Shown here piece after piece: positions 1 to 64,000 of a stretch of 64,000 nucleotides of DNA. The position numbers were made by a program, and so were the translations under genes. The DNA comes from Prevotella sp. GTDB taxonomy: Bacteria > Bacteroidota > Bacteroidia > Bacteroidales > Bacteroidaceae. The stretch is from positions 39,212 through 103,211 of the forward strand of contig JAFUSV010000131.1 of assembly GCA_017467565.1 (NCBI GenBank), given 5' to 3'. Within the stretch, counting starts at the first letter, position 1, and each line of letters begins with the position of its first letter. The notes under the pieces are model-generated. The model was given only the letters and a program-made list of their open reading frames with translations. It was not told where the DNA came from and ran no database searches.

Positions 1-5
1 TATTC

Positions 6-3000
6 ATGGCGTGGATGAGCGCCGTGGGACTGTGGCTGACAGCAGCCACTGCGTGCGCACAACTGCCGGCAGGCGGCAGCGAGAACTACCTGTTTCGCAA
101 CATCGGCGTGAAGGACGGGCTGTCGCAGACCACTGTGCTCGACATCCTGCAGGATCGCACGGGCTTTATATGGATGTGTACCAAGGCGGGACTCAACCGC
201 TACGACGGCACGACGATGCGTACCTACACCCACCGCGACGACGGGCACAGCCTGGGCAGCGACTTCGCCACGACCATCTGCGAGGCTCCCGACGGACGGC
301 TGTGGGTGGGCACCGAGCAGGGGGTCTACATCTACGACCCGCAGATGGACTCCTTCGCCCCGTTTGACATCAGGACTGCCGGCGGAGAGCGCATCACTAA
401 CAACGTGACGGTGCTGGAGTGCATAGGCAACCAGATATACATAGCTGCCAACGAGCAGGGACTCTTCGTCTACGACATACGGATGAAGAGGCTGCGCAAC
501 CTGACCTTCAAGGGACACCCTAACGTGGCAGGACTGCATCTTGACTCGAAAGGGCGTTTGTGGATAGGCTTCTTCGGAGGCGGACTGTACTTCATAGACC
601 ATTTCCTGACGACTGACGCTACAGCCAACGACCTGCAGTGCTTCACTGACGACACGGGGCACGAACCCTTTGAGGGCGACATCGTATCGTCGGTCGTGGA
701 GGTGAGGCCCGGCATACTGATGACTGGCAGCGACCGCCACGGACTGACGGAGATCAATGTCGTGAGCCGCCACGTCAGACCTATCATCAACAGCTATGGC
801 GGTCGCCCCATCTTCGGACGCTCGCTCACACTCCACGACCATCAGGTATGGGTGGCCACCGAGCAGGGACTGTTCGTCTACGACATCGACTCGCAGCAAC
901 TGAGCCGCTATGCCCACGAGCCCTCCGACCCCTTCTCGCTGGCCGACAACTCGCTCTACTGCATCTGTACCGACCGCGAGGGCGGCATGTGGATAGGCAG
1001 TTACTTTGCCGGCGTCAACTACCTGCCACCACGGTCGGCGGGATTTAAGCGCTACATGCCCTACAAGACGCAACTGCAAGGCCGCCATGTACGCGAGATG
1101 GTCAGCGACGGGGAGGGACGCATCTGGATAGGTACCGAGGACATGGGCCTCAACATCTTCGACCCCGCGACCGAGACGTTCAGCTACGTGGAGCAGAGCA
1201 AGGACTTCCCCAACATACACGGCCTCTGTGTGGACGGCGACGAGATATGGGTGGGCACGTTCAGCTACGGTCTGAAGATCATCAATACGAAGACGTGTCG
1301 CATCGTGCGTAGCTACAGTGTAGGCGACGGCCACGGGCTGCGCGACAACACCATCTTCAGCATCGCTCAGGACCAGGAGGGCACCTTCTGGCTGGGCACC
1401 ATACGCGGACTGTGCCACTACGACCGTCAGCACGACCGCTTTGTCTACGAGGATGACGTGCCCGGCATTCTTATTAATAAGGTGAGCATCTGCCGCCACG
1501 GCGACCTGTGGCTGGCCACGCAGACCAACGGCGTCTACCACCGCACGACCGACGGCTCCTGGCACCACTACTCGCAGGCCAACCAGCGCGACATGCGCTC
1601 TGACAAGGCCATCGACCTGATGGAGGATGCCACGGGCAACATGTGGGTGGCTACGCAGGGCGGCGGCATCTATCGCTACCAGGCAGCCGAGGACAGGCTG
1701 CAGCACATAGACTTAGGCGAAGAGCTCACCACCGTGTTCCAGATGGTAGAGGCTCACGACGGCACCATCTGGATGAGCACCTCGAACCACATAGCCAGCT
1801 ACCAGCCAAAGACGGGCGTCAGCCACATCTACGAATCGTCCGACGGCATACACGACTATCAGTTCAACTACAGCTCGTCGTTCTTCGACGCTCAGGGGCG
1901 CGTCTACTTCGGCACGCTCAACGGCTTCATACGCTTCATGCCGTCGGCATCCAGCTTCACCAAGGATGCCCCCGCCCAGACCGGCACACCCCGCGTGGTG
2001 GCTACCAGCCTGCGCATACAGAACAGCCATACCGACATCTACACCCCCCAGTCGCCGCTACAGCAGAGCATCACCTACACCCGGGAGCTGACACTCAGCC
2101 ACCGGCAGAACTCGTTCACCCTGCAGCTGTCGGCACTGGTCTTCGACCTGGCACAGCTACGCCCCATGGAGTACCGTCTGGACAACTACGACCACGACTG
2201 GCAACCCATGCGTGCCGACAATATGGTGGGCTATGCCAACCTGCCGGCAGGCCACTACACGCTGCGCGTCCGGCTGCAGAATGCCGACGGCACATGGAGC
2301 GACGATGCCTACCGACTGGCCATCACGGTACGCCCCCACCCGCTGCTCTCCGTCTGGGCTCAAATCGTCTACGCCCTGCTGCTGGCCGTACTCATCTTCC
2401 TGATATACCGCTTCTTCTCGCTGCGCAGCCGCTACCGCCGGCAGCACGCCATGGAGCGCTTCGAGCACGAGATGGAGCAGGAGCTCTACGAGAGCAAGAT
2501 ACGCTTCTTCACCAACGTGGCCCACGAGATACGCACGCCGCTGACGCTCATCAAGGCCCCACTGGAGAATATGATAGAGAAGGCCGGGGCCGAGGACACG
2601 CAGATAAGCCGGCTGAACGGCGACCTGCACGTCATGCAGCAGAACACCAACCGCCTGCACGACCTCATCAACCAACTGCTGGACTTCCGTAAGACCGAGG
2701 CCAACGGGCTGCGGCTCAACTTCGAGCACTGCGACATCGGAGCCATCATCAGCAGCATCTACGAACGGTTCATGCCCACCATGCAGAAGCGCGGGCTGGA
2801 GACCTCGCTCAGCCTGCCTCAGGAGCCGCTCCTCGCCGACGTGGACCGCGAGGGATTCACGAAGATAGTGAGCAACCTGCTGAACAACGCCGTGAAGTAC
2901 GGCGAGCACCACGTGGCCGTCACCCTGACGCGCAACACCGACCAGCTGGTGCTCCTCGTGGCCAACGACGGACCGCAGATACCGCCACAGATGCGCCGAC

Positions 3001-4064
3001 AGATATTCACCCCCTTCTTCCGCATCGAGAGCAAGGAACGCTCGTCGACCGTCGGCACCGGCATCGGACTGGCCATGACACGCTCGCTGACCGAACTGCA
3101 CAACGGTACCATACAGATAGACGACCACCCCACGCTCAACATCTTCCACCTGCAGATACCCATCGCACAGAAGGACGTGCTCACCATCACCAATATGGCC
3201 TATGCGCCCCATAAGCCCCATGAGTCCCATGAGCCCCATAAGTCCCATGAGCCCCATGAGCCCCATAAGTCCCATAAGTCCCATGAGCCCAGCGAGCCCT
3301 CTCACCCCCACACCATACTCCTGGTCGAGGACAACGAGCAGCTGCTGGCCTACGAGCAGCAACAGCTGGAGCAGGACTACGACGTCATCTGTGCCACCAA
3401 CGGCGAGGAAGCCCTGCAGCTGCTACGCCAACACGACATCCACCTCATCGTCAGCGACATCATGATGGAGCCCATGAGCGGACTGGAGCTCTGCAAGGCA
3501 GTGAAACAAGACGTCGAGATGAGCCACATACCCGTCATCCTGCTCACGGCCCTCACCACCCAGCAGGCTAAGATGCAGGGCATGGAGAACGGTGCCGATG
3601 CCTACATCGAGAAACCCTTCTCGTTAGGATTCCTACGACAGACCATCAGCCGGCTGCTCGCCGAGCGCGAGTCGGTGAAGAAGGCTTTCGCCGAGTCGCC
3701 GTTCACGGCCTCCGAGAGCGTGTCCATCAGCCAGGCCGACAACGAATTTCTGCAACGGCTGAAGAAGGTGGTGGACAAGCACATGAACAACAGCGACCTG
3801 AACGTCGACCTGCTGGCATCAGAGATGCACATGAGCCGGTCGAGCCTGAACCGCAAGATACGCGGCACACTCGACATCTCGCCCAACGAGTATATCAAGA
3901 TTGAGCGACTGAAGAAGGCGGCCAGCCTGCTGAAGTCGGGCAAATCGAAGATTGCCAACATCTGCTACGAGGTGGGATTCACGACGCCCAGCTACTTCAC
4001 AAAGTGCTTCTACAAGCAGTTTGGCCTGCTGCCCAAGGAGTTTATGATAAGTGATAAGTGTTAA
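6..4064 (+). CDS. Hybrid two-component system sensor/regulator (HTCS), probably 5'-truncated by the window edge
   Basis: Inner-membrane sensor that in this family binds a glycan fragment in the periplasm and activates PUL transcription through a fused DNA-binding domain. Visible order: hydrophobic N-terminus (about 1-19), Reg_prop beta-propeller repeats with many W-I/V-G-T/S motifs (about 30-670), Y_Y_Y domain (about 720-770), TM helix (about 784-804), HisKA with H840 in NVAHEIRTPL, HATPase with a GTGIGLAM glycine box, receiver with phospho-acceptor D1151 (VSDIMMEPMSG), and a C-terminal AraC-type HTH (about 1255-1350). The hydrophobic start lacks basic residues and lies five bases from the window edge, so the true start is probably upstream. 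Odd points: a repeat-encoded His/Pro-rich linker joins kinase and receiver, and the last residues (SDKC) plus the stop lie in a tandem repeat. Its target PUL is not identified. Confidence 0.93.
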   Translation: MAWMSAVGLWLTAATACAQLPAGGSENYLFRNIGVKDGLSQTTVLDILQDRTGFIWMCTKAGLNRYDGTTMRTYTHRDDGHSLGSDFATTICEAPDGRLWVGTEQGVYIYDPQMDSFAPFDIRTAGGERITNNVTVLECIGNQIYIAANEQGLFVYDIRMKRLRNLTFKGHPNVAGLHLDSKGRLWIGFFGGGLYFIDHFLTTDATANDLQCFTDDTGHEPFEGDIVSSVVEVRPGILMTGSDRHGLTEINVVSRHVRPIINSYGGRPIFGRSLTLHDHQVWVATEQGLFVYDIDSQQLSRYAHEPSDPFSLADNSLYCICTDREGGMWIGSYFAGVNYLPPRSAGFKRYMPYKTQLQGRHVREMVSDGEGRIWIGTEDMGLNIFDPATETFSYVEQSKDFPNIHGLCVDGDEIWVGTFSYGLKIINTKTCRIVRSYSVGDGHGLRDNTIFSIAQDQEGTFWLGTIRGLCHYDRQHDRFVYEDDVPGILINKVSICRHGDLWLATQTNGVYHRTTDGSWHHYSQANQRDMRSDKAIDLMEDATGNMWVATQGGGIYRYQAAEDRLQHIDLGEELTTVFQMVEAHDGTIWMSTSNHIASYQPKTGVSHIYESSDGIHDYQFNYSSSFFDAQGRVYFGTLNGFIRFMPSASSFTKDAPAQTGTPRVVATSLRIQNSHTDIYTPQSPLQQSITYTRELTLSHRQNSFTLQLSALVFDLAQLRPMEYRLDNYDHDWQPMRADNMVGYANLPAGHYTLRVRLQNADGTWSDDAYRLAITVRPHPLLSVWAQIVYALLLAVLIFLIYRFFSLRSRYRRQHAMERFEHEMEQELYESKIRFFTNVAHEIRTPLTLIKAPLENMIEKAGAEDTQISRLNGDLHVMQQNTNRLHDLINQLLDFRKTEANGLRLNFEHCDIGAIISSIYERFMPTMQKRGLETSLSLPQEPLLADVDREGFTKIVSNLLNNAVKYGEHHVAVTLTRNTDQLVLLVANDGPQIPPQMRRQIFTPFFRIESKERSSTVGTGIGLAMTRSLTELHNGTIQIDDHPTLNIFHLQIPIAQKDVLTITNMAYAPHKPHESHEPHKSHEPHEPHKSHKSHEPSEPSHPHTILLVEDNEQLLAYEQQQLEQDYDVICATNGEEALQLLRQHDIHLIVSDIMMEPMSGLELCKAVKQDVEMSHIPVILLTALTTQQAKMQGMENGADAYIEKPFSLGFLRQTISRLLAERESVKKAFAESPFTASESVSISQADNEFLQRLKKVVDKHMNNSDLNVDLLASEMHMSRSSLNRKIRGTLDISPNEYIKIERLKKAASLLKSGKSKIANICYEVGFTTPSYFTKCFYKQFGLLPKEFMISDKC
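3202..3306 (+). repeat. 9-bp minisatellite CCCATRAGn, in frame inside the HTCS gene
   Basis: About ten imperfect 9-bp units of the type CCCATAAGy/CCCATGAGy, read as alternating P-H-K/E-S/P triplets between the kinase ATPase domain and the receiver. The same unit occurs in non-coding DNA at 11655-11755 and 23122-23230, and in another gene at 28108-28185. Confidence 0.9.
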
Positions 4065-4085
4065 GTGATAAGTGTTATTAGTTTA
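4045..4085 (+). repeat. Short tandem repeat (GTGATAA type) spanning the HTCS stop codon
   Basis: Imperfect tandem units of ATAAGTG/TTAAGTG. They encode the last residues of the sensor gene, provide its TAA stop and fill the short gap to the next gene. Twenty bases at 4052-4071 recur exactly at 56979-56998 over the end of rdgB. Confidence 0.85.
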
Positions 4086-4096
4086 AGAGTAAGAAA

Positions 4097-5257
4097 GTGA
4101 GAATAGCGATTATAGGCGGCGGTGCAGCGGGATTCTTCCTCGCTGTCAACCTGAAAGAACGGCGACCGGAGATGGACGTGACCATCATCGAGGCAGCACA
4201 GCGCGTGCTGGCCAAGGTGGAGATATCGGGCGGCGGACGGTGCAACTGCACTAACTCGTTTGCCAGCGTACGCGACCTGCAGACGGTCTACCCACGTGGC
4301 CACCGACTGATGAAGCGGCTCTTCCGATGCTTCGACTACCGCGATGCCTACCGCTGGTTTGAAGAGCGGGGCGTGCCGCTGGTCACGCAGGACGACGACT
4401 GCGTTTTTCTCCGCTCACAGGACTCTCATTCCATCATCAACCTATTCCTCTCCGAGGCTGCCCGACTGGGCATCCATGTGCGCACCGGCTGCCGCATCCG
4501 CTCGCTCGACGAGCTGAGCGACTACGACTACATCGCCGTGACCACAGGCGGCCAGCCCCGCAGTCAGGGACTGCAGTGGCTGGGCCACGACATCGTCGAA
4601 CCCGTGCCCTCGCTCTTCACCTTCAGCATCGACGATGCCCGCCTGCACCAGCTCATGGGCACCGTCGTCGAGGGCGCCTCGGCCATGATTGCCGGCACCC
4701 GCCTGCGGGCCGAGGGTCCACTGCTCATCACCCACTGGGGCATGAGCGGCCCTTGCATTCTTCGACTGTCCAGCTATGCAGCCCGCGAGCTGCACGATGC
4801 CGACTACCGCCTGCCGCTCATCGTCAACTGGACAGGCCGCAACGAGCAGGAGGTGCAAGGCGAGCTGACCCGCATCAGCACCGACCATCCACGCAAGCAG
4901 CTGTCCACCATCCGTCCCTTCGGTCTCGGGCAGCGACTGTGGAACTACCTTTCAGAGAAAGCCCTGGCTGGCCGGTCGCAGGCTCCTTGGGGCAGCCTGA
5001 ACAAGAAAGAGGCCAACCGCCTGACCACCATCCTGACAGCCGACAGCTACGCCATCAGTGGTCGAGCCCCCTTCCGTGATGAGTTCGTCACGTGTGGCGG
5101 CATCTCCCTGCAGGCCGTCAACCCCACCACATTAGAGAGCAAGACCCGTCCCCACCTCTTCTTTGCCGGCGAGGTCCTCGACATCGACGGCATCACCGGC
5201 GGCTTCAACTTTCAGGCCGCCTGGACCACCGCCTACGTCGTCAGCCAGAGTATATGA
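4097..5257 (+). CDS. NAD(P)/FAD-dependent oxidoreductase, HI0933/YhiN (BaiN/RdsA) family
   Basis: Cytosolic flavoprotein of 386 residues, normal for the family. The N-terminal dinucleotide-binding motif IIGGGAAGFF (about 4-13), the family box EISGGGRCNCTN (about 41-52) and the C-terminal FAD-contact segment GEVLDIDGITGGFNFQ are all present. The reaction is not established for most members; some relatives are flavin-dependent reductases in bile-acid metabolism, which should not be assumed here. Translation starts at GTG, because the FAD-binding strand begins immediately (MRIAIIGGG) and no ATG lies upstream in frame. It lies 32 bp after the HTCS gene and may be co-transcribed with it, but no functional link is evident. 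Confidence 0.93.
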   Translation: MRIAIIGGGAAGFFLAVNLKERRPEMDVTIIEAAQRVLAKVEISGGGRCNCTNSFASVRDLQTVYPRGHRLMKRLFRCFDYRDAYRWFEERGVPLVTQDDDCVFLRSQDSHSIINLFLSEAARLGIHVRTGCRIRSLDELSDYDYIAVTTGGQPRSQGLQWLGHDIVEPVPSLFTFSIDDARLHQLMGTVVEGASAMIAGTRLRAEGPLLITHWGMSGPCILRLSSYAARELHDADYRLPLIVNWTGRNEQEVQGELTRISTDHPRKQLSTIRPFGLGQRLWNYLSEKALAGRSQAPWGSLNKKEANRLTTILTADSYAISGRAPFRDEFVTCGGISLQAVNPTTLESKTRPHLFFAGEVLDIDGITGGFNFQAAWTTAYVVSQSI

Positions 5258-5301
5258 TTCCTCAAAAAAGGGATTCTATTATGACATATATCTACAACAG
5301 G

Positions 5302-5382
5302 AAAAATGGCAATTGGCAACGTCTTCCGTCATATTTCTGCCAAATCCTGCGCTGAAGTCAACAGAAATTTGTAATTTTGCAT
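5302..5382 (+). repeat. 81-bp direct repeat, copy 1, carrying a promoter
   Basis: Identical over 81 bases to 6050-6130 (constant offset 748). It ends in TAATTTTGCAT, a perfect -7 box, and this copy stops 7 bases before the ATG of the 5390 gene. Confidence 0.93.
5372..5380 (+). promoter_or_regulatory. Bacteroidetes -7 box (TAATTTTGC) for the 5390 gene
   Basis: Matches the TAnnTTTG consensus. The likely start of transcription falls at or next to the ATG at 5390, so the mRNA could be leaderless or nearly so. No clear TTTG -33 box is seen. Confidence 0.65.
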
Positions 5383-5389
5383 TCCTGTT

Positions 5390-5842
5390 ATGGAAACAAA
5401 AGAGACCACAATAGAGTCACTGATAGCCACAGTACTGGGCGATATACGTCAACAAGGCTATTCGTCCGTCCAGCCCTTCTGCATTGGCAAGGTGGAGGAG
5501 CGCATGATGCTTTTTGCCCTTAACAATGCTATTACCCTTGCCAGCGACGAACTCTATATGAGTGCCAAGCAGCTACAGCACTGCATGAGAGCATCAAAGG
5601 AATCAAAAGGCTTGGTGGTCGACGATGCTGACCTGATAGGCTTTCCTCAGCAGCGTTTTCAGATGAATCTTTATTATGACGGCGAATGCTTCATCTACAC
5701 TGACGGAGTGTCGAAGTTCATCGTTCATCCTAACTACAAAATGAAAATCAGTCGTGAGCTTGTAGCACATGTGAACTTCATTACGGCTACAAGGGTGAAA
5801 GACCCTGCAGAGTTCACGCTACCCAAATATCGCAAAATATAA
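5390..5842 (+). CDS. Hypothetical protein, 150 aa
   Basis: Not recognised. A soluble protein of 150 residues without signal peptide or membrane segment. It has an acidic start (METKETTIES), a helical first half and a C-terminal half rich in alternating hydrophobic/aromatic residues that could be beta-structured (QMNLYYDGECFIYTDG). The ATG lies 7 bp after a -7 promoter box and no ribosome-binding site is visible, which suggests a very short or absent leader. Its 3' end converges with a candidate small RNA on the minus strand. An internal start at MMLF (about residue 39) is possible but would discard a well-formed N-terminus. Confidence 0.7.
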   Translation: METKETTIESLIATVLGDIRQQGYSSVQPFCIGKVEERMMLFALNNAITLASDELYMSAKQLQHCMRASKESKGLVVDDADLIGFPQQRFQMNLYYDGECFIYTDGVSKFIVHPNYKMKISRELVAHVNFITATRVKDPAEFTLPKYRKI

Positions 5843-5978
5843 AAAGCTGGCCAACACGTGACCAGCAGTATCCTAAGTGAAGGAAACCAAGCGGCAAGGT
5901 CGAATTGCTCATCATCTCTACGTTTCCGCAGCCATGCCACCGTTCCGCACATCGTGGCTCTACTTGGTTCCACCTTTC
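5841..5978 (-). ncRNA. Candidate small structured RNA, about 138 nt
   Basis: Read leftwards, it has a promoter (TTTG 20 bp before TATCTTTGC), no ORF, and ends in a GC stem with a T-run. Inside, GTGAAAGGTGGAACCAAG near the 5' end can pair with CTTGGTTTCCTTCAC near the 3' end, and CTGCG-GAAA-CGTAG forms a GNRA-capped hairpin. It does not carry the signatures I know for SRP RNA, tmRNA, RNase P RNA or 6S RNA. The existence of a transcript is inferred. Confidence 0.5.
5846..5867 (-). terminator. Rho-independent terminator of the minus-strand RNA
   Basis: On the minus strand GCTGGTCA pairs with TGGCCAGC (one G-U) and is followed by TTTTTATATTTT. It lies just beyond the 3' end of the convergent 5390 gene. 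Confidence 0.65.
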
Positions 5979-5983
5979 ACGGT

Positions 5984-6016
5984 GCAAAGATAGGAAGAAT
6001 TCTCGGAATTTCCAAA
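5984..6016 (-). promoter_or_regulatory. Minus-strand promoter (TTTG-N20-TATCTTTGC)
   Basis: On the minus strand a TTTG (plus-strand CAAA at 6013-6016) is followed after 20 bp by TATCTTTGC (5992 to 5984). Sequence and spacing fit the Bacteroides -33/-7 consensus. Confidence 0.65.
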
Positions 6017-6049
6017 TTTTCCCACCACTTTCTGACATCTACGGCAGAA

Positions 6050-6130
6050 AAAAATGGCAATTGGCAACGTCTTCCGTCATATTTCTGCCAAATCCTGCGC
6101 TGAAGTCAACAGAAATTTGTAATTTTGCAT
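6050..6130 (+). repeat. 81-bp direct repeat, copy 2, carrying a promoter
   Basis: Second exact copy of 5302-5382, including the TAATTTTGC box at 6120-6128. No ORF follows it. In this copy the flank also makes an inverted repeat, GGCAGAAA ... TTTCTGCC. Confidence 0.92.
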
Positions 6131-6235
6131 CGTCGAACCCATAAATGACTCAATGAATGGAGTTCATGTTATGTACGATTGCTTAAATATTTATAAATTT
6201 TTAACCACATTGAGTCTTATTCTACCTATTTATAT

Positions 6236-6243
6236 TAATTTTG
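6236..6243 (+). promoter_or_regulatory. -7 box (TAATTTTG) ahead of the 6246-6428 structured RNA
   Basis: TAnnTTTG match, with TTGA about 23 bp upstream as a weak -33 box. Predicted transcription start is close to 6249, at the foot of the first hairpin. Confidence 0.55.
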
Positions 6244-6245
6244 TG

Positions 6246-6428
6246 CCGTGTTTCGATAGAGACACGGTTTTTTATTGCTCAATTATCCAGTCGAACTGCT
6301 ACCTCGGAAGGGATTATTAACGAGCAAGCTCTAATCCAGATAGGAGTGTGCGCTTATGCGCAGACTTCCATAGTGGATTAGGGGCTGTAGCAGGCCTGAC
6401 TGGATATATGGTAGGTCTGCGCTTTTTT
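6246..6428 (+). ncRNA. Candidate structured RNA or leader riboregulator upstream of the 6515 gene
   Basis: A first hairpin CCGTGT...ACACGG plus T-run (6246-6275) is followed by nested perfect helices: 6284-6292 with 6398-6406, 6296-6302 with 6387-6393, 6331-6338 with 6374-6381, and 6349-6353 with 6358-6362. GCGCAGAC (6358-6365) can instead pair with GTCTGCGC (6415-6422), which is followed by six T, giving a competing terminator. The arrangement fits either a stand-alone RNA or an attenuator for the gene starting 87 bp downstream. It matches no riboswitch consensus that I recognise. Confidence 0.55.
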
Positions 6429-6514
6429 GTGTGTCTATACGCATCGGAGTGTGGCTGCTGGATAGACCATTCGTCTACATTTATCAATATTAACTAATTA
6501 ACAAATTACTACAG

Positions 6515-9442
6515 ATGAAAAGAAAACTATCTCTTTTGTTTGGCGCGGTATTGGTCGCCACGGGCTTGAATGCGCAGGGAACATGGAATGCTCCTGCTGT
6601 GCCAGGTGCAGATTTGTCATCATTGGATGGCAACACGAACTATTATCTTTACAATGTAGGTTCTGACGCTTTTGTAACTTACGGAATGGCATGGAATACG
6701 AATGCTATTGCCAGACGTTTGAGTGCTGGTGACCAAGCAGAATCGTCTATTCATGCGATGACGGCTACAAACCCCTCTACGGGAACTGTCAGGATGCATC
6801 TGAATGACGTCACATCTGGTCGTGGCATCGGTACTAATCAAGGCAACTGTGATGTCTGGGTTGATTTCCAAAATAATTATGACTGGACTTATTCTGTTTC
6901 AGACAATGTTGCGGGGGCGTATACTCTCACCATGGGAGGCAATAAATTGGATGTCTCTTGGGCTTATGGAGGACATTTGACGACTCAAGGCGGTCAGAGT
7001 TTTTATGACTGGGCACTTATTCCAGTGACAAGTATTACAGACGGCAGCTATGCCAAATACAAAGAGCGTAAACAAATGTACGCAGTCTATCAGGCACTTG
7101 TAGCTGCTGATGTCGTATCCTCTTATACAACAGAGCTTGAAACAGCTAATAGTGTTTATGTAAGCAGTGAAGCTACAGTTGCGGAGTTGCGCAGTGCGAC
7201 TCGTACGCTTATCAATGCTGCAGCCGAGGACATAGCGTCTGCCATCAATGGAAATTCTCTTTTTGACGATGCCGACATGTGGGGTAATCAGGCAATAACC
7301 ACATGGACCGCAACTGATCCATCGAATAGCACTGGTGGCGAATATGAGACATACAATGTGCATTATGACTTTAATCAGACACACGAAGTACCTAATGGGT
7401 CATATAAGATTGTTTTTCATTCTCTGTTTCGTAATGATGGCGGTGGGACAGCTCCACGAATTATCGTAACGGACGGCGAGCTTGACGCTGGCGGAACAAC
7501 GGCATCTGCAAATGTGCCTTTGTTTACTTCAATAAGTTGTGAACCGAATGTTGATAATAATAGTGGAGGTGCCATTACTGGAACGGATAAAAAGACTGGT
7601 TATTATAGCGATTGGAAACAAGTAGATGGTGTCTGGATTCCAAATGGCCGTCGTTCATCAGCCGATGCCCTGGCACATACAAATGCAGTTGCGTCAGTTG
7701 ATAACTTCAAGATTACGACTGGCAAGATGAACATAAGACTTATCATAGACCAAGATAACCAATGGGTAAACTTTCAGGGCTTTGATATCATCTTCTATGG
7801 TTCTACGACTGGTAAACTTTATCGTGATTTGATGGCTCTGTTAGCTATTAGTACTGAATATTCATCAAAAACTATGGGGGCAACTGAGGCAGCTGCCATC
7901 ACTCGTGTGCTTGAGGCATATGCAAGCTATACAAAGAGTAATAGTGAGGAAGAATTGGAGGCAGCTATCGAAGATGTAACAGCTGTTAATGCAGCTGCAG
8001 AAATCAGTATAGGTGTTTATTCTCATACAGCAACTATCACAGATAATAATGGTGACATAACCTCACTCATCAATGGCACCTTCGACAGCAATACTGATGG
8101 TTGGGAAGGCGGAGCCCACGTTACGGATTTAGCTCGTAGCTGGCGTAGTGGCAGTGACAAAAACTCGTTCTACGAGCGTAAGACTGCCGGTGCCATGACA
8201 TACACCCTCACTAATATGCCTGCCGGCACATACAAGGTGGTGGCTGCCTGGCGCAGCATCGCAGGTGGCACTATGACTCCTGCCATCGCTGGAACCAGCG
8301 GAACTACAGTGACAGGTGTTGGCGACACTCAGGCAGCAAGTAGCGAAATCAACATGAATGGTGTACAGATGCCTTATAGTGCTCTTGGTGGTTTCACCAC
8401 TAATGCTAATGGACACAATTGGCAGTGGATTACAGCTACTGGAACATTGGATTCAAATGGTGACTTGGTGATAAGCTTTACCACGGCAGGAACTGCCGGA
8501 TGGAATGCCATCGACGATGTTCACCTCTACTGCACCGAGCTTGCTGGAACAAACTACACGAAGACCTTGCCGACTATTTCTGGCAATACTGACCTCAGCA
8601 GTTATGCTGGCGACAATGTTGTAACATGTGACATCGTTATAAGTAATCCCAATGCCATGATGTATTCCGGCAATGGATATAATATCGTCACAGCCGCTGG
8701 AACAAGTCTCAACAACTTCTTATATAAGAAGAGTGGAAATGGCGGTGCCTATGTTGCTGAAAACGTGGTTCTCTATGATGGTTACGAATATGAAGGAACT
8801 CCTACTAACACCAAAGGAATCTTTTTCAACGATGCAAGACTCTATCGTGATATTCCTGCTAATACATGGTGTACTTTAGTCGTTCCGTTCTGGCCAAAAG
8901 ACACCAGATTGACCAGAATGTATCCTTCAGAATTGTCTGACGACGGTGTGTTAACTTTTAGCACGGCAACAAATTCTACATGGGGATATAATGACAAGCC
9001 AATGCTTGTGAAATGCAGCGAAGCAACCAAATATATTACGGGCGTTCGCGGTGGCAGTGGTGCCGGAGGTGCAGGTACAGCCACAGGCGACCTGACCTCT
9101 GGTTCAGGTGCACCTATGATTGGTGTGTATGCCAGTGGCAATGTGCCCCAATCGACTGACGAAACGAAGTACTATGTGGTGGGTTCTGACAATAATCTCC
9201 ATAAGGTGACTGGCTCAGAGGTGACGATAGCTCCCTTCCGTGCCTATATCTCACTGACAGGATCAAGCGAGGCCCGCAGCGTCATCAGTATGGACTTTGG
9301 CGACGAGACGACGGCAGTCGAGACTATTGAGAATGGTCAGCAGGTTCAGTACAATGCTGTCTACAACCTAAATGGTCAGCGTGTCAACGAACCCAGTAGG
9401 GGCCTGTACATCGTGAATGGTAAAAAAGTATTCATCAAATAA
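6515..9442 (+). CDS. Large secreted surface protein with trefoil-like and jelly-roll-like modules and C-terminal YNLNGQRV motif
   Basis: 975-residue exported protein of unknown function. Signal peptide of about 20 residues (MKRKLSLLFGAVLVATGLNAQ). The first module contains the YYLYNVGSDAF...WNTNA pattern also seen in the 28606 protein. The middle has a helical stretch (about 430-500) and a jelly-roll-like segment (about 510-690, INGTFDSNTDGWEGG) of the kind found in carbohydrate-binding modules. The last 30 residues form the motif YNLNGQRV...GLYIVNGKKV. The gene is A+T-richer than its neighbours. A strong ribosome-binding site 7 bp past its stop leads into a 55-residue gene, so the two are probably co-expressed. 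An upstream structured RNA may control it. Confidence 0.85.
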   Translation: MKRKLSLLFGAVLVATGLNAQGTWNAPAVPGADLSSLDGNTNYYLYNVGSDAFVTYGMAWNTNAIARRLSAGDQAESSIHAMTATNPSTGTVRMHLNDVTSGRGIGTNQGNCDVWVDFQNNYDWTYSVSDNVAGAYTLTMGGNKLDVSWAYGGHLTTQGGQSFYDWALIPVTSITDGSYAKYKERKQMYAVYQALVAADVVSSYTTELETANSVYVSSEATVAELRSATRTLINAAAEDIASAINGNSLFDDADMWGNQAITTWTATDPSNSTGGEYETYNVHYDFNQTHEVPNGSYKIVFHSLFRNDGGGTAPRIIVTDGELDAGGTTASANVPLFTSISCEPNVDNNSGGAITGTDKKTGYYSDWKQVDGVWIPNGRRSSADALAHTNAVASVDNFKITTGKMNIRLIIDQDNQWVNFQGFDIIFYGSTTGKLYRDLMALLAISTEYSSKTMGATEAAAITRVLEAYASYTKSNSEEELEAAIEDVTAVNAAAEISIGVYSHTATITDNNGDITSLINGTFDSNTDGWEGGAHVTDLARSWRSGSDKNSFYERKTAGAMTYTLTNMPAGTYKVVAAWRSIAGGTMTPAIAGTSGTTVTGVGDTQAASSEINMNGVQMPYSALGGFTTNANGHNWQWITATGTLDSNGDLVISFTTAGTAGWNAIDDVHLYCTELAGTNYTKTLPTISGNTDLSSYAGDNVVTCDIVISNPNAMMYSGNGYNIVTAAGTSLNNFLYKKSGNGGAYVAENVVLYDGYEYEGTPTNTKGIFFNDARLYRDIPANTWCTLVVPFWPKDTRLTRMYPSELSDDGVLTFSTATNSTWGYNDKPMLVKCSEATKYITGVRGGSGAGGAGTATGDLTSGSGAPMIGVYASGNVPQSTDETKYYVVGSDNNLHKVTGSEVTIAPFRAYISLTGSSEARSVISMDFGDETTAVETIENGQQVQYNAVYNLNGQRVNEPSRGLYIVNGKKVFIK

Positions 9443-9463
9443 AATAATAGGAGGAAACATGTT

Positions 9464-9631
9464 ATGAAAAAGAGATATCAGAGACCTACCGCAGAGGTTA
9501 TGAAAATAGAAACGACCTGCATCATTGCCACCAGTCTGACAGATACGGCAGGTGCCGACGGTTTGGGCAAAGGTGATGGCTGGACGCAAGGCGCAGCCAA
9601 TTCACGCGATGATGACTTCTGGGACGAATAG
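9464..9631 (+). CDS. Small protein, 55 aa, YxxP/IIATS type with acidic WDE tail
   Basis: Short gene preceded by AGGAGGAAAC, 21 bp after the large secreted protein. The sequence has a basic start (MKKRYQRP), an amphipathic stretch (EVMKIETTC), the motif IIATS at about residues 20-24, a Gly/Thr/Asp-rich middle and the tail SRDDDFWDE. The same plan (basic start, Y-x-x-P, V/I-x-x-x-E, two hydrophobics-x-x-S, variable polar remainder) appears in the small genes at 39818 and 43714. It has no hydrophobic signal core. It resembles a precursor or leader peptide, or a chaperone-like partner of the upstream exported protein; the function is unknown. Confidence 0.75.
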   Translation: MKKRYQRPTAEVMKIETTCIIATSLTDTAGADGLGKGDGWTQGAANSRDDDFWDE

Positions 9632-9652
9632 TTCCAAGAAACTTGCATATAT

Positions 9653-9692
9653 GGCGGTACGGCTTTCTCCGTGAGGACATGGGGCGTATGGC
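9653..9692 (+). other. Hairpin 1 containing TCCGTGAGGAC
   Basis: GGCnnTACG pairs with CGTAnnGCC around an internal loop, capped by TCC-GTGA-GGA with a GNRA tetraloop. The same cap and internal-loop bases recur 110 bp downstream in the terminator-like hairpin. Confidence 0.45.
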
Positions 9693-9759
9693 CTTTGCTG
9701 CTCCGTCAAGAGAACGGAACAAGATATTAATAAATTAGTTAAATTAACATTAAAATGAT

Positions 9760-9800
9760 GGTGGCGACTTATCCGTGAGGACGAGGCGCCGCCTTTTTTT
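9760..9800 (+). terminator. Hairpin 2 containing TCCGTGAGGAC, followed by T7
   Basis: GGTGGCG pairs with CGCCGCC (one G-U), with an inner TCC-GTGA-GGA cap, then seven T. It probably ends the 6515/9464 transcript. The conserved inner cap shared with hairpin 1 suggests more than termination. Confidence 0.65.
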
Positions 9801-9891
9801 GCATCTGTCATATCTTTCGATTACCTGTTCCTCAAAATAAGACATGGAGGCTGCATAATTTAAGTTGACTGATAAAATGGGGAAATGAGAA

Positions 9892-10190
9892 AAAAGTGTC
9901 ACTTTTGCGCTTAACATGCTGGCACATAGACGATTAGTATAGGTGACGCTTTTTCAGAAAGTGTCACTAAGTGTCACTCTGGTAAAACAAGTTGTTTTAC
10001 CTTGGAAAAGCACTTCTTCTCTTAGCTGTAAAACGCGGATTCACATGTAAAACAAGTTGTTTTACTTTCTGGAGTACATACTTAGTACACGTTTCTGACT
10101 AAAAAAGTGATGAAAAGTGACACTTTAAAAAGAAGTGTCACCTGTCTCAAACCCTTTGTGTATGGGCGTTTCAGACGAAAAGTGACACTT
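9892..10190 (+). repeat. Intergenic array of AAAGTGwCACTTT and GTAAAACAAGTTGTTTTAC palindromes
   Basis: Two copies of the perfect 19-bp palindrome GTAAAACAAGTTGTTTTAC (9982-10000 and 10047-10065) plus a half-site near 10028. They are interspersed with at least five copies of (A)AAGTG[T/A]CAC(TT), at 9892, 9959/9969, 10114, 10132 and 10178. No convincing ORF lies in 9632-10407. Confidence 0.85.
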
Positions 10191-10282
10191 CTGCGTTTTT
10201 TTATGATTTTATTTGATTGTAGTGTTGTAATAAAAATCTACCATACAACAGTATTTTAGGGTAAGACATTGAAGGGTGGAGG

Positions 10283-10361
10283 GTGGAGGGTGAAGTGAGA
10301 ATAGAATTGAAGCACCAATAGTGCATTCAGAACTGACCTCACTCCTCACTTCACACTCCAC
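10283..10361. terminator. Inverted simple repeats between convergent transcripts
   Basis: 10283-10299 and 10345-10361 are 17-base arms complementary except at one position (GTGGAGGGTGAAGTGAG type). They are built from GTGGAGG / CACTTCACACTC tandem units that extend over 10270-10375. The position between rightward and leftward genes fits a two-way terminator. Confidence 0.5.
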
Positions 10362-10407
10362 ACTTCACACTTCACGAAAAAGGGGGGGCTGCTTCAGTTT
10401 CTACAAT

Positions 10408-11658
10408 TCAAAAAGAAACTTTCGCGCTGTGACTGCCCGACTTGCCCGACACGCGGATGATGTACATGCCGTGCGTGGCAATGCCGAAGTCGACGATGAC
10501 GGTGTGGCGACCGAAACCCTGCTGCAGGGCGACGCCACCAGCGGTGAGCAGCTGCCAGCTGAACGACTCGCCCTCGGGACCCTCTATGCGGTACATGCCG
10601 GGGGTCTGGGTGGGCATGACGAGATAGCTGTCATCGGCCGTGGCGTTCACGTCGGTGATGCCAGCCTCGGCACCAAACAGCGGGGCTGCAGCCTCGGTGG
10701 AGGGGCGCATGCCCTGAATGGTGGGCCATCCGCCTGTGCCCCAGTTGATGCGGTCAAGATAAGTGACGCGACCAGCATCGATATTGTCGGCCTGGAATCC
10801 GTGGTAGAGCACCCAGGTCTGGCCGGCATCGTCCTCTACAAACTCTGAGCAGTGGCCGGGGCCGTAGACGGCTCCGCTCTTGTTGAGCAGCGGCGAGAAG
10901 TTGTCGCCGACGGCCGTGCGTCCGTTGCGGTCGACGTAGGGTCCGAAGAGGTTGCGCGAACGGGTCATCACCAGTCGGTAGGTGCTGTTAGCCCCCTCGC
11001 AGCACGAGCCAGCGGAACCTATGAGATAGTACCAGCCGTCGTGCTTGACAATCATGGTGGCCTCGATGAGTCCACCCGCTATCTTCGTCGGCGTAGCACC
11101 CTCCTTGAGCGAGAGCCCGTCGTCGCTGAGCTCTATGCCGTAGATGTCGTGGAAGGAGCCGAAGAAAAGGTACTTCTTGCCGTCGTCCTCGATGAAGAAG
11201 GGGTCGATGCAGTTCTCTATGCTTATCTCGCTGCTGAGGAACAGCTTGTGGGCATTCTTGAAGCTGCCGTTGGGACGGTCGCTGACGGCTACGCCGATGC
11301 CGTTCTCCCAGGTCTTGCCCCACTCGGACTTAGAGTAGTAGAGCACGTAGTGGCCGTCGAAGTAGTTGATGTCGGGGGCCCAGATAGCGCCGTTGGGTAC
11401 CATGTCCATGGGACGGGTGGCATCGGTGAAGGCCGTGCCGGCATAGCGCCAGGTGACGAGGTCCTTGGAGCGGTAGATGGGCACGTTGTGGGTGTCCTCG
11501 GTGGCATAGAGGTAGAAGTAGCCGTCCTTGGCCTTGATAACCGTGGGGTCGGGCAGCGAGCGGTTAATAACAGGATTACTGTACGTCGTCTGAGCGACGA
11601 CGTTAGATGTAAAAATGTAAAAATGTAAAAATGCAAAAATGGTCAGTATTCTCTTCAT
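10408..11658 (-). CDS. Glycoside hydrolase family 43 protein (arabinosidase/xylosidase-like)
   Basis: Exported five-bladed propeller hydrolase of 416 residues, last gene of the susCDE operon. The GH43 triad is visible: general base D37 (SLPDPTVIKAKDG), pKa-modulating D152 (NCIDPFFIEDDGKKY) and general acid E199 (GGLIEATMIV). In the family it cleaves alpha-L-arabinofuranosyl or beta-xylosyl linkages; the substrate cannot be read from sequence. The start chosen is MKRIL at 11658. A longer frame to 11748 only translates intergenic minisatellite (ISPICPMSP...). The signal-peptide core FAFLHFYIFTS is itself encoded by a TTTTTACAT simple repeat. The C-terminal 60 residues form a beta-rich tail ending GMYIIRVSG...KVSF, which resembles a T9SS-type domain. 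Confidence 0.92.
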   Translation of the reverse strand: MKRILTIFAFLHFYIFTSNVVAQTTYSNPVINRSLPDPTVIKAKDGYFYLYATEDTHNVPIYRSKDLVTWRYAGTAFTDATRPMDMVPNGAIWAPDINYFDGHYVLYYSKSEWGKTWENGIGVAVSDRPNGSFKNAHKLFLSSEISIENCIDPFFIEDDGKKYLFFGSFHDIYGIELSDDGLSLKEGATPTKIAGGLIEATMIVKHDGWYYLIGSAGSCCEGANSTYRLVMTRSRNLFGPYVDRNGRTAVGDNFSPLLNKSGAVYGPGHCSEFVEDDAGQTWVLYHGFQADNIDAGRVTYLDRINWGTGGWPTIQGMRPSTEAAAPLFGAEAGITDVNATADDSYLVMPTQTPGMYRIEGPEGESFSWQLLTAGGVALQQGFGRHTVIVDFGIATHGMYIIRVSGKSGSHSAKVSF

Positions 11659-11755
11659 GGGGCAAATAGGGCTTATGGGGCAAATAGGGCCAATGGGACT
11701 AATGGGGCTCATGGGGCAAATAGGGCTAATACGCCCTATAAGCCCCATGAGCTAT
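11604..11755 (-). repeat. Two adjoining simple repeats in the GH43 leader and signal peptide
   Basis: 11604-11641 is an ATGTAAAA-type repeat that encodes the GH43 signal peptide on the minus strand. 11655-11755 is about eleven units of the 9-bp CCCATnnG minisatellite, which fill the 107-bp gap between susE and GH43. Confidence 0.9.
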
Positions 11756-11765
11756 TATACGAGTA

Positions 11766-12926
11766 TTACTCAAATTCCAAGTGCAGGTCGTCGGCCAGCA
11801 GGTAGAGCTTGATGGTGTGCACACCCTTGGCCGATTCGGGCACCAGCCACTTGTTGTCGTCGCCGCCCTGATTGCGCGGACCGTCGACGGCTGTGTTCTG
11901 AGTAGGATCGGTGTTGTTGGCGGGTGCAAAGAAGAACTTGCCGCCGTAGTCGGTCTCCAGTCCTATCTTGAAGGTGCCCTCGGTGCCGTCGTGCGGTGGG
12001 AAGAACTCGCCCGTCCAGGCATAGACCCAAGGCTCGCGCAGGCCGCCTACCATCTGGAACATGCCCTGCGAGTTGTTGGGATTCCAACCTACGGAGCAGC
12101 CGTCGCCTACTATCCACATGTGTCCGGGCATGGGCAGCTGCACTATCTGTACCAGACGGCAGTCGTTGTACTCCGTGTTGGTATCGACGATGACGGTGTA
12201 TTCGCCCAGCACGTCGGTCGTGAACTCGGTGTATTCGCCCTCGGTGACGTACTCCATCTTCTGGCCGTCGCCCGAGCTGAGCATACCGTAGACAGGATAA
12301 GGCTCATCGGGGTTGGAGGTGAAGTGGAAGGTGCAGGGTGCCACGTTGAACGTCACCTCGTAGATACCCGTACCCAGCTGGCGCTGTTCCAGCGTCTCGG
12401 TGAACACGTTGCCACCCTCGTCGGTCATCACCATGTAGAGGTACTGAGGATACTTCTCGTAGCCGGTCATCGTAAACTCGACGGTAGAAACCTCAGGCTT
12501 GACGTAGCGCGTCTCGTTGCTGACGACGCTGAGCACTTGGGCTGTGACCTTGATAGCCTCGCCAGGCAGTGCCCAGCGGGCCATCATCGAGTTGAGCTGG
12601 TCGTGGGTCAGCTGCAGCTGTGTCTCCTCGGTCTCGATGTAATCGCTCTTCAGGTCCTTGGTAGCCGAGGGGTAGAGGCATACCTTGTAGGTCACCTTGT
12701 CGTCGGCCGAGATGGGGCTGGTGGCCTTGTCCCAGGTCAGGGTGACGGCCACATCGTTGGCTATACCCTTGTTCAGGATGATAGACTCTACAGAGCTCTT
12801 GACGTGCATCTCATCGGGATAGGACGGCAGTTCGAAGTACTCGGGGTCTTTATTGCAGGAGGTCAGGGCCGCAGCCACGGCACACACCATGAGTCCTGCA
12901 CGCAGAATATGATTGAATGTTTTCAT
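11766..12926 (-). CDS. SusE-like outer-membrane lipoprotein
   Basis: 386-residue surface glycan-binding lipoprotein. A lipobox (LTSC, Cys about 24) follows a short hydrophobic segment. The N-terminal Ig-like SusE domain begins ESIILNKGIANDVAVTLTW, and the C-terminal part has SusE/F-type binding domains (GHMWIVGDGCSVGWNPNN, then KFFFAPANN). In PULs these proteins hold glycan at the cell surface next to SusCD. The gene follows susD by 25 bp and precedes GH43, so it is the third gene of a leftward operon. Family assignment is good; the ligand is unknown. Confidence 0.88.
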   Translation of the reverse strand: MKTFNHILRAGLMVCAVAAALTSCNKDPEYFELPSYPDEMHVKSSVESIILNKGIANDVAVTLTWDKATSPISADDKVTYKVCLYPSATKDLKSDYIETEETQLQLTHDQLNSMMARWALPGEAIKVTAQVLSVVSNETRYVKPEVSTVEFTMTGYEKYPQYLYMVMTDEGGNVFTETLEQRQLGTGIYEVTFNVAPCTFHFTSNPDEPYPVYGMLSSGDGQKMEYVTEGEYTEFTTDVLGEYTVIVDTNTEYNDCRLVQIVQLPMPGHMWIVGDGCSVGWNPNNSQGMFQMVGGLREPWVYAWTGEFFPPHDGTEGTFKIGLETDYGGKFFFAPANNTDPTQNTAVDGPRNQGGDDNKWLVPESAKGVHTIKLYLLADDLHLEFE

Positions 12927-12951
12927 AACGCTGTATTGTTTTTTTTGATGG

Positions 12952-14919
12952 TTACTCTTCTGTCGGTGTCTCCTCTTCCTCTATGACGGCACCCTTCTTG
13001 GGATCGGGCCAGAACGGGGCTTCGTTCAGGTTGGGGTTCTTCTCGTACTCGTCGATGTAGATAGGCATCCAGTAGTACTGGCGCTTCCAGATGCGGGTGT
13101 CAAAGACGGTGCGCTTGTAGAAGTCGGCAGCGGTCGTGGCCTGGAAATTCATGCCGTAGCAGTCGCCACACATCTCGGGCAGACTCTCGGCCTGCATCCA
13201 GCGGCGTATGTCGTACCAGCGGTTATTCTCGCAGCACAGCTCCACACGGCGCTCGGCACGTACCACGCGGCGCACTTCGGCCTGTGTGTTGTCAATATGG
13301 ATGTAGTCGGGATCGTCGACAGCCACATCGTCGAAGGTGTACTGGCGCACACCGGCACGTTCGCGGATGCGGTTCAGGTAGATGAGAGCCTGGTCGCGCG
13401 ACGATGCGTTGTCATAGGCCTCGTTGACAGCCTCGGCATAGTCCAGATAGGTGAAGGCCAGACGGTAGGTGAAGCCCTGACGGTCGGTGATGGCACCTGT
13501 CAGATAGTTGTCGAGCACGTTCAGACCCTTGCGCACCAGGTAGCCGTTCTGGGGAGCATCGTGGGGTGACGATGACTGCACGTTGTCACGGTGGTTCTTC
13601 AGGAAGTCGTACTTACGGTTGCCCACAGCCAGCCATGAACCGTTGAACGACACGGCATTGTAGAAGCGAGGCTCGCGGTTGCAGTACATGTTGAAGACGC
13701 CCTTGGCCGTGATTTCGCCGGGGTTGCCCGTACCGTATGGCCACACGGTCTCGTCAGCGCGGTTGTCGATGACGGTGGACATGCCCTCCTCAGAGTAGCC
13801 CGAGTTGGGATCGCTGATAGGCAGACCGTTGCGGGTGAAGAAGGCATCGACCAGTCCCTGGTAGACGCCCAGGCCGTTGCCACCGCCATACTCGCGTACG
13901 GAAGCTGTACGCAGGAAGGTGTCACGATAGCTGTTGCCCTTGGTCACGGGGAAGGTAATCTCGTGGTTACCCTCGCTCCACTTCTTGATGTGCACGTTGT
14001 AGGTAGACATGAAGGGGTCGATGTCGCCATTGGGACCTAACTCGGTGTAGAGGGCGTAGCCGGCACTTTCGGCCTCGTCAATGACGAGCTTGCAGGCCTC
14101 GGCAGCCTTGATCCACTTGTTGTGGTCGTAGGTGGGGTTGAAGATCTGCTCGCCCTGGTTGTTCACATAGTCGGTGTACCAGGGGTTGCCGTTCACCAGC
14201 GGACTGGCGGCAAAGAGCAGCATGCGCGAACGTACGGTCAGTGCCATGATACGGTTGACGCGGCCATACTTCGAGGGGTCGTCGTAGACGGCGGGCAGAG
14301 CCATGGCGGCGTCGTACATCTGCTTGTCGCAGTAGTTGACCACGTCGTCGAACTTCGACTGACCTACCATCAGCTCTGAGAGCGTGAAGTCGGTAGGAGC
14401 GATATAGTCGGGCTTGAAGGGGATGCCGCCGTAGTTCTCGGCCAGCTGCCACCAGGCATAGGCTGTGAGGAACTTCACCTCGTTCTTCATGTTGTCGATT
14501 TCTGCCTGAGGCAGGTCGTGGTCGGGCATGGCCTTCACCATATTATTAAATATGTAGCCGTGACGGATGTAGCGCGGCATCATGTGCCACAGGTTACCAC
14601 CCCAGGTAGAGTTGATGGTCCACTGGCCGTGTATCTTGGGGATGACACCGCCCCAGTCCCACTGCTGCCAACGCACGGAAGCCGTGATATCGTCGGCAAA
14701 CACCTCGTAGCCGTCGGCCGTCAGTGCCCACTTGTCGGGATTGTGGATGATGTTATAGACGTAGCTGAGCCACGAGTAGACCTTATCACGGTTCTCGAAC
14801 ACCATCTCGGTAGTCAGCTCGGTATCGGGCTCCTTGTCCAGATAGTCGGAACAAGAGGTCGTGAGCGACGCAGCCATGAGTCCGGCTGCCATATATGTTG
14901 CAAATTTAATTGTTTTCAT
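12952..14919 (-). CDS. SusD/RagB-family outer-membrane glycan-binding lipoprotein
   Basis: 655-residue lid protein of a SusCD importer. Signal peptide II with lipobox TTSC (Cys about 23). The N-terminal SusD-like helical part contains TEMVFENRDKVYSWLSYVYN, and the C-terminal RagB/SusD domain has typical LNRIRERAGV and RAERRVELCCENNRWYDIRRW segments. The start is set at the ATG at 14919; an upstream in-frame TTG would only add three residues. The family binds oligosaccharides and closes the SusC barrel. It lies 42 bp after susC and is surely co-transcribed. Confidence 0.96.
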   Translation of the reverse strand: MKTIKFATYMAAGLMAASLTTSCSDYLDKEPDTELTTEMVFENRDKVYSWLSYVYNIIHNPDKWALTADGYEVFADDITASVRWQQWDWGGVIPKIHGQWTINSTWGGNLWHMMPRYIRHGYIFNNMVKAMPDHDLPQAEIDNMKNEVKFLTAYAWWQLAENYGGIPFKPDYIAPTDFTLSELMVGQSKFDDVVNYCDKQMYDAAMALPAVYDDPSKYGRVNRIMALTVRSRMLLFAASPLVNGNPWYTDYVNNQGEQIFNPTYDHNKWIKAAEACKLVIDEAESAGYALYTELGPNGDIDPFMSTYNVHIKKWSEGNHEITFPVTKGNSYRDTFLRTASVREYGGGNGLGVYQGLVDAFFTRNGLPISDPNSGYSEEGMSTVIDNRADETVWPYGTGNPGEITAKGVFNMYCNREPRFYNAVSFNGSWLAVGNRKYDFLKNHRDNVQSSSPHDAPQNGYLVRKGLNVLDNYLTGAITDRQGFTYRLAFTYLDYAEAVNEAYDNASSRDQALIYLNRIRERAGVRQYTFDDVAVDDPDYIHIDNTQAEVRRVVRAERRVELCCENNRWYDIRRWMQAESLPEMCGDCYGMNFQATTAADFYKRTVFDTRIWKRQYYWMPIYIDEYEKNPNLNEAPFWPDPKKGAVIEEEETPTEE

Positions 14920-14924
14920 AATCT

Positions 14925-14958
14925 TCAATTATCAATTATCAATTACCAATTATCAATT
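14925..14958. repeat. AATTATCA simple repeat between susC and susD
   Basis: Four imperfect 9-10-bp units (AATTATCAATT) fill the susC-susD gap, another instance of simple repeats at gene borders in this window. Confidence 0.8.
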
Positions 14959-14961
14959 AAC

Positions 14962-17900
14962 TCAGAAGTTGATGTCGATACCAAACATCACCGAACGGTT
15001 CATCGGGTAGCGCAGACCATCGTTGGTGCCAAGCTCGGGATCCCACAGCTTGAACGATGAGAGGCAGAAGAGGTTGTTGCCGCTGACAAAGACACGGCAG
15101 CTCTTGACGTAGAGTTTCTCGAACCACTGCTTCGGGAAGGTGTAGCCCAGCTCGACGGTCTTGCAGCGCAGGAAGCTCATGCTCTTCTTCCACCATGTGG
15201 AACGGCGGTAGTTGTTCACGTTGGGGCCGTAGGTCAGGCGGGGCCAGAAGGCGTATGGATTCTGGTTCTCGTCGGTCCAGCGGTCGTCAATGTTCTTGGC
15301 GTATGCATTACCCTCGGTGGTAGTACCGCCGCCAGGCAGGAAGTAAGGTTGACCGCCGATGACACGGTACAGGTCGCCCGAGCCCTGGAAGAAGAAGTTG
15401 AAGTCGACGTTCTTGTAGCTCACTACGCCACCGAAACCATAGACGATGCGCGGATCTTCGGTACCGCCGATGTAACCCTCATCCTGCTCGGTGATGGCAC
15501 CGTCACCGTTGATATCTATGTACTTGATGTCACCGGGATGGAGCGTCGTGGCACCCACACCGTCCTGCGAGGGGATACCGTCCTTCAGCGTACCGTCCTC
15601 ATTGAAGTCGTCGGCCGTGAAGAGGCGCTCGGCCGTCAGACCCCACAGCTCGTTCATGGAGCGGCCGGTCATGGAGCGGTGGGTACCCTTCAGCACCTCG
15701 GGCTCGTCGCGCTCGTCGACGCGGTTCTTGGCATAGGTGAAGTTACCGTAGGCCGAGGTGAACCAGTCCTTGTTCCACTGCTTGTGGAAGTTGAGCGTCA
15801 TCTCAACACCCTTGTTGGTCACCTGTCCGAAGTTAGCCCAGGGAGCCTGTACGAAACCACTCTGTGTAGGCACGATAGAGCGCTGCATAAAGATGTTCTT
15901 ACGCTTCTCCTGGAACAGGTCGAAGTTGAAGTCAATCATGTTCCACAGACCCAGTTCGAAACCGATGTTCTTCTTGGTCACGGTCTCCCACGTCAGGTTG
16001 CCCACGCCGATGTCACCCTCGGTGATACCGCTGTAGGAGCGCTGCCCGGTAGTACCCCAGGTGTAGCCTTCCTGATCGGTATAGAGCGTGCCGAGGTAAG
16101 CAAAGCGGCGGCCACCGATGTTATCGTCACCAGCCTGACCGATAGAGGCACGGAACTTAATCTTATTGAACGTAGAACGGAGATTGTCCATGAAGTGCTC
16201 CTCGCTGAGCAGCCAACCGATGGCAAACGAGGGGAAGAAACCGTAGCGCTTGCCCTTAGCGAAGTTCTCGGAACCGTTGTATCCGAAGTTGAACTCGGCC
16301 ACATAGCGGTTGTCGTAGGTAGCCGACAGGCGTCCGGCGATACCCTGCTTACGGTAGTCCTGTATGCTACCGTCGTCGTAAGCCTGCTGGTTGTACAACA
16401 GCAAGGCATCGACATCGGTCTTGCCAAAACGACGATTGTACATCACGTCGGCCTCCAGGTACACGTTGGTGTTACCATACTCACCATTATTGTAGCTACC
16501 CATCGACTCGTCACCTGTCTCAAACTGGGCATAGATGAGGTTGCCCTCCTCGTCACGTCCCGTGGCAGGGAACACGGTACCGGGGTTAGCGGTACGGCCG
16601 CGTGACGAACGGTTCCAGCGGTCAAAGCTGAACAGCACCTTGGCTTTCAGGCCCGGGGTAATCATCTTCAGGTCCTGCTCCACGCTGAACAGCGTCTGCA
16701 GCTTGCTGGAGGTGATGAAGTCGTAACCCTGCTGGGTGACGGTCTGCCAGGGGTTGGCACGATTGGAAATCTTAGGTATGGCACCGTCGCTATAGCGGGC
16801 GGGGTGTACGAAGGGTAGCGTGCGGAAAGCCTCGCCGAAGGCACCGTCGGTGTCGCAGCGCTGCTTCTTGAAGCGGTTCAGGTAGCCACCGATGTTGACA
16901 CGCAGCAACGTGGTCTTCGTCACGTCCATATCAATATTGGTGCGCAGGTTGAACTGCTGGTTGTTAGTAGCATTGTCGAAGATCAGGCTCTTGTCCTGCT
17001 CCAGGATACCACCCTCCTTGAAGTAGCTGGCCACGATCGAGTAGCGCAGGAAGTCACTACCACCGCTGATGTCCAGGTTACCACGGGTCGTATAGGCATA
17101 GTCCTTAGTGATGGCATCTACCCAGTTCACGTTGGGATAGAGGTCGGGGTCGTAGCCCGAACGGGTACGGTCTATCTGCTGCTGAGTGAAGGGCTGAGCC
17201 GTTCCGTCCTGAACGGCCAGCTGGTTCAGCAGGGTCATATAGTCGGGGGCATCGAGGAACTCAGGCAACTGGGTGGGCTGGTTGATGGAGTGCTCCACAT
17301 GGAAACGCACCTGGGGGGCACCTATCTTACCGCGCTTGGTGGTGATGACTATCACACCGTTAGCACCACGCACACCGTACATGGCCGATGCCGAAGCATC
17401 CTTCAGCACCGAGAACGACTCGATTTCTGCCACGTCGACATTGTTCAGGTCGCGGGCCACACCATCAATCAGGATGAGCGGGTTGTTGCTGCCCGAGAAG
17501 GTGGAGATACCACGAATCCAGAAGTTGGAGTCGTCGTAGCCGGGCTCACCCGAGCGCTGAATACCAATCACACCGCTGAGCTTACCTGCCAGATTATTAG
17601 ATAAGGTACGCGTAGTACCAAACTGCAACTCGGCAGGCTTGATGGTCTCGATAGAACCGATGATAGAAGCCTTCTTCTGCGAGCTGTAACCCGTCACCAC
17701 GACTTCTTCCATCTCGGTGGTCTCCTCGTCCAGAGCCACGCTAATCAGCTTTGAACCGTTCACCTTCACCGTCTTCTTCTGGAAGCCCATGTAGGTAAAC
17801 TCCAGCTCAGAGCTGTTCTTGTTGGGTACTTGGATCTTGAACAGACCGTCCATGTCGGTGATGGCACGGATCTGTGTTCCCACTACAGTAACGGTAACGC

Positions 17901-18033
17901 CTGGCAGAGGTTCCTTCTGCTGGTCGGTCACCATACCAGTAACTTGTGATTCAGCCTGCTGGGCAAATGCCGTGAAGGGCAAACCCATGAGGGCGAAGCA
18001 CAACATCAGATAAATACAAAGTTGTTTTCTCAT
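14962..18033 (-). CDS. SusC/RagA-family TonB-linked outer-membrane transporter
   Basis: 1023-residue barrel. Signal peptide ends AFAQQ (about 25). A CarboxypepD_reg domain (VTGMVTDQQKEPLPGVTVTV) comes first, then the TonB box region (EEVVVTGYSSQKK), the plug with the SusC signature MYGVRGANGVIVITTKRGK (about 215-235) and a 22-strand-type barrel ending in an aromatic residue (DINF). It imports glycan oligomers with SusD using TonB energy. It is the first gene of the leftward susC-susD-susE-GH43 operon and is divergent from a DUF6377-type regulator, the probable controller. The promoter lies at 18094-18102 on the minus strand. Confidence 0.97.
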   Translation of the reverse strand: MRKQLCIYLMLCFALMGLPFTAFAQQAESQVTGMVTDQQKEPLPGVTVTVVGTQIRAITDMDGLFKIQVPNKNSSELEFTYMGFQKKTVKVNGSKLISVALDEETTEMEEVVVTGYSSQKKASIIGSIETIKPAELQFGTTRTLSNNLAGKLSGVIGIQRSGEPGYDDSNFWIRGISTFSGSNNPLILIDGVARDLNNVDVAEIESFSVLKDASASAMYGVRGANGVIVITTKRGKIGAPQVRFHVEHSINQPTQLPEFLDAPDYMTLLNQLAVQDGTAQPFTQQQIDRTRSGYDPDLYPNVNWVDAITKDYAYTTRGNLDISGGSDFLRYSIVASYFKEGGILEQDKSLIFDNATNNQQFNLRTNIDMDVTKTTLLRVNIGGYLNRFKKQRCDTDGAFGEAFRTLPFVHPARYSDGAIPKISNRANPWQTVTQQGYDFITSSKLQTLFSVEQDLKMITPGLKAKVLFSFDRWNRSSRGRTANPGTVFPATGRDEEGNLIYAQFETGDESMGSYNNGEYGNTNVYLEADVMYNRRFGKTDVDALLLYNQQAYDDGSIQDYRKQGIAGRLSATYDNRYVAEFNFGYNGSENFAKGKRYGFFPSFAIGWLLSEEHFMDNLRSTFNKIKFRASIGQAGDDNIGGRRFAYLGTLYTDQEGYTWGTTGQRSYSGITEGDIGVGNLTWETVTKKNIGFELGLWNMIDFNFDLFQEKRKNIFMQRSIVPTQSGFVQAPWANFGQVTNKGVEMTLNFHKQWNKDWFTSAYGNFTYAKNRVDERDEPEVLKGTHRSMTGRSMNELWGLTAERLFTADDFNEDGTLKDGIPSQDGVGATTLHPGDIKYIDINGDGAITEQDEGYIGGTEDPRIVYGFGGVVSYKNVDFNFFFQGSGDLYRVIGGQPYFLPGGGTTTEGNAYAKNIDDRWTDENQNPYAFWPRLTYGPNVNNYRRSTWWKKSMSFLRCKTVELGYTFPKQWFEKLYVKSCRVFVSGNNLFCLSSFKLWDPELGTNDGLRYPMNRSVMFGIDINF

Positions 18034-18039
18034 ATAGCT

Positions 18040-18100
18040 AAAAGTTTTTAGTTCTTTTGCCGCAAAGCTATTAATAGTTTTTAGTTCTTTGCTGCAAAAT
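18040..18100 (-). repeat. Duplicated about 33-bp leader element of susC
   Basis: The sequence AGTTTTTAGTTCTTT followed by a G/C-T-G/C-C-GCAAA step occurs twice in tandem between the susC promoter and its ATG (on the sense strand ACTAAAAACT). A related ACTAAAAACTATT lies in the leader of the GH31 gene at 20131, and ATAAAAACTATTAAA lies upstream of the susC -7 box. Confidence 0.6.
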
Positions 18101-18102
18101 TA
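18094..18102 (-). promoter_or_regulatory. susC operon -7 box (TAATTTTGC)
   Basis: On the minus strand TAATTTTGC fits the TAnnTTTG consensus. It gives a leader of about 55 nt containing the duplicated element. No good TTTG -33 box is present, as expected for an activator-dependent PUL promoter. Confidence 0.6.
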
Positions 18103-18319
18103 GCTAAAAAATACTACACACACATAAAAACTATTAAATGTATAACTCAAAAACCTGTTATACAAATCTTTCCTCGTTGTGTTTCAGCATCTTAAGCCTC
18201 ATCTGCCATCTGGCTTGTATAATGGAAATATTCAGCATGCCTGCGCCTGTTTTTATGCTTTTGGAGGTGATTGTTGAGTTAATATTTGCTAATTCCTTCG
18301 CTTTTTCTGATTTTTTGTT

Positions 18320-18328
18320 TACTTTTGC
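18320..18328 (+). promoter_or_regulatory. -7 box (TACTTTTGC) for the DUF6377-type regulator
   Basis: TAnnTTTG match 40 bp before the regulator ATG, divergent from the susC promoter. Confidence 0.6.
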
Positions 18329-18367
18329 ATGGACAAATACTAACAATTTAGCAACTAAAGGCCATTG

Positions 18368-19960
18368 ATGAAAAACTTTATACTCGTTGTGTTGGCGGTT
18401 CTGCCGTTGATGCTCTATGCGCAACCGCAGAAGGGACAGGCTTACTGGCTGGACAAGCTGGACGAGAGCCTGGATAGGCGTGAACAGCTTGAAAAACAGA
18501 AAACCGACAAGATCAACAGTCTGAAGAAACAGCTGAAAGATACCCGCGCCAATACGGAGCGCTACCGCCTGTCGCGACAGCTGTACGATGAGTATAAGAC
18601 CTACCGCTACGACTCCGCCGTGGTCTACGTACGGATGATGGACTCGCTGGCCAGGCAGATCAATGACCGCAGCCTGATACTCGAATCGCAGTGTGCCAAC
18701 ATCTTCTGTATGACGTCCGCCGGCATCCTCTCCGAAGCCCACACGACCATCTTGGCAATGGACACCACGGGCATGGACATAGAAAACAAGAAAGAGTATT
18801 ACAAGGTGGTGTCGATATTCTGGCGCTCACTGGCCGACTACGTGAAAGATGAACCCTACTATACAAAATACATCACGCAAAGCAATGCCTGCCTGGACTC
18901 GCTGAAAAAAATCATACCTAATAACTCTACGCTGTGGCACAGCTACAGCGGGTCGCACCTCATGAGGGAATGGAAATTCCGCGAGGCACTCGATCATTTT
19001 GACATGGTGATGAAAGCCCCTGACACCGCACCGCACCTCAAGGCGATGACCATGGCCGAGATGGCATGGGCCTATGTGCACCTGAACGACGAGGAGAAGG
19101 CCATAGAGTGCTTTGCTCAGTCGGCCATCTACGACAACGAGACATGCACCCGCGAGATTACGGCCCTCTATCACCTCTCGCGCTTTATATATAAACAAGG
19201 TGACTACGAACGTGCCAGCCGCTATGTGCACCAGGCACTGAAAGATGTCAGCTTCTACAATTCTAAACTGCGCAAGATAGAAATCGGCGAAATTCTGCCC
19301 ATCATCGAGCAGGACCGCTATAATGCGCTGCGCTCTGAGCGCAACTGGCTGATGGCTGCCGTGGGTCTGGCCGTGCTGCTGCTCATAGCCATCGTCAGCA
19401 GCTATGTCATGGTGAAACGCAAGAACCGCAAGCTGACGGAAGCCCGCGAGACCATCGCCGAACACCTGCGGCAGCTGCAGCAGACCAACAGCCAGCTGAA
19501 GGAAGCCAACAAGATTAAGAACGAGTACATAGGCCGTTCGTTCTACACCAACGCCGAGTTCATCGCCAAGATTGAGAAACTGTACCTGGCCATCGACCGC
19601 AAGATAGCTACCCGCCAGTACGAGGACCTCAGGTCTACGCTGAAGCAATCGACCCTCAACGCTGAGCGCGAAAGCATGTACACCGCCTTCGACCAGACAT
19701 TCCTCAAGCTGTTCCCGCAGTTCGTGGAGCGCTACAACGCACTCTTCGAGGAGAAAGACCGCAAGATGCCTACCGACAACCAGTCGCTGACCAGCGAGAT
19801 GCGCATCTTTGCCCTCATCCGTCTGGGCATCACCGACAGCGAGCGCATCGCCAACTTCCTGGACTACTCCGTACACACGGTGAACACGTATAAGACACGC
19901 ATCAAGAACCGCTCCATCTGCGATAACGACCAATTCGAGCAGCGAATCATGGAAATTTAG
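18368..19960 (+). CDS. Membrane-anchored HTH regulator, DUF6377/TPR type
   Basis: 530-residue regulator next to and divergent from the susC operon. Signal peptide (about 1-20), a periplasmic helical region with TPR-like repeats (about 40-310; e.g. EMAWAYVHLNDEEKAIECFA), one TM helix (about 326-348), a cytoplasmic coiled coil (REHLRQLQQTN region, about 360-400) and a C-terminal LuxR-like HTH (DSERIANFLDYSVHTVNTYK, about 490-510). The architecture lets a periplasmic signal reach a DNA-binding domain without phospho-relay. It is inferred to control the divergent PUL and perhaps the GH31 gene downstream. The start ATG at 18368 is preferred over the TTG one codon earlier. Confidence 0.88.
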   Translation: MKNFILVVLAVLPLMLYAQPQKGQAYWLDKLDESLDRREQLEKQKTDKINSLKKQLKDTRANTERYRLSRQLYDEYKTYRYDSAVVYVRMMDSLARQINDRSLILESQCANIFCMTSAGILSEAHTTILAMDTTGMDIENKKEYYKVVSIFWRSLADYVKDEPYYTKYITQSNACLDSLKKIIPNNSTLWHSYSGSHLMREWKFREALDHFDMVMKAPDTAPHLKAMTMAEMAWAYVHLNDEEKAIECFAQSAIYDNETCTREITALYHLSRFIYKQGDYERASRYVHQALKDVSFYNSKLRKIEIGEILPIIEQDRYNALRSERNWLMAAVGLAVLLLIAIVSSYVMVKRKNRKLTEARETIAEHLRQLQQTNSQLKEANKIKNEYIGRSFYTNAEFIAKIEKLYLAIDRKIATRQYEDLRSTLKQSTLNAERESMYTAFDQTFLKLFPQFVERYNALFEEKDRKMPTDNQSLTSEMRIFALIRLGITDSERIANFLDYSVHTVNTYKTRIKNRSICDNDQFEQRIMEI

Positions 19961-19978
19961 CCCGAATATTTTAATAAT

Positions 19979-20026
19979 ACAAATCGCTGAATCCTATTTA
20001 CGTAAGACGTTAGGATTCAGCGATTT
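19979..20026. terminator. Strong bidirectional-type hairpin after the regulator
   Basis: A 16-bp perfect stem (AAATCGCTGAATCCTA / TAGGATTCAGCGATTT) with a 14-nt loop, followed by an AT-rich run. It separates the regulator from the GH31 gene. Confidence 0.8.
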
Positions 20027-20094
20027 ATATTTTGTATAACCTGCATACACGTTATACATTCTATTGTTTTTTTTATGTTACGCGTGAAAAGCAC

Positions 20095-20103
20095 TACTTT
20101 TGC
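20095..20103 (+). promoter_or_regulatory. -7 box (TACTTTTGC) for the GH31 gene
   Basis: TAnnTTTG match 28 bp before the ATG at 20131. It supports that ATG, not 20269, as the original start of the gene. Confidence 0.65.
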
Positions 20104-20130
20104 AGAAACTAAAAACTATTTTTTATTGGC

Positions 20131-22383
20131 ATGAAACGACTATTTACACTCATCCTCACAGCCATCGTGCTACTACCTGTATCGGCTCAGTATTTCATCA
20201 ACCCAGTAGCAAACCCCGACTAAGTATTCAATTGAGGCAAGGCACGATTTACGGTACTCACCCCGGAAATGATCCGCATCCAGTATAGCGACAAGCAGCT
20301 GTTTGAAGACCGCGCCACCTTTGCCGTCATCAACCGCCGTCTGCCCGTCCCTGCCTTCACTCAGGAGCAGAAGGACGGCTACCTCCTCATCAAGACCAGC
20401 GCACTGACGCTGCGCTACAAGATGGGAGGCGTCATCGACGGTCGCCATCCCTCAGCCGACGCGCTGACCATCACATTCGACATGAACGGACGTCAGGTGA
20501 CATGGTACCCCGGCAAGGACGATGCTCTGAATCTAAAAGGTACTACCCGCACGCTCGACGGACAGATAGGTGACAACAAGCGCGCCGAACTGGAGAACGG
20601 ACTGCTCTCGCGTGCCGGATGGGCCATCATCGACGAGTCGCCCACGACACGTCGTGGCGACGGCAGCACCACCTTTGCCTTCGACAAGACGTGCGACGGC
20701 ATAGAATGGGTGGCCGAACCTGTAGACAAGCAGGCCATCGACTGGTACTTCATGGGCTACGGCCATCAGTATAAGAAGGCACTGGGCGACTTCATCAAGG
20801 TGGCTGGCCGCCAGCCTATGCCCCCACTCTACGTGCTGGGCTACTGGTACAGCAAATACCAGCGCTATACCAGCGATGAGTTCATGGAGATTGTCAACGA
20901 CGTGAAGCGCAACCAGATACCGATGGACGTGATGATCTTCGACATGGACTGGCATACACAGGGCTGGACCGGCTGGACCTGGGACACCACGGCCATCCCC
21001 GATCCCGTGGGCCTCATCGACTGGATGCACCAGAACGGACTCAAGGTGTCGCTCAACCTGCACCCTGCCGACGGCGTGGATGATGACGAGGACTTCTTCG
21101 CCGAGATGCGCGACAAGATGGGTATGCCGGCCGATACGAAGGTGGTGCCCTGGAACCTCAGCGATCCCAAGTTCTACCACAACATGTTCAACATCATCAT
21201 CCGTGCCCGTGAGAAACAGGGCGTGGACTTCTGGTGGCTCGACTGGCAGCAGAACCTGACCAGTAAATATGTCGACGGACTGAGCGAGACCTTCTGGTGT
21301 AACCACGTGTTCTACAACGACATGCGACTGAACCGTCCTGACCATCGTCCGCTGATATTCCACCGCTGGGGCGGACTGGGCTCACACCGCTACCCCATCG
21401 GTTTCTCGGGCGACTCATTCACCACCTATGGCACACTGGCCTGGCAGCCCTACTTCACCGCTACAGCCTCGAACGTAGGATTCGGCTACTGGGGACACGA
21501 CCTGGGCGGACACCAGCAGACGGGCGGCAACGACCCTGAGATATACCTGCGCTGGATGCAGTACGGTGTGTTCACACCCATCTTCCGCACCCATGCCACC
21601 AACTGGGAGGGCATCGAGCGCCGCATCTGGAAGTACGAGAACTTCCCTCTGCTGCTCGAAACGGTGAAACTGCGCTATGCGCTGATGCCTTACATCTACA
21701 CCGCATGCCGCCAGGCCTACGACACAGGTGTGTCTATCTGCCGTCCTCTCTATTACGATTCGCCCGAAGCCAACAATGCCTACCTCTTTGAAGATGAATA
21801 CATGTTTGGCGACGACATCCTGGTAGCTCCCATAGTGACCCCCTCGGGCTCTGACGGCAAGGCTGCCCGCCGTCTCTGGCTACCCGAAGGCAAGTGGTTC
21901 GACGTATGCCGCAACGAGGTGGTCGACGGCAATCGCATCTTCACCGACAGCTACACCCAGCAGGAGATACCTTATTTTTATCGCGCAGGCAGCATCATCG
22001 TCAACAATCCGCCGATGATGAACCTCAACACCCGCCCCGACCGACTTATCATCAAGGTAGTGCCCGGTGCCGACGGCCAGACCTCGCTCTATGAAGACGA
22101 AGGTGATACCGAAGGCTACAAGAACGGTGCCTTTACCACGACGAAGATAGAGCAGGATGATGACGAACTGACCATTCACCCCCGTGTAGGTTCATTCCCT
22201 GGCATGCCTAAGGAGCGTGCCTACACCGTGGAGTTCCTGGCTGTAGACCGTCCCAATAGCGTCAGCGTGAACGGCAAGGCCCAGAACAACGGCACATGGA
22301 ACTACGATGCACAGACCCGCAAGGTGACCGTCTACGTACCCATCACCCCATGCAACAAGAAAATAGAGGTTGAACTGAACTAA
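20131..22383 (+). pseudogene. GH31 alpha-glucosidase/alpha-xylosidase-like gene with two in-frame stops (TAA, TGA) after the signal peptide
   Basis: From the ATG at 20131 the frame encodes a good signal peptide (MKRLFTLILTAIVLLPVSAQ), then meets TAA at 20221 and TGA at 20233 and continues uninterrupted for 715 codons. The paralogue at 44207 reads straight through the same place (NPEAIVTSGRARF against NPD-stop-VFN-stop-GKARF). The catalytic core is intact: nucleophile D371 (WWLDWQQ) and acid/base D428 (GFSGDSF), numbered from 20131. Starting at the ATG at 20269 gives 704 residues but no signal peptide, so the enzyme would stay in the cytosol. Options are a recent pseudogene, stop readthrough, a sequencing error, or an internal start. 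A SusF-like gene follows by 20 bp. Confidence 0.85.
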
Positions 22384-22403
22384 AAACAAGGAGGAAACGA
22401 AAT

Positions 22404-23123
22404 ATGAAACGACTATTGATAGCACTGACATTCATCATCTGCCACGTATCACTGAGCACGGCACAGACCGAGCTTTGGATGACCGGCTCGGCCGTACCTG
22501 GTGGCGTGCAGAAGCTCATTGCCACCGGCGATGACGGCTACAAGTTTGCAGGCAAGCTGAATGCAGGCGAACTGCGCATACAGACCACAAAGAAAGCAGG
22601 CAAGGACACCCGCTACATGGCTCCCAACCTGCCCGATGCCCTGATAGCCAACAAGGGACTCCGCTTTACCGAGACCACCGATGCCGAGGCCGCTGCCTGG
22701 CAGGTGCCTTTTGCCGAGGACCGCTATCGCTTTGTCATCGACACGAAGAACCACACGCTGCGTGGTGAGATCTTCCAGCCATGGGGCGAGCTATTCATTG
22801 CCGGCGGTGCCACCGAGGTGGGATGGAAGGAAGGCAAGATGCTGCTGATGACGCAGGATCTGAACAACCCCTGCATCTGGACTTGGGAAGGCGAACTGAA
22901 GCGTCATCCGGAGTTTGAGGAGCCTACCAGCTTCAAGTTTCAGGGTCAGGACCGCTGGAACCCGAAGAACCTGCATCCCTACAAGCAGGGTGCCGACATC
23001 CTGCAGGATGAGCAGCTGCGCACCGGTGGCAGCGATACTAAATGGGAAGTCAAGCAGGAAGGCCGCTACCGCATCACCATCGACCTCTTCAATGAGACCG
23101 TCAAGGCCGAGTTGCTGAAATAA
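22404..23123 (+). CDS. SusF/SusE-like exported starch-binding-type protein
   Basis: 239 residues with a standard signal peptide (cleaved near LSTAQ) and no lipobox. Two SusF-type beta-sandwich domains: ELWMTGSAVPGG... (about 24-125) and GELFIAGGATEVGWKEG...DDTKW-like (about 126-239). Such domains bind alpha-glucans in SusE/F; here the ligand is inferred. A strong AGGAGG ribosome-binding site precedes the ATG, 20 bp after the GH31 gene. The same pair (GH31 then SusF-like) recurs at 44207-47618. Unlike that paralogue it lacks the C-terminal YDLQGRR extension. Confidence 0.82.
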   Translation: MKRLLIALTFIICHVSLSTAQTELWMTGSAVPGGVQKLIATGDDGYKFAGKLNAGELRIQTTKKAGKDTRYMAPNLPDALIANKGLRFTETTDAEAAAWQVPFAEDRYRFVIDTKNHTLRGEIFQPWGELFIAGGATEVGWKEGKMLLMTQDLNNPCIWTWEGELKRHPEFEEPTSFKFQGQDRWNPKNLHPYKQGADILQDEQLRTGGSDTKWEVKQEGRYRITIDLFNETVKAELLK

Positions 23124-23230
23124 GCCCCATAGGACCAATAAGGCCCATAAGACTCATAAGCCCCATAAGACTCATAAGACCAATAGGACTCATAAGACCC
23201 ATAGGACTCATAAGACCAATAAGAACAACA
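23122..23230 (+). repeat. 9-bp minisatellite CCCATAAGr in an intergenic gap
   Basis: About eleven units of (G/A)CCCATA(A/G)GACTCATAAG type fill most of the 131-bp gap between the SusF-like and GLUG genes. Same unit as at 3202, 11655 and 28108. Confidence 0.9.
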
Positions 23231-23254
23231 ATAATAACCAAAACCATTAAAATT

Positions 23255-26200
23255 ATGAAAAAGAATCTACTCATTGTGCTTCTCGCATGCTTAGCATGCC
23301 TGACAGGAAGCCAGAAGGCATTTGCCTTAGACCAGGTGGACGGTGTTTATCAGATTGGTAGCGCCCAGGACCTGGAAGCATTCTCAAACGTAGTGGCCAG
23401 TGGAAGTAATACTGCCAATGCCGTGCTCACCGCCGACATCGACATGAGCGGTGTGGATCACCAGCCCATCGGTAGCACCAGCAGCATCTACAAAGGCACG
23501 TTCGACGGCCAGGAACACTACATCCGCAACATGGTCATCGAACTGGTCGACGTGGAGTATGTCGGTCTGTTTGGTGTCGTTGGCGATGGTGCCTACATCA
23601 AGAACGTCATCATTGACTCTGGCTGTTCTATCAGCGGCTCTGCCTTCGTTGGCGGTATTGCCGGTGGTACCAACGGCGGCGGCACAGCAACTTTCGAGAA
23701 CTGCGGTAACGAAGGTATGGTCAGTGCTGCCAATCAGAATGCAGCCGGTATCTGCGGCGTCAGCATGGGCAGTGCCTGCGGCATCGTCATGAAGAACTGC
23801 TTCAACACGGGTGGCATCACTGGTGGACGTGAGGCAGCAGCCCTCTGCGGATGGGTTGGTGACAGGGGTTCATCCATCACCAACTGCTACAATACCGGTT
23901 TCATCATTGGCATGGACGGCAGCTATTCGTTGTGGCGCAACACAAATGGCAAGGGCCTCAACAACTTCGACAGCTATGGCAATCAGGGCACTCAGATCAC
24001 CGATGATGAGTACGAGCTCAGCACGGGATCGGTTTGCTACCTCCTCAACGGCAACAAGTCGGACAATGTGACATGGTATCAGAAACTGGGTGAGGATACT
24101 CATCCCGTACCCTTCGCCTCTCACGGTGTCGTCTACGCTGTAGGTGACCTCTACTGCGACGGTTCCTCGAAGGGCGGCGACCTGACGTTCTCTAACTCTA
24201 ACGAATCTAACCGCGATCCTCACGCCTTTGTTGATGGTATCTGCTCGGCTTGCGGCGACGTCGATCCCAACTACCTGCCTCTGACCGACGGCTACTACGA
24301 GCTGTCGAATGCCACACAGCTCAACTGGTTTGCTGCTCTGGTGAACCACAGCTACAAGAAGGTGAACGCCCGTCTGACGGCCGACATCGACTTCTCTGAG
24401 TATACGAAGAACGACGTGATGATAGGTGGTGTCTTTGAGGAAGGCGGCGAAGAAGGTAACGATGCCAAGGCTTTCGAGGGCATCTTCGACGGTCAGGGAC
24501 ATAAGATTACGGTCAACTACAACGTCAGCTACGATGCCTGCGCTCTGTTCAAGATGACCAACAATGCTACCATCCGCAACCTGATGATCGATGGTAACAT
24601 CGAGAGCACACAGCGTTTCGTCGGTGGTCTCGGCTTCGTCAGCCGCGGCACCTGCCTCTATGAGAACATCGTCGTAGCCGTCAACATCAAGAGCGACTTC
24701 AGCGGTGACGGTACCCACGGTGGTATCTTTGCTGTCTGCCATGAGGCACCGACCTTCCGCAACTGCGCCTTCGTAGGTACTATGGACGCTTCACTCAGCG
24801 AGGGTAGCGCCGCTATCATCGGCTATGCCCACGGCAACGTAGAGACCAAGATTGAGAACTGCTACGTAGCCAGTACAGACCTCTGGCTGGCTGGCAACTC
24901 TACGGTCATCGCCCGTCACGTCAACAACATCATCAACTGCTACTACACTGACGACATCCTGCTGACTCCCGAAGGCGGCCAGAATGCTATCATGATAGAG
25001 GCTGGCACGCTGTCTACCGGTGAGCTGTGCTACACCATCAACAGCAAGAGCGACAACGCCAACTGGCGCCAGACGCTGGGCACCGATGCCTATCCTGTTC
25101 CCTTCGAGGGTCACGGTGTGGTCTATGCCAACGGTAACCTGAGCTGCGACGGCACACCCAGTGGTGTCATCACCTATTCTAATACTGAGAGCGAGACCGT
25201 ACGTGCCGAGCACCAGTATAACGCTGACGGCATCTGCTCTGTCTGCGGCGGACGCCTCATCTCTACCGGCGATCAGCTGAAGGCTGTGGCCGACGCTATC
25301 AACAATGGTGAAATCGAGGGTAACATTCTCATTGACCTGGCCAACGACATCGACCTGGCTGGCATCAACTATCAGGGCATCGGTACCCGCTTCAACGAGC
25401 CTACCGGCGAAAACGATGAGGGAGGCAACCCCATCACTCGCGACGTGAAGCGCCCCTTCACCGGCACATTTGACGGTCACGGCTACACCGTGAAGAACAT
25501 GATTATCGAGGATATGGAAGGCGGCAACAAGGGTCTCATCGGCCTGGCTAACGGTGCTACCATCAAGAACGTGCTCGTCGACAATACCTGTCAAATCTAC
25601 TCTATCGGTTGGTCGGCAGGTATCGTAGGTACTGCCTGTGGCCGCAACGTGCTCACCATCGAGAACTGCGGTAGCGACGCTATGGTCAATGTGGGTGTCA
25701 CTGGTGCCAACGGTGCCGGCATCCTGGGTGTGAACGACGGCAGCGAGGCCTACGTCCGCATCATCAACTGCTACAACACAGGCGATATCGTAGGTCAGCG
25801 CGAGTGCGGCGGTATCTCTGGTTGGCTGGGCGACAACTTCGAGGTGGTCAACTGCTACAACATCGGTGAGGTGACTCCCGAGGCTATCGACGGCATCAAG
25901 TCGTTTGCACGCTACAACGGCAACAACGCCGAGTTCCCCAACTGCTACGAGCTGGGTGGTACACAGGTGCTGGCCATCGAGGCTGACGACGTCACCAGCG
26001 GCAAGCTCTGCTACCTGCTCAACGAGGGCGCCGGCAAGACCATCTACTATCAGACTCTGGGCGAGGACGAGCATCCCGTGCTAGACAGCACCCACAAGAT
26101 GGTGTACAGCGATGGCAACGGCAACTACTCTAACAGCGAGAGCGACGGCATCGAGAGCGTCACGGAGCGTACCGCCAACTTCCAGGGTTGCTACGACCTG

Positions 26201-26290
26201 CAGGGACGTCACCTGACCACCACCGTGAAGGGTCAGATCAACATCGTCCGCATGAACGACGGCAGCGTCCGCAAGGTCATGGTAAAATAA
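23255..26290 (+). CDS. GLUG-repeat beta-helix surface protein with CxxC modules
   Basis: 1011 residues. Signal peptide of 24 (ending AFA), then LDQVDGVYQIGSAQDLEAF, the opening shared by all four GLUG proteins here. Repeats of the form D-I-D-M/L...G-T-F-D-G-x-G-H-x-I...N-C-Y-N-T-G predict a right-handed beta-helix, typical of adhesins or glycan-interacting surface proteins. Two linker modules with pattern CDG-x(~25)-H-x(~7)-C-S-x-C separate the helices (about 305-345 and 630-668). The C-terminus ends CYDLQGRH...VRKVMVK, of the window-wide motif. Function unknown; its position between glycosidases suggests a role at the glycan-bearing surface. Confidence 0.85.
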   Translation: MKKNLLIVLLACLACLTGSQKAFALDQVDGVYQIGSAQDLEAFSNVVASGSNTANAVLTADIDMSGVDHQPIGSTSSIYKGTFDGQEHYIRNMVIELVDVEYVGLFGVVGDGAYIKNVIIDSGCSISGSAFVGGIAGGTNGGGTATFENCGNEGMVSAANQNAAGICGVSMGSACGIVMKNCFNTGGITGGREAAALCGWVGDRGSSITNCYNTGFIIGMDGSYSLWRNTNGKGLNNFDSYGNQGTQITDDEYELSTGSVCYLLNGNKSDNVTWYQKLGEDTHPVPFASHGVVYAVGDLYCDGSSKGGDLTFSNSNESNRDPHAFVDGICSACGDVDPNYLPLTDGYYELSNATQLNWFAALVNHSYKKVNARLTADIDFSEYTKNDVMIGGVFEEGGEEGNDAKAFEGIFDGQGHKITVNYNVSYDACALFKMTNNATIRNLMIDGNIESTQRFVGGLGFVSRGTCLYENIVVAVNIKSDFSGDGTHGGIFAVCHEAPTFRNCAFVGTMDASLSEGSAAIIGYAHGNVETKIENCYVASTDLWLAGNSTVIARHVNNIINCYYTDDILLTPEGGQNAIMIEAGTLSTGELCYTINSKSDNANWRQTLGTDAYPVPFEGHGVVYANGNLSCDGTPSGVITYSNTESETVRAEHQYNADGICSVCGGRLISTGDQLKAVADAINNGEIEGNILIDLANDIDLAGINYQGIGTRFNEPTGENDEGGNPITRDVKRPFTGTFDGHGYTVKNMIIEDMEGGNKGLIGLANGATIKNVLVDNTCQIYSIGWSAGIVGTACGRNVLTIENCGSDAMVNVGVTGANGAGILGVNDGSEAYVRIINCYNTGDIVGQRECGGISGWLGDNFEVVNCYNIGEVTPEAIDGIKSFARYNGNNAEFPNCYELGGTQVLAIEADDVTSGKLCYLLNEGAGKTIYYQTLGEDEHPVLDSTHKMVYSDGNGNYSNSESDGIESVTERTANFQGCYDLQGRHLTTTVKGQINIVRMNDGSVRKVMVK

Positions 26291-26340
26291 CGAAATGACG
26301 ATATAACGTTATGACGATATGACGTTATGACTCAATGATT
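26288..26340 (+). repeat. ATGACGATAT/ATGACGTT simple repeat
   Basis: Five imperfect units (ACGAAATG, ACGATATA, ACGTTATG ...) starting right at the stop codon of the GLUG gene, in the 67-bp gap before the second GH31. Confidence 0.8.
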
Positions 26341-26357
26341 ATTAATAGTAAGTGATT

Positions 26358-28559
26358 ATGTATGTGAAGAGATTGAAAATTATCTCTTGCTGTCTGGCCA
26401 TCGCAAGTGCTGCGATGGCTCAGACAGCTTTCGTCACTCAAGACAGTGTGGCGGTCTTCTACCCGAAAGACTATGATGCTTCCCAGCATGAGCCGTCACC
26501 CATCTTTGAGCGAGAACCTGCTGCCACCTGCCCGTTGCCTGCCAACTGGCGGGTGCGTCCCGTTTTTAGCGAGAAGGACGGCAAGAGCATCGCCACCATC
26601 CATGTGGGCAACGATGTAGACCTCTATGGCACTGGCGAGGTGACCGGCCCGCTGCGCCGCAATGGCAAGACCATCAAGCTGTGGAATATCGACACGCCGG
26701 CCTACGGCACCGACGGAGGTACCCATCTCTACCAGAGTCATCCCTGGGTGATGGGACTGCGCCAGGACGGCTCGGCCTTCGGCATCATTGCCGACAACAC
26801 ATGGCGACAGAACATCAAGACCGACGAGGACGTAGTCTTCGAGAGTCAGGGACCAGCCTTCCGCGTCATCGTCATCGAGCGCTGCTGTCCCCGTGCCCTC
26901 ATGCAGGCACTGGCCGACCTGACTGGTCACATGGAGATGCCACCACTGTGGTCGCTGGGCTACCAGCAGTGCCGCTTCAGCTACCAGCCCGACACCCGTG
27001 TGATGGAGGTAGCCGACCTGCTGCGCCAGCACCGCATCCCTGCCGATGTCATCTGGATGGACATCGACTACATGGACGGCTACAAGATTTTCACCTTCAG
27101 CCCCAAGGAGTTTCCCAACCCCACACGGCTGAACGACTACCTGCACCAGAAGAACTTCAAGGCCGTCTACATGATTGACCCGGGCGTGAAGGTCGAGAAG
27201 GGATACTTCGTCGACGACCAGGGTACGGCTGCCGACTACTGGGTGAAGGACAAGGACGGCAAGCCCTTCGTGGGCAACGTATGGCCCGGCCCCTGCCACT
27301 TCCCCGACTTCACCCGTCCCGAGGTGCGCACCTGGTGGGCCACGCTCTACAAGGACTATATGGCTACGGGCATCGACGGTGTATGGAACGACATGAACGA
27401 GCCCTCCGTCTTCGGAGGCCCTGAGACCAGCATGCCTGCCGACAACTGGCATGAGGGTGGCGACGGTGTCACTGCCGGTCCTCACCTGCGCTTCCACAAT
27501 GTGTTCGGACTCAACATGGTACGTGCCAGCCGTATGGGACTGCTGTTGGCCAATCCCGACAAGCGCCCCTTCATCCTGTCGCGCAGCAATTTCCTGGGTG
27601 GCCACCGCTATGCTGCCACCTGGACCGGCGACAACCTGTCGTCGCCCGAACAGATGAAGCTCAGCGTACCTATGACGCTGACACTGGGCCTCAGCGGACA
27701 ACCCTTCAACGGCCCCGACATCGGCGGTTTCTGCGAGAGTGCCACGCCCGAGTTGCTGGCACAGTGGACGGCACTGGGCGTCTACTTCCCCTTCGTGCGC
27801 AACCACAGCATCAAGGGTAGCGTAGACCAGGAGCCCTGGGCCTTCACACCCGAAGTGCTCAACACCTGTCGCACCGCCATTGAGCGCCGCTACTTGCTGA
27901 TGCCCTATGTCTACACTGCCTTCCGCGAAGCCCATCTGACGGGTATGCCCGTCATGCGCCCCATGTTCATGGCCGATGCCAAGGACCTCTCGCTGCGCAG
28001 CGAAGACCAGGCCTTCCTCCTGGGAGGCGACCTGATGGTAGTGCCCTGCTGGGCTGAGAATACCGCCATGCCGAAGGACGAGTGGCAGGTCGTAGACCTC
28101 TCCACTCTCAATACTCCCCATGAGCCCTATAAGCCCCATGAGCCCCATGAGACCCATAAGACCCATGAGACCCAAGACCCCTATCAGTCCACGCTCCGTC
28201 AGCGTCCGGGCAGCATCATCCCGCTGGCCAACCTGGCTCAGAGCACTACAGAGATGAGTACCGACTCACTGACGCTGCTGGTATGTCTCGACAAGGACGG
28301 TAAGGCCTGCGGACAGATCTATGAGGACGAGGGCGACGGTTTCTCCTATAAGAAGGGTAACTATCTGCTCAGCCAATTTGAAGCCACACTGCAGAAGCGT
28401 CAGCTCACGGTCACCATGACCCCTGCTGACGATAAACGTCAAACTTCAAACTTCAAACTTCAAACTCCCCGCACCCTCCGCATTGCCTATGTGAAGAACG
28501 GCAAGCTGCAGTTCTCTGCCTGGCAGAGTGGCACGACGGCGACGATGAAAGTGAAATAA
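26358..28559 (+). CDS. GH31 alpha-glucosidase (WxDMNEP type)
   Basis: 733 residues with signal peptide (cut near SAAMAQ). Catalytic nucleophile D345 in GVWNDMNEPSVF and acid/base D425 in WTGDNLSSP, both complete; N-terminal galactose-mutarotase-like domain (about 60-200). This is a different GH31 branch from the 20131 and 44207 genes, closer to classical alpha-glucosidase/glucosidase II. The ATG at 26358 is used; a GTG two codons earlier adds nothing. Two repeat-encoded segments lie in frame: PHEPYKPHE-type (about 584-610) and a short TSNFKLQT stretch (about 695-703), both in the C-terminal beta domains. Lacks the YDLQGRR ending. Confidence 0.93.
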   Translation: MYVKRLKIISCCLAIASAAMAQTAFVTQDSVAVFYPKDYDASQHEPSPIFEREPAATCPLPANWRVRPVFSEKDGKSIATIHVGNDVDLYGTGEVTGPLRRNGKTIKLWNIDTPAYGTDGGTHLYQSHPWVMGLRQDGSAFGIIADNTWRQNIKTDEDVVFESQGPAFRVIVIERCCPRALMQALADLTGHMEMPPLWSLGYQQCRFSYQPDTRVMEVADLLRQHRIPADVIWMDIDYMDGYKIFTFSPKEFPNPTRLNDYLHQKNFKAVYMIDPGVKVEKGYFVDDQGTAADYWVKDKDGKPFVGNVWPGPCHFPDFTRPEVRTWWATLYKDYMATGIDGVWNDMNEPSVFGGPETSMPADNWHEGGDGVTAGPHLRFHNVFGLNMVRASRMGLLLANPDKRPFILSRSNFLGGHRYAATWTGDNLSSPEQMKLSVPMTLTLGLSGQPFNGPDIGGFCESATPELLAQWTALGVYFPFVRNHSIKGSVDQEPWAFTPEVLNTCRTAIERRYLLMPYVYTAFREAHLTGMPVMRPMFMADAKDLSLRSEDQAFLLGGDLMVVPCWAENTAMPKDEWQVVDLSTLNTPHEPYKPHEPHETHKTHETQDPYQSTLRQRPGSIIPLANLAQSTTEMSTDSLTLLVCLDKDGKACGQIYEDEGDGFSYKKGNYLLSQFEATLQKRQLTVTMTPADDKRQTSNFKLQTPRTLRIAYVKNGKLQFSAWQSGTTATMKVK
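28108..28185 (+). repeat. 9-bp minisatellite in frame in the GH31 gene
   Basis: About eight units CCCATGAG/CCCATAAG, read as P-H-E/K and T-H-E/K triplets, in a loop between C-terminal domains. Confidence 0.9.
28437..28470 (+). repeat. AACTTCAA simple repeat in frame in the GH31 gene
   Basis: Four units of CAAACTTCA-type, giving TSNFKLQT. The same words occur at 49499-49612 inside the C10 protease and at 63962-64000 outside genes. Confidence 0.85.
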
Positions 28560-28605
28560 CCATTTTTTATCAATAACCTTTATATTAACTTAACAACAAC
28601 TGATT

Positions 28606-31600
28606 ATGAAAAAGAACCTAAGATTTTTGCTTGTCTTGGCCATCGGATGGCTGACAAGCACCGGTGCCTTTGCACTGGAACAGGTTGACGGTGTCTATCA
28701 GATTGGTTCGGCACAGGACTTCAAGGAGTTTGCTGCTGTCGTAAACAGCGATGGACGCCAGCACAAGTTGAATGCTGTGGTCACACAGGACTTCACACTT
28801 GACGAATTGGTCATGGTTGGTGCGCCCAGCAATGCCTATTCAGGAACCTTCGACGGTCAGGGACACACCGTCACCATCGATTTCACGATGGAGACAGGAG
28901 GTCAGGACGGTGAATGTGGCCTTTTCCGCCGCATCAACGGTGCCACCATCAAGAACCTGAAGGTTGCAGGTAGCATCACGACCAAAGGCCAGCTGGCCGG
29001 TGGTGTCGTGTCAGGCATCTGGCAGACAGCCGTGGTGGAGAACTGTGTATCTACCGTAACCATCACTGACACACAAAGTGGTGACGGTACCCACGGAGGT
29101 ATCGTGGCTCGTGTCAGTGACAAGGGTGGTGCTAACGCTATCATCATCCGCAATTGCGCCTTCTTAGGCACCATCGAAGCTTCTGGCCGTACAGGCAGCG
29201 GCGGCATCCTGGGATGGCCCGACAATGCCGGCGGTGGTCAGGTGGTCATCGAGAACTGTCTGATGGCAGGTACATTGAACTTGGCTACGGGACAGGACAA
29301 CGATGTGATTGTGCGCAACAGCGCCACCGTCACCAACTGCTACTACGTTGCCCTGCAGGGAATGAACAACAGCAAGAATGCTACCTTGGCAACGGCTGAG
29401 CAGCTGGCCAGCGGTGAGCTCTGCTTCCTGCTGAACGGCAGCCAGAGCGCTACTCCCGCCTGGTTCCAGACCATCGGCACCGATGCCATGCCCCTGCCTA
29501 TGGGAACTGCTGTGGTTTATGCCAACGGCTCGCTGAATTGCGACGGCACGCCTAAGGGCGATGTCACCTACAGCAACACTTTCACTGAGCCTCTGCGCGA
29601 CGACCACCAGTGGAACGACTGGGGTTTCTGCTCTGTCTGCGACGAGATTCAGCCCGACTTCCTGAAGGCCGACGAGAATGGCTTCTACCCCATCGCTACC
29701 AAGCAGGACTACAACTGGTTCATGATGATGGTCAACTCGAAAGGACAGCCCAACATCAACGGTAAGCTGACGCAGGACCTTGACCTGAGCGACTACACCT
29801 TTATTCCCATCGGCGTCGACATGCGCAACTATGCCGGCACCTTCGACGGACAGGGCCATCGCATCAAGAACATGACGATTGACGGCACCAAGAAGGAGCA
29901 GGGTTTCTTCAGCACCTGTCAGGGTGGCGCCGTCATCAAGAACCTCATCATCGACAGCAGCTGTAAGATGGTAGGCACAGGCGGTAGCAATGTGGCTGCC
30001 CTCATCGGCTGCGTCAACCACAACAACTACAACAATGATGTCGTGCTGATCCAGAATGTAGGCAACGAGATGTCGTTCAACTGCTCGACAACCAACAATG
30101 CCGGTTTCATCGCCCGCGACTTCAGCAGTTTCCTGAATGTGAAAATAGAGAACTGCTACAACACCGGTAACATCATGGGTGGCACGGAGAATGGTGCCTT
30201 CACGGCATGGACACCGCGCGTCACCCTGACCAACTGCTGGAACACCGGTCGCATCGAGAAGACCGGCAACTACAACGGCAGCAAGTCGCTGGCACGTGGC
30301 AACCAGCCGCAGTTCATCAACAGCTACGACCTGAACAGCGAGAACACCGACAACGCCGGTGCACCCGAAGGCTATGCTGCCGAGTGGCTTGCCAGCGGTA
30401 AGATGGCTTATCTGCTCAATGGCAACAAGAGCACCGACGTAGCCTGGTATCAGGTCATCGGCACCGATGCTTATCCTTATCCGTTCGGCACAGCTGTGGT
30501 CTATGCTAATGGTGACCTGAAGTGCGACGGTATGACCCCGAAGGAGGGCAGCGAGCTCACCTTCTCGAACACCGAGGGCAGCAATGTCGATGCTCACCAG
30601 TTCAACGACTGGGGCTTCTGCTCTGTCTGCGACGCCCTCAATCCCGACTTCATGACGCCCAACGGCAATGGTCAGTTCGAGCTGGGCACCGACAAGCAGC
30701 TCAACTGGTTTGCCCACTATGCTACGAAGGTCAACGCCGCTGCTAATGCCGTCCTCACTGCCAACATCGACATGAAGGATGTCAACGGCTTCCCAGGCAT
30801 CGGCACTCCTACCAGCAAGTACACCGGTACCTTCGATGGTCAGAAGCACGTCATCAGCAACCTGACCATCGACAACCAGTCGACAGGCAACCCCGCTGGC
30901 TTCTTCAATAATGTCACCGCCGGTGCCGTCATCAAGAACTTCACCCTCGACAACACTTGCTACATCGTAGGTCACCACTTCGTAGGTGCTTTCGTGGGAC
31001 AGACCGACGGCAACGGCACCGTGCTCCTGCAGCAGCTGGGCAACGAGGCCGATGTCATGGCCTGGGAACAGAATGCAGGTGGTATCGTCGGCTGCAACAC
31101 CTCTGGTGAGCTGAAACTGACACTCGAGAACTGCTACAACACAGGTGCTATCAGCAGCGCAAGAGAGAGCGGTGCAGTCAGCGGATGGCTGGGCAACGAC
31201 GCCAAGGTCATCAACTGCTACAACATGGGTTCTGTACTGGGTGAGAACAGCGAGTCGTTCGCCCGTGGCAACAGCATCCAGACAACCAACTGCTTCAACG
31301 TCGACGCCTGGAAGGACCTGCCCGCAACACCCATCGAGGACTTCACCAACGGCACCGTTCTGGCCAAGCTGCAGGAGGCTGCTCCCTACGTATGGTACAG
31401 CAGTGCCGAGGAGGACGGTCACCCCGTGCTCTATGTCACTGAGTGGGGCGCACAGCAGCGCACACCGTATGCAGGCATTGCCGTTCAAGATGGCGACTTC
31501 TACCTCTACAACGTAGAGACAGGCTACTGGCTGCAGAACAATAACCGCCAGACCGTAGACTGGAACTCGCATGCCGAGCTCGACCCCGTAGGCTATGCCT

Positions 31601-34356
31601 TCGGTCTGAAGGCCATCGAAGGCGGCTGGCAGATTGACCCGAAGATGGGTAACAACCACAGCCTGAATGCCGGCAACCTCTACATGGATACCGGCGATGC
31701 CATGACTACATGGACCTTCGAACCTGTCGAGGCTGAAGGTGTCAGCAATGCCTATACCATCAAGTCGGGCGACGTCGTACTCGGCGCCAGCAACGACAAG
31801 TTCCTGCAGAAGACCACCAACAACTCCATCTGGCAGATTGTCACCAAGGAGGAGCGCCTGGCCGTCATGCAGGCTGAATATCCCAATGCCAAGGGTACTG
31901 CTCCTGTCGACCTCTCATGGCTCATCCCTGGCGGCGACTTCAACATTGCCCACGAGACGGCCATGCAGCTCAATGGTACCACAGGTATCGAGGCTGGTGC
32001 TGCCTTCGTCTCCGGCCAGACTCAGGGTAACGGTGTGCGCGAGATTTGGAACAACGCCACCGGCTATGACATCAACTACACGCTCAATGACCTGCCCGAC
32101 GGCATCTATCGCTTCACCGTCAGCGGATACTATCGCGACGGCAAGACTACCGACATCGGTGCCAAGCATAAGAATGGTACAGAGGAACTCCGCGCCATAG
32201 TTTATGCCAACGATCAGGAACAGCCCCTGATGTCTGTCGTAGCTCCCGAGCGTACTGCTTCCGGCCAGGGCTGCAACGTGAACACCAGCGGTTACTTCGT
32301 GCCCGACAACATTGGCGACGCTGCCATTGCTACCCGCGAAGGTATCTATGTGAACACCCCGATTGAGGTCAACCTCACTGGCGGCACACTCAAGATTGGT
32401 GTACGCAAGGAAGGTGGTGCTGACGGCGACTGGACCATTCTCGACTACTTCAAGGTGCAGTACTTCGGACCTGAGTCGCTCGACCTCTATCTCAGTCTGC
32501 TGCAGAATGCCATCAACGAGGCCGAGGCCTTCGATGCCTCAGTCACATCCGATGCGCTGGCTGCCGAGCTGACCACGGCCATCAACGAGGCCAAGGCTGC
32601 TCTCAACGCTACTACCAAGGAGGATATCACGGCTGCTACCAATCAGCTCAACACTGTTCTCGCTGCTGCCAAGAGCGTCAACGTCACAGCACTGAAGCAG
32701 ACCGTCGCCCTGGCTAAGGAGGAAGGTCTCAACACAGCAGCCGGCGAGACTGCCATCGTCGAGGCTAAGAATGCATCCGAAATAGAGCAGCCTCTCTACG
32801 ACCTGCGTGCTGCACGTAAGCTCAACGCTATGCGCATGCCCGACATCTACACTGGCAGCAAGCCCGCCGAGGGCAAGGTCTATCTGTTCAACGTCGGTAC
32901 TGGTACCTTCCTGGGCACCGGCTCTGACTGGAACACTCACGCTGCTGTCGACCAGGCAGGTATCGAGATTGAACTCGTCAACGTGAACAACGAGGAGTAC
33001 ACCTTCAAGTTCAAGACCGGCCGCGGTGGTGGCTGGATGGCATACAACGGCTATGTAGACACCAATGGTCAGGACTTCTGGCACTTCATGCCCGTAGAAG
33101 GCAAGGAGGGTGTCTACAACATCAGCTCTACCGGCAACGACGGCTTCCTGCTGGGCTACGATCCCAACGGCGGCACCGACGGTAAGAAGTACTGGAACAC
33201 CATCGCTATCGACCGCACTGGCGTTGACAACCCCATGAACCAGTGGAAGGTCATCACTCCCGCCGAGCGCGAGGCTCTCTTGGCCAAGGCTACCGAGGGT
33301 GATCCCGTCGACGTGAGCTACCTCATCAAGAATGCCAGCCTGAACCGTCAGGACGGCTACGACATGTGGGAGAAACTGTGCGACGGCGGCAATGGCGGTG
33401 CACGCGTATCTACCGTGACCGATAGTAACAACGACCGTGCTGCCGACTACGCTTACGAGTACTTCGAGCCCAACTCGTTCAGCTTCACCCAGACCATCGA
33501 AGGTCTCACACCCGGTAAGTACGAAGTCAGCGTACAGGGATTCTTCCGCAATGGTAACGGCGGTGCCCAGGCCGAGGCTTACAACAACGGTGAGGAGCTG
33601 AAGCAGCTGGCTTACCTCGTGGCCAACGACCAGACAGCCCTGCTGCCCAACATCGCCAGCGTGCTGAGCAAGGTGCCCGGCATAGGCGACCTGCAGGCTT
33701 GCAAAGACGGTGAATTCCCCAACATGCCGCAGTCGGCCATCGAGTACTTCGAGACAGGTTACTACAAGACCACGCTGCCCGTCACCGTAGGTGAGGACGG
33801 CACTCTGACTCTCGGTGTCAAGAAAGACAGCAAGGAGCTGAATGGCGACTGGGTTGTCATTGACAACTTCCGTCTGCGCTATCTGGGCGACAACAGCATC
33901 AAGACCATGTCTATCCTCGGTGACTTCACCGGCGGATGGGAGATGGAGAAGGCAGCCGACATGACTCAGAGCACGGAGAACCCCGCCATCTGGACACTCC
34001 ACGTCGAGGACTTCGAAGTGAAGTTCGAAGAGGGACAGACCGAGCGCACCTATGAGTACAAGGCTACCGCCAACCACGCATGGGGCGTCTACGAGCTGCC
34101 TGCACTGGGCAACCAGAACTGGGTATTCGGCGAGACTCGCGACTACAAGGCCGGTGTCTACGATCTCGACTTCACCGTCGATACCGAGAACCACACCCTG
34201 ACGCTCGTGCCCACCTTCGACGAGGTGGCCACCGCTATCAGCGAGATGAAGGCCGACGCCAAGCAGGCACCCGTCTACAACCTCAACGGCCAGAAGGTGG
34301 AGAAGGCCCAGAAGGGTCTCTACATCATCGGAGGCAAGAAGGTCGTGCGTAAGTGA
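28606..34356 (+). CDS. Giant GLUG multidomain surface protein, 1916 aa
   Basis: Exported protein: signal peptide, then EQVDGVYQIGSAQDFKEF and three GLUG beta-helix blocks (to about 960) separated by two CDG...H...FCSVCD modules. Next comes a trefoil-like module (FYLYNVETGYWL..., about 965-1045), a jelly-roll-like domain (DLSWLIPGGDF..., about 1103-1285), a FIVAR-like helical pair (about 1290-1400), a second trefoil-like module (VYLFNVGTGTFLG, about 1424-1545), a second jelly-roll domain (about 1565-1765), a SusF-like sandwich (ILGDFTGGWEM) and the C-terminal YNLNGQKV...GLYIIGGKKV motif. Several modules suggest glycan binding. Unlike the other YNLNGQ-type genes it has no small gene after it; a terminator follows. 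Confidence 0.85.
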   Translation: MKKNLRFLLVLAIGWLTSTGAFALEQVDGVYQIGSAQDFKEFAAVVNSDGRQHKLNAVVTQDFTLDELVMVGAPSNAYSGTFDGQGHTVTIDFTMETGGQDGECGLFRRINGATIKNLKVAGSITTKGQLAGGVVSGIWQTAVVENCVSTVTITDTQSGDGTHGGIVARVSDKGGANAIIIRNCAFLGTIEASGRTGSGGILGWPDNAGGGQVVIENCLMAGTLNLATGQDNDVIVRNSATVTNCYYVALQGMNNSKNATLATAEQLASGELCFLLNGSQSATPAWFQTIGTDAMPLPMGTAVVYANGSLNCDGTPKGDVTYSNTFTEPLRDDHQWNDWGFCSVCDEIQPDFLKADENGFYPIATKQDYNWFMMMVNSKGQPNINGKLTQDLDLSDYTFIPIGVDMRNYAGTFDGQGHRIKNMTIDGTKKEQGFFSTCQGGAVIKNLIIDSSCKMVGTGGSNVAALIGCVNHNNYNNDVVLIQNVGNEMSFNCSTTNNAGFIARDFSSFLNVKIENCYNTGNIMGGTENGAFTAWTPRVTLTNCWNTGRIEKTGNYNGSKSLARGNQPQFINSYDLNSENTDNAGAPEGYAAEWLASGKMAYLLNGNKSTDVAWYQVIGTDAYPYPFGTAVVYANGDLKCDGMTPKEGSELTFSNTEGSNVDAHQFNDWGFCSVCDALNPDFMTPNGNGQFELGTDKQLNWFAHYATKVNAAANAVLTANIDMKDVNGFPGIGTPTSKYTGTFDGQKHVISNLTIDNQSTGNPAGFFNNVTAGAVIKNFTLDNTCYIVGHHFVGAFVGQTDGNGTVLLQQLGNEADVMAWEQNAGGIVGCNTSGELKLTLENCYNTGAISSARESGAVSGWLGNDAKVINCYNMGSVLGENSESFARGNSIQTTNCFNVDAWKDLPATPIEDFTNGTVLAKLQEAAPYVWYSSAEEDGHPVLYVTEWGAQQRTPYAGIAVQDGDFYLYNVETGYWLQNNNRQTVDWNSHAELDPVGYAFGLKAIEGGWQIDPKMGNNHSLNAGNLYMDTGDAMTTWTFEPVEAEGVSNAYTIKSGDVVLGASNDKFLQKTTNNSIWQIVTKEERLAVMQAEYPNAKGTAPVDLSWLIPGGDFNIAHETAMQLNGTTGIEAGAAFVSGQTQGNGVREIWNNATGYDINYTLNDLPDGIYRFTVSGYYRDGKTTDIGAKHKNGTEELRAIVYANDQEQPLMSVVAPERTASGQGCNVNTSGYFVPDNIGDAAIATREGIYVNTPIEVNLTGGTLKIGVRKEGGADGDWTILDYFKVQYFGPESLDLYLSLLQNAINEAEAFDASVTSDALAAELTTAINEAKAALNATTKEDITAATNQLNTVLAAAKSVNVTALKQTVALAKEEGLNTAAGETAIVEAKNASEIEQPLYDLRAARKLNAMRMPDIYTGSKPAEGKVYLFNVGTGTFLGTGSDWNTHAAVDQAGIEIELVNVNNEEYTFKFKTGRGGGWMAYNGYVDTNGQDFWHFMPVEGKEGVYNISSTGNDGFLLGYDPNGGTDGKKYWNTIAIDRTGVDNPMNQWKVITPAEREALLAKATEGDPVDVSYLIKNASLNRQDGYDMWEKLCDGGNGGARVSTVTDSNNDRAADYAYEYFEPNSFSFTQTIEGLTPGKYEVSVQGFFRNGNGGAQAEAYNNGEELKQLAYLVANDQTALLPNIASVLSKVPGIGDLQACKDGEFPNMPQSAIEYFETGYYKTTLPVTVGEDGTLTLGVKKDSKELNGDWVVIDNFRLRYLGDNSIKTMSILGDFTGGWEMEKAADMTQSTENPAIWTLHVEDFEVKFEEGQTERTYEYKATANHAWGVYELPALGNQNWVFGETRDYKAGVYDLDFTVDTENHTLTLVPTFDEVATAISEMKADAKQAPVYNLNGQKVEKAQKGLYIIGGKKVVRK

Positions 34357-34403
34357 GCGACAAGCTGAGCTTGCTCGAGCATTAGCTCAATCTCTATCTT
34401 AAA

Positions 34404-34443
34404 AATGGGTCTGCAGCTATCATGCTGCGACCCATTTTTTTAT
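34404..34443 (+). terminator. Rho-independent terminator after the giant GLUG gene
   Basis: AAATGGGTC pairs with GACCCATTT, with an inner CAGC/GCTG helix, followed by a run of T. It closes the 20-34 kb transcription block. Confidence 0.88.
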
Positions 34444-34518
34444 GAAGCCATTTACCATAAAACTAAACTGCCTATCATGAAAATAACTCGTACAGCAGAT
34501 CACAGCCACTCTAACACT

Positions 34519-34551
34519 GTTGTCCACGCTATTTCAATTAGCGTGGACAAC
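34519..34551. repeat. Perfect 13-bp inverted repeat GTTGTCCACGCTA
   Basis: Arms 34519-34531 and 34539-34551 with a 7-nt loop, no T-run. First element of a repeat-rich gene-free stretch (34444-35023). Confidence 0.85.
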
Positions 34552-34575
34552 TTGTTTATGCAGGTATTTCTATCG

Positions 34576-34635
34576 TGTACAAATTGTACAAAGCCTGTGT
34601 ACAACCTGTACAACGGGCGTGTACAACTTGTACAA
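34576..34635. repeat. Three 22-bp iterons, each with two TGTACAA words
   Basis: TGTACAA starts at 34576, 34585, 34598, 34607, 34620 and 34629, so the spacing alternates 9 and 13 and the period is exactly 22 bp (about two helical turns). The unit resembles a binding-site array; no gene for a binding protein is obvious beside it. Confidence 0.88.
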
Positions 34636-34720
34636 AGCCACTAAATGCATCGTGGACTCGCTGATATTCAGCATATTAGCTCAATATCATCCACAAAAAT
34701 CAGTCAGAAATCACCCCAAA

Positions 34721-34812
34721 ATGTATAGTGATGTATAGTCAAATAGCCATCTATACATCATTTAACACCTTATATATCAGCCATTTACAACCTAAAATGT
34801 ATAGATGTATAG
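34721..34812. repeat. ATGTATAG repeats, direct and inverted
   Basis: Direct copies at 34721, 34731, 34797 and 34805 and an inverted CTATACAT at 34751. No ORF is supported in this stretch. Confidence 0.8.
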
Positions 34813-34878
34813 TGTTTTCAAACATTTTTTTTGGAAAAATAAAATAACCGCATTCAGCCATTCACGGCTTGGTGTTCT

Positions 34879-34922
34879 CTAAGGATTTCAGGATTATGAT
34901 TCTCTAAGGATTTTAGGATTCC
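34879..34922. repeat. CTAAGGATT(TTAGGATT) repeat, left flank of the toxin-antitoxin-like cassette
   Basis: CTAAGGATT at 34879 and 34904, each followed by a second AGGATT. Same family as at 35841-35880 and 36076-36225 on the other side of the cassette. Confidence 0.8.
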
Positions 34923-34967
34923 AGGAATGCATTTCAATCGTACAAATGATATAAAAAACAATAATTA

Positions 34968-35000
34968 TTTGGCCTTATCAAAAATAAATACTATCTTTGC
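34968..35000 (+). promoter_or_regulatory. Promoter TTTG-N20-TATCTTTGC of the DUF3791/DUF3990 cassette
   Basis: Near-ideal -33 (34968-34971) and -7 (34992-35000) boxes, 24 bp before the ATG at 35024. Confidence 0.75.
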
Positions 35001-35023
35001 AACGGATTATATATTTGAAAAAT

Positions 35024-35236
35024 ATGGCTACAGAAAAAGCACAGTATGTTGTGGCACTTATATCAGAATTTGCATCCTACTATGGTATTTCTACTATAGA
35101 GGCTGCAAGATACATTGGCCGTTATGGAGCTTTTGATCTTTATGACCGCCAATATGATTATCTTCACACTCAGTCGTTTAAGTCAAACATACGCGACATA
35201 TCTGCATATTGCAAGAGAATGGGAGGCACACTATGA
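35024..35236 (+). CDS. DUF3791-like small protein (putative antitoxin-side gene)
   Basis: 70-residue soluble protein. The sequence (SEFASYYGISTIEAARYIGRYGAFDLYDRQYDYLHTQS) matches the short helical DUF3791 pattern, which is usually encoded beside DUF3990. The ATG is chosen because an upstream in-frame codon at 34997 would lie inside the promoter box. Its stop overlaps the next start (ATGA), indicating translational coupling. DUF3791/DUF3990 pairs are thought to behave as a toxin-antitoxin-like unit; here the partner is broken. Confidence 0.75.
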   Translation: MATEKAQYVVALISEFASYYGISTIEAARYIGRYGAFDLYDRQYDYLHTQSFKSNIRDISAYCKRMGGTL

Positions 35237-35599
35237 TTACTTTGTACCACGGAACAAACGTCATTTTTGAACATATAGAGCTAAATTTATGTAGCCCCTA
35301 TAAAGATTTCGGTCAAGCATTCTATCTCACCGAGGTTGAGATACACCGAGGAGTGGGCCGACTTTATCTACAAGCATCGAGATGAAACCTTCGTGCCACC
35401 ATACAAACACGATTATGATGTAGTGTATGGCCCTATTGCTAACGATCGAGTAGGTTTACAGATACGATATTATCGCATGGGCAATATTGATAAGAAAGAA
35501 TTTATCCGCCGTCTGAAATATATGAAAGGTATCACTTTCCAATTTGCATTTTGTACAAATAAGGCAATAGAAAAACTCATACGCCATGAACATAAGTGA
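35233..35599 (+). pseudogene. Broken DUF3990 gene (ADP-ribosyltransferase-fold family)
   Basis: The first part from 35233 reads MITLYHGTNVIFEHIEL...SPYKDFGQAFYLT, the typical DUF3990 start. Shortly after, the frame shifts by +1, and the rest of the family sequence (TEEWADFIYKHRD...HDYDVVYGPIANDRVGLQIR) continues from about 35336 to 35599. The middle section of about 40 residues that intact members have between FYLT and the EEW segment is missing. An out-of-frame internal deletion is therefore the likely lesion. The original frame ends at a TGA at 35383-35385. The product is presumed inactive. Confidence 0.8.
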
Positions 35600-35834
35600 A
35601 CAGGACTTCAGATTTATGACAGAGGGCATCACCTCAGACCTGATACAGATGCTAATGGACAGAAAGCACCAAACCCTTTCTCAAGCCATTGCAGCAGTTT
35701 ATAACTCTAATGTTTACAGTGCTCTCATGCGTCCATCAACAGGTTTGTATGCCCAAAGTTCTGGCTATATATACCACTATCTTACTAAAGAATTAGATAT
35801 AGAACACACATCAGATAAGTGTTTGGCACACTGA
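35586..35834 (+). CDS. Second small DUF3791-like protein downstream of the broken DUF3990 gene
   Basis: 82 residues, overlapping the end of the DUF3990 remnant by 14 bp. MNISEQDFRFMTEGITSDLI...HQTLSQAIAAVYNS resembles the helical small partners found with DUF3990. No signal peptide. Kept intact although the middle gene is damaged, which would fit an antitoxin that can outlast its toxin. Function inferred from context only. Confidence 0.65.
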   Translation: MNISEQDFRFMTEGITSDLIQMLMDRKHQTLSQAIAAVYNSNVYSALMRPSTGLYAQSSGYIYHYLTKELDIEHTSDKCLAH

Positions 35835-35840
35835 AATATT

Positions 35841-36225
35841 CTAAGGATTCGGTTTTATTCTAAGGATCATAGGATTAAAGGATTAACTCCACTTCCATCT
35901 CAACAAAAACAAAGAAAAACCGAGATTACAATTGTATGGAATCACTGGTCAGTGACTAATGTGAGTAGTATTATTACGATGTGAATAACAAGACAATCAT
36001 GGCTTTTTAAAAGTTTTTCTTTCCACCATCCGTCCGCAGAATCTGTGATTTCCGTGATTTCTGTGTGACCTTCAAGTATTCTAAGGATCATAGGATTACG
36101 ATTCTCTAAGGATTTTAGGATTAAGGGATTTTTTCTTATAATCCCGGAATCCTTAGACACAATCAATCCTAAATTCCAAAATCCTTAGACAAAAATAATC
36201 CTTAAATCCCGGAATCCTTAGAGAA
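35841..36225. repeat. CTAAGGATT repeat family, right flank, direct and inverted
   Basis: Direct copies at 35841, 35860 (variant), 36081 and near 36105; inverted AATCCTTAG at 36148, 36180, 36197 (variant) and 36213. The 587-bp stretch 35835-36421 holds no supported gene. It also has a TGTGCAAA direct repeat near 36257 and the promoter of the next gene. Confidence 0.8.
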
Positions 36226-36364
36226 TCCGCCCAATATTTACCTTATACAACCGGCATTGTGCAAATATGTGCAAACGCCTGATACTCAGCGTGATGACTA
36301 TAACCATTTGCATGATATTCTTTATACATTTCTTTATTTATTACGCGCATAAAGAGAAAACCAT

Positions 36365-36373
36365 TAACTTTGC
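36365..36373 (+). promoter_or_regulatory. -7 box (TAACTTTGC) for the 36422 GLUG gene
   Basis: TAnnTTTG match 48 bp before the ATG. No clear -33 box. Confidence 0.6.
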
Positions 36374-36421
36374 ATCCGTAAGTAATAAAAAAACCTAACA
36401 ACAATAAATTTTAGCGCTAAA

Positions 36422-39400
36422 ATGAAAAAGAACTTTAAACTACTGCTGCTCACCCTCATCATGGGTGGAGGTCTCTTTGCATCTGAGGCTATGGCCTTGG
36501 ATCAAGACAACTATGGTGTCTACCAGATTGGGACGGCAGATGACTTTGAAGCATTTGCCAAACTTATCAATGAGGGAAATTCAAATCCGATGAAATTAAA
36601 TGCTGTTCTGACAGCAGATATTGATCTTCGCTCAAAAGGCAATTGCATGATAGGAACTATTGGACACACTTATGGGGGTGAATTTGATGGTCAAGGTCAT
36701 ACAATTACTATTGATTACAAACATGATACTTCTTTAGATATGGATGAAGGCGAATTAGGCTTAATTCGTCGATTAAGAGATGGAACAGTAAAAAACTTAT
36801 TGGTAAACGGCAACATAACAACTTGTAACAAATGCGCTGGTGGTATTGTTTCTGGTATATGGTATACTGGAACTATTGAAAACTGCGTAAGTAACGTAAC
36901 GATAACTGATTCTGGTTCTGGAGATGCTACACATGGTGGTATATTAGCTCGTATAAGTAATAAAAGCAACATTACCATCAAAAACTGTGCCTTTTATGGA
37001 ACTATAGAAGCTTCTGATCGAGAAGGCAGTGGTGGTATTATTGGATGGGCTGATTATGGCAATAGTGAGAATGCAGAAACTAAAATTATGAACTGCGTAA
37101 TGGGAGGCACACTTCATTTGAAGAAAAATAAAGATAATGATGTCTTTGTCAGAAACAATGTGTCTATAACAAACAGCTATTATGTTGCTCAACAGGACAT
37201 GAACAACACCAACAACACTTCTGTGTCTCAAAAAGACTTAAATGCGCTTAAGAATGCTTTAGGTAGTGATTGGTCAGAAATCTACAATGGAGCCGCACCT
37301 CTGCCTAACCAGTTTGTGCCAACTAAAAACAGTGATAATTACTACGAACTGAGCACTGCCAGCCACATGCGCCAATTTGCAGAATTAGTAAACAACAGCA
37401 ATAACAGTGCCAATGGTAAGATGATGAATGACATCAACCTCAGTAATATCTGGACACCGATAGGCAACAATGACCACCGCTATGCTGGCACCTTTGACGG
37501 TCAGTTTCATATGATAAATAATCTTACTGTTGACCTTAACCAAGAAAACGTTGGTATTTTTGGAATTGTCCAAAGTTGTACGATAAAAAATCTCATTTCG
37601 GGTCCTAACAACAGTTTCAAAGGAACAAAAGGTGTCGGTGGTATTATCGGCAAAGGAGATGGTGGTGGTGATAATGGCATTAAGCTTACCTGTGTCGGAA
37701 ATGAGAGCGCTGTTTATGCTACCAGTCAGGATGCTGGTGGTCTGATAGGCTATATTAGCCATCTATCCCAAGATGTCACAATCACTAATTGCTATAATAC
37801 AGGAAATGTGAAAGCAGGGGACAATGAGAATAATCACGAAGCTGCTGCAATAGCAGGTTGGTTGGGCCAAAAAACCGTTAGCATTAAAGGTTTTTGGAAT
37901 ACAGGTTCAATTACAGGCAGTGAGTATGGTAATGCTCTCTGGAGAAATGGAGATGGTTCTGTGACTAAAGAAAGAATATATAACCTGCATAATATCGATA
38001 ATGGAGCAACTAAGTTTACTCAGGATCAATTATCTAATGGTGAGCTATGCTACCTTTTGAACAACTCTTCATCAGAAATTCCTGTTTGGCATCAGACCCT
38101 CGGAACTGATAATTATCCTGTGCCATTTAGTTCTGGTCACAAGGTTATTTACAACCATACCGATTTCTATTCAAATATTAAGACAATTAGTGGTGGTTTC
38201 TTTGAAATAACAAATGCCGACGATTTGGAATCGTTTGCCTATACCGTTAATAGTGGTAACACAACTGCCAAAGGTAAACTGACCACAGACATTGATATGT
38301 CTGGATATAACAACTTCCCTGGCATCGGTGGGTCTAAGACAACAGACTCTGATCCTAACCCGATTTGTTTTGCAGGTGTTTTAGATGGTGATTTTCATAA
38401 GATTATGAATTTAAAGGTTGACAAGACAGGATTAGAGGCTGTAGGTTTAGTGAACAGTGCTACTGCTGGTGCTACCATCAAGAATCTTACAATAGCATCT
38501 ACATGTGAATTTAAAGGTAGAAAGGCTGTTGGTGCTTTTGTCGGCGGCACTTATAACAGTTCTGGTACTGTTACCTTCCTGAACTGTGGTAACGAGGGTA
38601 GTGTCACTTCTGATGGTCAGAATGCTGGCGGTATCCTTGGTTGCAACTTCAATGGAAATATTGCTATTCACATGACGAACTGTTACAATATAGGAACCAT
38701 TAAGGGTAATGAAAGTGGTGGTATCTCTGGTTGGCTTAGCAATAATCCGGTACTCAGAAACTGCTATAACATGGGTGAGGTAGACGGCAATGATTACTTT
38801 GCCCGCATGAATAATGATGGTGCAAGCCTAACTAACTGCTTCGACTCGAAATCTACATGGGAAGCTCTTTCTTCTACTACCGAAAATAATGGAAATAGTT
38901 TTAACGTTGCAACAGTCTTCACAACATGTTTCGATGATGCCCAAGGTGGCTCTGTCTGGCGCATGGAGTTCGATGGCACTCCTCACCCCGTGCTCTACGA
39001 TGCAGCTATAGTATATAAGGAGGACTTCCCCAACAGACCTGTGGCACAAAACACTGCTAAAAAAGTTAAGCTCTATCGTACCACTGTCGCTGAAACATGG
39101 AACACATTCAGTGTACCTTTCGCATTAACCAAAGAACAGGTTGACTCTGTATTTGGTGGCAAAGCAAAGGTTGCAGTACTGACCAGTGATGATAATGACA
39201 TTCTACACTTCACCAACGTTGATGCTATTGAAGCAGGTAAAGCATATCTGGTAAAGCCCACCGAGGCTAATGCTGCAGGAAACTATAAAGAAATTTGGGT
39301 CACAGTAACTAAGAACAACCCTGAGACTCCTGAAACAGCCTATGGCGGATTCAAGTTCATCGGTGTCTTTGCACCCACCACACTCACTGGGAACGAATAT

Positions 39401-39667
39401 GTAATGACTACTAACAAAGAAACTGGCGGTAACACCATCAAGGGTGTTAATACTGGTACTGAGATGAAAGGCTTCCGTGCTTACCTGAATGCTGTTAGTC
39501 TCGCCCGTGCCACCAGCTTCGTCATCGACGATGAAGGCACTACAGGAATCATCACCGCTACTGGCGATGTCATTGAGAATGGTAAGATGTACAACCTGGG
39601 TGGACAGCGTGTCAAAGAGCCTCAGCATGGACTCTATATTGTGAACGGTAAAAAATACATCAAATAG
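36422..39667 (+). CDS. GLUG-repeat surface protein, 1081 aa, A+T-rich
   Basis: Signal peptide ends AMA (about 25), then LDQDNYGVYQIGTADDFEAF and about a dozen GLUG turns (G-x-x-H-x-I...N-C-Y-N-T/I-G). A C-terminal region, KVKLYRTTVAETWNTFSVPF (about 880-1040), has the pattern W-N-T-F-S-V-P-F / KAYLVKP, as in the 40026 and 49120 proteins. The last 26 residues carry the motif YNLGGQRV...GLYIVNGKKYIK. The coding sequence is clearly A+T-richer, with A/T-ending codons, than the GLUG genes at 23255 and 28606. This suggests separate acquisition or weaker codon selection. A small gene follows 150 bp downstream. Confidence 0.85.
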   Translation: MKKNFKLLLLTLIMGGGLFASEAMALDQDNYGVYQIGTADDFEAFAKLINEGNSNPMKLNAVLTADIDLRSKGNCMIGTIGHTYGGEFDGQGHTITIDYKHDTSLDMDEGELGLIRRLRDGTVKNLLVNGNITTCNKCAGGIVSGIWYTGTIENCVSNVTITDSGSGDATHGGILARISNKSNITIKNCAFYGTIEASDREGSGGIIGWADYGNSENAETKIMNCVMGGTLHLKKNKDNDVFVRNNVSITNSYYVAQQDMNNTNNTSVSQKDLNALKNALGSDWSEIYNGAAPLPNQFVPTKNSDNYYELSTASHMRQFAELVNNSNNSANGKMMNDINLSNIWTPIGNNDHRYAGTFDGQFHMINNLTVDLNQENVGIFGIVQSCTIKNLISGPNNSFKGTKGVGGIIGKGDGGGDNGIKLTCVGNESAVYATSQDAGGLIGYISHLSQDVTITNCYNTGNVKAGDNENNHEAAAIAGWLGQKTVSIKGFWNTGSITGSEYGNALWRNGDGSVTKERIYNLHNIDNGATKFTQDQLSNGELCYLLNNSSSEIPVWHQTLGTDNYPVPFSSGHKVIYNHTDFYSNIKTISGGFFEITNADDLESFAYTVNSGNTTAKGKLTTDIDMSGYNNFPGIGGSKTTDSDPNPICFAGVLDGDFHKIMNLKVDKTGLEAVGLVNSATAGATIKNLTIASTCEFKGRKAVGAFVGGTYNSSGTVTFLNCGNEGSVTSDGQNAGGILGCNFNGNIAIHMTNCYNIGTIKGNESGGISGWLSNNPVLRNCYNMGEVDGNDYFARMNNDGASLTNCFDSKSTWEALSSTTENNGNSFNVATVFTTCFDDAQGGSVWRMEFDGTPHPVLYDAAIVYKEDFPNRPVAQNTAKKVKLYRTTVAETWNTFSVPFALTKEQVDSVFGGKAKVAVLTSDDNDILHFTNVDAIEAGKAYLVKPTEANAAGNYKEIWVTVTKNNPETPETAYGGFKFIGVFAPTTLTGNEYVMTTNKETGGNTIKGVNTGTEMKGFRAYLNAVSLARATSFVIDDEGTTGIITATGDVIENGKMYNLGGQRVKEPQHGLYIVNGKKYIK

Positions 39668-39669
39668 GA

Positions 39670-39767
39670 CCACGAATTAAACGAATTATACGAATTTGCT
39701 AAAGAATGGATGTTTCAATAAAAATAAGGACGAAATAGGGAATTAGTGAAATTCGTATAATTCGTGG
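39670..39767. repeat. Inverted repeat with CGAATTATACGAATT arms
   Basis: CCACGAATTATACGAATTT (with one extra 9-bp unit, 39670-39697) faces its complement at 39749-39767. The loop is about 50 nt. It lies between the GLUG gene and the small gene. Confidence 0.8.
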
Positions 39768-39817
39768 TAGATAATTAAAGTCACACATTATTAATATATA
39801 TATAGGAGAAAAGAATT

Positions 39818-39964
39818 ATGAATACGAAGAAACAATATATGGCCCCCAACTTAGACGTGGTAGAGCTTTATGAAGACCTGATGCTGGGTGCATCAGCTAA
39901 TGGAGAAGGAATAGATGTAAAAACCAATGAGACCTATGATTCCCAATATGAAGAAATCATCTGA
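39818..39964 (+). CDS. Small protein, 48 aa, YxxP/MLGAS type
   Basis: Preceded by TAGGAGAAAAG. Basic start MNTKKQYMAP, amphipathic LDVVELYEDL, then MLGAS at about residues 22-26, and a polar acidic tail (YDSQYEEII). Its plan matches the small proteins at 9464 and 43714. All three follow exported proteins ending YN-L-x-G-Q-R-V. No signal-peptide core. Missed easily because of its size; supported by the ribosome-binding site and the shared pattern. Confidence 0.72.
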   Translation: MNTKKQYMAPNLDVVELYEDLMLGASANGEGIDVKTNETYDSQYEEII

Positions 39965-40025
39965 TGCGGAGGGCAATAAAACAATGTGAGTTTTCGAACT
40001 TTATTAACATAAAAAACTAACAACA

Positions 40026-43000
40026 ATGAAAAGAACTATTAAATTACTTCTCCTGACTGTCCTCGGAACGTGGATGGCAGGAAGTGCATGGGCACTGGAT
40101 CAAGACGCTGATGGCGTCTATCAGATTGGCTCAGCACAGGACTTGGCTGATTTTGCCAACAAAGTGAATGAAAGCCGACAGTATGGTCTTAATGCTGTGC
40201 TGACAGCTGACATTGATTTCACAAGCAACAGTGAAATGATCGGTGTGGAAGGTAAGCCCTACAACGGAACGTTTGACGGACAAGGCCATAAGGTGACTGT
40301 TGCCTATAACACCACTGAAAGTGAAACAGCTCTGTTCCGTCGTACAAATGGTGCTACTATCAAAAATCTTGCTGTGACTGGTACCATTACAACTACCGGT
40401 CAATTCGCAGGTGGTATAGTTTCTGGCATCTGGGAAACAACTACTTTGGAAAACTGTATTGCAGACGTTGACATTTCCGATAGTGGTAGTGGTGATGGTA
40501 CTCACGGCGGTATTGTAGCTCGCATCAGCAACAAAAATCAGATTTTGATTAAAAACTGCGCTTTCACTGGTACACTCAATGCGCCCAACCGCGAGGGAAG
40601 CGGTGGCATTATCGGATGGCCAGATAATGGCGGTACGGCCGTGAAGATTCAGAACTGTCTGGTCATTGGTACAATTACACTGAAGCAGGGATCGAATAAC
40701 GATATTATTGTTCGCAACTCAGCTACTGTTACCAACACTTATTTCTTTGACCAGCAAAACCTGAACAATCAAAATGGTGGTATTCAGACTACTACAGCCA
40801 TTGCTTCCAGTGGCGAGCTTTGTTGGTGGCTGAATGAAAGTCAGGCAGACACTCCACACTGGTATCAGGAAATTGGTACCGATGCCACTCCATCACCTAT
40901 CGGAACTGCTGTTGTCTATTCCAACGGCGATCTGAACTGTGATGGAAGTTCAAAGGGTACAGCTACGTATGGTAACACGAATAGCTCAAACCGTGATCCC
41001 CATATGTTTGAAGGTGGTATATGTATTTCATGCAAGAAAGAACTTGTAAAAGAAGGAGACTATTATCAGCTCGGCTGCGCTGACGCACTTATCCGCTTTG
41101 CAGAGATTGTAAATGGTGGCGAGGGCGCCTCAAATGCCGTATTGACTGCCGACATTGACATGACAGGTAAGGGCTGGACTCCCATAGGACAAGATATGCG
41201 CGACTTTGCCGGGCATTTCAATGGTCAGAACCATAGTATCAAGAACCTTGTTATTAATAATTCCAGTTATAACAATCAGGCTCTCTTCGGTCAAGTCGTC
41301 GGTACGGCTGTTATTGAAAATGTTATTATGGATGCTTCATGCTCCATCAAGGGTAATGAACATGTGGCAGGTATCCTGGCACGCGTCTGGGGCAATGGAG
41401 CACAGGTCAAGAACTGTAAAAACTATGCTGCTATCGAAGCTGCAGGCAGCTATGCCGGAGGTATCGTTGGAAGTACCAACCGCAGTATTACTATCTCTGG
41501 TTGTGTAAACTATGGTACCGTAAAAGGTGGCAACCGCGTGGCTGGTATTCTGGGAAGCATTTGGGATACTGATGGTATTGTTGTCGAAAAATGCGGCAAT
41601 GAAGGTACCATCACTGGTACCGGTGCCAATGCCGGCGGTATTGTAGGCTGCTCGGAAAAGAAAGTAGATATCCTCAACTGCTATAGTATTGCTAATGTTA
41701 CAGGTGGCAACGAGTCAGCTGCTTTGTGTGGTTGGATGGGCTCTGGTAATTCTTCTGTTAAGAACTGCTACAGCACGGCTACTGTTTCTGGTCTCGACGG
41801 ATCATATTATCTGTATCGCAAGACTGATATCACTGCATCAAACAACTACCAACTGACAGGCATGCCAGGAACCCAGGGAACAGCTTTCACGACAGAGCAG
41901 AAGGAAAGCGGCTGGCTGGCTTATCATCTGAATGGTAGCAGCAGCACAGACGTGGTATGGTATCAAGTTATACCCACCGATCTTTATCCTGTGCCATTTG
42001 GAGAGGCTATAGTCTATCTCAATGGTGACTTGAATTGTGATGGTACCTCAAAGGGTACTGACTCTTACTCAAATACTGCAGGTTCCAATCAAGATTCTCA
42101 TCAGTTTGCAAATGGTTTCTGCTCTGTTTGCGACTCTTATGACCCTGACTACATGACAGCATCAAGTGGCTACTATGAGGTTACTGATGGTGTTCAGCTG
42201 CGCTGGACAGCCGTTCACTCGCAAGAGGCCACCAATGCTGGTATCAAGGTAAAACTGATGAACGACATCGATATGGACGGCATTGCTTTCGATGGCTTTG
42301 GTTCGAATCTGTCCGAGGATAATCGTTTCAAGGGTGAGATTGACGGACAGCGTCACAAGATTTTCAATCTTAAGATGAATGCTGACCGCCAAGGTGTAGG
42401 TCTGGTAAACACTGCTACTGTCGGCGCTCTCATTCAGAACCTGACCATGGCCAGCTCTTGCGATATCAAGGGAACAAGCGCTGTGGCTGCCTTCATCGGT
42501 GCCGTGCGTGGTTCGTCTGGTGACCTCTTTATCAAAAATTGTGGTAATGAAGGTGCCGTGACAGCCAGTGGTGCTAACGGCGGTGGCTTCATCGGCTGCA
42601 AATATGATGACAACGTTATTCCTAACTTCACCAACTGCTATAATGTTGGTGTCATTCATAGCGGTAACGATGGTGGTAGTTTCTCCGGCTGGATGCCAAA
42701 AGCTAAGTTGACCAACTGCTATAGCATCGTTGATCCTGCTGAAAAGGATGGCAACGGCGTGAGCTATGGTTTCGAGCAGGGCAAGCAGTTTGCACGAGGT
42801 GGGGATATCCAATTAAACAACTGCTACGACTTCGGTACAGGTGACTGGGGTCAAAACAACGGTTCTTGGGGTTCCGTCTTCGAAAAGGATAAAGGTAAGA
42901 TTGCTGAGGTGAACGAGACTGAGATGGGTCGTGTCTTCGCAGGACTCTTCGATGCAGAGGGCGGTAACGTCTGGCGCATGGAATATGACGGCTGGGCTCA

Positions 43001-43673
43001 CCCCGTGCTCTACGATCCCGCTAATCTGGTGCTGAGCGAGAATGTACCCAACCGCTACATCAACAAAACAGGCATTAACTTTACCCTGAAGCGTACACTG
43101 GTGAAAAACAATTGGAATACGATCTGCCTGCCCTTCGAGCTGAATACCACCAATCAGCAGTTCCTGTTCGGTCTTGGCGAATACAAGATTGCTGAGCTGA
43201 AAGGTGTCGATGGCGATGGCGAGACATTACAGTTCGAGACTGTCACTGGTACAATGACGGCTGGTAAACCTTATCTGGTGATGCCTATCCAAGATGTGAC
43301 AGAGAAGTTGTTTAACAACATAGACATCACTGCCGAGACTCCCACTGCCATAACCGCCGGTGACTTCGCTTTCACTGGTATCTATGAGCCTACTCTGATT
43401 GCTGAGAACGACCTCTTCGTAGCTACTGGCAACAAACTGCAGCCCAGCGACGGAACAGGTAAGCTGAAGGGTTTCCGCGCTTACTTCAAGGTTAACAACT
43501 CTAGTGCCCGTGCCACACAGTTCACGGTAGACGGTGGAACAACTACCAGTATCGAGGCTATCGACAATGAGCACTGGACAATGGGTAACTACTACAACCT
43601 GAATGGTCAGCGCGTTGACAAACCTACAAAGGGTATGTACATCGTCAACGGCAAGAAGGTGGTTGTGAAGTGA
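40026..43673 (+). CDS. GLUG-repeat surface protein, 1215 aa
   Basis: Signal peptide (about 1-23, SAWA), then LDQDADGVYQIGSAQDLADF. Three GLUG beta-helix blocks with two CDG...H...C-x-x-C modules (ending ICISCKKE and FCSVCDSY) between them. A C-terminal beta region follows (RTLVKNNWNTICLPFEL, KPYLVMP), then the motif YNLNGQRV...GMYIVNGKKV. The gene is moderately A+T-rich. The 69-residue gene 40 bp downstream is probably co-transcribed. A surface or adhesive role is inferred from the fold only. Confidence 0.85.
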   Translation: MKRTIKLLLLTVLGTWMAGSAWALDQDADGVYQIGSAQDLADFANKVNESRQYGLNAVLTADIDFTSNSEMIGVEGKPYNGTFDGQGHKVTVAYNTTESETALFRRTNGATIKNLAVTGTITTTGQFAGGIVSGIWETTTLENCIADVDISDSGSGDGTHGGIVARISNKNQILIKNCAFTGTLNAPNREGSGGIIGWPDNGGTAVKIQNCLVIGTITLKQGSNNDIIVRNSATVTNTYFFDQQNLNNQNGGIQTTTAIASSGELCWWLNESQADTPHWYQEIGTDATPSPIGTAVVYSNGDLNCDGSSKGTATYGNTNSSNRDPHMFEGGICISCKKELVKEGDYYQLGCADALIRFAEIVNGGEGASNAVLTADIDMTGKGWTPIGQDMRDFAGHFNGQNHSIKNLVINNSSYNNQALFGQVVGTAVIENVIMDASCSIKGNEHVAGILARVWGNGAQVKNCKNYAAIEAAGSYAGGIVGSTNRSITISGCVNYGTVKGGNRVAGILGSIWDTDGIVVEKCGNEGTITGTGANAGGIVGCSEKKVDILNCYSIANVTGGNESAALCGWMGSGNSSVKNCYSTATVSGLDGSYYLYRKTDITASNNYQLTGMPGTQGTAFTTEQKESGWLAYHLNGSSSTDVVWYQVIPTDLYPVPFGEAIVYLNGDLNCDGTSKGTDSYSNTAGSNQDSHQFANGFCSVCDSYDPDYMTASSGYYEVTDGVQLRWTAVHSQEATNAGIKVKLMNDIDMDGIAFDGFGSNLSEDNRFKGEIDGQRHKIFNLKMNADRQGVGLVNTATVGALIQNLTMASSCDIKGTSAVAAFIGAVRGSSGDLFIKNCGNEGAVTASGANGGGFIGCKYDDNVIPNFTNCYNVGVIHSGNDGGSFSGWMPKAKLTNCYSIVDPAEKDGNGVSYGFEQGKQFARGGDIQLNNCYDFGTGDWGQNNGSWGSVFEKDKGKIAEVNETEMGRVFAGLFDAEGGNVWRMEYDGWAHPVLYDPANLVLSENVPNRYINKTGINFTLKRTLVKNNWNTICLPFELNTTNQQFLFGLGEYKIAELKGVDGDGETLQFETVTGTMTAGKPYLVMPIQDVTEKLFNNIDITAETPTAITAGDFAFTGIYEPTLIAENDLFVATGNKLQPSDGTGKLKGFRAYFKVNNSSARATQFTVDGGTTTSIEAIDNEHWTMGNYYNLNGQRVDKPTKGMYIVNGKKVVVK

Positions 43674-43713
43674 GAGAAGAACTGAGTGAAAACCTATAAA
43701 AACAGATATGACT

Positions 43714-43923
43714 ATGAATAAGAGAAATCTATATATCTGCCCCAGCACTCAGGAAGTGCTCGTGCAACTGGAAGAGATGATAACAACCTCTAACACCAAG
43801 GCCACAGTTAATGGAACAGATGCACTGGAACCAGAACCCACTCCTGGTAATGCTAGCGGTGGTCTGTCTCGTCGCAAGGACATCTGGGCCGATCCGGAGG
43901 AGGAAGAAGAAGAACTTCAATAG
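43714..43923 (+). CDS. Small protein, 69 aa, YxxP/MITTS type with poly-Glu tail
   Basis: Start MNKRNLYICP (an ATG two codons earlier, at 43708, is also in frame). Then QEVLVQLEE and MITTS at about residues 22-26, a Thr/Asn/Pro-rich middle, LSRRKDIW and an acidic end (PEEEEEELQ). Shares its N-terminal pattern with 9464 and 39818 and the W-plus-acidic ending with 9464. Located 40 bp after a YNLNGQRV-type exported protein. Confidence 0.75.
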   Translation: MNKRNLYICPSTQEVLVQLEEMITTSNTKATVNGTDALEPEPTPGNASGGLSRRKDIWADPEEEEEELQ

Positions 43924-43964
43924 GATTAGCATATTCAAATAAGTTAGTTGTTAATTTGTAGACG

Positions 43965-44010
43965 CAAGTCCTGCCAAGGGGTGTCAAAGCCCCTGGCGGG
44001 ACTTGTTTAT
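43965..44010 (+). terminator. Terminator-like hairpin after the 43714 gene
   Basis: AAGTCCTGCCAAGGGG pairs with CCCCTGGCGGGACTT with a small mismatch, then TGTTTATG. It ends the GLUG/small-protein block. Confidence 0.75.
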
Positions 44011-44145
44011 GCTTAATATGACAGTTATACAATCATGGTGGAGGGCTTATCGCTAAGTATTTGTCATTCAGCTGATTTTATACGATACAGCTAAATATTT
44101 GCTTATACTTTTATTTATTTATAATGTACGTACACAAAAAAAGCG

Positions 44146-44154
44146 TAACTTTGC
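44146..44154 (+). promoter_or_regulatory. -7 box (TAACTTTGC) for the 44207 GH31 gene
   Basis: TAnnTTTG match. The 52-nt leader after it contains TTAGTTAGTTAGTTTTAGTT simple repeats. Confidence 0.6.
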
Positions 44155-44206
44155 AGCAGAAATAATACTTAGTTAGTTAGTTTTAGTTAGTTGTTAATTT
44201 GTTAGA

Positions 44207-46621
44207 ATGAAAAAGATTCTATTGAGCCTGGTTATGCTGATGGTCTGCGGGATGCAGGCGAAGGCAGAAACCGAAAATCCTGATCCGCAAGCGAATCCCG
44301 AAGCCATAGTGACTTCGGGACGCGCTCGCTTTACAGTGTTAACCCCACAGATGATTCGCATTCAGTACAGCACGTCGTCGAAATTCGAGGACCGTGCCAC
44401 GTTTGCCGTTATCAACCGCCGGTTGCCCGTTCCGCAGTTTACTACCCGCGAGGAGGGTAACTACCTCTATATAGAAACAGAAGCACTGACGCTGCGCTAC
44501 CGTAAGGGTAGCCCTATAGCCGCTCAGCTGAAGTCGCCCAACAACCTGAGCATCACCATGAAGGTGGGCGAGCTGGAGACGACCTGGTACCCCGGCAAGG
44601 AGGACGCGCTGAACCTGAAGGGCACGAAGCGTACCCTCGATACTGGCAGCGGCGACAACCAGCGCCCCGACCTGGAGAACGGCATCATATCGCGCAGCGG
44701 ATGGGCCATCATCGACGAGTCGCCCCAGACAAAGCGTGGCGACGGCTCTACGACGTTTGCCTTCGACAAGAAGGTGGACGGCATCGACTGGGTGGCGCAG
44801 CCCGTTGACACACGTGCCATAGACTGGTACTTCATGGGCTACGGCCACGACTACAAGAAGGCTATCGGCGACTATATCAAGATAGCCGGCCGGCAGCCCA
44901 TGCCCCCACTCTACGTGCTGGGCTACTGGTACAGCAAGTATCAGCGCTACACGCAGCAGGACTTCCTGGACCTGGTGAACGAGATACAGAAGAACGACAT
45001 ACCCATCGACGTGATGATCATGGACATGGACTGGCACCTGGACGGATGGACAGGATGGACATGGAACAAGAGCATCATACCTAACCCCGAAGGACTCATC
45101 CGCTGGATGCACAACAAGGGACTGAAGGTGTCGCTCAACCTGCACCCTGCCGACGGTGTGGCCGACTATGAGGATCACTTCGACGACATTCGTATAGACA
45201 TGAACATGGATGCCAGCACCACCCGTGTACCCTGGATGCTGGAGGACTCTACGTTCTACCGCGCCATGTTCAAACATATCATCCGTGAACGTGAAAGCCA
45301 GGGAGTGGACTTCTGGTGGATAGACTGGCAGCAGAACCTCACCTCTAATTATATACAGGGGCTGAGCGAGACGTTCTGGTGCAACCACGTCTTCTATAAC
45401 GACATGCGACTGAACCGCACCGACCGCCGTCCGTTCATCTTCCACCGCTGGGGCGGACTGGGCTCGCACCGCTACCCCATCGGATTCTCGGGCGACACCT
45501 ACGGCACCTTCGGCTCGCTGGCCTTCCAGCCTTACTTCACCGCCACAGCCTCCAACGTATGCTTCGGCTACTGGGGGCACGACCTGGGCGGCCACCTGCA
45601 GATAGGCGACCCGAACCCCGAACTGATGTTGCGCTGGCTGCAGTTCGGCGTCTTCTCGCCCATCTTCCGTACCCATGGTGCCAGCCAGTGGGGCAATGAG
45701 CGCCGCATCTGGAAATACAGTAACTTCCCCCTGATGCTGGAGGCCTGCAACCTGCGCTACCAGCTGATGCCTTATATCTACACCGCTGCCCGTCAAGCCT
45801 ACGACACCGGTATCAGCATCTGCCGCCCGCTTTACTACGAGTGGCCCGAGGAGAACGAGGCCTACCGCCAGGAGGGTGAGTATATGTTTGGCGACAATAT
45901 CCTGGTATCGCCCATCGTGACGGCTGCCGAGTCGAACGGCAAGGCTTACCACAAGACATGGTTGCCCGAAGGCCAGTGGTTCGACGTCTGTCGCAACAAG
46001 CTGGTAAGTGGCAACCAGACCATCAGCGACTGGTACACCCAGGAGGAGATACCCTACTTCCTGCGGGCCGGAGCCGTCATCCCCTGCAACCCGAAGGTGC
46101 AGAACCTGAAATCGCGCCCGGCAGAGATGATGCTGCTCGTGGCTCCTGGCGGCGACGGCACCATCGACCTCTACGAGGATGAGGGTGACACGCAGAACTA
46201 CCAGAACGGTGCCTACACCACGACGACCATCACCCATCAGCGCACGCTGACGGATGCCATCCTGACCATCGAACCCCGCAAGGGACAGTTCGAGGGCATG
46301 CTGACTGAGCGCAGCTATCAAGTGAAATTCCTGGGTGAGTATTTGCCCGAATCGGTCAGCGTAGAGGGTGCCGAGTCGTCAGAATGGTCGTACGACGAAG
46401 CCCAGCAGGTCGTCATCGTCACCATTCCCACCACGGCCTGCAGCCAGAAAGTGACCATCCGCATGAGGCGGTCGGCATTGGGAATAGGCCCATCCCTAAC
46501 CCTTCCCCAAGGGAAGGGGACTGTCTACGACCTGCAAGGTCGTCGCCTGCAAGGTCTGAAGCCTGGCGTAAGCATCGTACGCCAGAGTGACGGCAGCACC
46601 AGAAAAGTGATAGTTAAATAA
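44207..46621 (+). CDS. GH31 alpha-glucosidase/alpha-xylosidase-like enzyme with C-terminal YDLQGRR motif
   Basis: 804 residues. Signal peptide (about 1-21). N-terminal mutarotase-like domain (ARFTVLTPQMIRIQYS), TIM barrel with nucleophile D373 (WWIDWQQ) and acid/base D430 (GFSGDTY), then C-terminal beta domains. Closely similar throughout to the interrupted gene at 20131, so they are paralogues. It has about 40 extra C-terminal residues (GPSLTLPQGKGTVYDLQGRR...KVIVK) that the 20131 copy lacks; their DNA is shared with the next two genes. It hydrolyses alpha-linked glucosyl or xylosyl ends in this family. First gene of a GH31, SusF-like, GH18-like, C10 series. Confidence 0.92.
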   Translation: MKKILLSLVMLMVCGMQAKAETENPDPQANPEAIVTSGRARFTVLTPQMIRIQYSTSSKFEDRATFAVINRRLPVPQFTTREEGNYLYIETEALTLRYRKGSPIAAQLKSPNNLSITMKVGELETTWYPGKEDALNLKGTKRTLDTGSGDNQRPDLENGIISRSGWAIIDESPQTKRGDGSTTFAFDKKVDGIDWVAQPVDTRAIDWYFMGYGHDYKKAIGDYIKIAGRQPMPPLYVLGYWYSKYQRYTQQDFLDLVNEIQKNDIPIDVMIMDMDWHLDGWTGWTWNKSIIPNPEGLIRWMHNKGLKVSLNLHPADGVADYEDHFDDIRIDMNMDASTTRVPWMLEDSTFYRAMFKHIIRERESQGVDFWWIDWQQNLTSNYIQGLSETFWCNHVFYNDMRLNRTDRRPFIFHRWGGLGSHRYPIGFSGDTYGTFGSLAFQPYFTATASNVCFGYWGHDLGGHLQIGDPNPELMLRWLQFGVFSPIFRTHGASQWGNERRIWKYSNFPLMLEACNLRYQLMPYIYTAARQAYDTGISICRPLYYEWPEENEAYRQEGEYMFGDNILVSPIVTAAESNGKAYHKTWLPEGQWFDVCRNKLVSGNQTISDWYTQEEIPYFLRAGAVIPCNPKVQNLKSRPAEMMLLVAPGGDGTIDLYEDEGDTQNYQNGAYTTTTITHQRTLTDAILTIEPRKGQFEGMLTERSYQVKFLGEYLPESVSVEGAESSEWSYDEAQQVVIVTIPTTACSQKVTIRMRRSALGIGPSLTLPQGKGTVYDLQGRRLQGLKPGVSIVRQSDGSTRKVIVK
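46481..46543 (+). repeat. Palindromic block CCTTCCCCAAGGGAAGG plus start of the C-terminal motif, copy 1
   Basis: CCCATCCCTAACCCTTCCCC-AAGGGAAGGGGACTGTCTACGA, read PSLTLPQGKGTVYD. Near-identical blocks occur at 47453-47528 and 48875-48924 in the same reading frame. Confidence 0.9.
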
Positions 46622-46657
46622 GCTATAGATACTATAGATGCTATAGATACTATAGAA
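46622..46657 (+). repeat. CTATAGATA simple repeat
   Basis: Four 9-bp units (CTATAGATA/CTATAGATG) directly after the GH31 stop codon. Confidence 0.85.
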
Positions 46658-46679
46658 AAAAATAAAAAACGCAGCAACA

Positions 46680-47618
46680 ATGAAAAGAATACTGATAGCA
46701 CTACTATTTATCGCTGGTCATATATCAGTCACCATAGCACAAAACGCACTCTGGGCTACCGGCTCTGCCGTGCCCAACGGCACACAGGAGCTGGTGAAGC
46801 AGCCCGACGGCAAGTTCCGCTATACGGGTGCCCTGAATGCCGGCGAACTGAAAATCATGACTACTGCCACCTATCAGGAAGGCACTACCCAGTTTCTGGC
46901 TCCACAGCTGGTAGACTCGTACGTCATCAACTACGGACTGAAGTATACGCTGACCAAGGACGAGACAAAGGAAGGTTGGGTGGTGTCGTTCCAGGAAGAC
47001 ACCTACCGCATCATCATCGATACGAACGGCAGTACGCTGAAAGGCGAGCTCTTCCTGCCGTGGAACGAGCTGCTCATTGCCGGCAGTGCTTTCTATGGCG
47101 GTTCGGACAATGTGGAGTGGAAGCGCGACAACATGCTGCCCTTCACTCGTGACCACGAGAACCCCTACGTCTTTGAGTGGACTGGCGAACTGGGCATCTA
47201 CGATAACGTCATCGAGCCGGGCTACTTCAAGTTGGAAGGTCAGATGACATGGGGACCGCGTGAGCTGCACCCCTACGAACAAGGTGAAGACATACGTGAT
47301 GCCAAGCTATGCCGCATCGGCGGCGACGACACAAAATGGCGCGTCACCATACCTGGCACCTACCGCATCCGGGTGAATCTGTTGGAGCAGACCATCGAAG
47401 GTCAGCTGATAAACAAAAGTGAGGCCGACGGACAGGGGATAGATCCCAACTGCCCATCCCTAACCCTCAATCCCGAGCAAAGCTCGCCTACCCGTAGCCT
47501 TTCCCAAGGGAAGGGGACTGTCTACGACCTGCAGGGTCGCAGACAGCAGAATATGCAGCGTGGGCTTAACATTGTGCGTCAGCCCGACGGCAGCTACAGG
47601 AAAGTTTATAGAAAATAA
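46680..47618 (+). CDS. SusF-like exported protein with C-terminal YDLQGRR motif
   Basis: 312 residues. Signal peptide cut near TIAQ, then two SusF-type sandwich domains (LWATGSAVPNG..., ELLIAGSAFYGGSDNVEWKRD...). It is the paralogue of 22404, in the same order after a GH31. Beyond the common part it has a C-terminal extension: PSLTLNPEQSS..., then QGKGTVYDLQGRRQQNMQ...KVYRK. Part of this extension (NPEQSSPTRS) comes from a second small insertion within the palindromic block. Starch-like ligand is inferred from the family. Confidence 0.82.
   Translation: MKRILIALLFIAGHISVTIAQNALWATGSAVPNGTQELVKQPDGKFRYTGALNAGELKIMTTATYQEGTTQFLAPQLVDSYVINYGLKYTLTKDETKEGWVVSFQEDTYRIIIDTNGSTLKGELFLPWNELLIAGSAFYGGSDNVEWKRDNMLPFTRDHENPYVFEWTGELGIYDNVIEPGYFKLEGQMTWGPRELHPYEQGEDIRDAKLCRIGGDDTKWRVTIPGTYRIRVNLLEQTIEGQLINKSEADGQGIDPNCPSLTLNPEQSSPTRSLSQGKGTVYDLQGRRQQNMQRGLNIVRQPDGSYRKVYRK
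47453..47528 (+). repeat. Palindromic block plus start of the C-terminal motif, copy 2 (interrupted)
   Basis: Same block as 46481-46543, but split by about 30 bp containing GAGCAAAGCTC. The frame is kept. Confidence 0.85.
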
Positions 47619-47656
47619 AGTTGTTTGACCAACAATTACGCTTTTCTGACCAATTA

Positions 47657-47692
47657 TTTGCTGTCAGTCAGCACTGAATTATATATCTTTGC
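47657..47692 (+). promoter_or_regulatory. Promoter TTTG-N23-TATCTTTGC of the GH18-like gene
   Basis: -33 at 47657-47660 and -7 at 47684-47692. The box overlaps an upstream in-frame start codon and so rules it out in favour of 47716. Confidence 0.65.
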
Positions 47693-47715
47693 ACCATTCT
47701 AAAAAAAAGATTATT

Positions 47716-48996
47716 ATGAAACGCTTTCTTACAGCATTAGCATTGATTGCTTGTCATCTTACTGTCTGCCTGGCACAGAACACCGGCGTCTACGTCGGTG
47801 GACATATCCGTCGCGAACGTCCCAAGACGGTGGAGACGCTGAAGAAGTCGGGATTCACGTATGTCATCCTGTTCAACGTCAGCGTTGAAACCGACGGCAC
47901 ACTGACTACTGACGGCGAGACCATCTGCAAGGATGGCCAGTATGTATTTGCCAACCAGCAGCCCTACTATGTAGAGGATGTGAAGGCCCTGAAGACATGG
48001 CCTACGGCTATAGAACGCATAGAGATATGTATAGGCGGATGGGGCAATGAGTCGTACAACCGTATCCGCGACCTCGTCAACAGCCAGGGCGTCGGGCATA
48101 ACAGCATCCTGTACCGTAACTTCAAGGCGCTGAAGGATGCCATACCCGAGATTGATGCCGTGAACAATGACGATGAGCACTGCTACGATGCAGCTACAGC
48201 CGTGAAGTTCCACACGATGATGTACGACCTGGGCTACAAGACCACCGTGGCTCCCTATACCAACAAGTCGTTCTGGCAGTCATTGGTCAATGGGCTGAAT
48301 GGCAACCGCAAGGGAGCCTGCGACCGCGTGCTGATACAGTGCTATGGTGGTGGCATCTACAACAACCCGAGCGACTGGAAACTGGGCGGACTGCCCGTAC
48401 ATGCAGGTCGAGAGAACTACCAGACGAATATGGAGACCAGCATCGCCCAGATGGACACCTGGCGACAGAACAACGGCGTAGTAGGTGGCTTTGTATGGGT
48501 CTACAACGACGAGACATGGAACCTGAATAAATGGGCATCGCAGATGAACCGTGTGTTCCCCGCCAAGACAGTCACCAACCCCGTCGTCACCCTGTACACA
48601 GGCAGCAGCTTCACTGGCGATGCCATCCAACTGGGTGTAGGCGAATACTGTTGCGGTGAGCTGTCTACCTACGGACTGGCTGACAAGAGCATCATGTCGT
48701 ACCGCATGGAGCCTGGCTATATGCTGACGGGCTGCATATACGACGGACTGGATAACAAGGGACAGACATCGTCCATCAAGTCGTGGACTGACACAGAGAT
48801 GGAGCGTCTGGGCACGATGAGCCGTCGCATCACGTCGCTGAAGATAGAAAAGGTGGAGGAGCAGGGAATAAGCCCATCCTGCCCATCCCTAGCCCTTCCC
48901 CAAGGGAAGGGGACTGTCTACGATCTCCAAGGCCGCAGACAGGAGAGCCAGAAACACGGCATTGTTATTGTGAATGGGAAAAAGGTAAAAAGGTAA
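47716..48996 (+). CDS. GH18-like TIM-barrel protein fused to a beta/gamma-crystallin-like domain
   Basis: 426 residues. Signal peptide MKRFLTALALIACHLTVCLAQ. The N-terminal region resembles a GH18 barrel (TGVYVGGH..., YVILFNV, IEICIGGWG, residues 22-285). At the place of the DxxDxDxE signature it has EIDAVNNDDEHCYD (E154), so catalysis is uncertain. Residues about 295-390 (VTLYTGSSFTGDAIQLGVGEY) show the Y/F-x(4)-F-x-G-x(4)-L pattern of beta/gamma-crystallin domains. The tail SLALPQGKGTVYDLQGRR...VNGKKVKR has the shared motif, and its last codons merge into an AAAAAGGT repeat. Could be an endo-glycosidase or a lectin-like barrel. Confidence 0.72.
   Translation: MKRFLTALALIACHLTVCLAQNTGVYVGGHIRRERPKTVETLKKSGFTYVILFNVSVETDGTLTTDGETICKDGQYVFANQQPYYVEDVKALKTWPTAIERIEICIGGWGNESYNRIRDLVNSQGVGHNSILYRNFKALKDAIPEIDAVNNDDEHCYDAATAVKFHTMMYDLGYKTTVAPYTNKSFWQSLVNGLNGNRKGACDRVLIQCYGGGIYNNPSDWKLGGLPVHAGRENYQTNMETSIAQMDTWRQNNGVVGGFVWVYNDETWNLNKWASQMNRVFPAKTVTNPVVTLYTGSSFTGDAIQLGVGEYCCGELSTYGLADKSIMSYRMEPGYMLTGCIYDGLDNKGQTSSIKSWTDTEMERLGTMSRRITSLKIEKVEEQGISPSCPSLALPQGKGTVYDLQGRRQESQKHGIVIVNGKKVKR
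48875..48924 (+). repeat. Palindromic block plus start of the C-terminal motif, copy 3
   Basis: CCCATCCCTAGCCCTTCCCC-AAGGGAAGGGGACTGTCTACGA, one base different from copy 1, in the same frame, in a gene unrelated to the other two. Confidence 0.9.
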
Positions 48997-48999
48997 AAG

Positions 49000-49106
49000 G
49001 AGGAATCGATTAAACGAGGAATCGATTAAACGAGGAATCGGAAAATCGAATAATCGAATAAACGAATAAACGAGAAATCGAAGAATCGAGGAAACGAGAA
49101 ATAAAT
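49000..49106 (+). repeat. CGAnnAAnCGAGGAAT tandem repeat
   Basis: More than ten imperfect 8-9-bp units (CGATTAAA, CGAGGAAT, CGAATAAT, CGAATAAA) fill the whole gap between the GH18-like and protease genes. Confidence 0.88.
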
Positions 49107-49119
49107 AAAACGACCAATA

Positions 49120-52100
49120 ATGAAAACCTACAACAGACAGTATTTGCTGGTAAGCCTATTCAGCTTTTTACTTTTGGCAGGCACTGCTACGGCACAGCCT
49201 GTCAGTAAGCAGGAGGCACGTCAACTGGCCAGCCAGTTCATGAGCGAACGGGGCAAGACGATTAGCGACCGTGCTCCACACCGTGCACCACGTGTTGGCA
49301 CCCAGAATGCCGAAGAGGCTTCCTACTACGTGTTCGATACCGAAGATAACCAAGGCTTTGTCATCATCTCGGGCGACAGCCGCACAGAGAGCGTGCTGGG
49401 ATATACTGACGAGGGGTCGTTCGACGCAGAAAATATGCCCGACGGCATGCAGTGGCTGCTGGAAAACTACGAGTACCAGATGAGCCACATACAATGGTCA
49501 AACCTCAAACCACAAACTTCTTGCGTCCCTTCGGTAGCAAGCGACCAAAGGTCGAGCGCAAACTTCAAACTTCAAACTTCTAACTTCAAACCTCAAATCT
49601 ACCACGCTCCCCGTCAGGCACGCCACGCCGTAGAACCGCTGCTGACAACATTGTGGAACCAGGGCGAGCCCTACAACATACTCTGTCCGCGATACTTCAA
49701 CCAGGACGGTACCACCGGCGAACACTCGGCTACAGGCTGCGTGGCCACGGCCATGGCACAGGTGGTGGCCTACTACCGCTGGCCTGAGAAACTGAAGAAG
49801 TCAATACCTGGCTACATACAGTACTACGATACCGACCAGGGTCGTAAGGGTGAGCGTCGCAACACCATCCCCGCCGGCTCGGTCATTGACTGGGACAACA
49901 TACTGGACAACTACAACGGACAGCACACAGCCCAACAGGACACCGCCGTGGCACAGCTGATGTACTGGGTGGGTGTAGACTGCAAGATGAGCTACGGTGC
50001 CTCGTCGGCATCGGGCTACTCTGAGGGCGTCGACGGCCTCATCAGCTCCTTCGACTTCGACGACGGTACCCATATCGAGAAACGCGACTGGTACACGCTG
50101 CATGCCTGGGACGAGATGATATACAACGAGATAGCCACCGGTCACCCCGTGCCCTACGGCGGACAGAACTCCGGCGGCGGACATGCCTTCGTGCTCGACG
50201 GCTACAACATCGACGGACTCTATCACGTCAACTGGGGATGGGGCGGCATGAGCAACGGCTACTTCCGCATCGACATCCTGGATCCTGACAACCACGAGGG
50301 CATCGGTGCCAGCCAGACACCCGGCGGCTACAACATGGGGCAGGACTGCATCATTGGCATGAAGCGACCTGACGGCATCAAGGACAACCCTCCATCGCGC
50401 CACCGTCTGAGTGCCAACGACTGGGAGATACGTGGTACCAACAAGATATTTGCCAACTTCGTGAACTGGACCGGCATCTCTGCTTCCTGGAACACAGGCA
50501 TCGGCTATGTCAACGACGAGGGCGGACTGACGCTCATAGGCAGCTACATGACCGATCAGATCAATCCCAACTACTACGTAGGCCATGAGTTCACCGTGCG
50601 AGGCCTGCAGAAAGGTACCTACCGCATCGTGCCCATCAGCAAGCGCAGCACCGACGCCACATGGATATGCCACGTCTGTCCTGAACGTAACTATATATAT
50701 ACAGAGGTAGACGAGAACGGACAGGTGGTAAAGATGGAGATACGTCCCACGGAGGAGCATATCGAGATGACCAACCTGAGCTTCACCGGCAACCATAAGC
50801 GAGGCGACCAGCAGTCTGTCAGCGCCACCTTCCGCAACAATGGCGAGGACGAATATTTCAAGGAGATACACCTGCTGGCCAGCAGAACACAGGACAAGGG
50901 AGAAGCCTACTGTCGAACCGCCATCGCCATTGCCCACGGTGAGGAGACTACCATCGCCCTGACATTCAAGCCCGAGCAGAGCGGCACATGGAACGTATGG
51001 CTGGCCACCGACCGCAATGGTAACAACGTGGTAGGACAGGGCTCGTTCGAGGTGACCGACGAAGGTATCACCACAACCCACAACCTGCGATACGTCACCC
51101 ATACCGTCACCAACCGCTCCAACGGCATCATCTATGGCAATCAGCTGCAAGGCAAACTGTCAGTACGCAATCAGGGCAGTGAGACATACGACGGCATGAT
51201 ACGCCTGTGGATGTTTAAGCGGGCCGACAATGGCTATTACTATGGTGCACAGAGCACAAACGAGCCTATCTATATTGAGCCAGGCAAGACCACACAGATT
51301 ACCTATAGCTTCCGCGACCTGGACCTCAATGCCAACTACGTGATGAGCATACTCTATCCTGAGGGTGGCGATATACAGGACGGCGGACTGAAGGCCATGG
51401 GCGACACCCGTGCCGGCATACTCTACTGGAACCAGAACTTCGCACTGAGCGGAGCTGCCAGCACATCTAACTTCTCTACACCCAGCGGGGCCATCGCCGT
51501 CGATATGCGTGGCACCAACGGTGCTGTCAAGAACGTGAAGCCCAACAACAACCCCAACACCATCTACGTCGTTGACCAGATGCCTGAAGGACTGGAAGGC
51601 CATAACGTCGTCGTGGGCACGACGGCAGACGAAATCAATCTGGTAGACAACTACAGCGTCTATTCGCCCGTCACGTTTACCGCCAAGAAAGCCACCTACA
51701 CCCGTTCGGCTGTGGAGACGGGCTGGGAGACCATCGCCCTGCCTTTCGCTGCCAACCTGCCTGAAGGCAACGTCATCGTCGAGCAGTTTGGTTCACAGAA
51801 CGATGACGGCACCATCAACTTCCAGCAGGTCAGCAGCATGGAAGCCAACATCCCCTACGTGATACGTTCCGATGAGCCATTCACCGTGAGTGCCACCGAC
51901 ACACGTTTCAGTGTCACCGACAATGCCCTGATGGTCATGGGTACCGACGACTACCGATTTGTGGGAACCACCAACACCCAGCGCCCCACAGACATCTACA
52001 TGCTCAACGATGAAGGTACCGCCTTCGTGCCAGCAGCTACCGGGGCTACCGTCAAGCCCTTCCGTGCCTACTTCACAAGCACACTGCCTGCCGAAGAACG

Positions 52101-52263
52101 TCTCAGCGAGATACCCATCAACCTGGATACTGAAAAGATTAACCCCACCCCAGTCCTTCGCCAAGAAGAGGGCGCTGTCTACGACCTGCAGGGACGACGC
52201 GTCAAGGGACAGATGGGTAAGGGCATCTATATCCGCAACAATAAAAAGTATATCCTGAAATAA
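49120..52263 (+). CDS. C10-family (streptopain-like) cysteine protease, secreted
   Basis: 1047 residues. Signal peptide (about 1-25), Spi-type inhibitory pro-domain (about 26-125; EARQLASQF, YYVFDTEDNQGFVIISGD), then the catalytic domain with C207 (HSATGCVATAMAQ), H355 (GGGHAFVLDGY) and the HVNWGWGG oxyanion/Trp motif. Several C-terminal Ig-like domains follow, with a W-E-T-I-A-L-P-F segment. It ends VYDLQGRRVKG...NNKKYILK. The link between pro-domain and catalytic domain (about 127-165) is encoded by simple repeats and a small hairpin, so the activation region is unusual. In relatives these proteases degrade host or food proteins. Confidence 0.93.
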   Translation: MKTYNRQYLLVSLFSFLLLAGTATAQPVSKQEARQLASQFMSERGKTISDRAPHRAPRVGTQNAEEASYYVFDTEDNQGFVIISGDSRTESVLGYTDEGSFDAENMPDGMQWLLENYEYQMSHIQWSNLKPQTSCVPSVASDQRSSANFKLQTSNFKPQIYHAPRQARHAVEPLLTTLWNQGEPYNILCPRYFNQDGTTGEHSATGCVATAMAQVVAYYRWPEKLKKSIPGYIQYYDTDQGRKGERRNTIPAGSVIDWDNILDNYNGQHTAQQDTAVAQLMYWVGVDCKMSYGASSASGYSEGVDGLISSFDFDDGTHIEKRDWYTLHAWDEMIYNEIATGHPVPYGGQNSGGGHAFVLDGYNIDGLYHVNWGWGGMSNGYFRIDILDPDNHEGIGASQTPGGYNMGQDCIIGMKRPDGIKDNPPSRHRLSANDWEIRGTNKIFANFVNWTGISASWNTGIGYVNDEGGLTLIGSYMTDQINPNYYVGHEFTVRGLQKGTYRIVPISKRSTDATWICHVCPERNYIYTEVDENGQVVKMEIRPTEEHIEMTNLSFTGNHKRGDQQSVSATFRNNGEDEYFKEIHLLASRTQDKGEAYCRTAIAIAHGEETTIALTFKPEQSGTWNVWLATDRNGNNVVGQGSFEVTDEGITTTHNLRYVTHTVTNRSNGIIYGNQLQGKLSVRNQGSETYDGMIRLWMFKRADNGYYYGAQSTNEPIYIEPGKTTQITYSFRDLDLNANYVMSILYPEGGDIQDGGLKAMGDTRAGILYWNQNFALSGAASTSNFSTPSGAIAVDMRGTNGAVKNVKPNNNPNTIYVVDQMPEGLEGHNVVVGTTADEINLVDNYSVYSPVTFTAKKATYTRSAVETGWETIALPFAANLPEGNVIVEQFGSQNDDGTINFQQVSSMEANIPYVIRSDEPFTVSATDTRFSVTDNALMVMGTDDYRFVGTTNTQRPTDIYMLNDEGTAFVPAATGATVKPFRAYFTSTLPAEERLSEIPINLDTEKINPTPVLRQEEGAVYDLQGRRVKGQMGKGIYIRNNKKYILK
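49499..49612 (+). repeat. AACTTCAA repeat plus hairpin in the protease pro-peptide junction
   Basis: CAAACTTC-type units flank GCGACC-AAA-GGTCG. They encode the stretch between the pro-domain and the catalytic domain in frame. The units match those at 28437 and 63962. Confidence 0.88.
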
Positions 52264-52275
52264 TAAAAAAATATA

Positions 52276-52324
52276 GCAAGGAGGGCGTGACAAACGATTA
52301 TCATTTTGTCACGCCCTCCTTTTT
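52276..52324 (+). terminator. Strong terminator after the C10 protease
   Basis: A 15-bp stem (GGAGGGCGTGACAAA / TTTGTCACGCCCTCC) followed by TTTTTTAT. It marks the end of the accessory region. Confidence 0.92.
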
Positions 52325-52390
52325 TATGTGGCCGAAATGTTTTCCCATACCCTCCGCAGAGGGGGAAACTGAAAGTTTTTTGGATTTTTT

Positions 52391-52422
52391 TTTGTAGTTT
52401 CGTCAAAATAGCTTATCTTTGC
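52391..52422 (+). promoter_or_regulatory. leuS promoter TTTG-N19-TATCTTTGC
   Basis: -33 at 52391-52394 and -7 at 52414-52422, matching the Bacteroides consensus in sequence and spacing. Confidence 0.78.
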
Positions 52423-52462
52423 AAATTGGAATAATAGAAACGATAAAAAACAAATATATATT

Positions 52463-55354
52463 ATGGAATACAATTTCAGAGAGATTGAACAGAAATGGCA
52501 GAAACGATGGGTGGAAAACGGCACGTATCGTGTAGTGGAGGACGAGCACAAGAAGAAGTTCTATGTGCTGAACATGTTCCCCTACCCCAGCGGTGCAGGT
52601 CTGCACGTAGGACACCCGTTGGGATATATCGCATCGGATATCTATGCTCGCTACAAGCGGCTGAACGGCTACAACGTGCTGAACCCCATGGGCTACGATG
52701 CCTACGGTCTGCCTGCTGAGCAGTATGCCATCCAGACAGGTCAGCATCCAGCCATCACGACAGAACAGAACATCAACCGCTATCGTGAGCAGTTGGACAA
52801 GATAGGATTCTCGTTTGACTGGAGTCGCGAGGTACGAACCTGCGATCCTGGTTACTATAAATGGACACAATGGGCTTTCCAGCGCATGTTCCGTTCGTAC
52901 TTCAGCACCTCGTCACACAAGGCTCAGCCTATCATCAAGCTGATAGAGCACTTCGAACTGATGGGTACCGAGAACTGCGGTGCCTACGGTACCGAGGAAC
53001 TGCACTTCACAGCTTCGGAGTGGGACAAGTTTGACGAGAAAAAGAAGCAAGAGGTGCTGATGAACTACCGCATAGCCTATCTGGCTGAGACGATGGTCAA
53101 CTGGTGTCCGGCTCTTGGCACGGTGCTGGCCAACGACGAGGTGGTGAACGGTGTCAGCGAGCGTGGCGGCTATCCTGTAGAACAGAAGAAGATGCGCCAG
53201 TGGTGTCTGCGCGTGTCGGCCTATGCCCAGCGCCTGCTGGACGGACTGGAGAATATAGACTGGAGCGACTCACTGAAGGAAGCCCAGCGCAACTGGATAG
53301 GCAGGAGCGAGGGTACGGAGATGGAGTTCCAGGTGGCTGACTCTGAAAAGCACTTCACCATCTTCACCACCCGTGCTGATACCATCTTCGGTGTGACCTT
53401 CATGGTGCTGGCTCCTGAAAGCGAGTTGGTAGAGCAACTGACTACACCTGAGCAGCAGGCTGCCGTAGACGAATACCTGGCCTACGTGAAGAAGCGCACA
53501 GAGCGAGAGCGCCAGATGGACCACTCCGTGACGGGTGTGTTCTCAGGCTCGTATGCCATCAATCCCTTCACTGGTGAGCGCATACCTATCTGGATAGCAG
53601 AATATGTACTGGCTGGCTACGGCACAGGTGCCATCATGGCTGTGCCTGCCCATGACAGTCGCGACTATGCCTTCGCCAAGCACTTCAACCTGCCCATCGT
53701 ACCACTGATAGAAGGTGCCGATGTGAGCGAGGAGAGTTTCGATGCCAAGGAAGGCATCGTGATGAACAGTCCAAAAGCCCCCTCGGGGGCAGTAGGGGGG
53801 GCTCAGTTCTCGCTGAACGGACTGACCGTCAAGGAGGCTATTGCCAAGACAAAGAAATATGTCACAGAGAAGGGGCTGGGCCGCGTGAAGGTGAACTACC
53901 GTCTGAGAGATGCCATCTTCTCGCGTCAGCGCTACTGGGGTGAGCCGTTCCCCGTCTACTACAAGGACGACATGCCCTACATGATTCCGAAGGAGTGCCT
54001 GCCACTGGAGCTGCCTGAGATAGACGAATACAAGCCCACAGAGACTGGCGAACCCCCACTGGGACGCGCCAAGATATGGGCATGGGACACAAAGTTCGAC
54101 AAGGTGGTCGATGTCAAAAACATCGACAACAAGACAGTGTTCCCGCTGGAGCTGAACACAATGCCCGGCTTTGCCGGATCGAGCGCCTACTATCTGCGCT
54201 ACATGGATCCGAAGAACGACAAGGCACTGACAGACAAGGACAAGAACGAATACTGGCGCAACGTAGACCTCTACGTAGGTGGCTCAGAGCATGCTACCGG
54301 TCACCTCATTTACTCGCGCTTCTGGAATAAGTTCCTCTATGACTCAGGCTACACCTGTGAGGACGAGCCGTTCCAGAAACTTATCAACCAGGGTATGATA
54401 CAAGGATGGTCGAGTTTCGTATTCCGTCTGAAAGGTACACAGCAGTATGTCAGCTTCGACCTGCTGGACGTACAATACGATAATGAGACCAAGAAGCAGC
54501 GCTACTTCTATAACGGCAACGAGGCCGACCCCATCTATACAGACATCAGCACCGTGAACGGCAAGGAACTGGACATAGAGAAGATACGTCAGTGGATGCC
54601 CGACTTTGCCGAGGCTGAGTTCATCAAGAACGACGAAGGCAAATACATCGTCTACCAGACGATAGAGAAGATGTCGAAGTCGAAATATAATGTGGTGAAC
54701 CCCGACGACATCTGCAATAACTACGGAGCCGACACACTGCGTCTGTACGAGATGTTCCTTGGCCCTGTGGAGCAGTCGAAGCCCTGGGATGTCGCCGGTA
54801 TCGACGGCTGTCACCGCTTCCTGCGCCGCTTCTGGAACCTCTGTGCGGGATGTTGCATTGACAATGCAACAAACGAAACAAGCGCTACGCCCGAGGAGCT
54901 GAAGTCGGTACACAAGCTCATCAAGAAGGTGACGCAGGACATCGAGGCCTTCAGCTACAACACGGCTATCTCAGCCTTCATGATCTGTGTGAACGAGCTG
55001 ACACAGCTGAAGTGCAAGAACCGTGAACTGATGAAGACGCTGACCGTGCTCATTGCTCCCTTCGCTCCCCATATCGCCGAAGAGTTGTGGAGTCATCTGG
55101 GTGGTGAGGGTTCGGTATGCGATGCCGAGTGGCCCAAGTGGAACGAAGACTATCTGGTAGAGAGCCAGGTGAAGATGGGTGTAGCCTTTAATGGCAAGGC
55201 CCGCTACGAAATACAGTTGCCGGCCGATGCCGACAATGCCACCATCGAGCAGACAGTCCGTGAGGATGAGCGTACTGCCAAATACGTGGAAGGTAAACAG
55301 ATTATGAAAGTCATCATAGTGCCTAAACGTATGGTGAACATCGTGGTGAAGTGA
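52463..55354 (+). CDS. leuS: Leucyl-tRNA synthetase
   Basis: 963-residue class I synthetase that charges tRNA-Leu. HIGH motif within [16 protein letters not shown] (about 40-55), CP1 editing domain ([10 protein letters not shown] and [13 protein letters not shown]), KMSKS at 736-740 and the C-terminal anticodon-binding domain ([12 protein letters not shown]) are intact. Near residues 436-449 a palindromic repeat (AGCCCCCTCGGGGGC) is inserted in frame, giving [11 protein letters not shown] just after the editing-domain motifs. Its own promoter is clear. It starts a rightward series leuS, yitT-like, rdgB, porZ and envelope genes. Confidence 0.98.
53769..53803 (+). repeat. Palindromic CCCCCTCGGGGG repeat inserted in leuS
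   Basis: AAAGCCCCCTCGGGGGCAG followed by TAGGGGGGGCT. It reads in frame as [10 protein letters not shown]. The form is typical of extragenic GC palindromes in Bacteroidetes genomes, here inside an essential gene. Confidence 0.85.
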
Positions 55355-55412
55355 AGAGTGAAAAGTGAAGAGTGAAAAGTGAAAAGTGAAGAGTGAAGAG
55401 TGAGAAGTGATA
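55352..55412 (+). repeat. GTGAAGAGTGAAAA simple repeat between leuS and yitT-like gene
   Basis: Eight or so 7-bp units (GTGAAGA, GTGAAAA). They begin at the leuS stop codon and end shortly before the next ATG. Confidence 0.88.
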
Positions 55413-55423
55413 AATAAAACACT

Positions 55424-56356
55424 ATGACGTCAGAACAAAAGAAATTCGTGCTTAGCGAGGTTAAAGACTATACCTTCATCACGTTCGGTCTGATACTCTA
55501 TTCGTTTGGCTTCACGTTTTTCCTGATGCCCTACGAAATCGTGACGGGAGGTGTGGCCGGTATAGCAGCCATCGTAGAATATGCCACGCATTTTCAGAAC
55601 CAGTACACCTACTTCCTGGTGAACTTCGCCTTGCTGGTGATGGCACTGAGAATACTGGGACTGAAGTTTCTGATGAAGACCATCTATGCCATCTTGATGC
55701 TGACGTTCCTGCTGGCCTTCATGAAAGAACTGGTGCCACGCGACGAGGCTGGCAACATGGTGAAGATACTGGGTGAGGGGCAGGACTTCATGTCGCTCAT
55801 CATCGGCTGTACGATGACAGGTTCGGCACTGGGTATCGTCTTCGTAAACAACGGCTCAACGGGCGGTACCGATATCATAGCGGCCTCAGTGAACAAGTTC
55901 TATAACATGTCGCTGGGCACAGTGCTGGTATTTGTTGACTTCGTCATCATCGGCTCGTGTATGTTCATCCCGCAGTTCGGCTCCTTGCTGCAACGTACCT
56001 ATATGGTAGTGTTCGGTCTGTGTACGATGGTCATCGAGAACTTCATGCTCGACTACATCTACAACCGCCAGCGGTCGTCAGTACAGTTCATGATATTCAG
56101 CGAGAAGTGGCAGGAGATAGCCAACGCCATCGGTACAAAGATGGACCACGGCGTCACCATCCTGGACGGTCACGGCTGGTATAGCGGCAAGCAGCGCAAG
56201 GTGCTCTGTATCTTGGCCAAGAAAAATGAGAGTACACTCATCTTCCGCCTCATCAAGATGATAGACCCCCATGCCTTCGTATCGCAGAGTGCCGTCATCG
56301 GCGTCTTCGGTGAAGGTTTCGACAGTATTAAGGTAAAAGTGAGAAGTGAAAAGTGA
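55424..56356 (+). CDS. YitT-family membrane protein (DUF161/DUF2179)
   Basis: 310 residues. N-terminal membrane domain with about five TM helices (e.g. FGLILYSFGFTFFLMPYEIV, NFALLVMALRILGLKFLM), with the family G-G-x-x-G-I-A and NNGSTGGTDI motifs, followed by a cytoplasmic DUF2179 domain (GVTILDGHGWYSG...KVLCILAKKNE). The function of the family is not established; a transport role is suggested. The last codons (KVRSEK-stop) are part of a GTGAGAAGTGAAAAG repeat that runs into the rdgB leader. Confidence 0.92.
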   Translation: MTSEQKKFVLSEVKDYTFITFGLILYSFGFTFFLMPYEIVTGGVAGIAAIVEYATHFQNQYTYFLVNFALLVMALRILGLKFLMKTIYAILMLTFLLAFMKELVPRDEAGNMVKILGEGQDFMSLIIGCTMTGSALGIVFVNNGSTGGTDIIAASVNKFYNMSLGTVLVFVDFVIIGSCMFIPQFGSLLQRTYMVVFGLCTMVIENFMLDYIYNRQRSSVQFMIFSEKWQEIANAIGTKMDHGVTILDGHGWYSGKQRKVLCILAKKNESTLIFRLIKMIDPHAFVSQSAVIGVFGEGFDSIKVKVRSEK

Positions 56357-56370
56357 AAAGTGAGAAGTGA
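56335..56370 (+). repeat. GTGAGAAGTGAAAA repeat spanning the end of the yitT-like gene
   Basis: Four to five 7-bp units that encode the C-terminal VRSEK, supply the TGA stop and form the whole gap to rdgB. Confidence 0.88.
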
Positions 56371-56990
56371 TGAGAATAGTTTTTGCTACCAACAATCAGC
56401 ACAAGCTGCAGGAGATACGCCAGATACTGGGAGACAACATAGAGGTGCTGTCGCTGAAGGACATAGATTGCAACGTGGACATCCCCGAGACAGGAAAGAC
56501 GCTGGAAGAGAATGCCAGACAGAAAGCCCGTTACGTCTACGACCATTACCACATGGATGTCTTTGCTGACGACACTGGTCTGGAGGTAGACGCACTGGAT
56601 GGTCGCCCCGGCGTCTACAGTGCCCGCTATGCCGGCGGTGAAGGTCATGACTCAGAGGCCAATATGACGAAACTTTTAGGCGAATTAGCAGAAAATAACA
56701 ATCGCAAGGCAAGATTTCGCACCGTCATTGCGTTAATACAAAAGAAAGATGTATGCCCCTGTGGTTGCACCAGCATTGCCCAAGAACATCTGTTCGAGGG
56801 TATCGTAGAAGGTGAGATTACCCGTCAGAGGAGTGGTGCCGAGGGTTTCGGCTACGACCCCATCTTCCGTCCCGAAGGCTATGACAAGACTTTCGCAGAA
56901 CTGGGCATAGACATTAAGAATCAAATAAGCCATCGTGCCAGAGCAGTGAAAAAGCTCTGCGAGTACCTTATGGGGAATGATAAGTGTTAA
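56370..56990 (+). CDS. rdgB: Non-canonical purine NTP pyrophosphatase (RdgB/HAM1)
   Basis: 206-residue cytosolic house-cleaning enzyme that converts dITP, ITP and XTP to monophosphates. Motifs: [16 protein letters not shown] (nucleotide binding), [11 protein letters not shown], the Y-S-A-R-Y-A-G segment, EGFGYDPIF and the C-terminal [10 protein letters not shown]. The ATG at 56370 is used; a GTG one codon earlier is also in frame. The final residues NDKC and the stop are encoded by the same 20-bp repeat word that ends the HTCS gene. Confidence 0.96.
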
Positions 56991-57008
56991 GTGATAAATG
57001 ATAAGTAG
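56972..57008 (+). repeat. GTGATAA simple repeat spanning the rdgB stop codon
   Basis: ATGATAAGTG, TTAAGTG and ATAAATG units. The 20 bases at 56979-56998 equal 4052-4071 exactly. Confidence 0.88.
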
Positions 57009-57047
57009 ATGAGAGATACAACACAAAAAAGAAATGGAAATTGGATC

Positions 57048-59084
57048 ATGAAATTGATGCTTGTAGTCGCAGCACTGCAATTCTCAGTTTTCAGTTTTCA
57101 ATTTTCAGTTTGTTCAGCACAGACAAATACGTGGCATGCCTACATGTCGTACTATGAGCCCCAGCAAATCGTCAAGGCCGGAGACAATGACTTGTTTGTC
57201 AGAGCCTCTAACGGACTGTATCAGTACAACCTGACTGACCACAGCATCACCACCTACGACAAGATGCGACAGCTGAACGACAGCTATATTGAGAAGATAG
57301 CGTGGAACCAGAAGGCCAAGCGACTGATAGTGGTGTACAACAATTCGAATATCGACCTGATAGACCTGAACGGTAATGTGACCAATATGAGTTCGCTCTA
57401 CACCAAGTCGATGACTCAGGACAAGACGGTGAACAACATCTATATCAACGATGTGTATGCCTATCTGGCTACTGGCTTTGGCGTCATGAAAATCAACATG
57501 GAGCGCATGGAGGTCAGCGAGTCGTACATTCTGAACCAAAATATCGTCAACATCGGCATCAGCGACGGCACTATCTACGTGCAGAACAATTTCGCTGAAG
57601 TATCAAAGGGTGCCATGAACACAAACCTCATTGACTTCCACAACTGGACAACCACGACCAGCTGGCCCGATGGCATCTTCAACATAGACAATAGCGACTG
57701 GAACAACTATATAGAAGAGGTGAGGACACTGAAGACCGACGGTCCGAAGTACAACAACTTCGACTTCATGCGCTTCAAGCATGGCCGGCTGTACACTGTT
57801 GGCGGCGGTTTCACGTCGACTATCTTCATTGACAATCCTGGTACCGTCCAGATACTGAAAGACGGTGAATGGCAGATATTGCCCGACAATCTGAAACAGA
57901 TCACAGGCCGCGAGTTCAGCCAGATGAAATCCGTCGATGCAATGCCCGACGACCCCGACCATATCTTCGTCAGTGGCCGAACAGGCCTGTACGAATATCG
58001 CAATGGCGAGTTCTACAAAGAACATACCTGGGAAAACAGTCCATTGGAGCGTTTGATTGCAAATGGTAAACCCATTGATGACTACCTGCTGACCCTCGGT
58101 ATGGCTATTGCCGACAATGGTGACTTGTGGTGCCTGAACAGTATGGCCACACAGCACTCGTTGCTGCAATATACCAAGGATGGCCAATGGATATCGCACC
58201 ACAAGAACGAGCTGATGTACAACGAAAGTATCAGCATGGAGATTTTGGAACGTATGCTGATAGACAGTCGCGGCTATATCTGGTTTCTCAATAACCACTG
58301 GCGCAAACCTACCATCTTCTGCTATGACCCTGTCAATGACAGATTCGTCAAGATTATCTCCTCGTTTATCAATCAGGACGGCAAAAGCTATTCGGGTGCT
58401 CCTGTCACCATTTCAGAGGACTTGGAGGGTAACATCTGGCTGGGCATGAACTTTGGCCTCTACATGATAGAGAGCGACAGAGTGAGCGATGAGAGTACCT
58501 ATATGACACAGGTGAAGGTGCCACGCAATGACGGCACCAACCTGGCCGACTACCTGTTGGCAGATATCACCATCCGCGACATCGTCGTCGACGGCGGCAA
58601 CCGTAAGTGGATAGCCACCCAGGGTAGCGGCATCTACCTCATCAGCAGCGACAATATGACCGAACTGGCTCACTATACCACCGAGAACAGTCCTATACTC
58701 TCTGACAACGTGATGGCTCTGGCCATCAATAATGAGACGGGCGAACTGTTCATAGGTACCGACATCGGTCTCTGCTCGTACATCACTGATGCCACGACAG
58801 CTGTGGAGACAATGGATAAAAGCAACGTCTATGCCTATCCTAACCCTGTCGTCTCAGGTTACAACGGCCTCATCACCATCGTAGGACTATCGAGAGATGC
58901 CGACGTGAAGATACTTTCCACCAGCGGACAGCTGGTAGCCCAGGGCCGCTCTAACGGAGGCACGTTCACCTGGAATGGTCGCGACCGTCAGGGTCGTCGT
59001 GTGGCCAGCGGTGTCTATATGGTAGCAGCAGCCACGAGTGAAGGCAAGAAAGGAACCGTATGCAAAATAGCCGTCATCAACTGA
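57048..59084 (+). CDS. porZ: PorZ-like type IX secretion component (beta-propeller sensor with T9SS C-terminal domain)
   Basis: 678 residues. Signal peptide, two propeller regions (TNTWHAYMSYYEPQQIV..., later ENIWLGMNFGLYMIE), and a C-terminal type A sorting domain (YAYPNPVVSGYNGLITI...GVYMVAAA...CKIAVIN, about 595-678). PorZ is a surface protein of the T9SS attachment complex that handles anionic LPS in Porphyromonas gingivalis. The start MKLML is preferred over 57009, which would add 13 polar residues before the signal. The hydrophobic core QFSVFSFQFSV is encoded by a TTTTCAGTTTTCA repeat. It overlaps the next gene by 25 bp. Confidence 0.85.
   Translation: MKLMLVVAALQFSVFSFQFSVCSAQTNTWHAYMSYYEPQQIVKAGDNDLFVRASNGLYQYNLTDHSITTYDKMRQLNDSYIEKIAWNQKAKRLIVVYNNSNIDLIDLNGNVTNMSSLYTKSMTQDKTVNNIYINDVYAYLATGFGVMKINMERMEVSESYILNQNIVNIGISDGTIYVQNNFAEVSKGAMNTNLIDFHNWTTTTSWPDGIFNIDNSDWNNYIEEVRTLKTDGPKYNNFDFMRFKHGRLYTVGGGFTSTIFIDNPGTVQILKDGEWQILPDNLKQITGREFSQMKSVDAMPDDPDHIFVSGRTGLYEYRNGEFYKEHTWENSPLERLIANGKPIDDYLLTLGMAIADNGDLWCLNSMATQHSLLQYTKDGQWISHHKNELMYNESISMEILERMLIDSRGYIWFLNNHWRKPTIFCYDPVNDRFVKIISSFINQDGKSYSGAPVTISEDLEGNIWLGMNFGLYMIESDRVSDESTYMTQVKVPRNDGTNLADYLLADITIRDIVVDGGNRKWIATQGSGIYLISSDNMTELAHYTTENSPILSDNVMALAINNETGELFIGTDIGLCSYITDATTAVETMDKSNVYAYPNPVVSGYNGLITIVGLSRDADVKILSTSGQLVAQGRSNGGTFTWNGRDRQGRRVASGVYMVAAATSEGKKGTVCKIAVIN
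57080..57113 (+). repeat. TTTTCAG simple repeat encoding the PorZ signal-peptide core
   Basis: AATTCTCAGTTTTCAGTTTT and following ATTTTCAG units (about 10 bp each), read as F-S-V-F-S-F-Q-F-S-V. Confidence 0.88.
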
Positions 59085-60358
59085 CACGACTGAGCAACCT
59101 CTATGTGCTGGCAACCATCTTCTTAGTGTGGTTGCTGGCCGTTCTTTTTATATTCGGCTATACGCCTACCAACGACGGCGTAGGCTATCTGGAGTATGCC
59201 GAACACTGTCTGAATGAAGGTGCTCCCTACCCTACCCGGAGCATCTACCAGACGGAACCCTTCATCTGGAACATCGGCATCATCAACCTTACTGAACTGT
59301 CACTATGGCTCAGCGGCTCGCTCTGGCCACTGCTCATCGTGCTGTGCTTCATGAAAGCAGCCACCTGCCTGCTGGTGGGACTGACGGCTGAGCGACTGTT
59401 CAGCCACCGCATAGCCGTCATAGCCATGCTGCTATTCATGCTCTATCCTAACAACTGGGGTCAGAGCACGATGATTTCGAGCGAGATACCGTCTACATGC
59501 CTGGCTCTTGCAGCCGTCTACTTAGTGGTGAGCCGAGGCCGTTCGTGGCGTATGATGGCAGTAAGCGGACTGCTCTTGGGCATAGCCAACTGGTTCCGTC
59601 CCACCGCCCTGATCTTCATCATTGCCATCATACTCTACCTCCTGCTTTTCGAACGTCAGCACGTCGTCAAGCGTTTAGGCTGTCTGCTGGCAGCGTTTGG
59701 GCTGTTTGCTGTGAGCGTTGGTACGCTTTGCTATCTGCGCACAGGCCATTTCGTCTATCAGGCCCGCAGCTACTGGTTCTCTATGGTCGATGAATGCTAC
59801 GACGGAGCCCCCGTAGGCCCGCACTGGGGACAGCCCATCTGGCCCAAGGGCTACCCCCGCTATGTAGAGAACCACAAAGAGATGGACTGCTTCCAGCTGG
59901 AACAGATATGGAAGGAGCGCAGCCTCGACTGGCTGAAGGACCATAAAGTAGAATACCTGAAGAAAATACCGGGCCGACTTTACTATATGTACCTGTCGGA
60001 CTACGACTACCTGTCAGCCTTTCTGAGCGACAAGTCAAAGGCAGAAAACAACTTTATCACCCTGCCCTATCGCAGCCTGCTCAGCAAGGCCTCGACCATG
60101 AACTTGGCACAGTGGCTGTCATTAGTATGCCAGCTGTCCTATTTCTGCCTGCTGGCAGCAGCCATATACAGCAGCTGCCGACTACTGCGCCGCCGTCGCT
60201 ACAGGCAGCTCTTCCTGCCTCTCTTTATACTGATAGGCGGTTCGCTGGCCATTATTCTCGTGATGCATGGTGAGACGCGATTCAAGGATCCGTTCATGCC
60301 CTTCCTCTTCATGCTGGCTCCCGCTTTCCTGTTGTATTCATCCAAAAAAGTCAGGTGA
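59060..60358 (+). CDS. GT-C-type polytopic glycosyltransferase-like membrane protein
   Basis: 432 residues with about ten TM helices. After the first helix there is TPTNDGVGYLEYA, an acidic loop in the position of the catalytic Asp of GT39/ArnT-like transferases, which take sugars from lipid carriers. A charged periplasmic region (YDGAPVGPHWGQPIWPKGY, about 245-300) sits between helices 8 and 9. Family assignment is by topology and motif, not by a strong signature. It overlaps porZ by 25 bp, and the next gene starts directly after its stop, so these are translationally linked. Confidence 0.7.
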   Translation: MQNSRHQLTRLSNLYVLATIFLVWLLAVLFIFGYTPTNDGVGYLEYAEHCLNEGAPYPTRSIYQTEPFIWNIGIINLTELSLWLSGSLWPLLIVLCFMKAATCLLVGLTAERLFSHRIAVIAMLLFMLYPNNWGQSTMISSEIPSTCLALAAVYLVVSRGRSWRMMAVSGLLLGIANWFRPTALIFIIAIILYLLLFERQHVVKRLGCLLAAFGLFAVSVGTLCYLRTGHFVYQARSYWFSMVDECYDGAPVGPHWGQPIWPKGYPRYVENHKEMDCFQLEQIWKERSLDWLKDHKVEYLKKIPGRLYYMYLSDYDYLSAFLSDKSKAENNFITLPYRSLLSKASTMNLAQWLSLVCQLSYFCLLAAAIYSSCRLLRRRRYRQLFLPLFILIGGSLAIILVMHGETRFKDPFMPFLFMLAPAFLLYSSKKVR

Positions 60359-61303
60359 ATGAACAGAATCGTATGGATAGACCTGTTGCGCGGCTTCTGC
60401 ATGATGCTCATCCTGTGGTTTCACACAGAGGTGTACTATGCAGGACAATCCATCATACCCTACGATCTGTATGTCGTCAACGCGCTGACCACGTTCTACT
60501 TCATCTCTGGCTACCTATTATATAGCCATCAGCCATTTTCGTGGCGTTCTAAGCTGCTTTCTATACTCAGAGGGTTAGTGGTACCCTATTTCTTTTTCAC
60601 GCTGCTGCTGGCCCTTCCTAAGGCCCTGATGACCCATCAGCCGGTGACTGACATCATCATCCACATCCTGCAAGGCAACGGCTCGTGGTTTGTATCGTCG
60701 CTCATCACGGCCGAAGTTATCTTTGCCTGTGTATTGTATGTGCATAACCGCTGGCTTATCCACCTGCTGCCCTTGGCAGCGCTGGCAGGAGCCTGGTTGC
60801 TGACAGGCAGCGAAGTCTCTATGCACCATAACTACTGGAACTTCCACAATGCACTGATAGGTTTGGTTTTCATGTACTTAGGTTACGAATATCATCGGCA
60901 CGAGCAGCGTTTTCAACCTTTCCACCGCCTATCATCATTATTACTACTCTTGCTTCTCCTTATTATTATAAAGGTATATGTCACGCGTCATGATATATCG
61001 CTGCTGATAGAGCCCGTACTCGTCAGCAACTACCTCATATTCATGGCAGACAGCATCTGCTTCATCCTGTTGGCACTGGGCATCTTCAGCCGACTGCCCA
61101 GAGTCAAGTGGATGGAGTGGATAGGCCGCCACTCGCTGGTTTATTACTTCTTCTGTGGAGGCGTGCCTATGGTGGTAGCCAGGTTGATGCCCGCCTATCA
61201 TCACTACTATACCGTGCCGATAGCTTTCCTGATGGTATGCATGCTGTCTACAGCTATCGTATGGCTATGCTATCGTTACCTCACTATCATTCTCAAACAT
61301 TAG
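60359..61303 (+). CDS. Membrane acyltransferase (acyltransferase 3 family)
   Basis: 314 residues, about ten TM helices. Starts with RIVWIDLLRGFCMMLILWFHT, the family opening with R-x(10)-H spacing, and F-Y-F-I-S-G-Y-L-L-Y. Proteins of this type O-acylate sugars of LPS, exopolysaccharide or peptidoglycan precursors. The ATG follows the previous stop with no gap. A second, different member lies at 62925. Confidence 0.88.
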   Translation: MNRIVWIDLLRGFCMMLILWFHTEVYYAGQSIIPYDLYVVNALTTFYFISGYLLYSHQPFSWRSKLLSILRGLVVPYFFFTLLLALPKALMTHQPVTDIIIHILQGNGSWFVSSLITAEVIFACVLYVHNRWLIHLLPLAALAGAWLLTGSEVSMHHNYWNFHNALIGLVFMYLGYEYHRHEQRFQPFHRLSSLLLLLLLLIIIKVYVTRHDISLLIEPVLVSNYLIFMADSICFILLALGIFSRLPRVKWMEWIGRHSLVYYFFCGGVPMVVARLMPAYHHYYTVPIAFLMVCMLSTAIVWLCYRYLTIILKH

Positions 61304-61311
61304 CACTCCGT

Positions 61312-62910
61312 ATGAAACTCAATAACGTTCTCTTCCTCATCATAGCCACCCTGCTGATGGCGCTGCCTGCCAGCTACGAGCCTCACCACTTTGCCAAGAC
61401 GCTGTTTATGGGAGCACTGTTGCAGTCATTTACCATCAGCACCGTCATGCTATGTCTGGTACGTAAGAGCATCGTGTGGAAAAGAGTCATACTGACCGTA
61501 CTTTATCTGCTCTTTTGTCTGGAGACCTATGTCTACATCCAGTTTCAGTCGCGCTTCGACCCAAATATGCTGACCCTCATTCTTCAGACTAATACACGCG
61601 AAGCCAGTGAGTTTTTCTCCGTATTTATTCTTTCGTTACCTACGCTTATTCTCTTTGTCATCATGGCGATAGGACTCTATGCCATACTGAAGAGCATGCG
61701 ACTATCCAGAAACATCGCCTTCTTTAAGAAGAAAATAGTGCTGGCAGCTATGGCTCTGCTGTCGCTTTCTGGATTGGCCATTACTGTCTTTCCGTTGCCG
61801 TTCCCACTAGGTAACAATACACTGAGTGAATTGTACACCTCTTTCCAGTTTGTCCATGACAGTCATCAGAACATCAGCAAGATGGAAGCAACGATAGACA
61901 AAATAAGAATCACTGCTTATCCGTCTGACGATGCACCAGTCATCGTGCTGGTCATAGGCGAATCCTACAACAAACATCACAGCTCGCTCTACGGCTACCC
62001 GCTGCTTACGTCGCCCCTGCTTATGAAGGAACAGGAAGACAGCCTGCTGATATGCTTCAGCAACGCTGTGTCGCCCACTAACTCCACCAGCGAAGCTATG
62101 CGTTACATCTTCACCCTGAAGGGATGCGAAAATGAGTCTACGGACGACGAACGGCCGTTTGTACTGATGCCTGCCGTATTCAGAAAAGCCCACTACAACG
62201 TGTTGTACTTTGACAATCAGTACACACGTTCCACCGGCGGTTCGCTCGACTTCAGCTGTGGCTATTTTCTCAATCCCTCGTATATCAACACCAGCTGCTT
62301 TGACTTCAGAAACACAGAACTCAAATCTTTCGACGATGATTTCATCACCTACTATCAGTCAAAGTTCCGGACGAAGCCCAGGTCGCTCAACATCATACAC
62401 CTGATGGGTCAGCATTTCGATGCTGCCAACCGCTTTCCTGACTCATTTACACACTTCACACAAAACGACATCAAGCGCAACGACCTGTCGGCCAGTCAGC
62501 GACAGCAGGTGGCTGACTACGATAATGCCACACTCTACAACGACCTGGTGCTCAAACACATCTTTGACTACTTCCGTAAGGTCAATGCCATAGTCGTCTA
62601 CCTGTCCGATCATGGTGAGCAAATCTATGACGGCAGCCATCATTACTACGGACGCACCTTTGGCTCGTATCAAGAAGAGGAGACCATCAAGGCTGTCTAC
62701 GAGGTACCGTTCATGATATGGTGCAGTCCGCTCTATCGTCAGCTCAACAGCGACACCTATCAGCAGTTGCAGCAGAGCAAGGAGCGTCCACTATGTACTG
62801 CCGACCTGTGCTACCTGCTCTTTGAACTGGCAGGCATCGAGTTCAACTACCATGTACCGTCAAGAAGCGTTATCAACGACTCGTACACCCCTCATCGTGT
62901 CAACCACTAA
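61312..62910 (+). CDS. Phosphoethanolamine transferase-like protein (EptA/sulfatase fold)
   Basis: 532 residues. About five N-terminal TM helices (to about 170), then a periplasmic sulfatase-fold domain. Motifs: VLVIGESYNKHHSSLYGYP (metal site), the catalytic Thr region NAVSPTNSTSEAMR, HLMGQHFDAANRFP and LSDHGEQIYDGSHHYYG. In the family it transfers phosphoethanolamine to lipid A or other glycolipids. The start at 61312 is chosen because the frame upstream to 61108 lies within the preceding gene. Eight bp separate it from the acyltransferase. Acceptor here unknown. Confidence 0.9.
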   Translation: MKLNNVLFLIIATLLMALPASYEPHHFAKTLFMGALLQSFTISTVMLCLVRKSIVWKRVILTVLYLLFCLETYVYIQFQSRFDPNMLTLILQTNTREASEFFSVFILSLPTLILFVIMAIGLYAILKSMRLSRNIAFFKKKIVLAAMALLSLSGLAITVFPLPFPLGNNTLSELYTSFQFVHDSHQNISKMEATIDKIRITAYPSDDAPVIVLVIGESYNKHHSSLYGYPLLTSPLLMKEQEDSLLICFSNAVSPTNSTSEAMRYIFTLKGCENESTDDERPFVLMPAVFRKAHYNVLYFDNQYTRSTGGSLDFSCGYFLNPSYINTSCFDFRNTELKSFDDDFITYYQSKFRTKPRSLNIIHLMGQHFDAANRFPDSFTHFTQNDIKRNDLSASQRQQVADYDNATLYNDLVLKHIFDYFRKVNAIVVYLSDHGEQIYDGSHHYYGRTFGSYQEEETIKAVYEVPFMIWCSPLYRQLNSDTYQQLQQSKERPLCTADLCYLLFELAGIEFNYHVPSRSVINDSYTPHRVNH

Positions 62911-62924
62911 TTATCACAGTATCC

Positions 62925-63953
62925 ATGCAGCACACCATCAACAGTGAAGCAATAAGCATAGCCAAGGCACTGGGCATCATCCTGATGATCATAGGTCATA
63001 CAGGATGTCCCGATTGGATGTTCTCTTTCATCTACTTGTTTCACATGCCCCTGTTCTTCTTCCTGAGCGGTTATTGCTTCAAGGATAAATATCTGGATGA
63101 CAAGAAGACATTCATCCAGCACAGGATAAAAGGACTCTACGTGCCGTTCGTGAAGTACAATTTACTCTTTATCGTACTACACAACCTGCTCTATCCTCTT
63201 AAAATATACGAACATTCATACTCATGGAACGAGATACTCAATAAATGTCTGCAGACACTCTTCATGGGTTATACAGAAACCGACCTGGGGCAATACTGGT
63301 TTCTGCGCTATCTGTTGCTGTCGGCCTTGGCTTTCCTTTTGATGAGATATGTGACCCGGAAAAATCCTAATATCATCCGCTACGGCTTCTGGATCATAGC
63401 GCTGCTGTCCATTCCCTGTAACTACTACCAGTTCAGTCATATCATCTCTTCCATCATGCTGCTGTCACTATTCTTCTATTGTGCCGGCTATGCTTTCCAA
63501 TCAAAGTCCTTCACTGCACATAGTGGCGTCATAGCAGCATGCTTCCTGTCAGTAGCCCTGGCTTCCATATTCATCCATTCATCGATGCTACGCATGAAGA
63601 CAGAAGACATTCTGCCCTATTGCCTCATAGCACTGACAGGAGTATATGCCACCTTTGCACTGTCTCACCGCATAGCCGTTACGAAGACATTCTTAAAGAA
63701 GATGCTCGTCTACGTAGGCAACCATACGATGGTCATACTGACGTGGCATTTCCTGCTGTTCGACTTTATCAGCCTTTTCTACCTGAAGCATATCCTTTGC
63801 CGTCCCTTCTCGTCGGTAGAGGTCGAAGGTTTGCACTTAGAGTTAGGCGGCATACATTCAGTCATCTATACAGTCATGGGCATCACCATCCCATTACTGC
63901 TGCAGTGGCTGTTCAGTACCAAAAACATCAAGCGCCTGCTCCGCAAACAATAA
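62925..63953 (+). CDS. Membrane acyltransferase (acyltransferase 3 family), second copy
   Basis: 342 residues, about ten TM helices. ISIAKALGIILMIIGHTGCP gives the N-terminal His, followed by YLFHMPLFFFLSGYCFKDKY, closer to the O-acetyltransferase/WecH-like type than the 60359 protein. It lies 14 bp after the EptA-like gene. Together with 59060-62910 it forms a cell-surface modification cluster downstream of porZ. Confidence 0.88.
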   Translation: MQHTINSEAISIAKALGIILMIIGHTGCPDWMFSFIYLFHMPLFFFLSGYCFKDKYLDDKKTFIQHRIKGLYVPFVKYNLLFIVLHNLLYPLKIYEHSYSWNEILNKCLQTLFMGYTETDLGQYWFLRYLLLSALAFLLMRYVTRKNPNIIRYGFWIIALLSIPCNYYQFSHIISSIMLLSLFFYCAGYAFQSKSFTAHSGVIAACFLSVALASIFIHSSMLRMKTEDILPYCLIALTGVYATFALSHRIAVTKTFLKKMLVYVGNHTMVILTWHFLLFDFISLFYLKHILCRPFSSVEVEGLHLELGGIHSVIYTVMGITIPLLLQWLFSTKNIKRLLRKQ

Positions 63954-63957
63954 AATG

Positions 63958-64000
63958 TAGACAAACTTCAAATTTCTAACTTCAAAGTTCAAACTTCAAA
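63958..64000 (+). repeat. AACTTCAA simple repeat, running off the window
   Basis: ACTTCAAATTTCTAACTTCA and following units, the same words as inside the GH31 gene (28437) and the C10 protease (49499), here outside any gene. Confidence 0.88.

Follow-up and report, generated by a model that had tools for sequence, protein, structure and literature searches.

Three small genes follow genes for exported proteins

The window, i.e. the whole analysed stretch of 64,000 nucleotides from contig JAFUSV010000131.1 of a Prevotella sp. assembly (GCA_017467565.1), carries three small genes on its forward strand, which are located at 9464-9631, 39818-39964 and 43714-43923 and encode proteins of 55, 48 and 69 residues, respectively; an alternative in-frame ATG at 43708 would extend the third one to 71 residues. 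Each is preceded, at a distance of 21, 150 and 40 bp, respectively, by a gene on the same strand for a large exported protein, with lengths of 975 residues (6515-9442), 1081 residues (36422-39667) and 1215 residues (40026-43673). The coordinates and lengths given in the original prediction turned out to be exact, and its spacing of 21 to 150 bp after exported genes agreed with the measured distances. The three small genes are real, and in all three products the distance from the tyrosine of a YxxP motif to the serine of the downstream motif is 19 residues. When compared with Pfam and NCBIfam, the small proteins could be assigned to no family: nothing meaningful was returned, the two weak matches in Pfam, at E 0.0063 and 0.082, falling below the family cut-offs. 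A sequence search of the PDB with the small-protein profile yielded no match.

Among the exported partners, the first had no Pfam match at E ≤ 1 and the second a GLUG match below the Pfam cut-off; scans of seven large proteins of the window named no tail or secretion-tail family. According to PMC11969387, the short C-terminal domain (CTD) of Prevotella intermedia has a PT/GI cut site and three motifs, namely B with Tyr, Gly and a basic residue, D with GxY/GxN and a subsequent Ile, and E. Comparing alignments of the partner tails with this description by eye, we find that the tails fit a PT/GI-like cut site and the motifs B, D and E; the segments 9353-9439, 39581-39664 and 43584-43670 are referred to here as short T9SS-type C-terminal signals. 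The two endings YNLxGQRV and YDLQGRR would then be two spellings of motif B. The window also encodes a T9SS component, a PorZ homologue (57009-59084, forward strand; PF21544, E 5.5e-47).

The small proteins belong to a large family with a conserved head

The original prediction had proposed to build a profile from the three N-termini and to search genomes with it, and this search uncovered a large family, far beyond chance. In the assembly of the window, which is 72.65% complete, the three-sequence profile gave 14 matches at E ≤ 10, of which 11 reached E ≤ 3e-4, the three window proteins included. A 32-row profile increased the number of matches in this genome to 26. The confident set comprises the 23 of these with E < 1e-3; the three matches that were dropped (E 0.007-0.03) are a headless fragment, a 174-residue fusion and one at a contig edge. 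Matches at E ≤ 0.1 were present in 54 of 60 genomes of the same GTDB genus (own genome counted), with up to 35 in a single genome. In a phylum-wide sample of 296 genomes, matches at E ≤ 0.01 were confined to the own genome and to G099, a genome of another family, in which they are weak (E 1.2e-4 to 0.007).

We read 72 distinct members, including 40 from nine other genomes that were chosen among the matches listed, mostly high scorers with a few odd long frames. The motif [YF]xxP is present in all of them. In 65, a serine preceded by a hydrophobic pair follows at position +19 or +20 from the tyrosine, and in the other seven the serine is absent from the expected spacing. The N-terminal module, which consists of a basic start, YxxP, alternating hydrophobic residues, the hydrophobic pair, mostly small residues and the serine, is the best-conserved part, and the C-terminal part is variable and strongly acidic. 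Overlooked in the original prediction was a C-terminal tryptophan/acidic motif: 65/72 members carry a tryptophan within the last 32 residues. The predicted cores have an average charge of -7.4, and a cysteine occurs in the core of one member.

Judged by its motifs (YxxP, hydrophobic pair, serine), the conserved head is a putative RiPP-type leader. According to PMC13381572, most discrete lasso RREs bind [Y/W]xxPx[L/V/I/A/F/Y] leaders, and the precursors of the linear polyphosphorylated peptides (LPP) follow the pattern YxxPxVLxHQxIxFETxxS, are cut after T-1 to leave a core that starts AQS, and are phosphorylated at S3. With cuts inferred from this LPP numbering, the first window precursor would divide into a predicted leader of residues 1-21 (9464-9526) and a predicted core with stop codon (9527-9631), which starts ATS and thereby has its serine at core position 3. 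The predicted leaders of the second and third precursor would both comprise residues 1-23 (39818-39886 and 43714-43782), followed by cores with stop codon that start GAS and lack a tryptophan (39887-39964) or start TTS (43783-43923).

Most members are encoded beside a surface protein

The original prediction had tied the small proteins to exported proteins, and this tie was borne out. In the own genome, in which 97 tail matches were found at E < 1e-3, 19 of the 23 confident members are located up to 400 bp downstream of a gene with a T9SS-type tail on the same strand; the binomial probability of this pairing is 5e-23 if 4.2% of the genes are tailed and 6e-16 if 10% are. Three further members of this genome (contigs C117, C118 and C123) end an operon in which a giant tail protein is accompanied by two lipoproteins, the second of which is fimbrillin-like by Pfam in C118. 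For the member on contig C93, no tail gene was present within the 3 kb upstream that were examined. In the nine other genomes, 36 of the 40 chosen members have a tail gene within 400 bp. The respective number was 20/28 in a sample of one locus per genome, which partly overlaps the 40 chosen members and the rows of the search profile; at four of the remaining eight loci the next gene is lipoprotein-like. Among 326 control genes, none had the pre-tail domain described below, as judged with the profile from the own-genome partners, and one had a tail. A simple pattern count over the tail genes (27/95) was discarded, since it contains false matches.

The tie can be stated more sharply than before: the majority of partners are T9SS-type cargo carrying a particular C-terminal domain, and a number of members stand beside lipoproteins. 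Pfam assigned three of nine lipoprotein-like genes beside tail-less members to Mfa_like_1 (at two loci) and gave no match for the other six, so that the term fimbrillin-like is limited to the loci L251 and L057 and to C118 of the own genome. In G099, four small genes lie 13-19 bp before genes for large proteins with lipoprotein-like starts, and a Pfam scan of two of these large proteins named no family.

A domain before the tail predicts the pairing better than the tail itself

According to the original prediction, no gene with the YDLQGRR ending has a small gene. This applies within the window; in other genomes, YDLQGRR-type genes with a small gene are found at L040, L262, L277 and L280, so small genes follow both types of tail. 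The predicted enrichment of the YNLxGQRV ending proved to be mild and not a general rule, since YN[LM]xG occurs in 10/17 partners compared to 19/78 other tail genes of the own genome (p=0.008, uncorrected). We consequently rejected the spelling of the tail as the deciding feature, and the tail itself was dropped in favour of a domain of about 190 residues directly before the cut site. This pre-tail domain, which the original prediction does not mention, with the landmarks WNTxxLPF, PYLxK, FRAY and AR...DDxTTGI, lies in the three window partners within 8720-9343, 38945-39568 and 42951-43574 (limits approximate).

A profile that was trained solely on 48 partners from other genomes detected the domain in 17/17 partners of the own genome and in 8/78 other tail genes (p=4e-13), a comparison covering 95 of the 97 tail genes. 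Two of these eight genes, C148_33935 and C61_92, are cut off by a contig edge and could be partners as well, but are still counted among the eight. This profile superseded a first one, which was built from three core sequences (17/17 with one left out each time vs 4/78). A simple regular expression that describes the domain's end separates the two groups less well (14/17 vs 11/78). The reverse profile from the 17 partners of the own genome recovered the domain upstream of 34/59 members elsewhere, from which we conclude that the domain either is divergent or does not occur in all partners. It is named in neither Pfam nor NCBIfam; a lone weak DUF7414 match appeared in 1 of 27 sequences.

The domain also accounts for the window gene at 28606-34356, which ends YNLNGQ and has no small gene, since the pre-tail domain is missing. 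An exception to this partner rule is the C10 protease gene at 49120-52263, where the domain is present but no small gene accompanies it, and the rule does not extend to six genomes with 6-23 precursors and at most three pre-tail domains. Across the 60 genomes of the genus, which cannot be treated as independent samples, small-gene counts track pre-tail domain counts (rho 0.75, or 0.58 when tails are controlled for), and tail counts contribute nothing further when the domain is taken into account (-0.09). The seven genomes without a PqqD gene have seven domain matches against 159 tails, compared to 686 against 2502 in the 53 genomes with PqqD. From these results we conclude that the pre-tail domain predicts the pairing with a small gene better than the tail.

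Tight gene pairing, acidic tails and the correlation of family size with domain number would all be expected if the small proteins were unmodified dedicated partners, i.e. chaperones, escorts or stabilisers of the adjacent T9SS cargo or lipoprotein, with the enzymes described below being unrelated. However, the head of the small proteins matches the kind of leader that RREs bind, the occurrence of the family tracks the RRE/kinase cassette, and the leader is the most conserved part of the proteins, whereas the part expected to touch a specific partner is variable. We consider this explanation improbable, and yet the best of the alternatives.

A three-gene cassette with a proposed role in maturation lies elsewhere in the genome

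The cassette consists of genes for an HprK-like kinase, a signal-peptidase-like protease and a PqqD-type RRE. Among the best 80 named-contig loci found with the kinase profile, 77 have all three genes, and in 75 of these 77 the order is kinase, protease, RRE on one strand (exceptions: L327 and L346); the RRE was not seen in three short loci (L317, L335 and L340). Within up to 5 kb on either side, 0/80 loci have a precursor (E ≤ 1e-3) and 0/80 an ABC exporter according to a simple motif check. Outside this sample, a precursor lies near the cassette at L240 (G007) and, with a weak match (E 0.0087), at L434 (G099). The carriers include Segatella albensis, Hoylesella buccalis, H. marshii, Prevotella veroralis, P. 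koreensis, P. ihumii, P. amnii, Hallella multisaccharivorax and an Alloprevotella.

The RRE exceeds the Pfam cut-off, and its profile matches the TfuB1, PbaB1 (9x90) and LppB (9x8z, E 0.021) chains. The kinase profile matches HPr kinase weakly by sequence (E 0.003), and the NCBIfam model HprK_rel_A scores 16.9 bits against a cut-off of 200; the structural model of the kinase (pLDDT 95) shows a PEPCK/HprK fold, and a P-loop is present. The Pfam S24 match of the protease likewise lies below the cut-off, its model (pLDDT 85.5) has a LexA/UmuD/signal-peptidase fold, and the SM and HR motifs are invariant. Because kinase and protease both fall below the family cut-offs, their assignments are based on fold and motifs, and on these grounds the protease is most probably an archaeal/S24-S26-type signal-peptidase-like enzyme.

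Precursors and cassette occur in the same genomes

A PqqD gene (PF05402) is present in 53 of the 60 genomes of the genus. Small proteins and PqqD occur together in 53 genomes and are both missing in six; in the one discordant genome, G032, PqqD is absent although one small-protein match is present (Fisher p=1.4e-7, treating the genomes as unrelated). Some genomes with PqqD have just 1-3 precursor matches (G004, G016, G024 and G063). Mapped onto a LeuRS tree, the losses are spread out rather than grouped, with five and six changes. In the phylum-wide sample, the kinase profile reaches ten genomes at E ≤ 1e-8. Two of them are strong, the own genome (1.6e-145) and G099 (5.5e-67), followed at a distance by the next one (2.9e-24), and these two are the genomes with precursor matches; the other 294/296 have neither a precursor match (E ≤ 0.01) nor a strong kinase match.

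This joint occurrence could be due to shared ancestry only, with the cassette serving other substrates and both elements being lost together through lineage effects. Indeed, the number of phylogenetically independent comparisons is small: on supported branches there are four independent pairs (5-6 on all branches), of which three or four, depending on the random pairing, point in the same direction and none in the opposite one, which corresponds to a median p of 0.125 in a sign test. The scattered losses argue against this explanation, including that between near-identical sister genomes, of which G063 has both PqqD and small proteins and G061 neither, and so does G099, which has both elements in another family while the remainder of the phylum-wide sample, apart from the own genome, lacks such precursor and strong kinase matches. 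On the same side we count the 80 cassettes, beside which a search for this precursor family found no member. Overall, shared ancestry as the sole cause appears unlikely, slightly more so than an unmodified partner.

An exporter follows the same pattern

Of 13 cassette-bearing genomes that were compared, 12 have a close homologue of an MsbA-like exporter (E < 1e-60), as against none of three genomes that lack the cassette; more distant ABC proteins are present in all 16. It was not found in the own genome (72.65% complete), and G020 retains an 83-residue piece of it. A divergent cassette is followed by an MsbA-like exporter in G070 and G063, and in G018 the RRE is followed by the exporter; in other genomes the homologue is located away from the cassette, several times behind a nadK-like gene (by eye).

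In G099, genes for the protease, the RRE, a protein of 369 residues, an ABC exporter and the kinase stand side by side and adjoin polysaccharide-export-like genes (by eye). A second locus of this genome comprises kinase, RRE, a lipoprotein and the weak precursor match mentioned above. A PDB sequence search with the 369-residue protein of G099 gave no identification; in G099 and in G018, 369-residue genes sit at a possible nucleotidyltransferase position. The G099 layout resembles the LPP layout of Bacillota and forms a bridge between it and the pared-down cassette of Prevotella.

Proposed function of the small proteins

Taken together, we interpret the three small proteins of the window as RiPP-like precursors, which share a cassette located elsewhere and most of which are encoded beside the gene of a surface protein, and we assign this reading a probability of about 75%. 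The original prediction had already considered precursor peptides, besides dedicated partners of secretion, a reading of which the former gained weight from the RRE-type leader motif, from the co-occurrence with RRE, kinase and protease, and from the exporter, which shows the same pattern.

Based on homology and on the position of the motifs, the RRE would bind the YxxP leader and the kinase would phosphorylate the conserved serine at core position 3. The protease may cut just before the xxS triplet, in parallel to LPP, and the ABC exporter would move the acidic core out of the cell. The mature peptide might then act in concert with the surface protein of the adjacent gene, e.g. by binding the pre-tail domain; this is the least certain step, and we propose it because most precursors are encoded beside a T9SS-type or lipoprotein surface protein. 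The pairing suggests surface proteins with their own modified partner peptides. We put forward the most specific version tentatively, as one that we would not yet bet on: many T9SS-anchored adhesin-like proteins or fimbrillins would each have an acidic, (poly)phosphorylated peptide of their own, matured by the one cassette with its exporter, and the peptide would bind or join this protein via the pre-tail domain.

LPP have been described as restricted to Bacillota (PMC13381572); the proposed system would place LPP-like maturation in Prevotella and relatives from rumen, gut and mouth. For most peptides the adjacent gene suggests a partner, so that peptide function can be tested pair by pair. 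Moreover, the system offers a way into the study of many T9SS cargo proteins and of their unnamed pre-tail domain. Because enzymes and precursors lie apart, cluster-based RiPP searches would tend to miss it.

Comparison with known systems

In the open-access literature, which leaves most subscription papers uncovered, we found neither this family nor PqqD in Prevotella described, and no account of RiPP precursors that are scattered and adjoin T9SS cargo. In the accessible part of PMC10352776, a survey of Bacteroidales RiPPs, PqqD appears only in a reference. The statement of the original prediction that no function has been described thus holds for the small-protein family in the literature searched, but not for its kind, since a close functional analogue, LPP, is described in PMC13381572. 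The short CTDs of P. intermedia resemble the tails of the partners and not the small proteins, and the accessible part of PMC11969387 mentions no small downstream genes.

In prochlorosins and other RiPPs with scattered precursors, one set of maturation enzymes serves many precursor genes. The family described here is similar in that one enzyme set would be shared by many precursors; prochlorosin-type RiPPs differ in their chemistry, and their precursors are not known to be paired individually with genes for surface proteins.

Paeninodin-like lasso peptides share the RRE-recognised [Y/W]xxP leader class and the HprK-type kinase with our system (PMC13381572), but precursors of this phosphorylated, macrolactam-threaded kind are a very improbable explanation for the small proteins, since no macrolactam synthetase (lasso cyclase) or B2-type cysteine protease was recognised by eye around the cassettes of the own genome and of G095, and since the protease of the cassette belongs to a different class, the S24/S26 type.

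The closest known system are the linear polyphosphorylated peptides of Bacillota, which are described in PMC13381572 as restricted to this phylum and of unknown function, with the lpp cluster of Paenibacillus alginolyticus as an example. Several differences exist. The HQ and FET elements are not conserved in the Prevotella proteins, and the spacing from tyrosine to serine is 19-20 compared to 18 residues in LPP. The cassette usually stands alone and the precursors are scattered, most of them beside a surface-protein gene; the core is strongly acidic and usually has a tryptophan near its end; and no nucleotidyltransferase was recognised by eye beside the cassettes of the own genome and of G095. 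Since neither the exact LPP motif nor the single-cluster layout is found, we liken the system to LPP and do not class it as LPP. The likeness is nevertheless extensive. Both systems have short precursors with a conserved YxxP...S N-terminus and a variable C-terminus, the head of the Prevotella proteins being closer to the N-terminus of LPP precursors than to the lasso leader motif, and in both the serine is the third core residue by alignment. Both have a discrete PqqD-like RRE, an HprK-like kinase (here by predicted fold and P-loop only), an archaeal-type signal-peptidase-like protease (here by predicted S24/S26 fold with invariant SM and HR) and an MsbA-like exporter, which in Prevotella stands beside the cassette in some genomes only. 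By analogy, we propose that the three window genes belong to a Bacteroidota variant of an LPP-like system, in which one shared cassette would act, with a chemistry inferred from LPP, on scattered precursors that are paired with surface proteins.

Surface proteins with T9SS-type tails

A PorZ homologue is encoded on the forward strand at window positions 57009-59084 (PF21544, E 5.5e-47), and part of the T9SS is therefore encoded within the same window as the precursor genes. The C10 protease with a Spi inhibitor domain at 49120-52263, also on the forward strand, carries both the pre-tail domain and the short T9SS-type signal and is accompanied by no small gene, which makes it an exception to the pairing of precursor and surface-protein genes. 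Elsewhere in the same genome (G000), giant tail proteins of 3,000-3,900 residues are encoded at four loci (L131, L170, L171 and L172, on contigs C9, C117, C118 and C123, respectively), each followed by a lipoprotein-like gene. A small precursor gene then follows at three of these four loci; the C9 stretch ends early.

Leader module, cassette and exporter at further loci

The N-terminal module of the precursors also heads a 174-aa protein of the same genome (L190, G000:C112, 2457-2981), the remainder of which was not named by Pfam, with one match below the cut-off (E 0.016). In G070, a precursor ORF (L252, C14, 1609-2943) runs in frame into a protein that has a stretch resembling a signal peptide and also a DNA/RNA non-specific endonuclease domain; this represents either a fusion or a sequence error.

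In 16 of the 20 cassette stretches the kinase is adjoined by a conserved protein of 114-177 residues without a Pfam name, as at 6397-6909 (reverse strand) of the own-genome cassette locus L221. An 83-residue fragment with 73% identity to the exporter (L451, G020:C33, 1501-1749) is possibly what remains after a recent loss; its genome contains neither PqqD nor precursor matches. In G099, from another Bacteroidota family, an LPP-like cluster (L433) adjoins genes apparently for polysaccharide export, while kinase, RRE, lipoprotein and a weak precursor match occur together at a second locus (L434).

Finally, a divergent cassette (L240, G007:C31, 8338-11787) has three notable neighbours: a radical SAM protein, another PqqD protein and a small protein of 46 aa that is rich in cysteine and shares the leader-like head of the precursor family, so that the precursor-type leader may be reused here with another chemistry.
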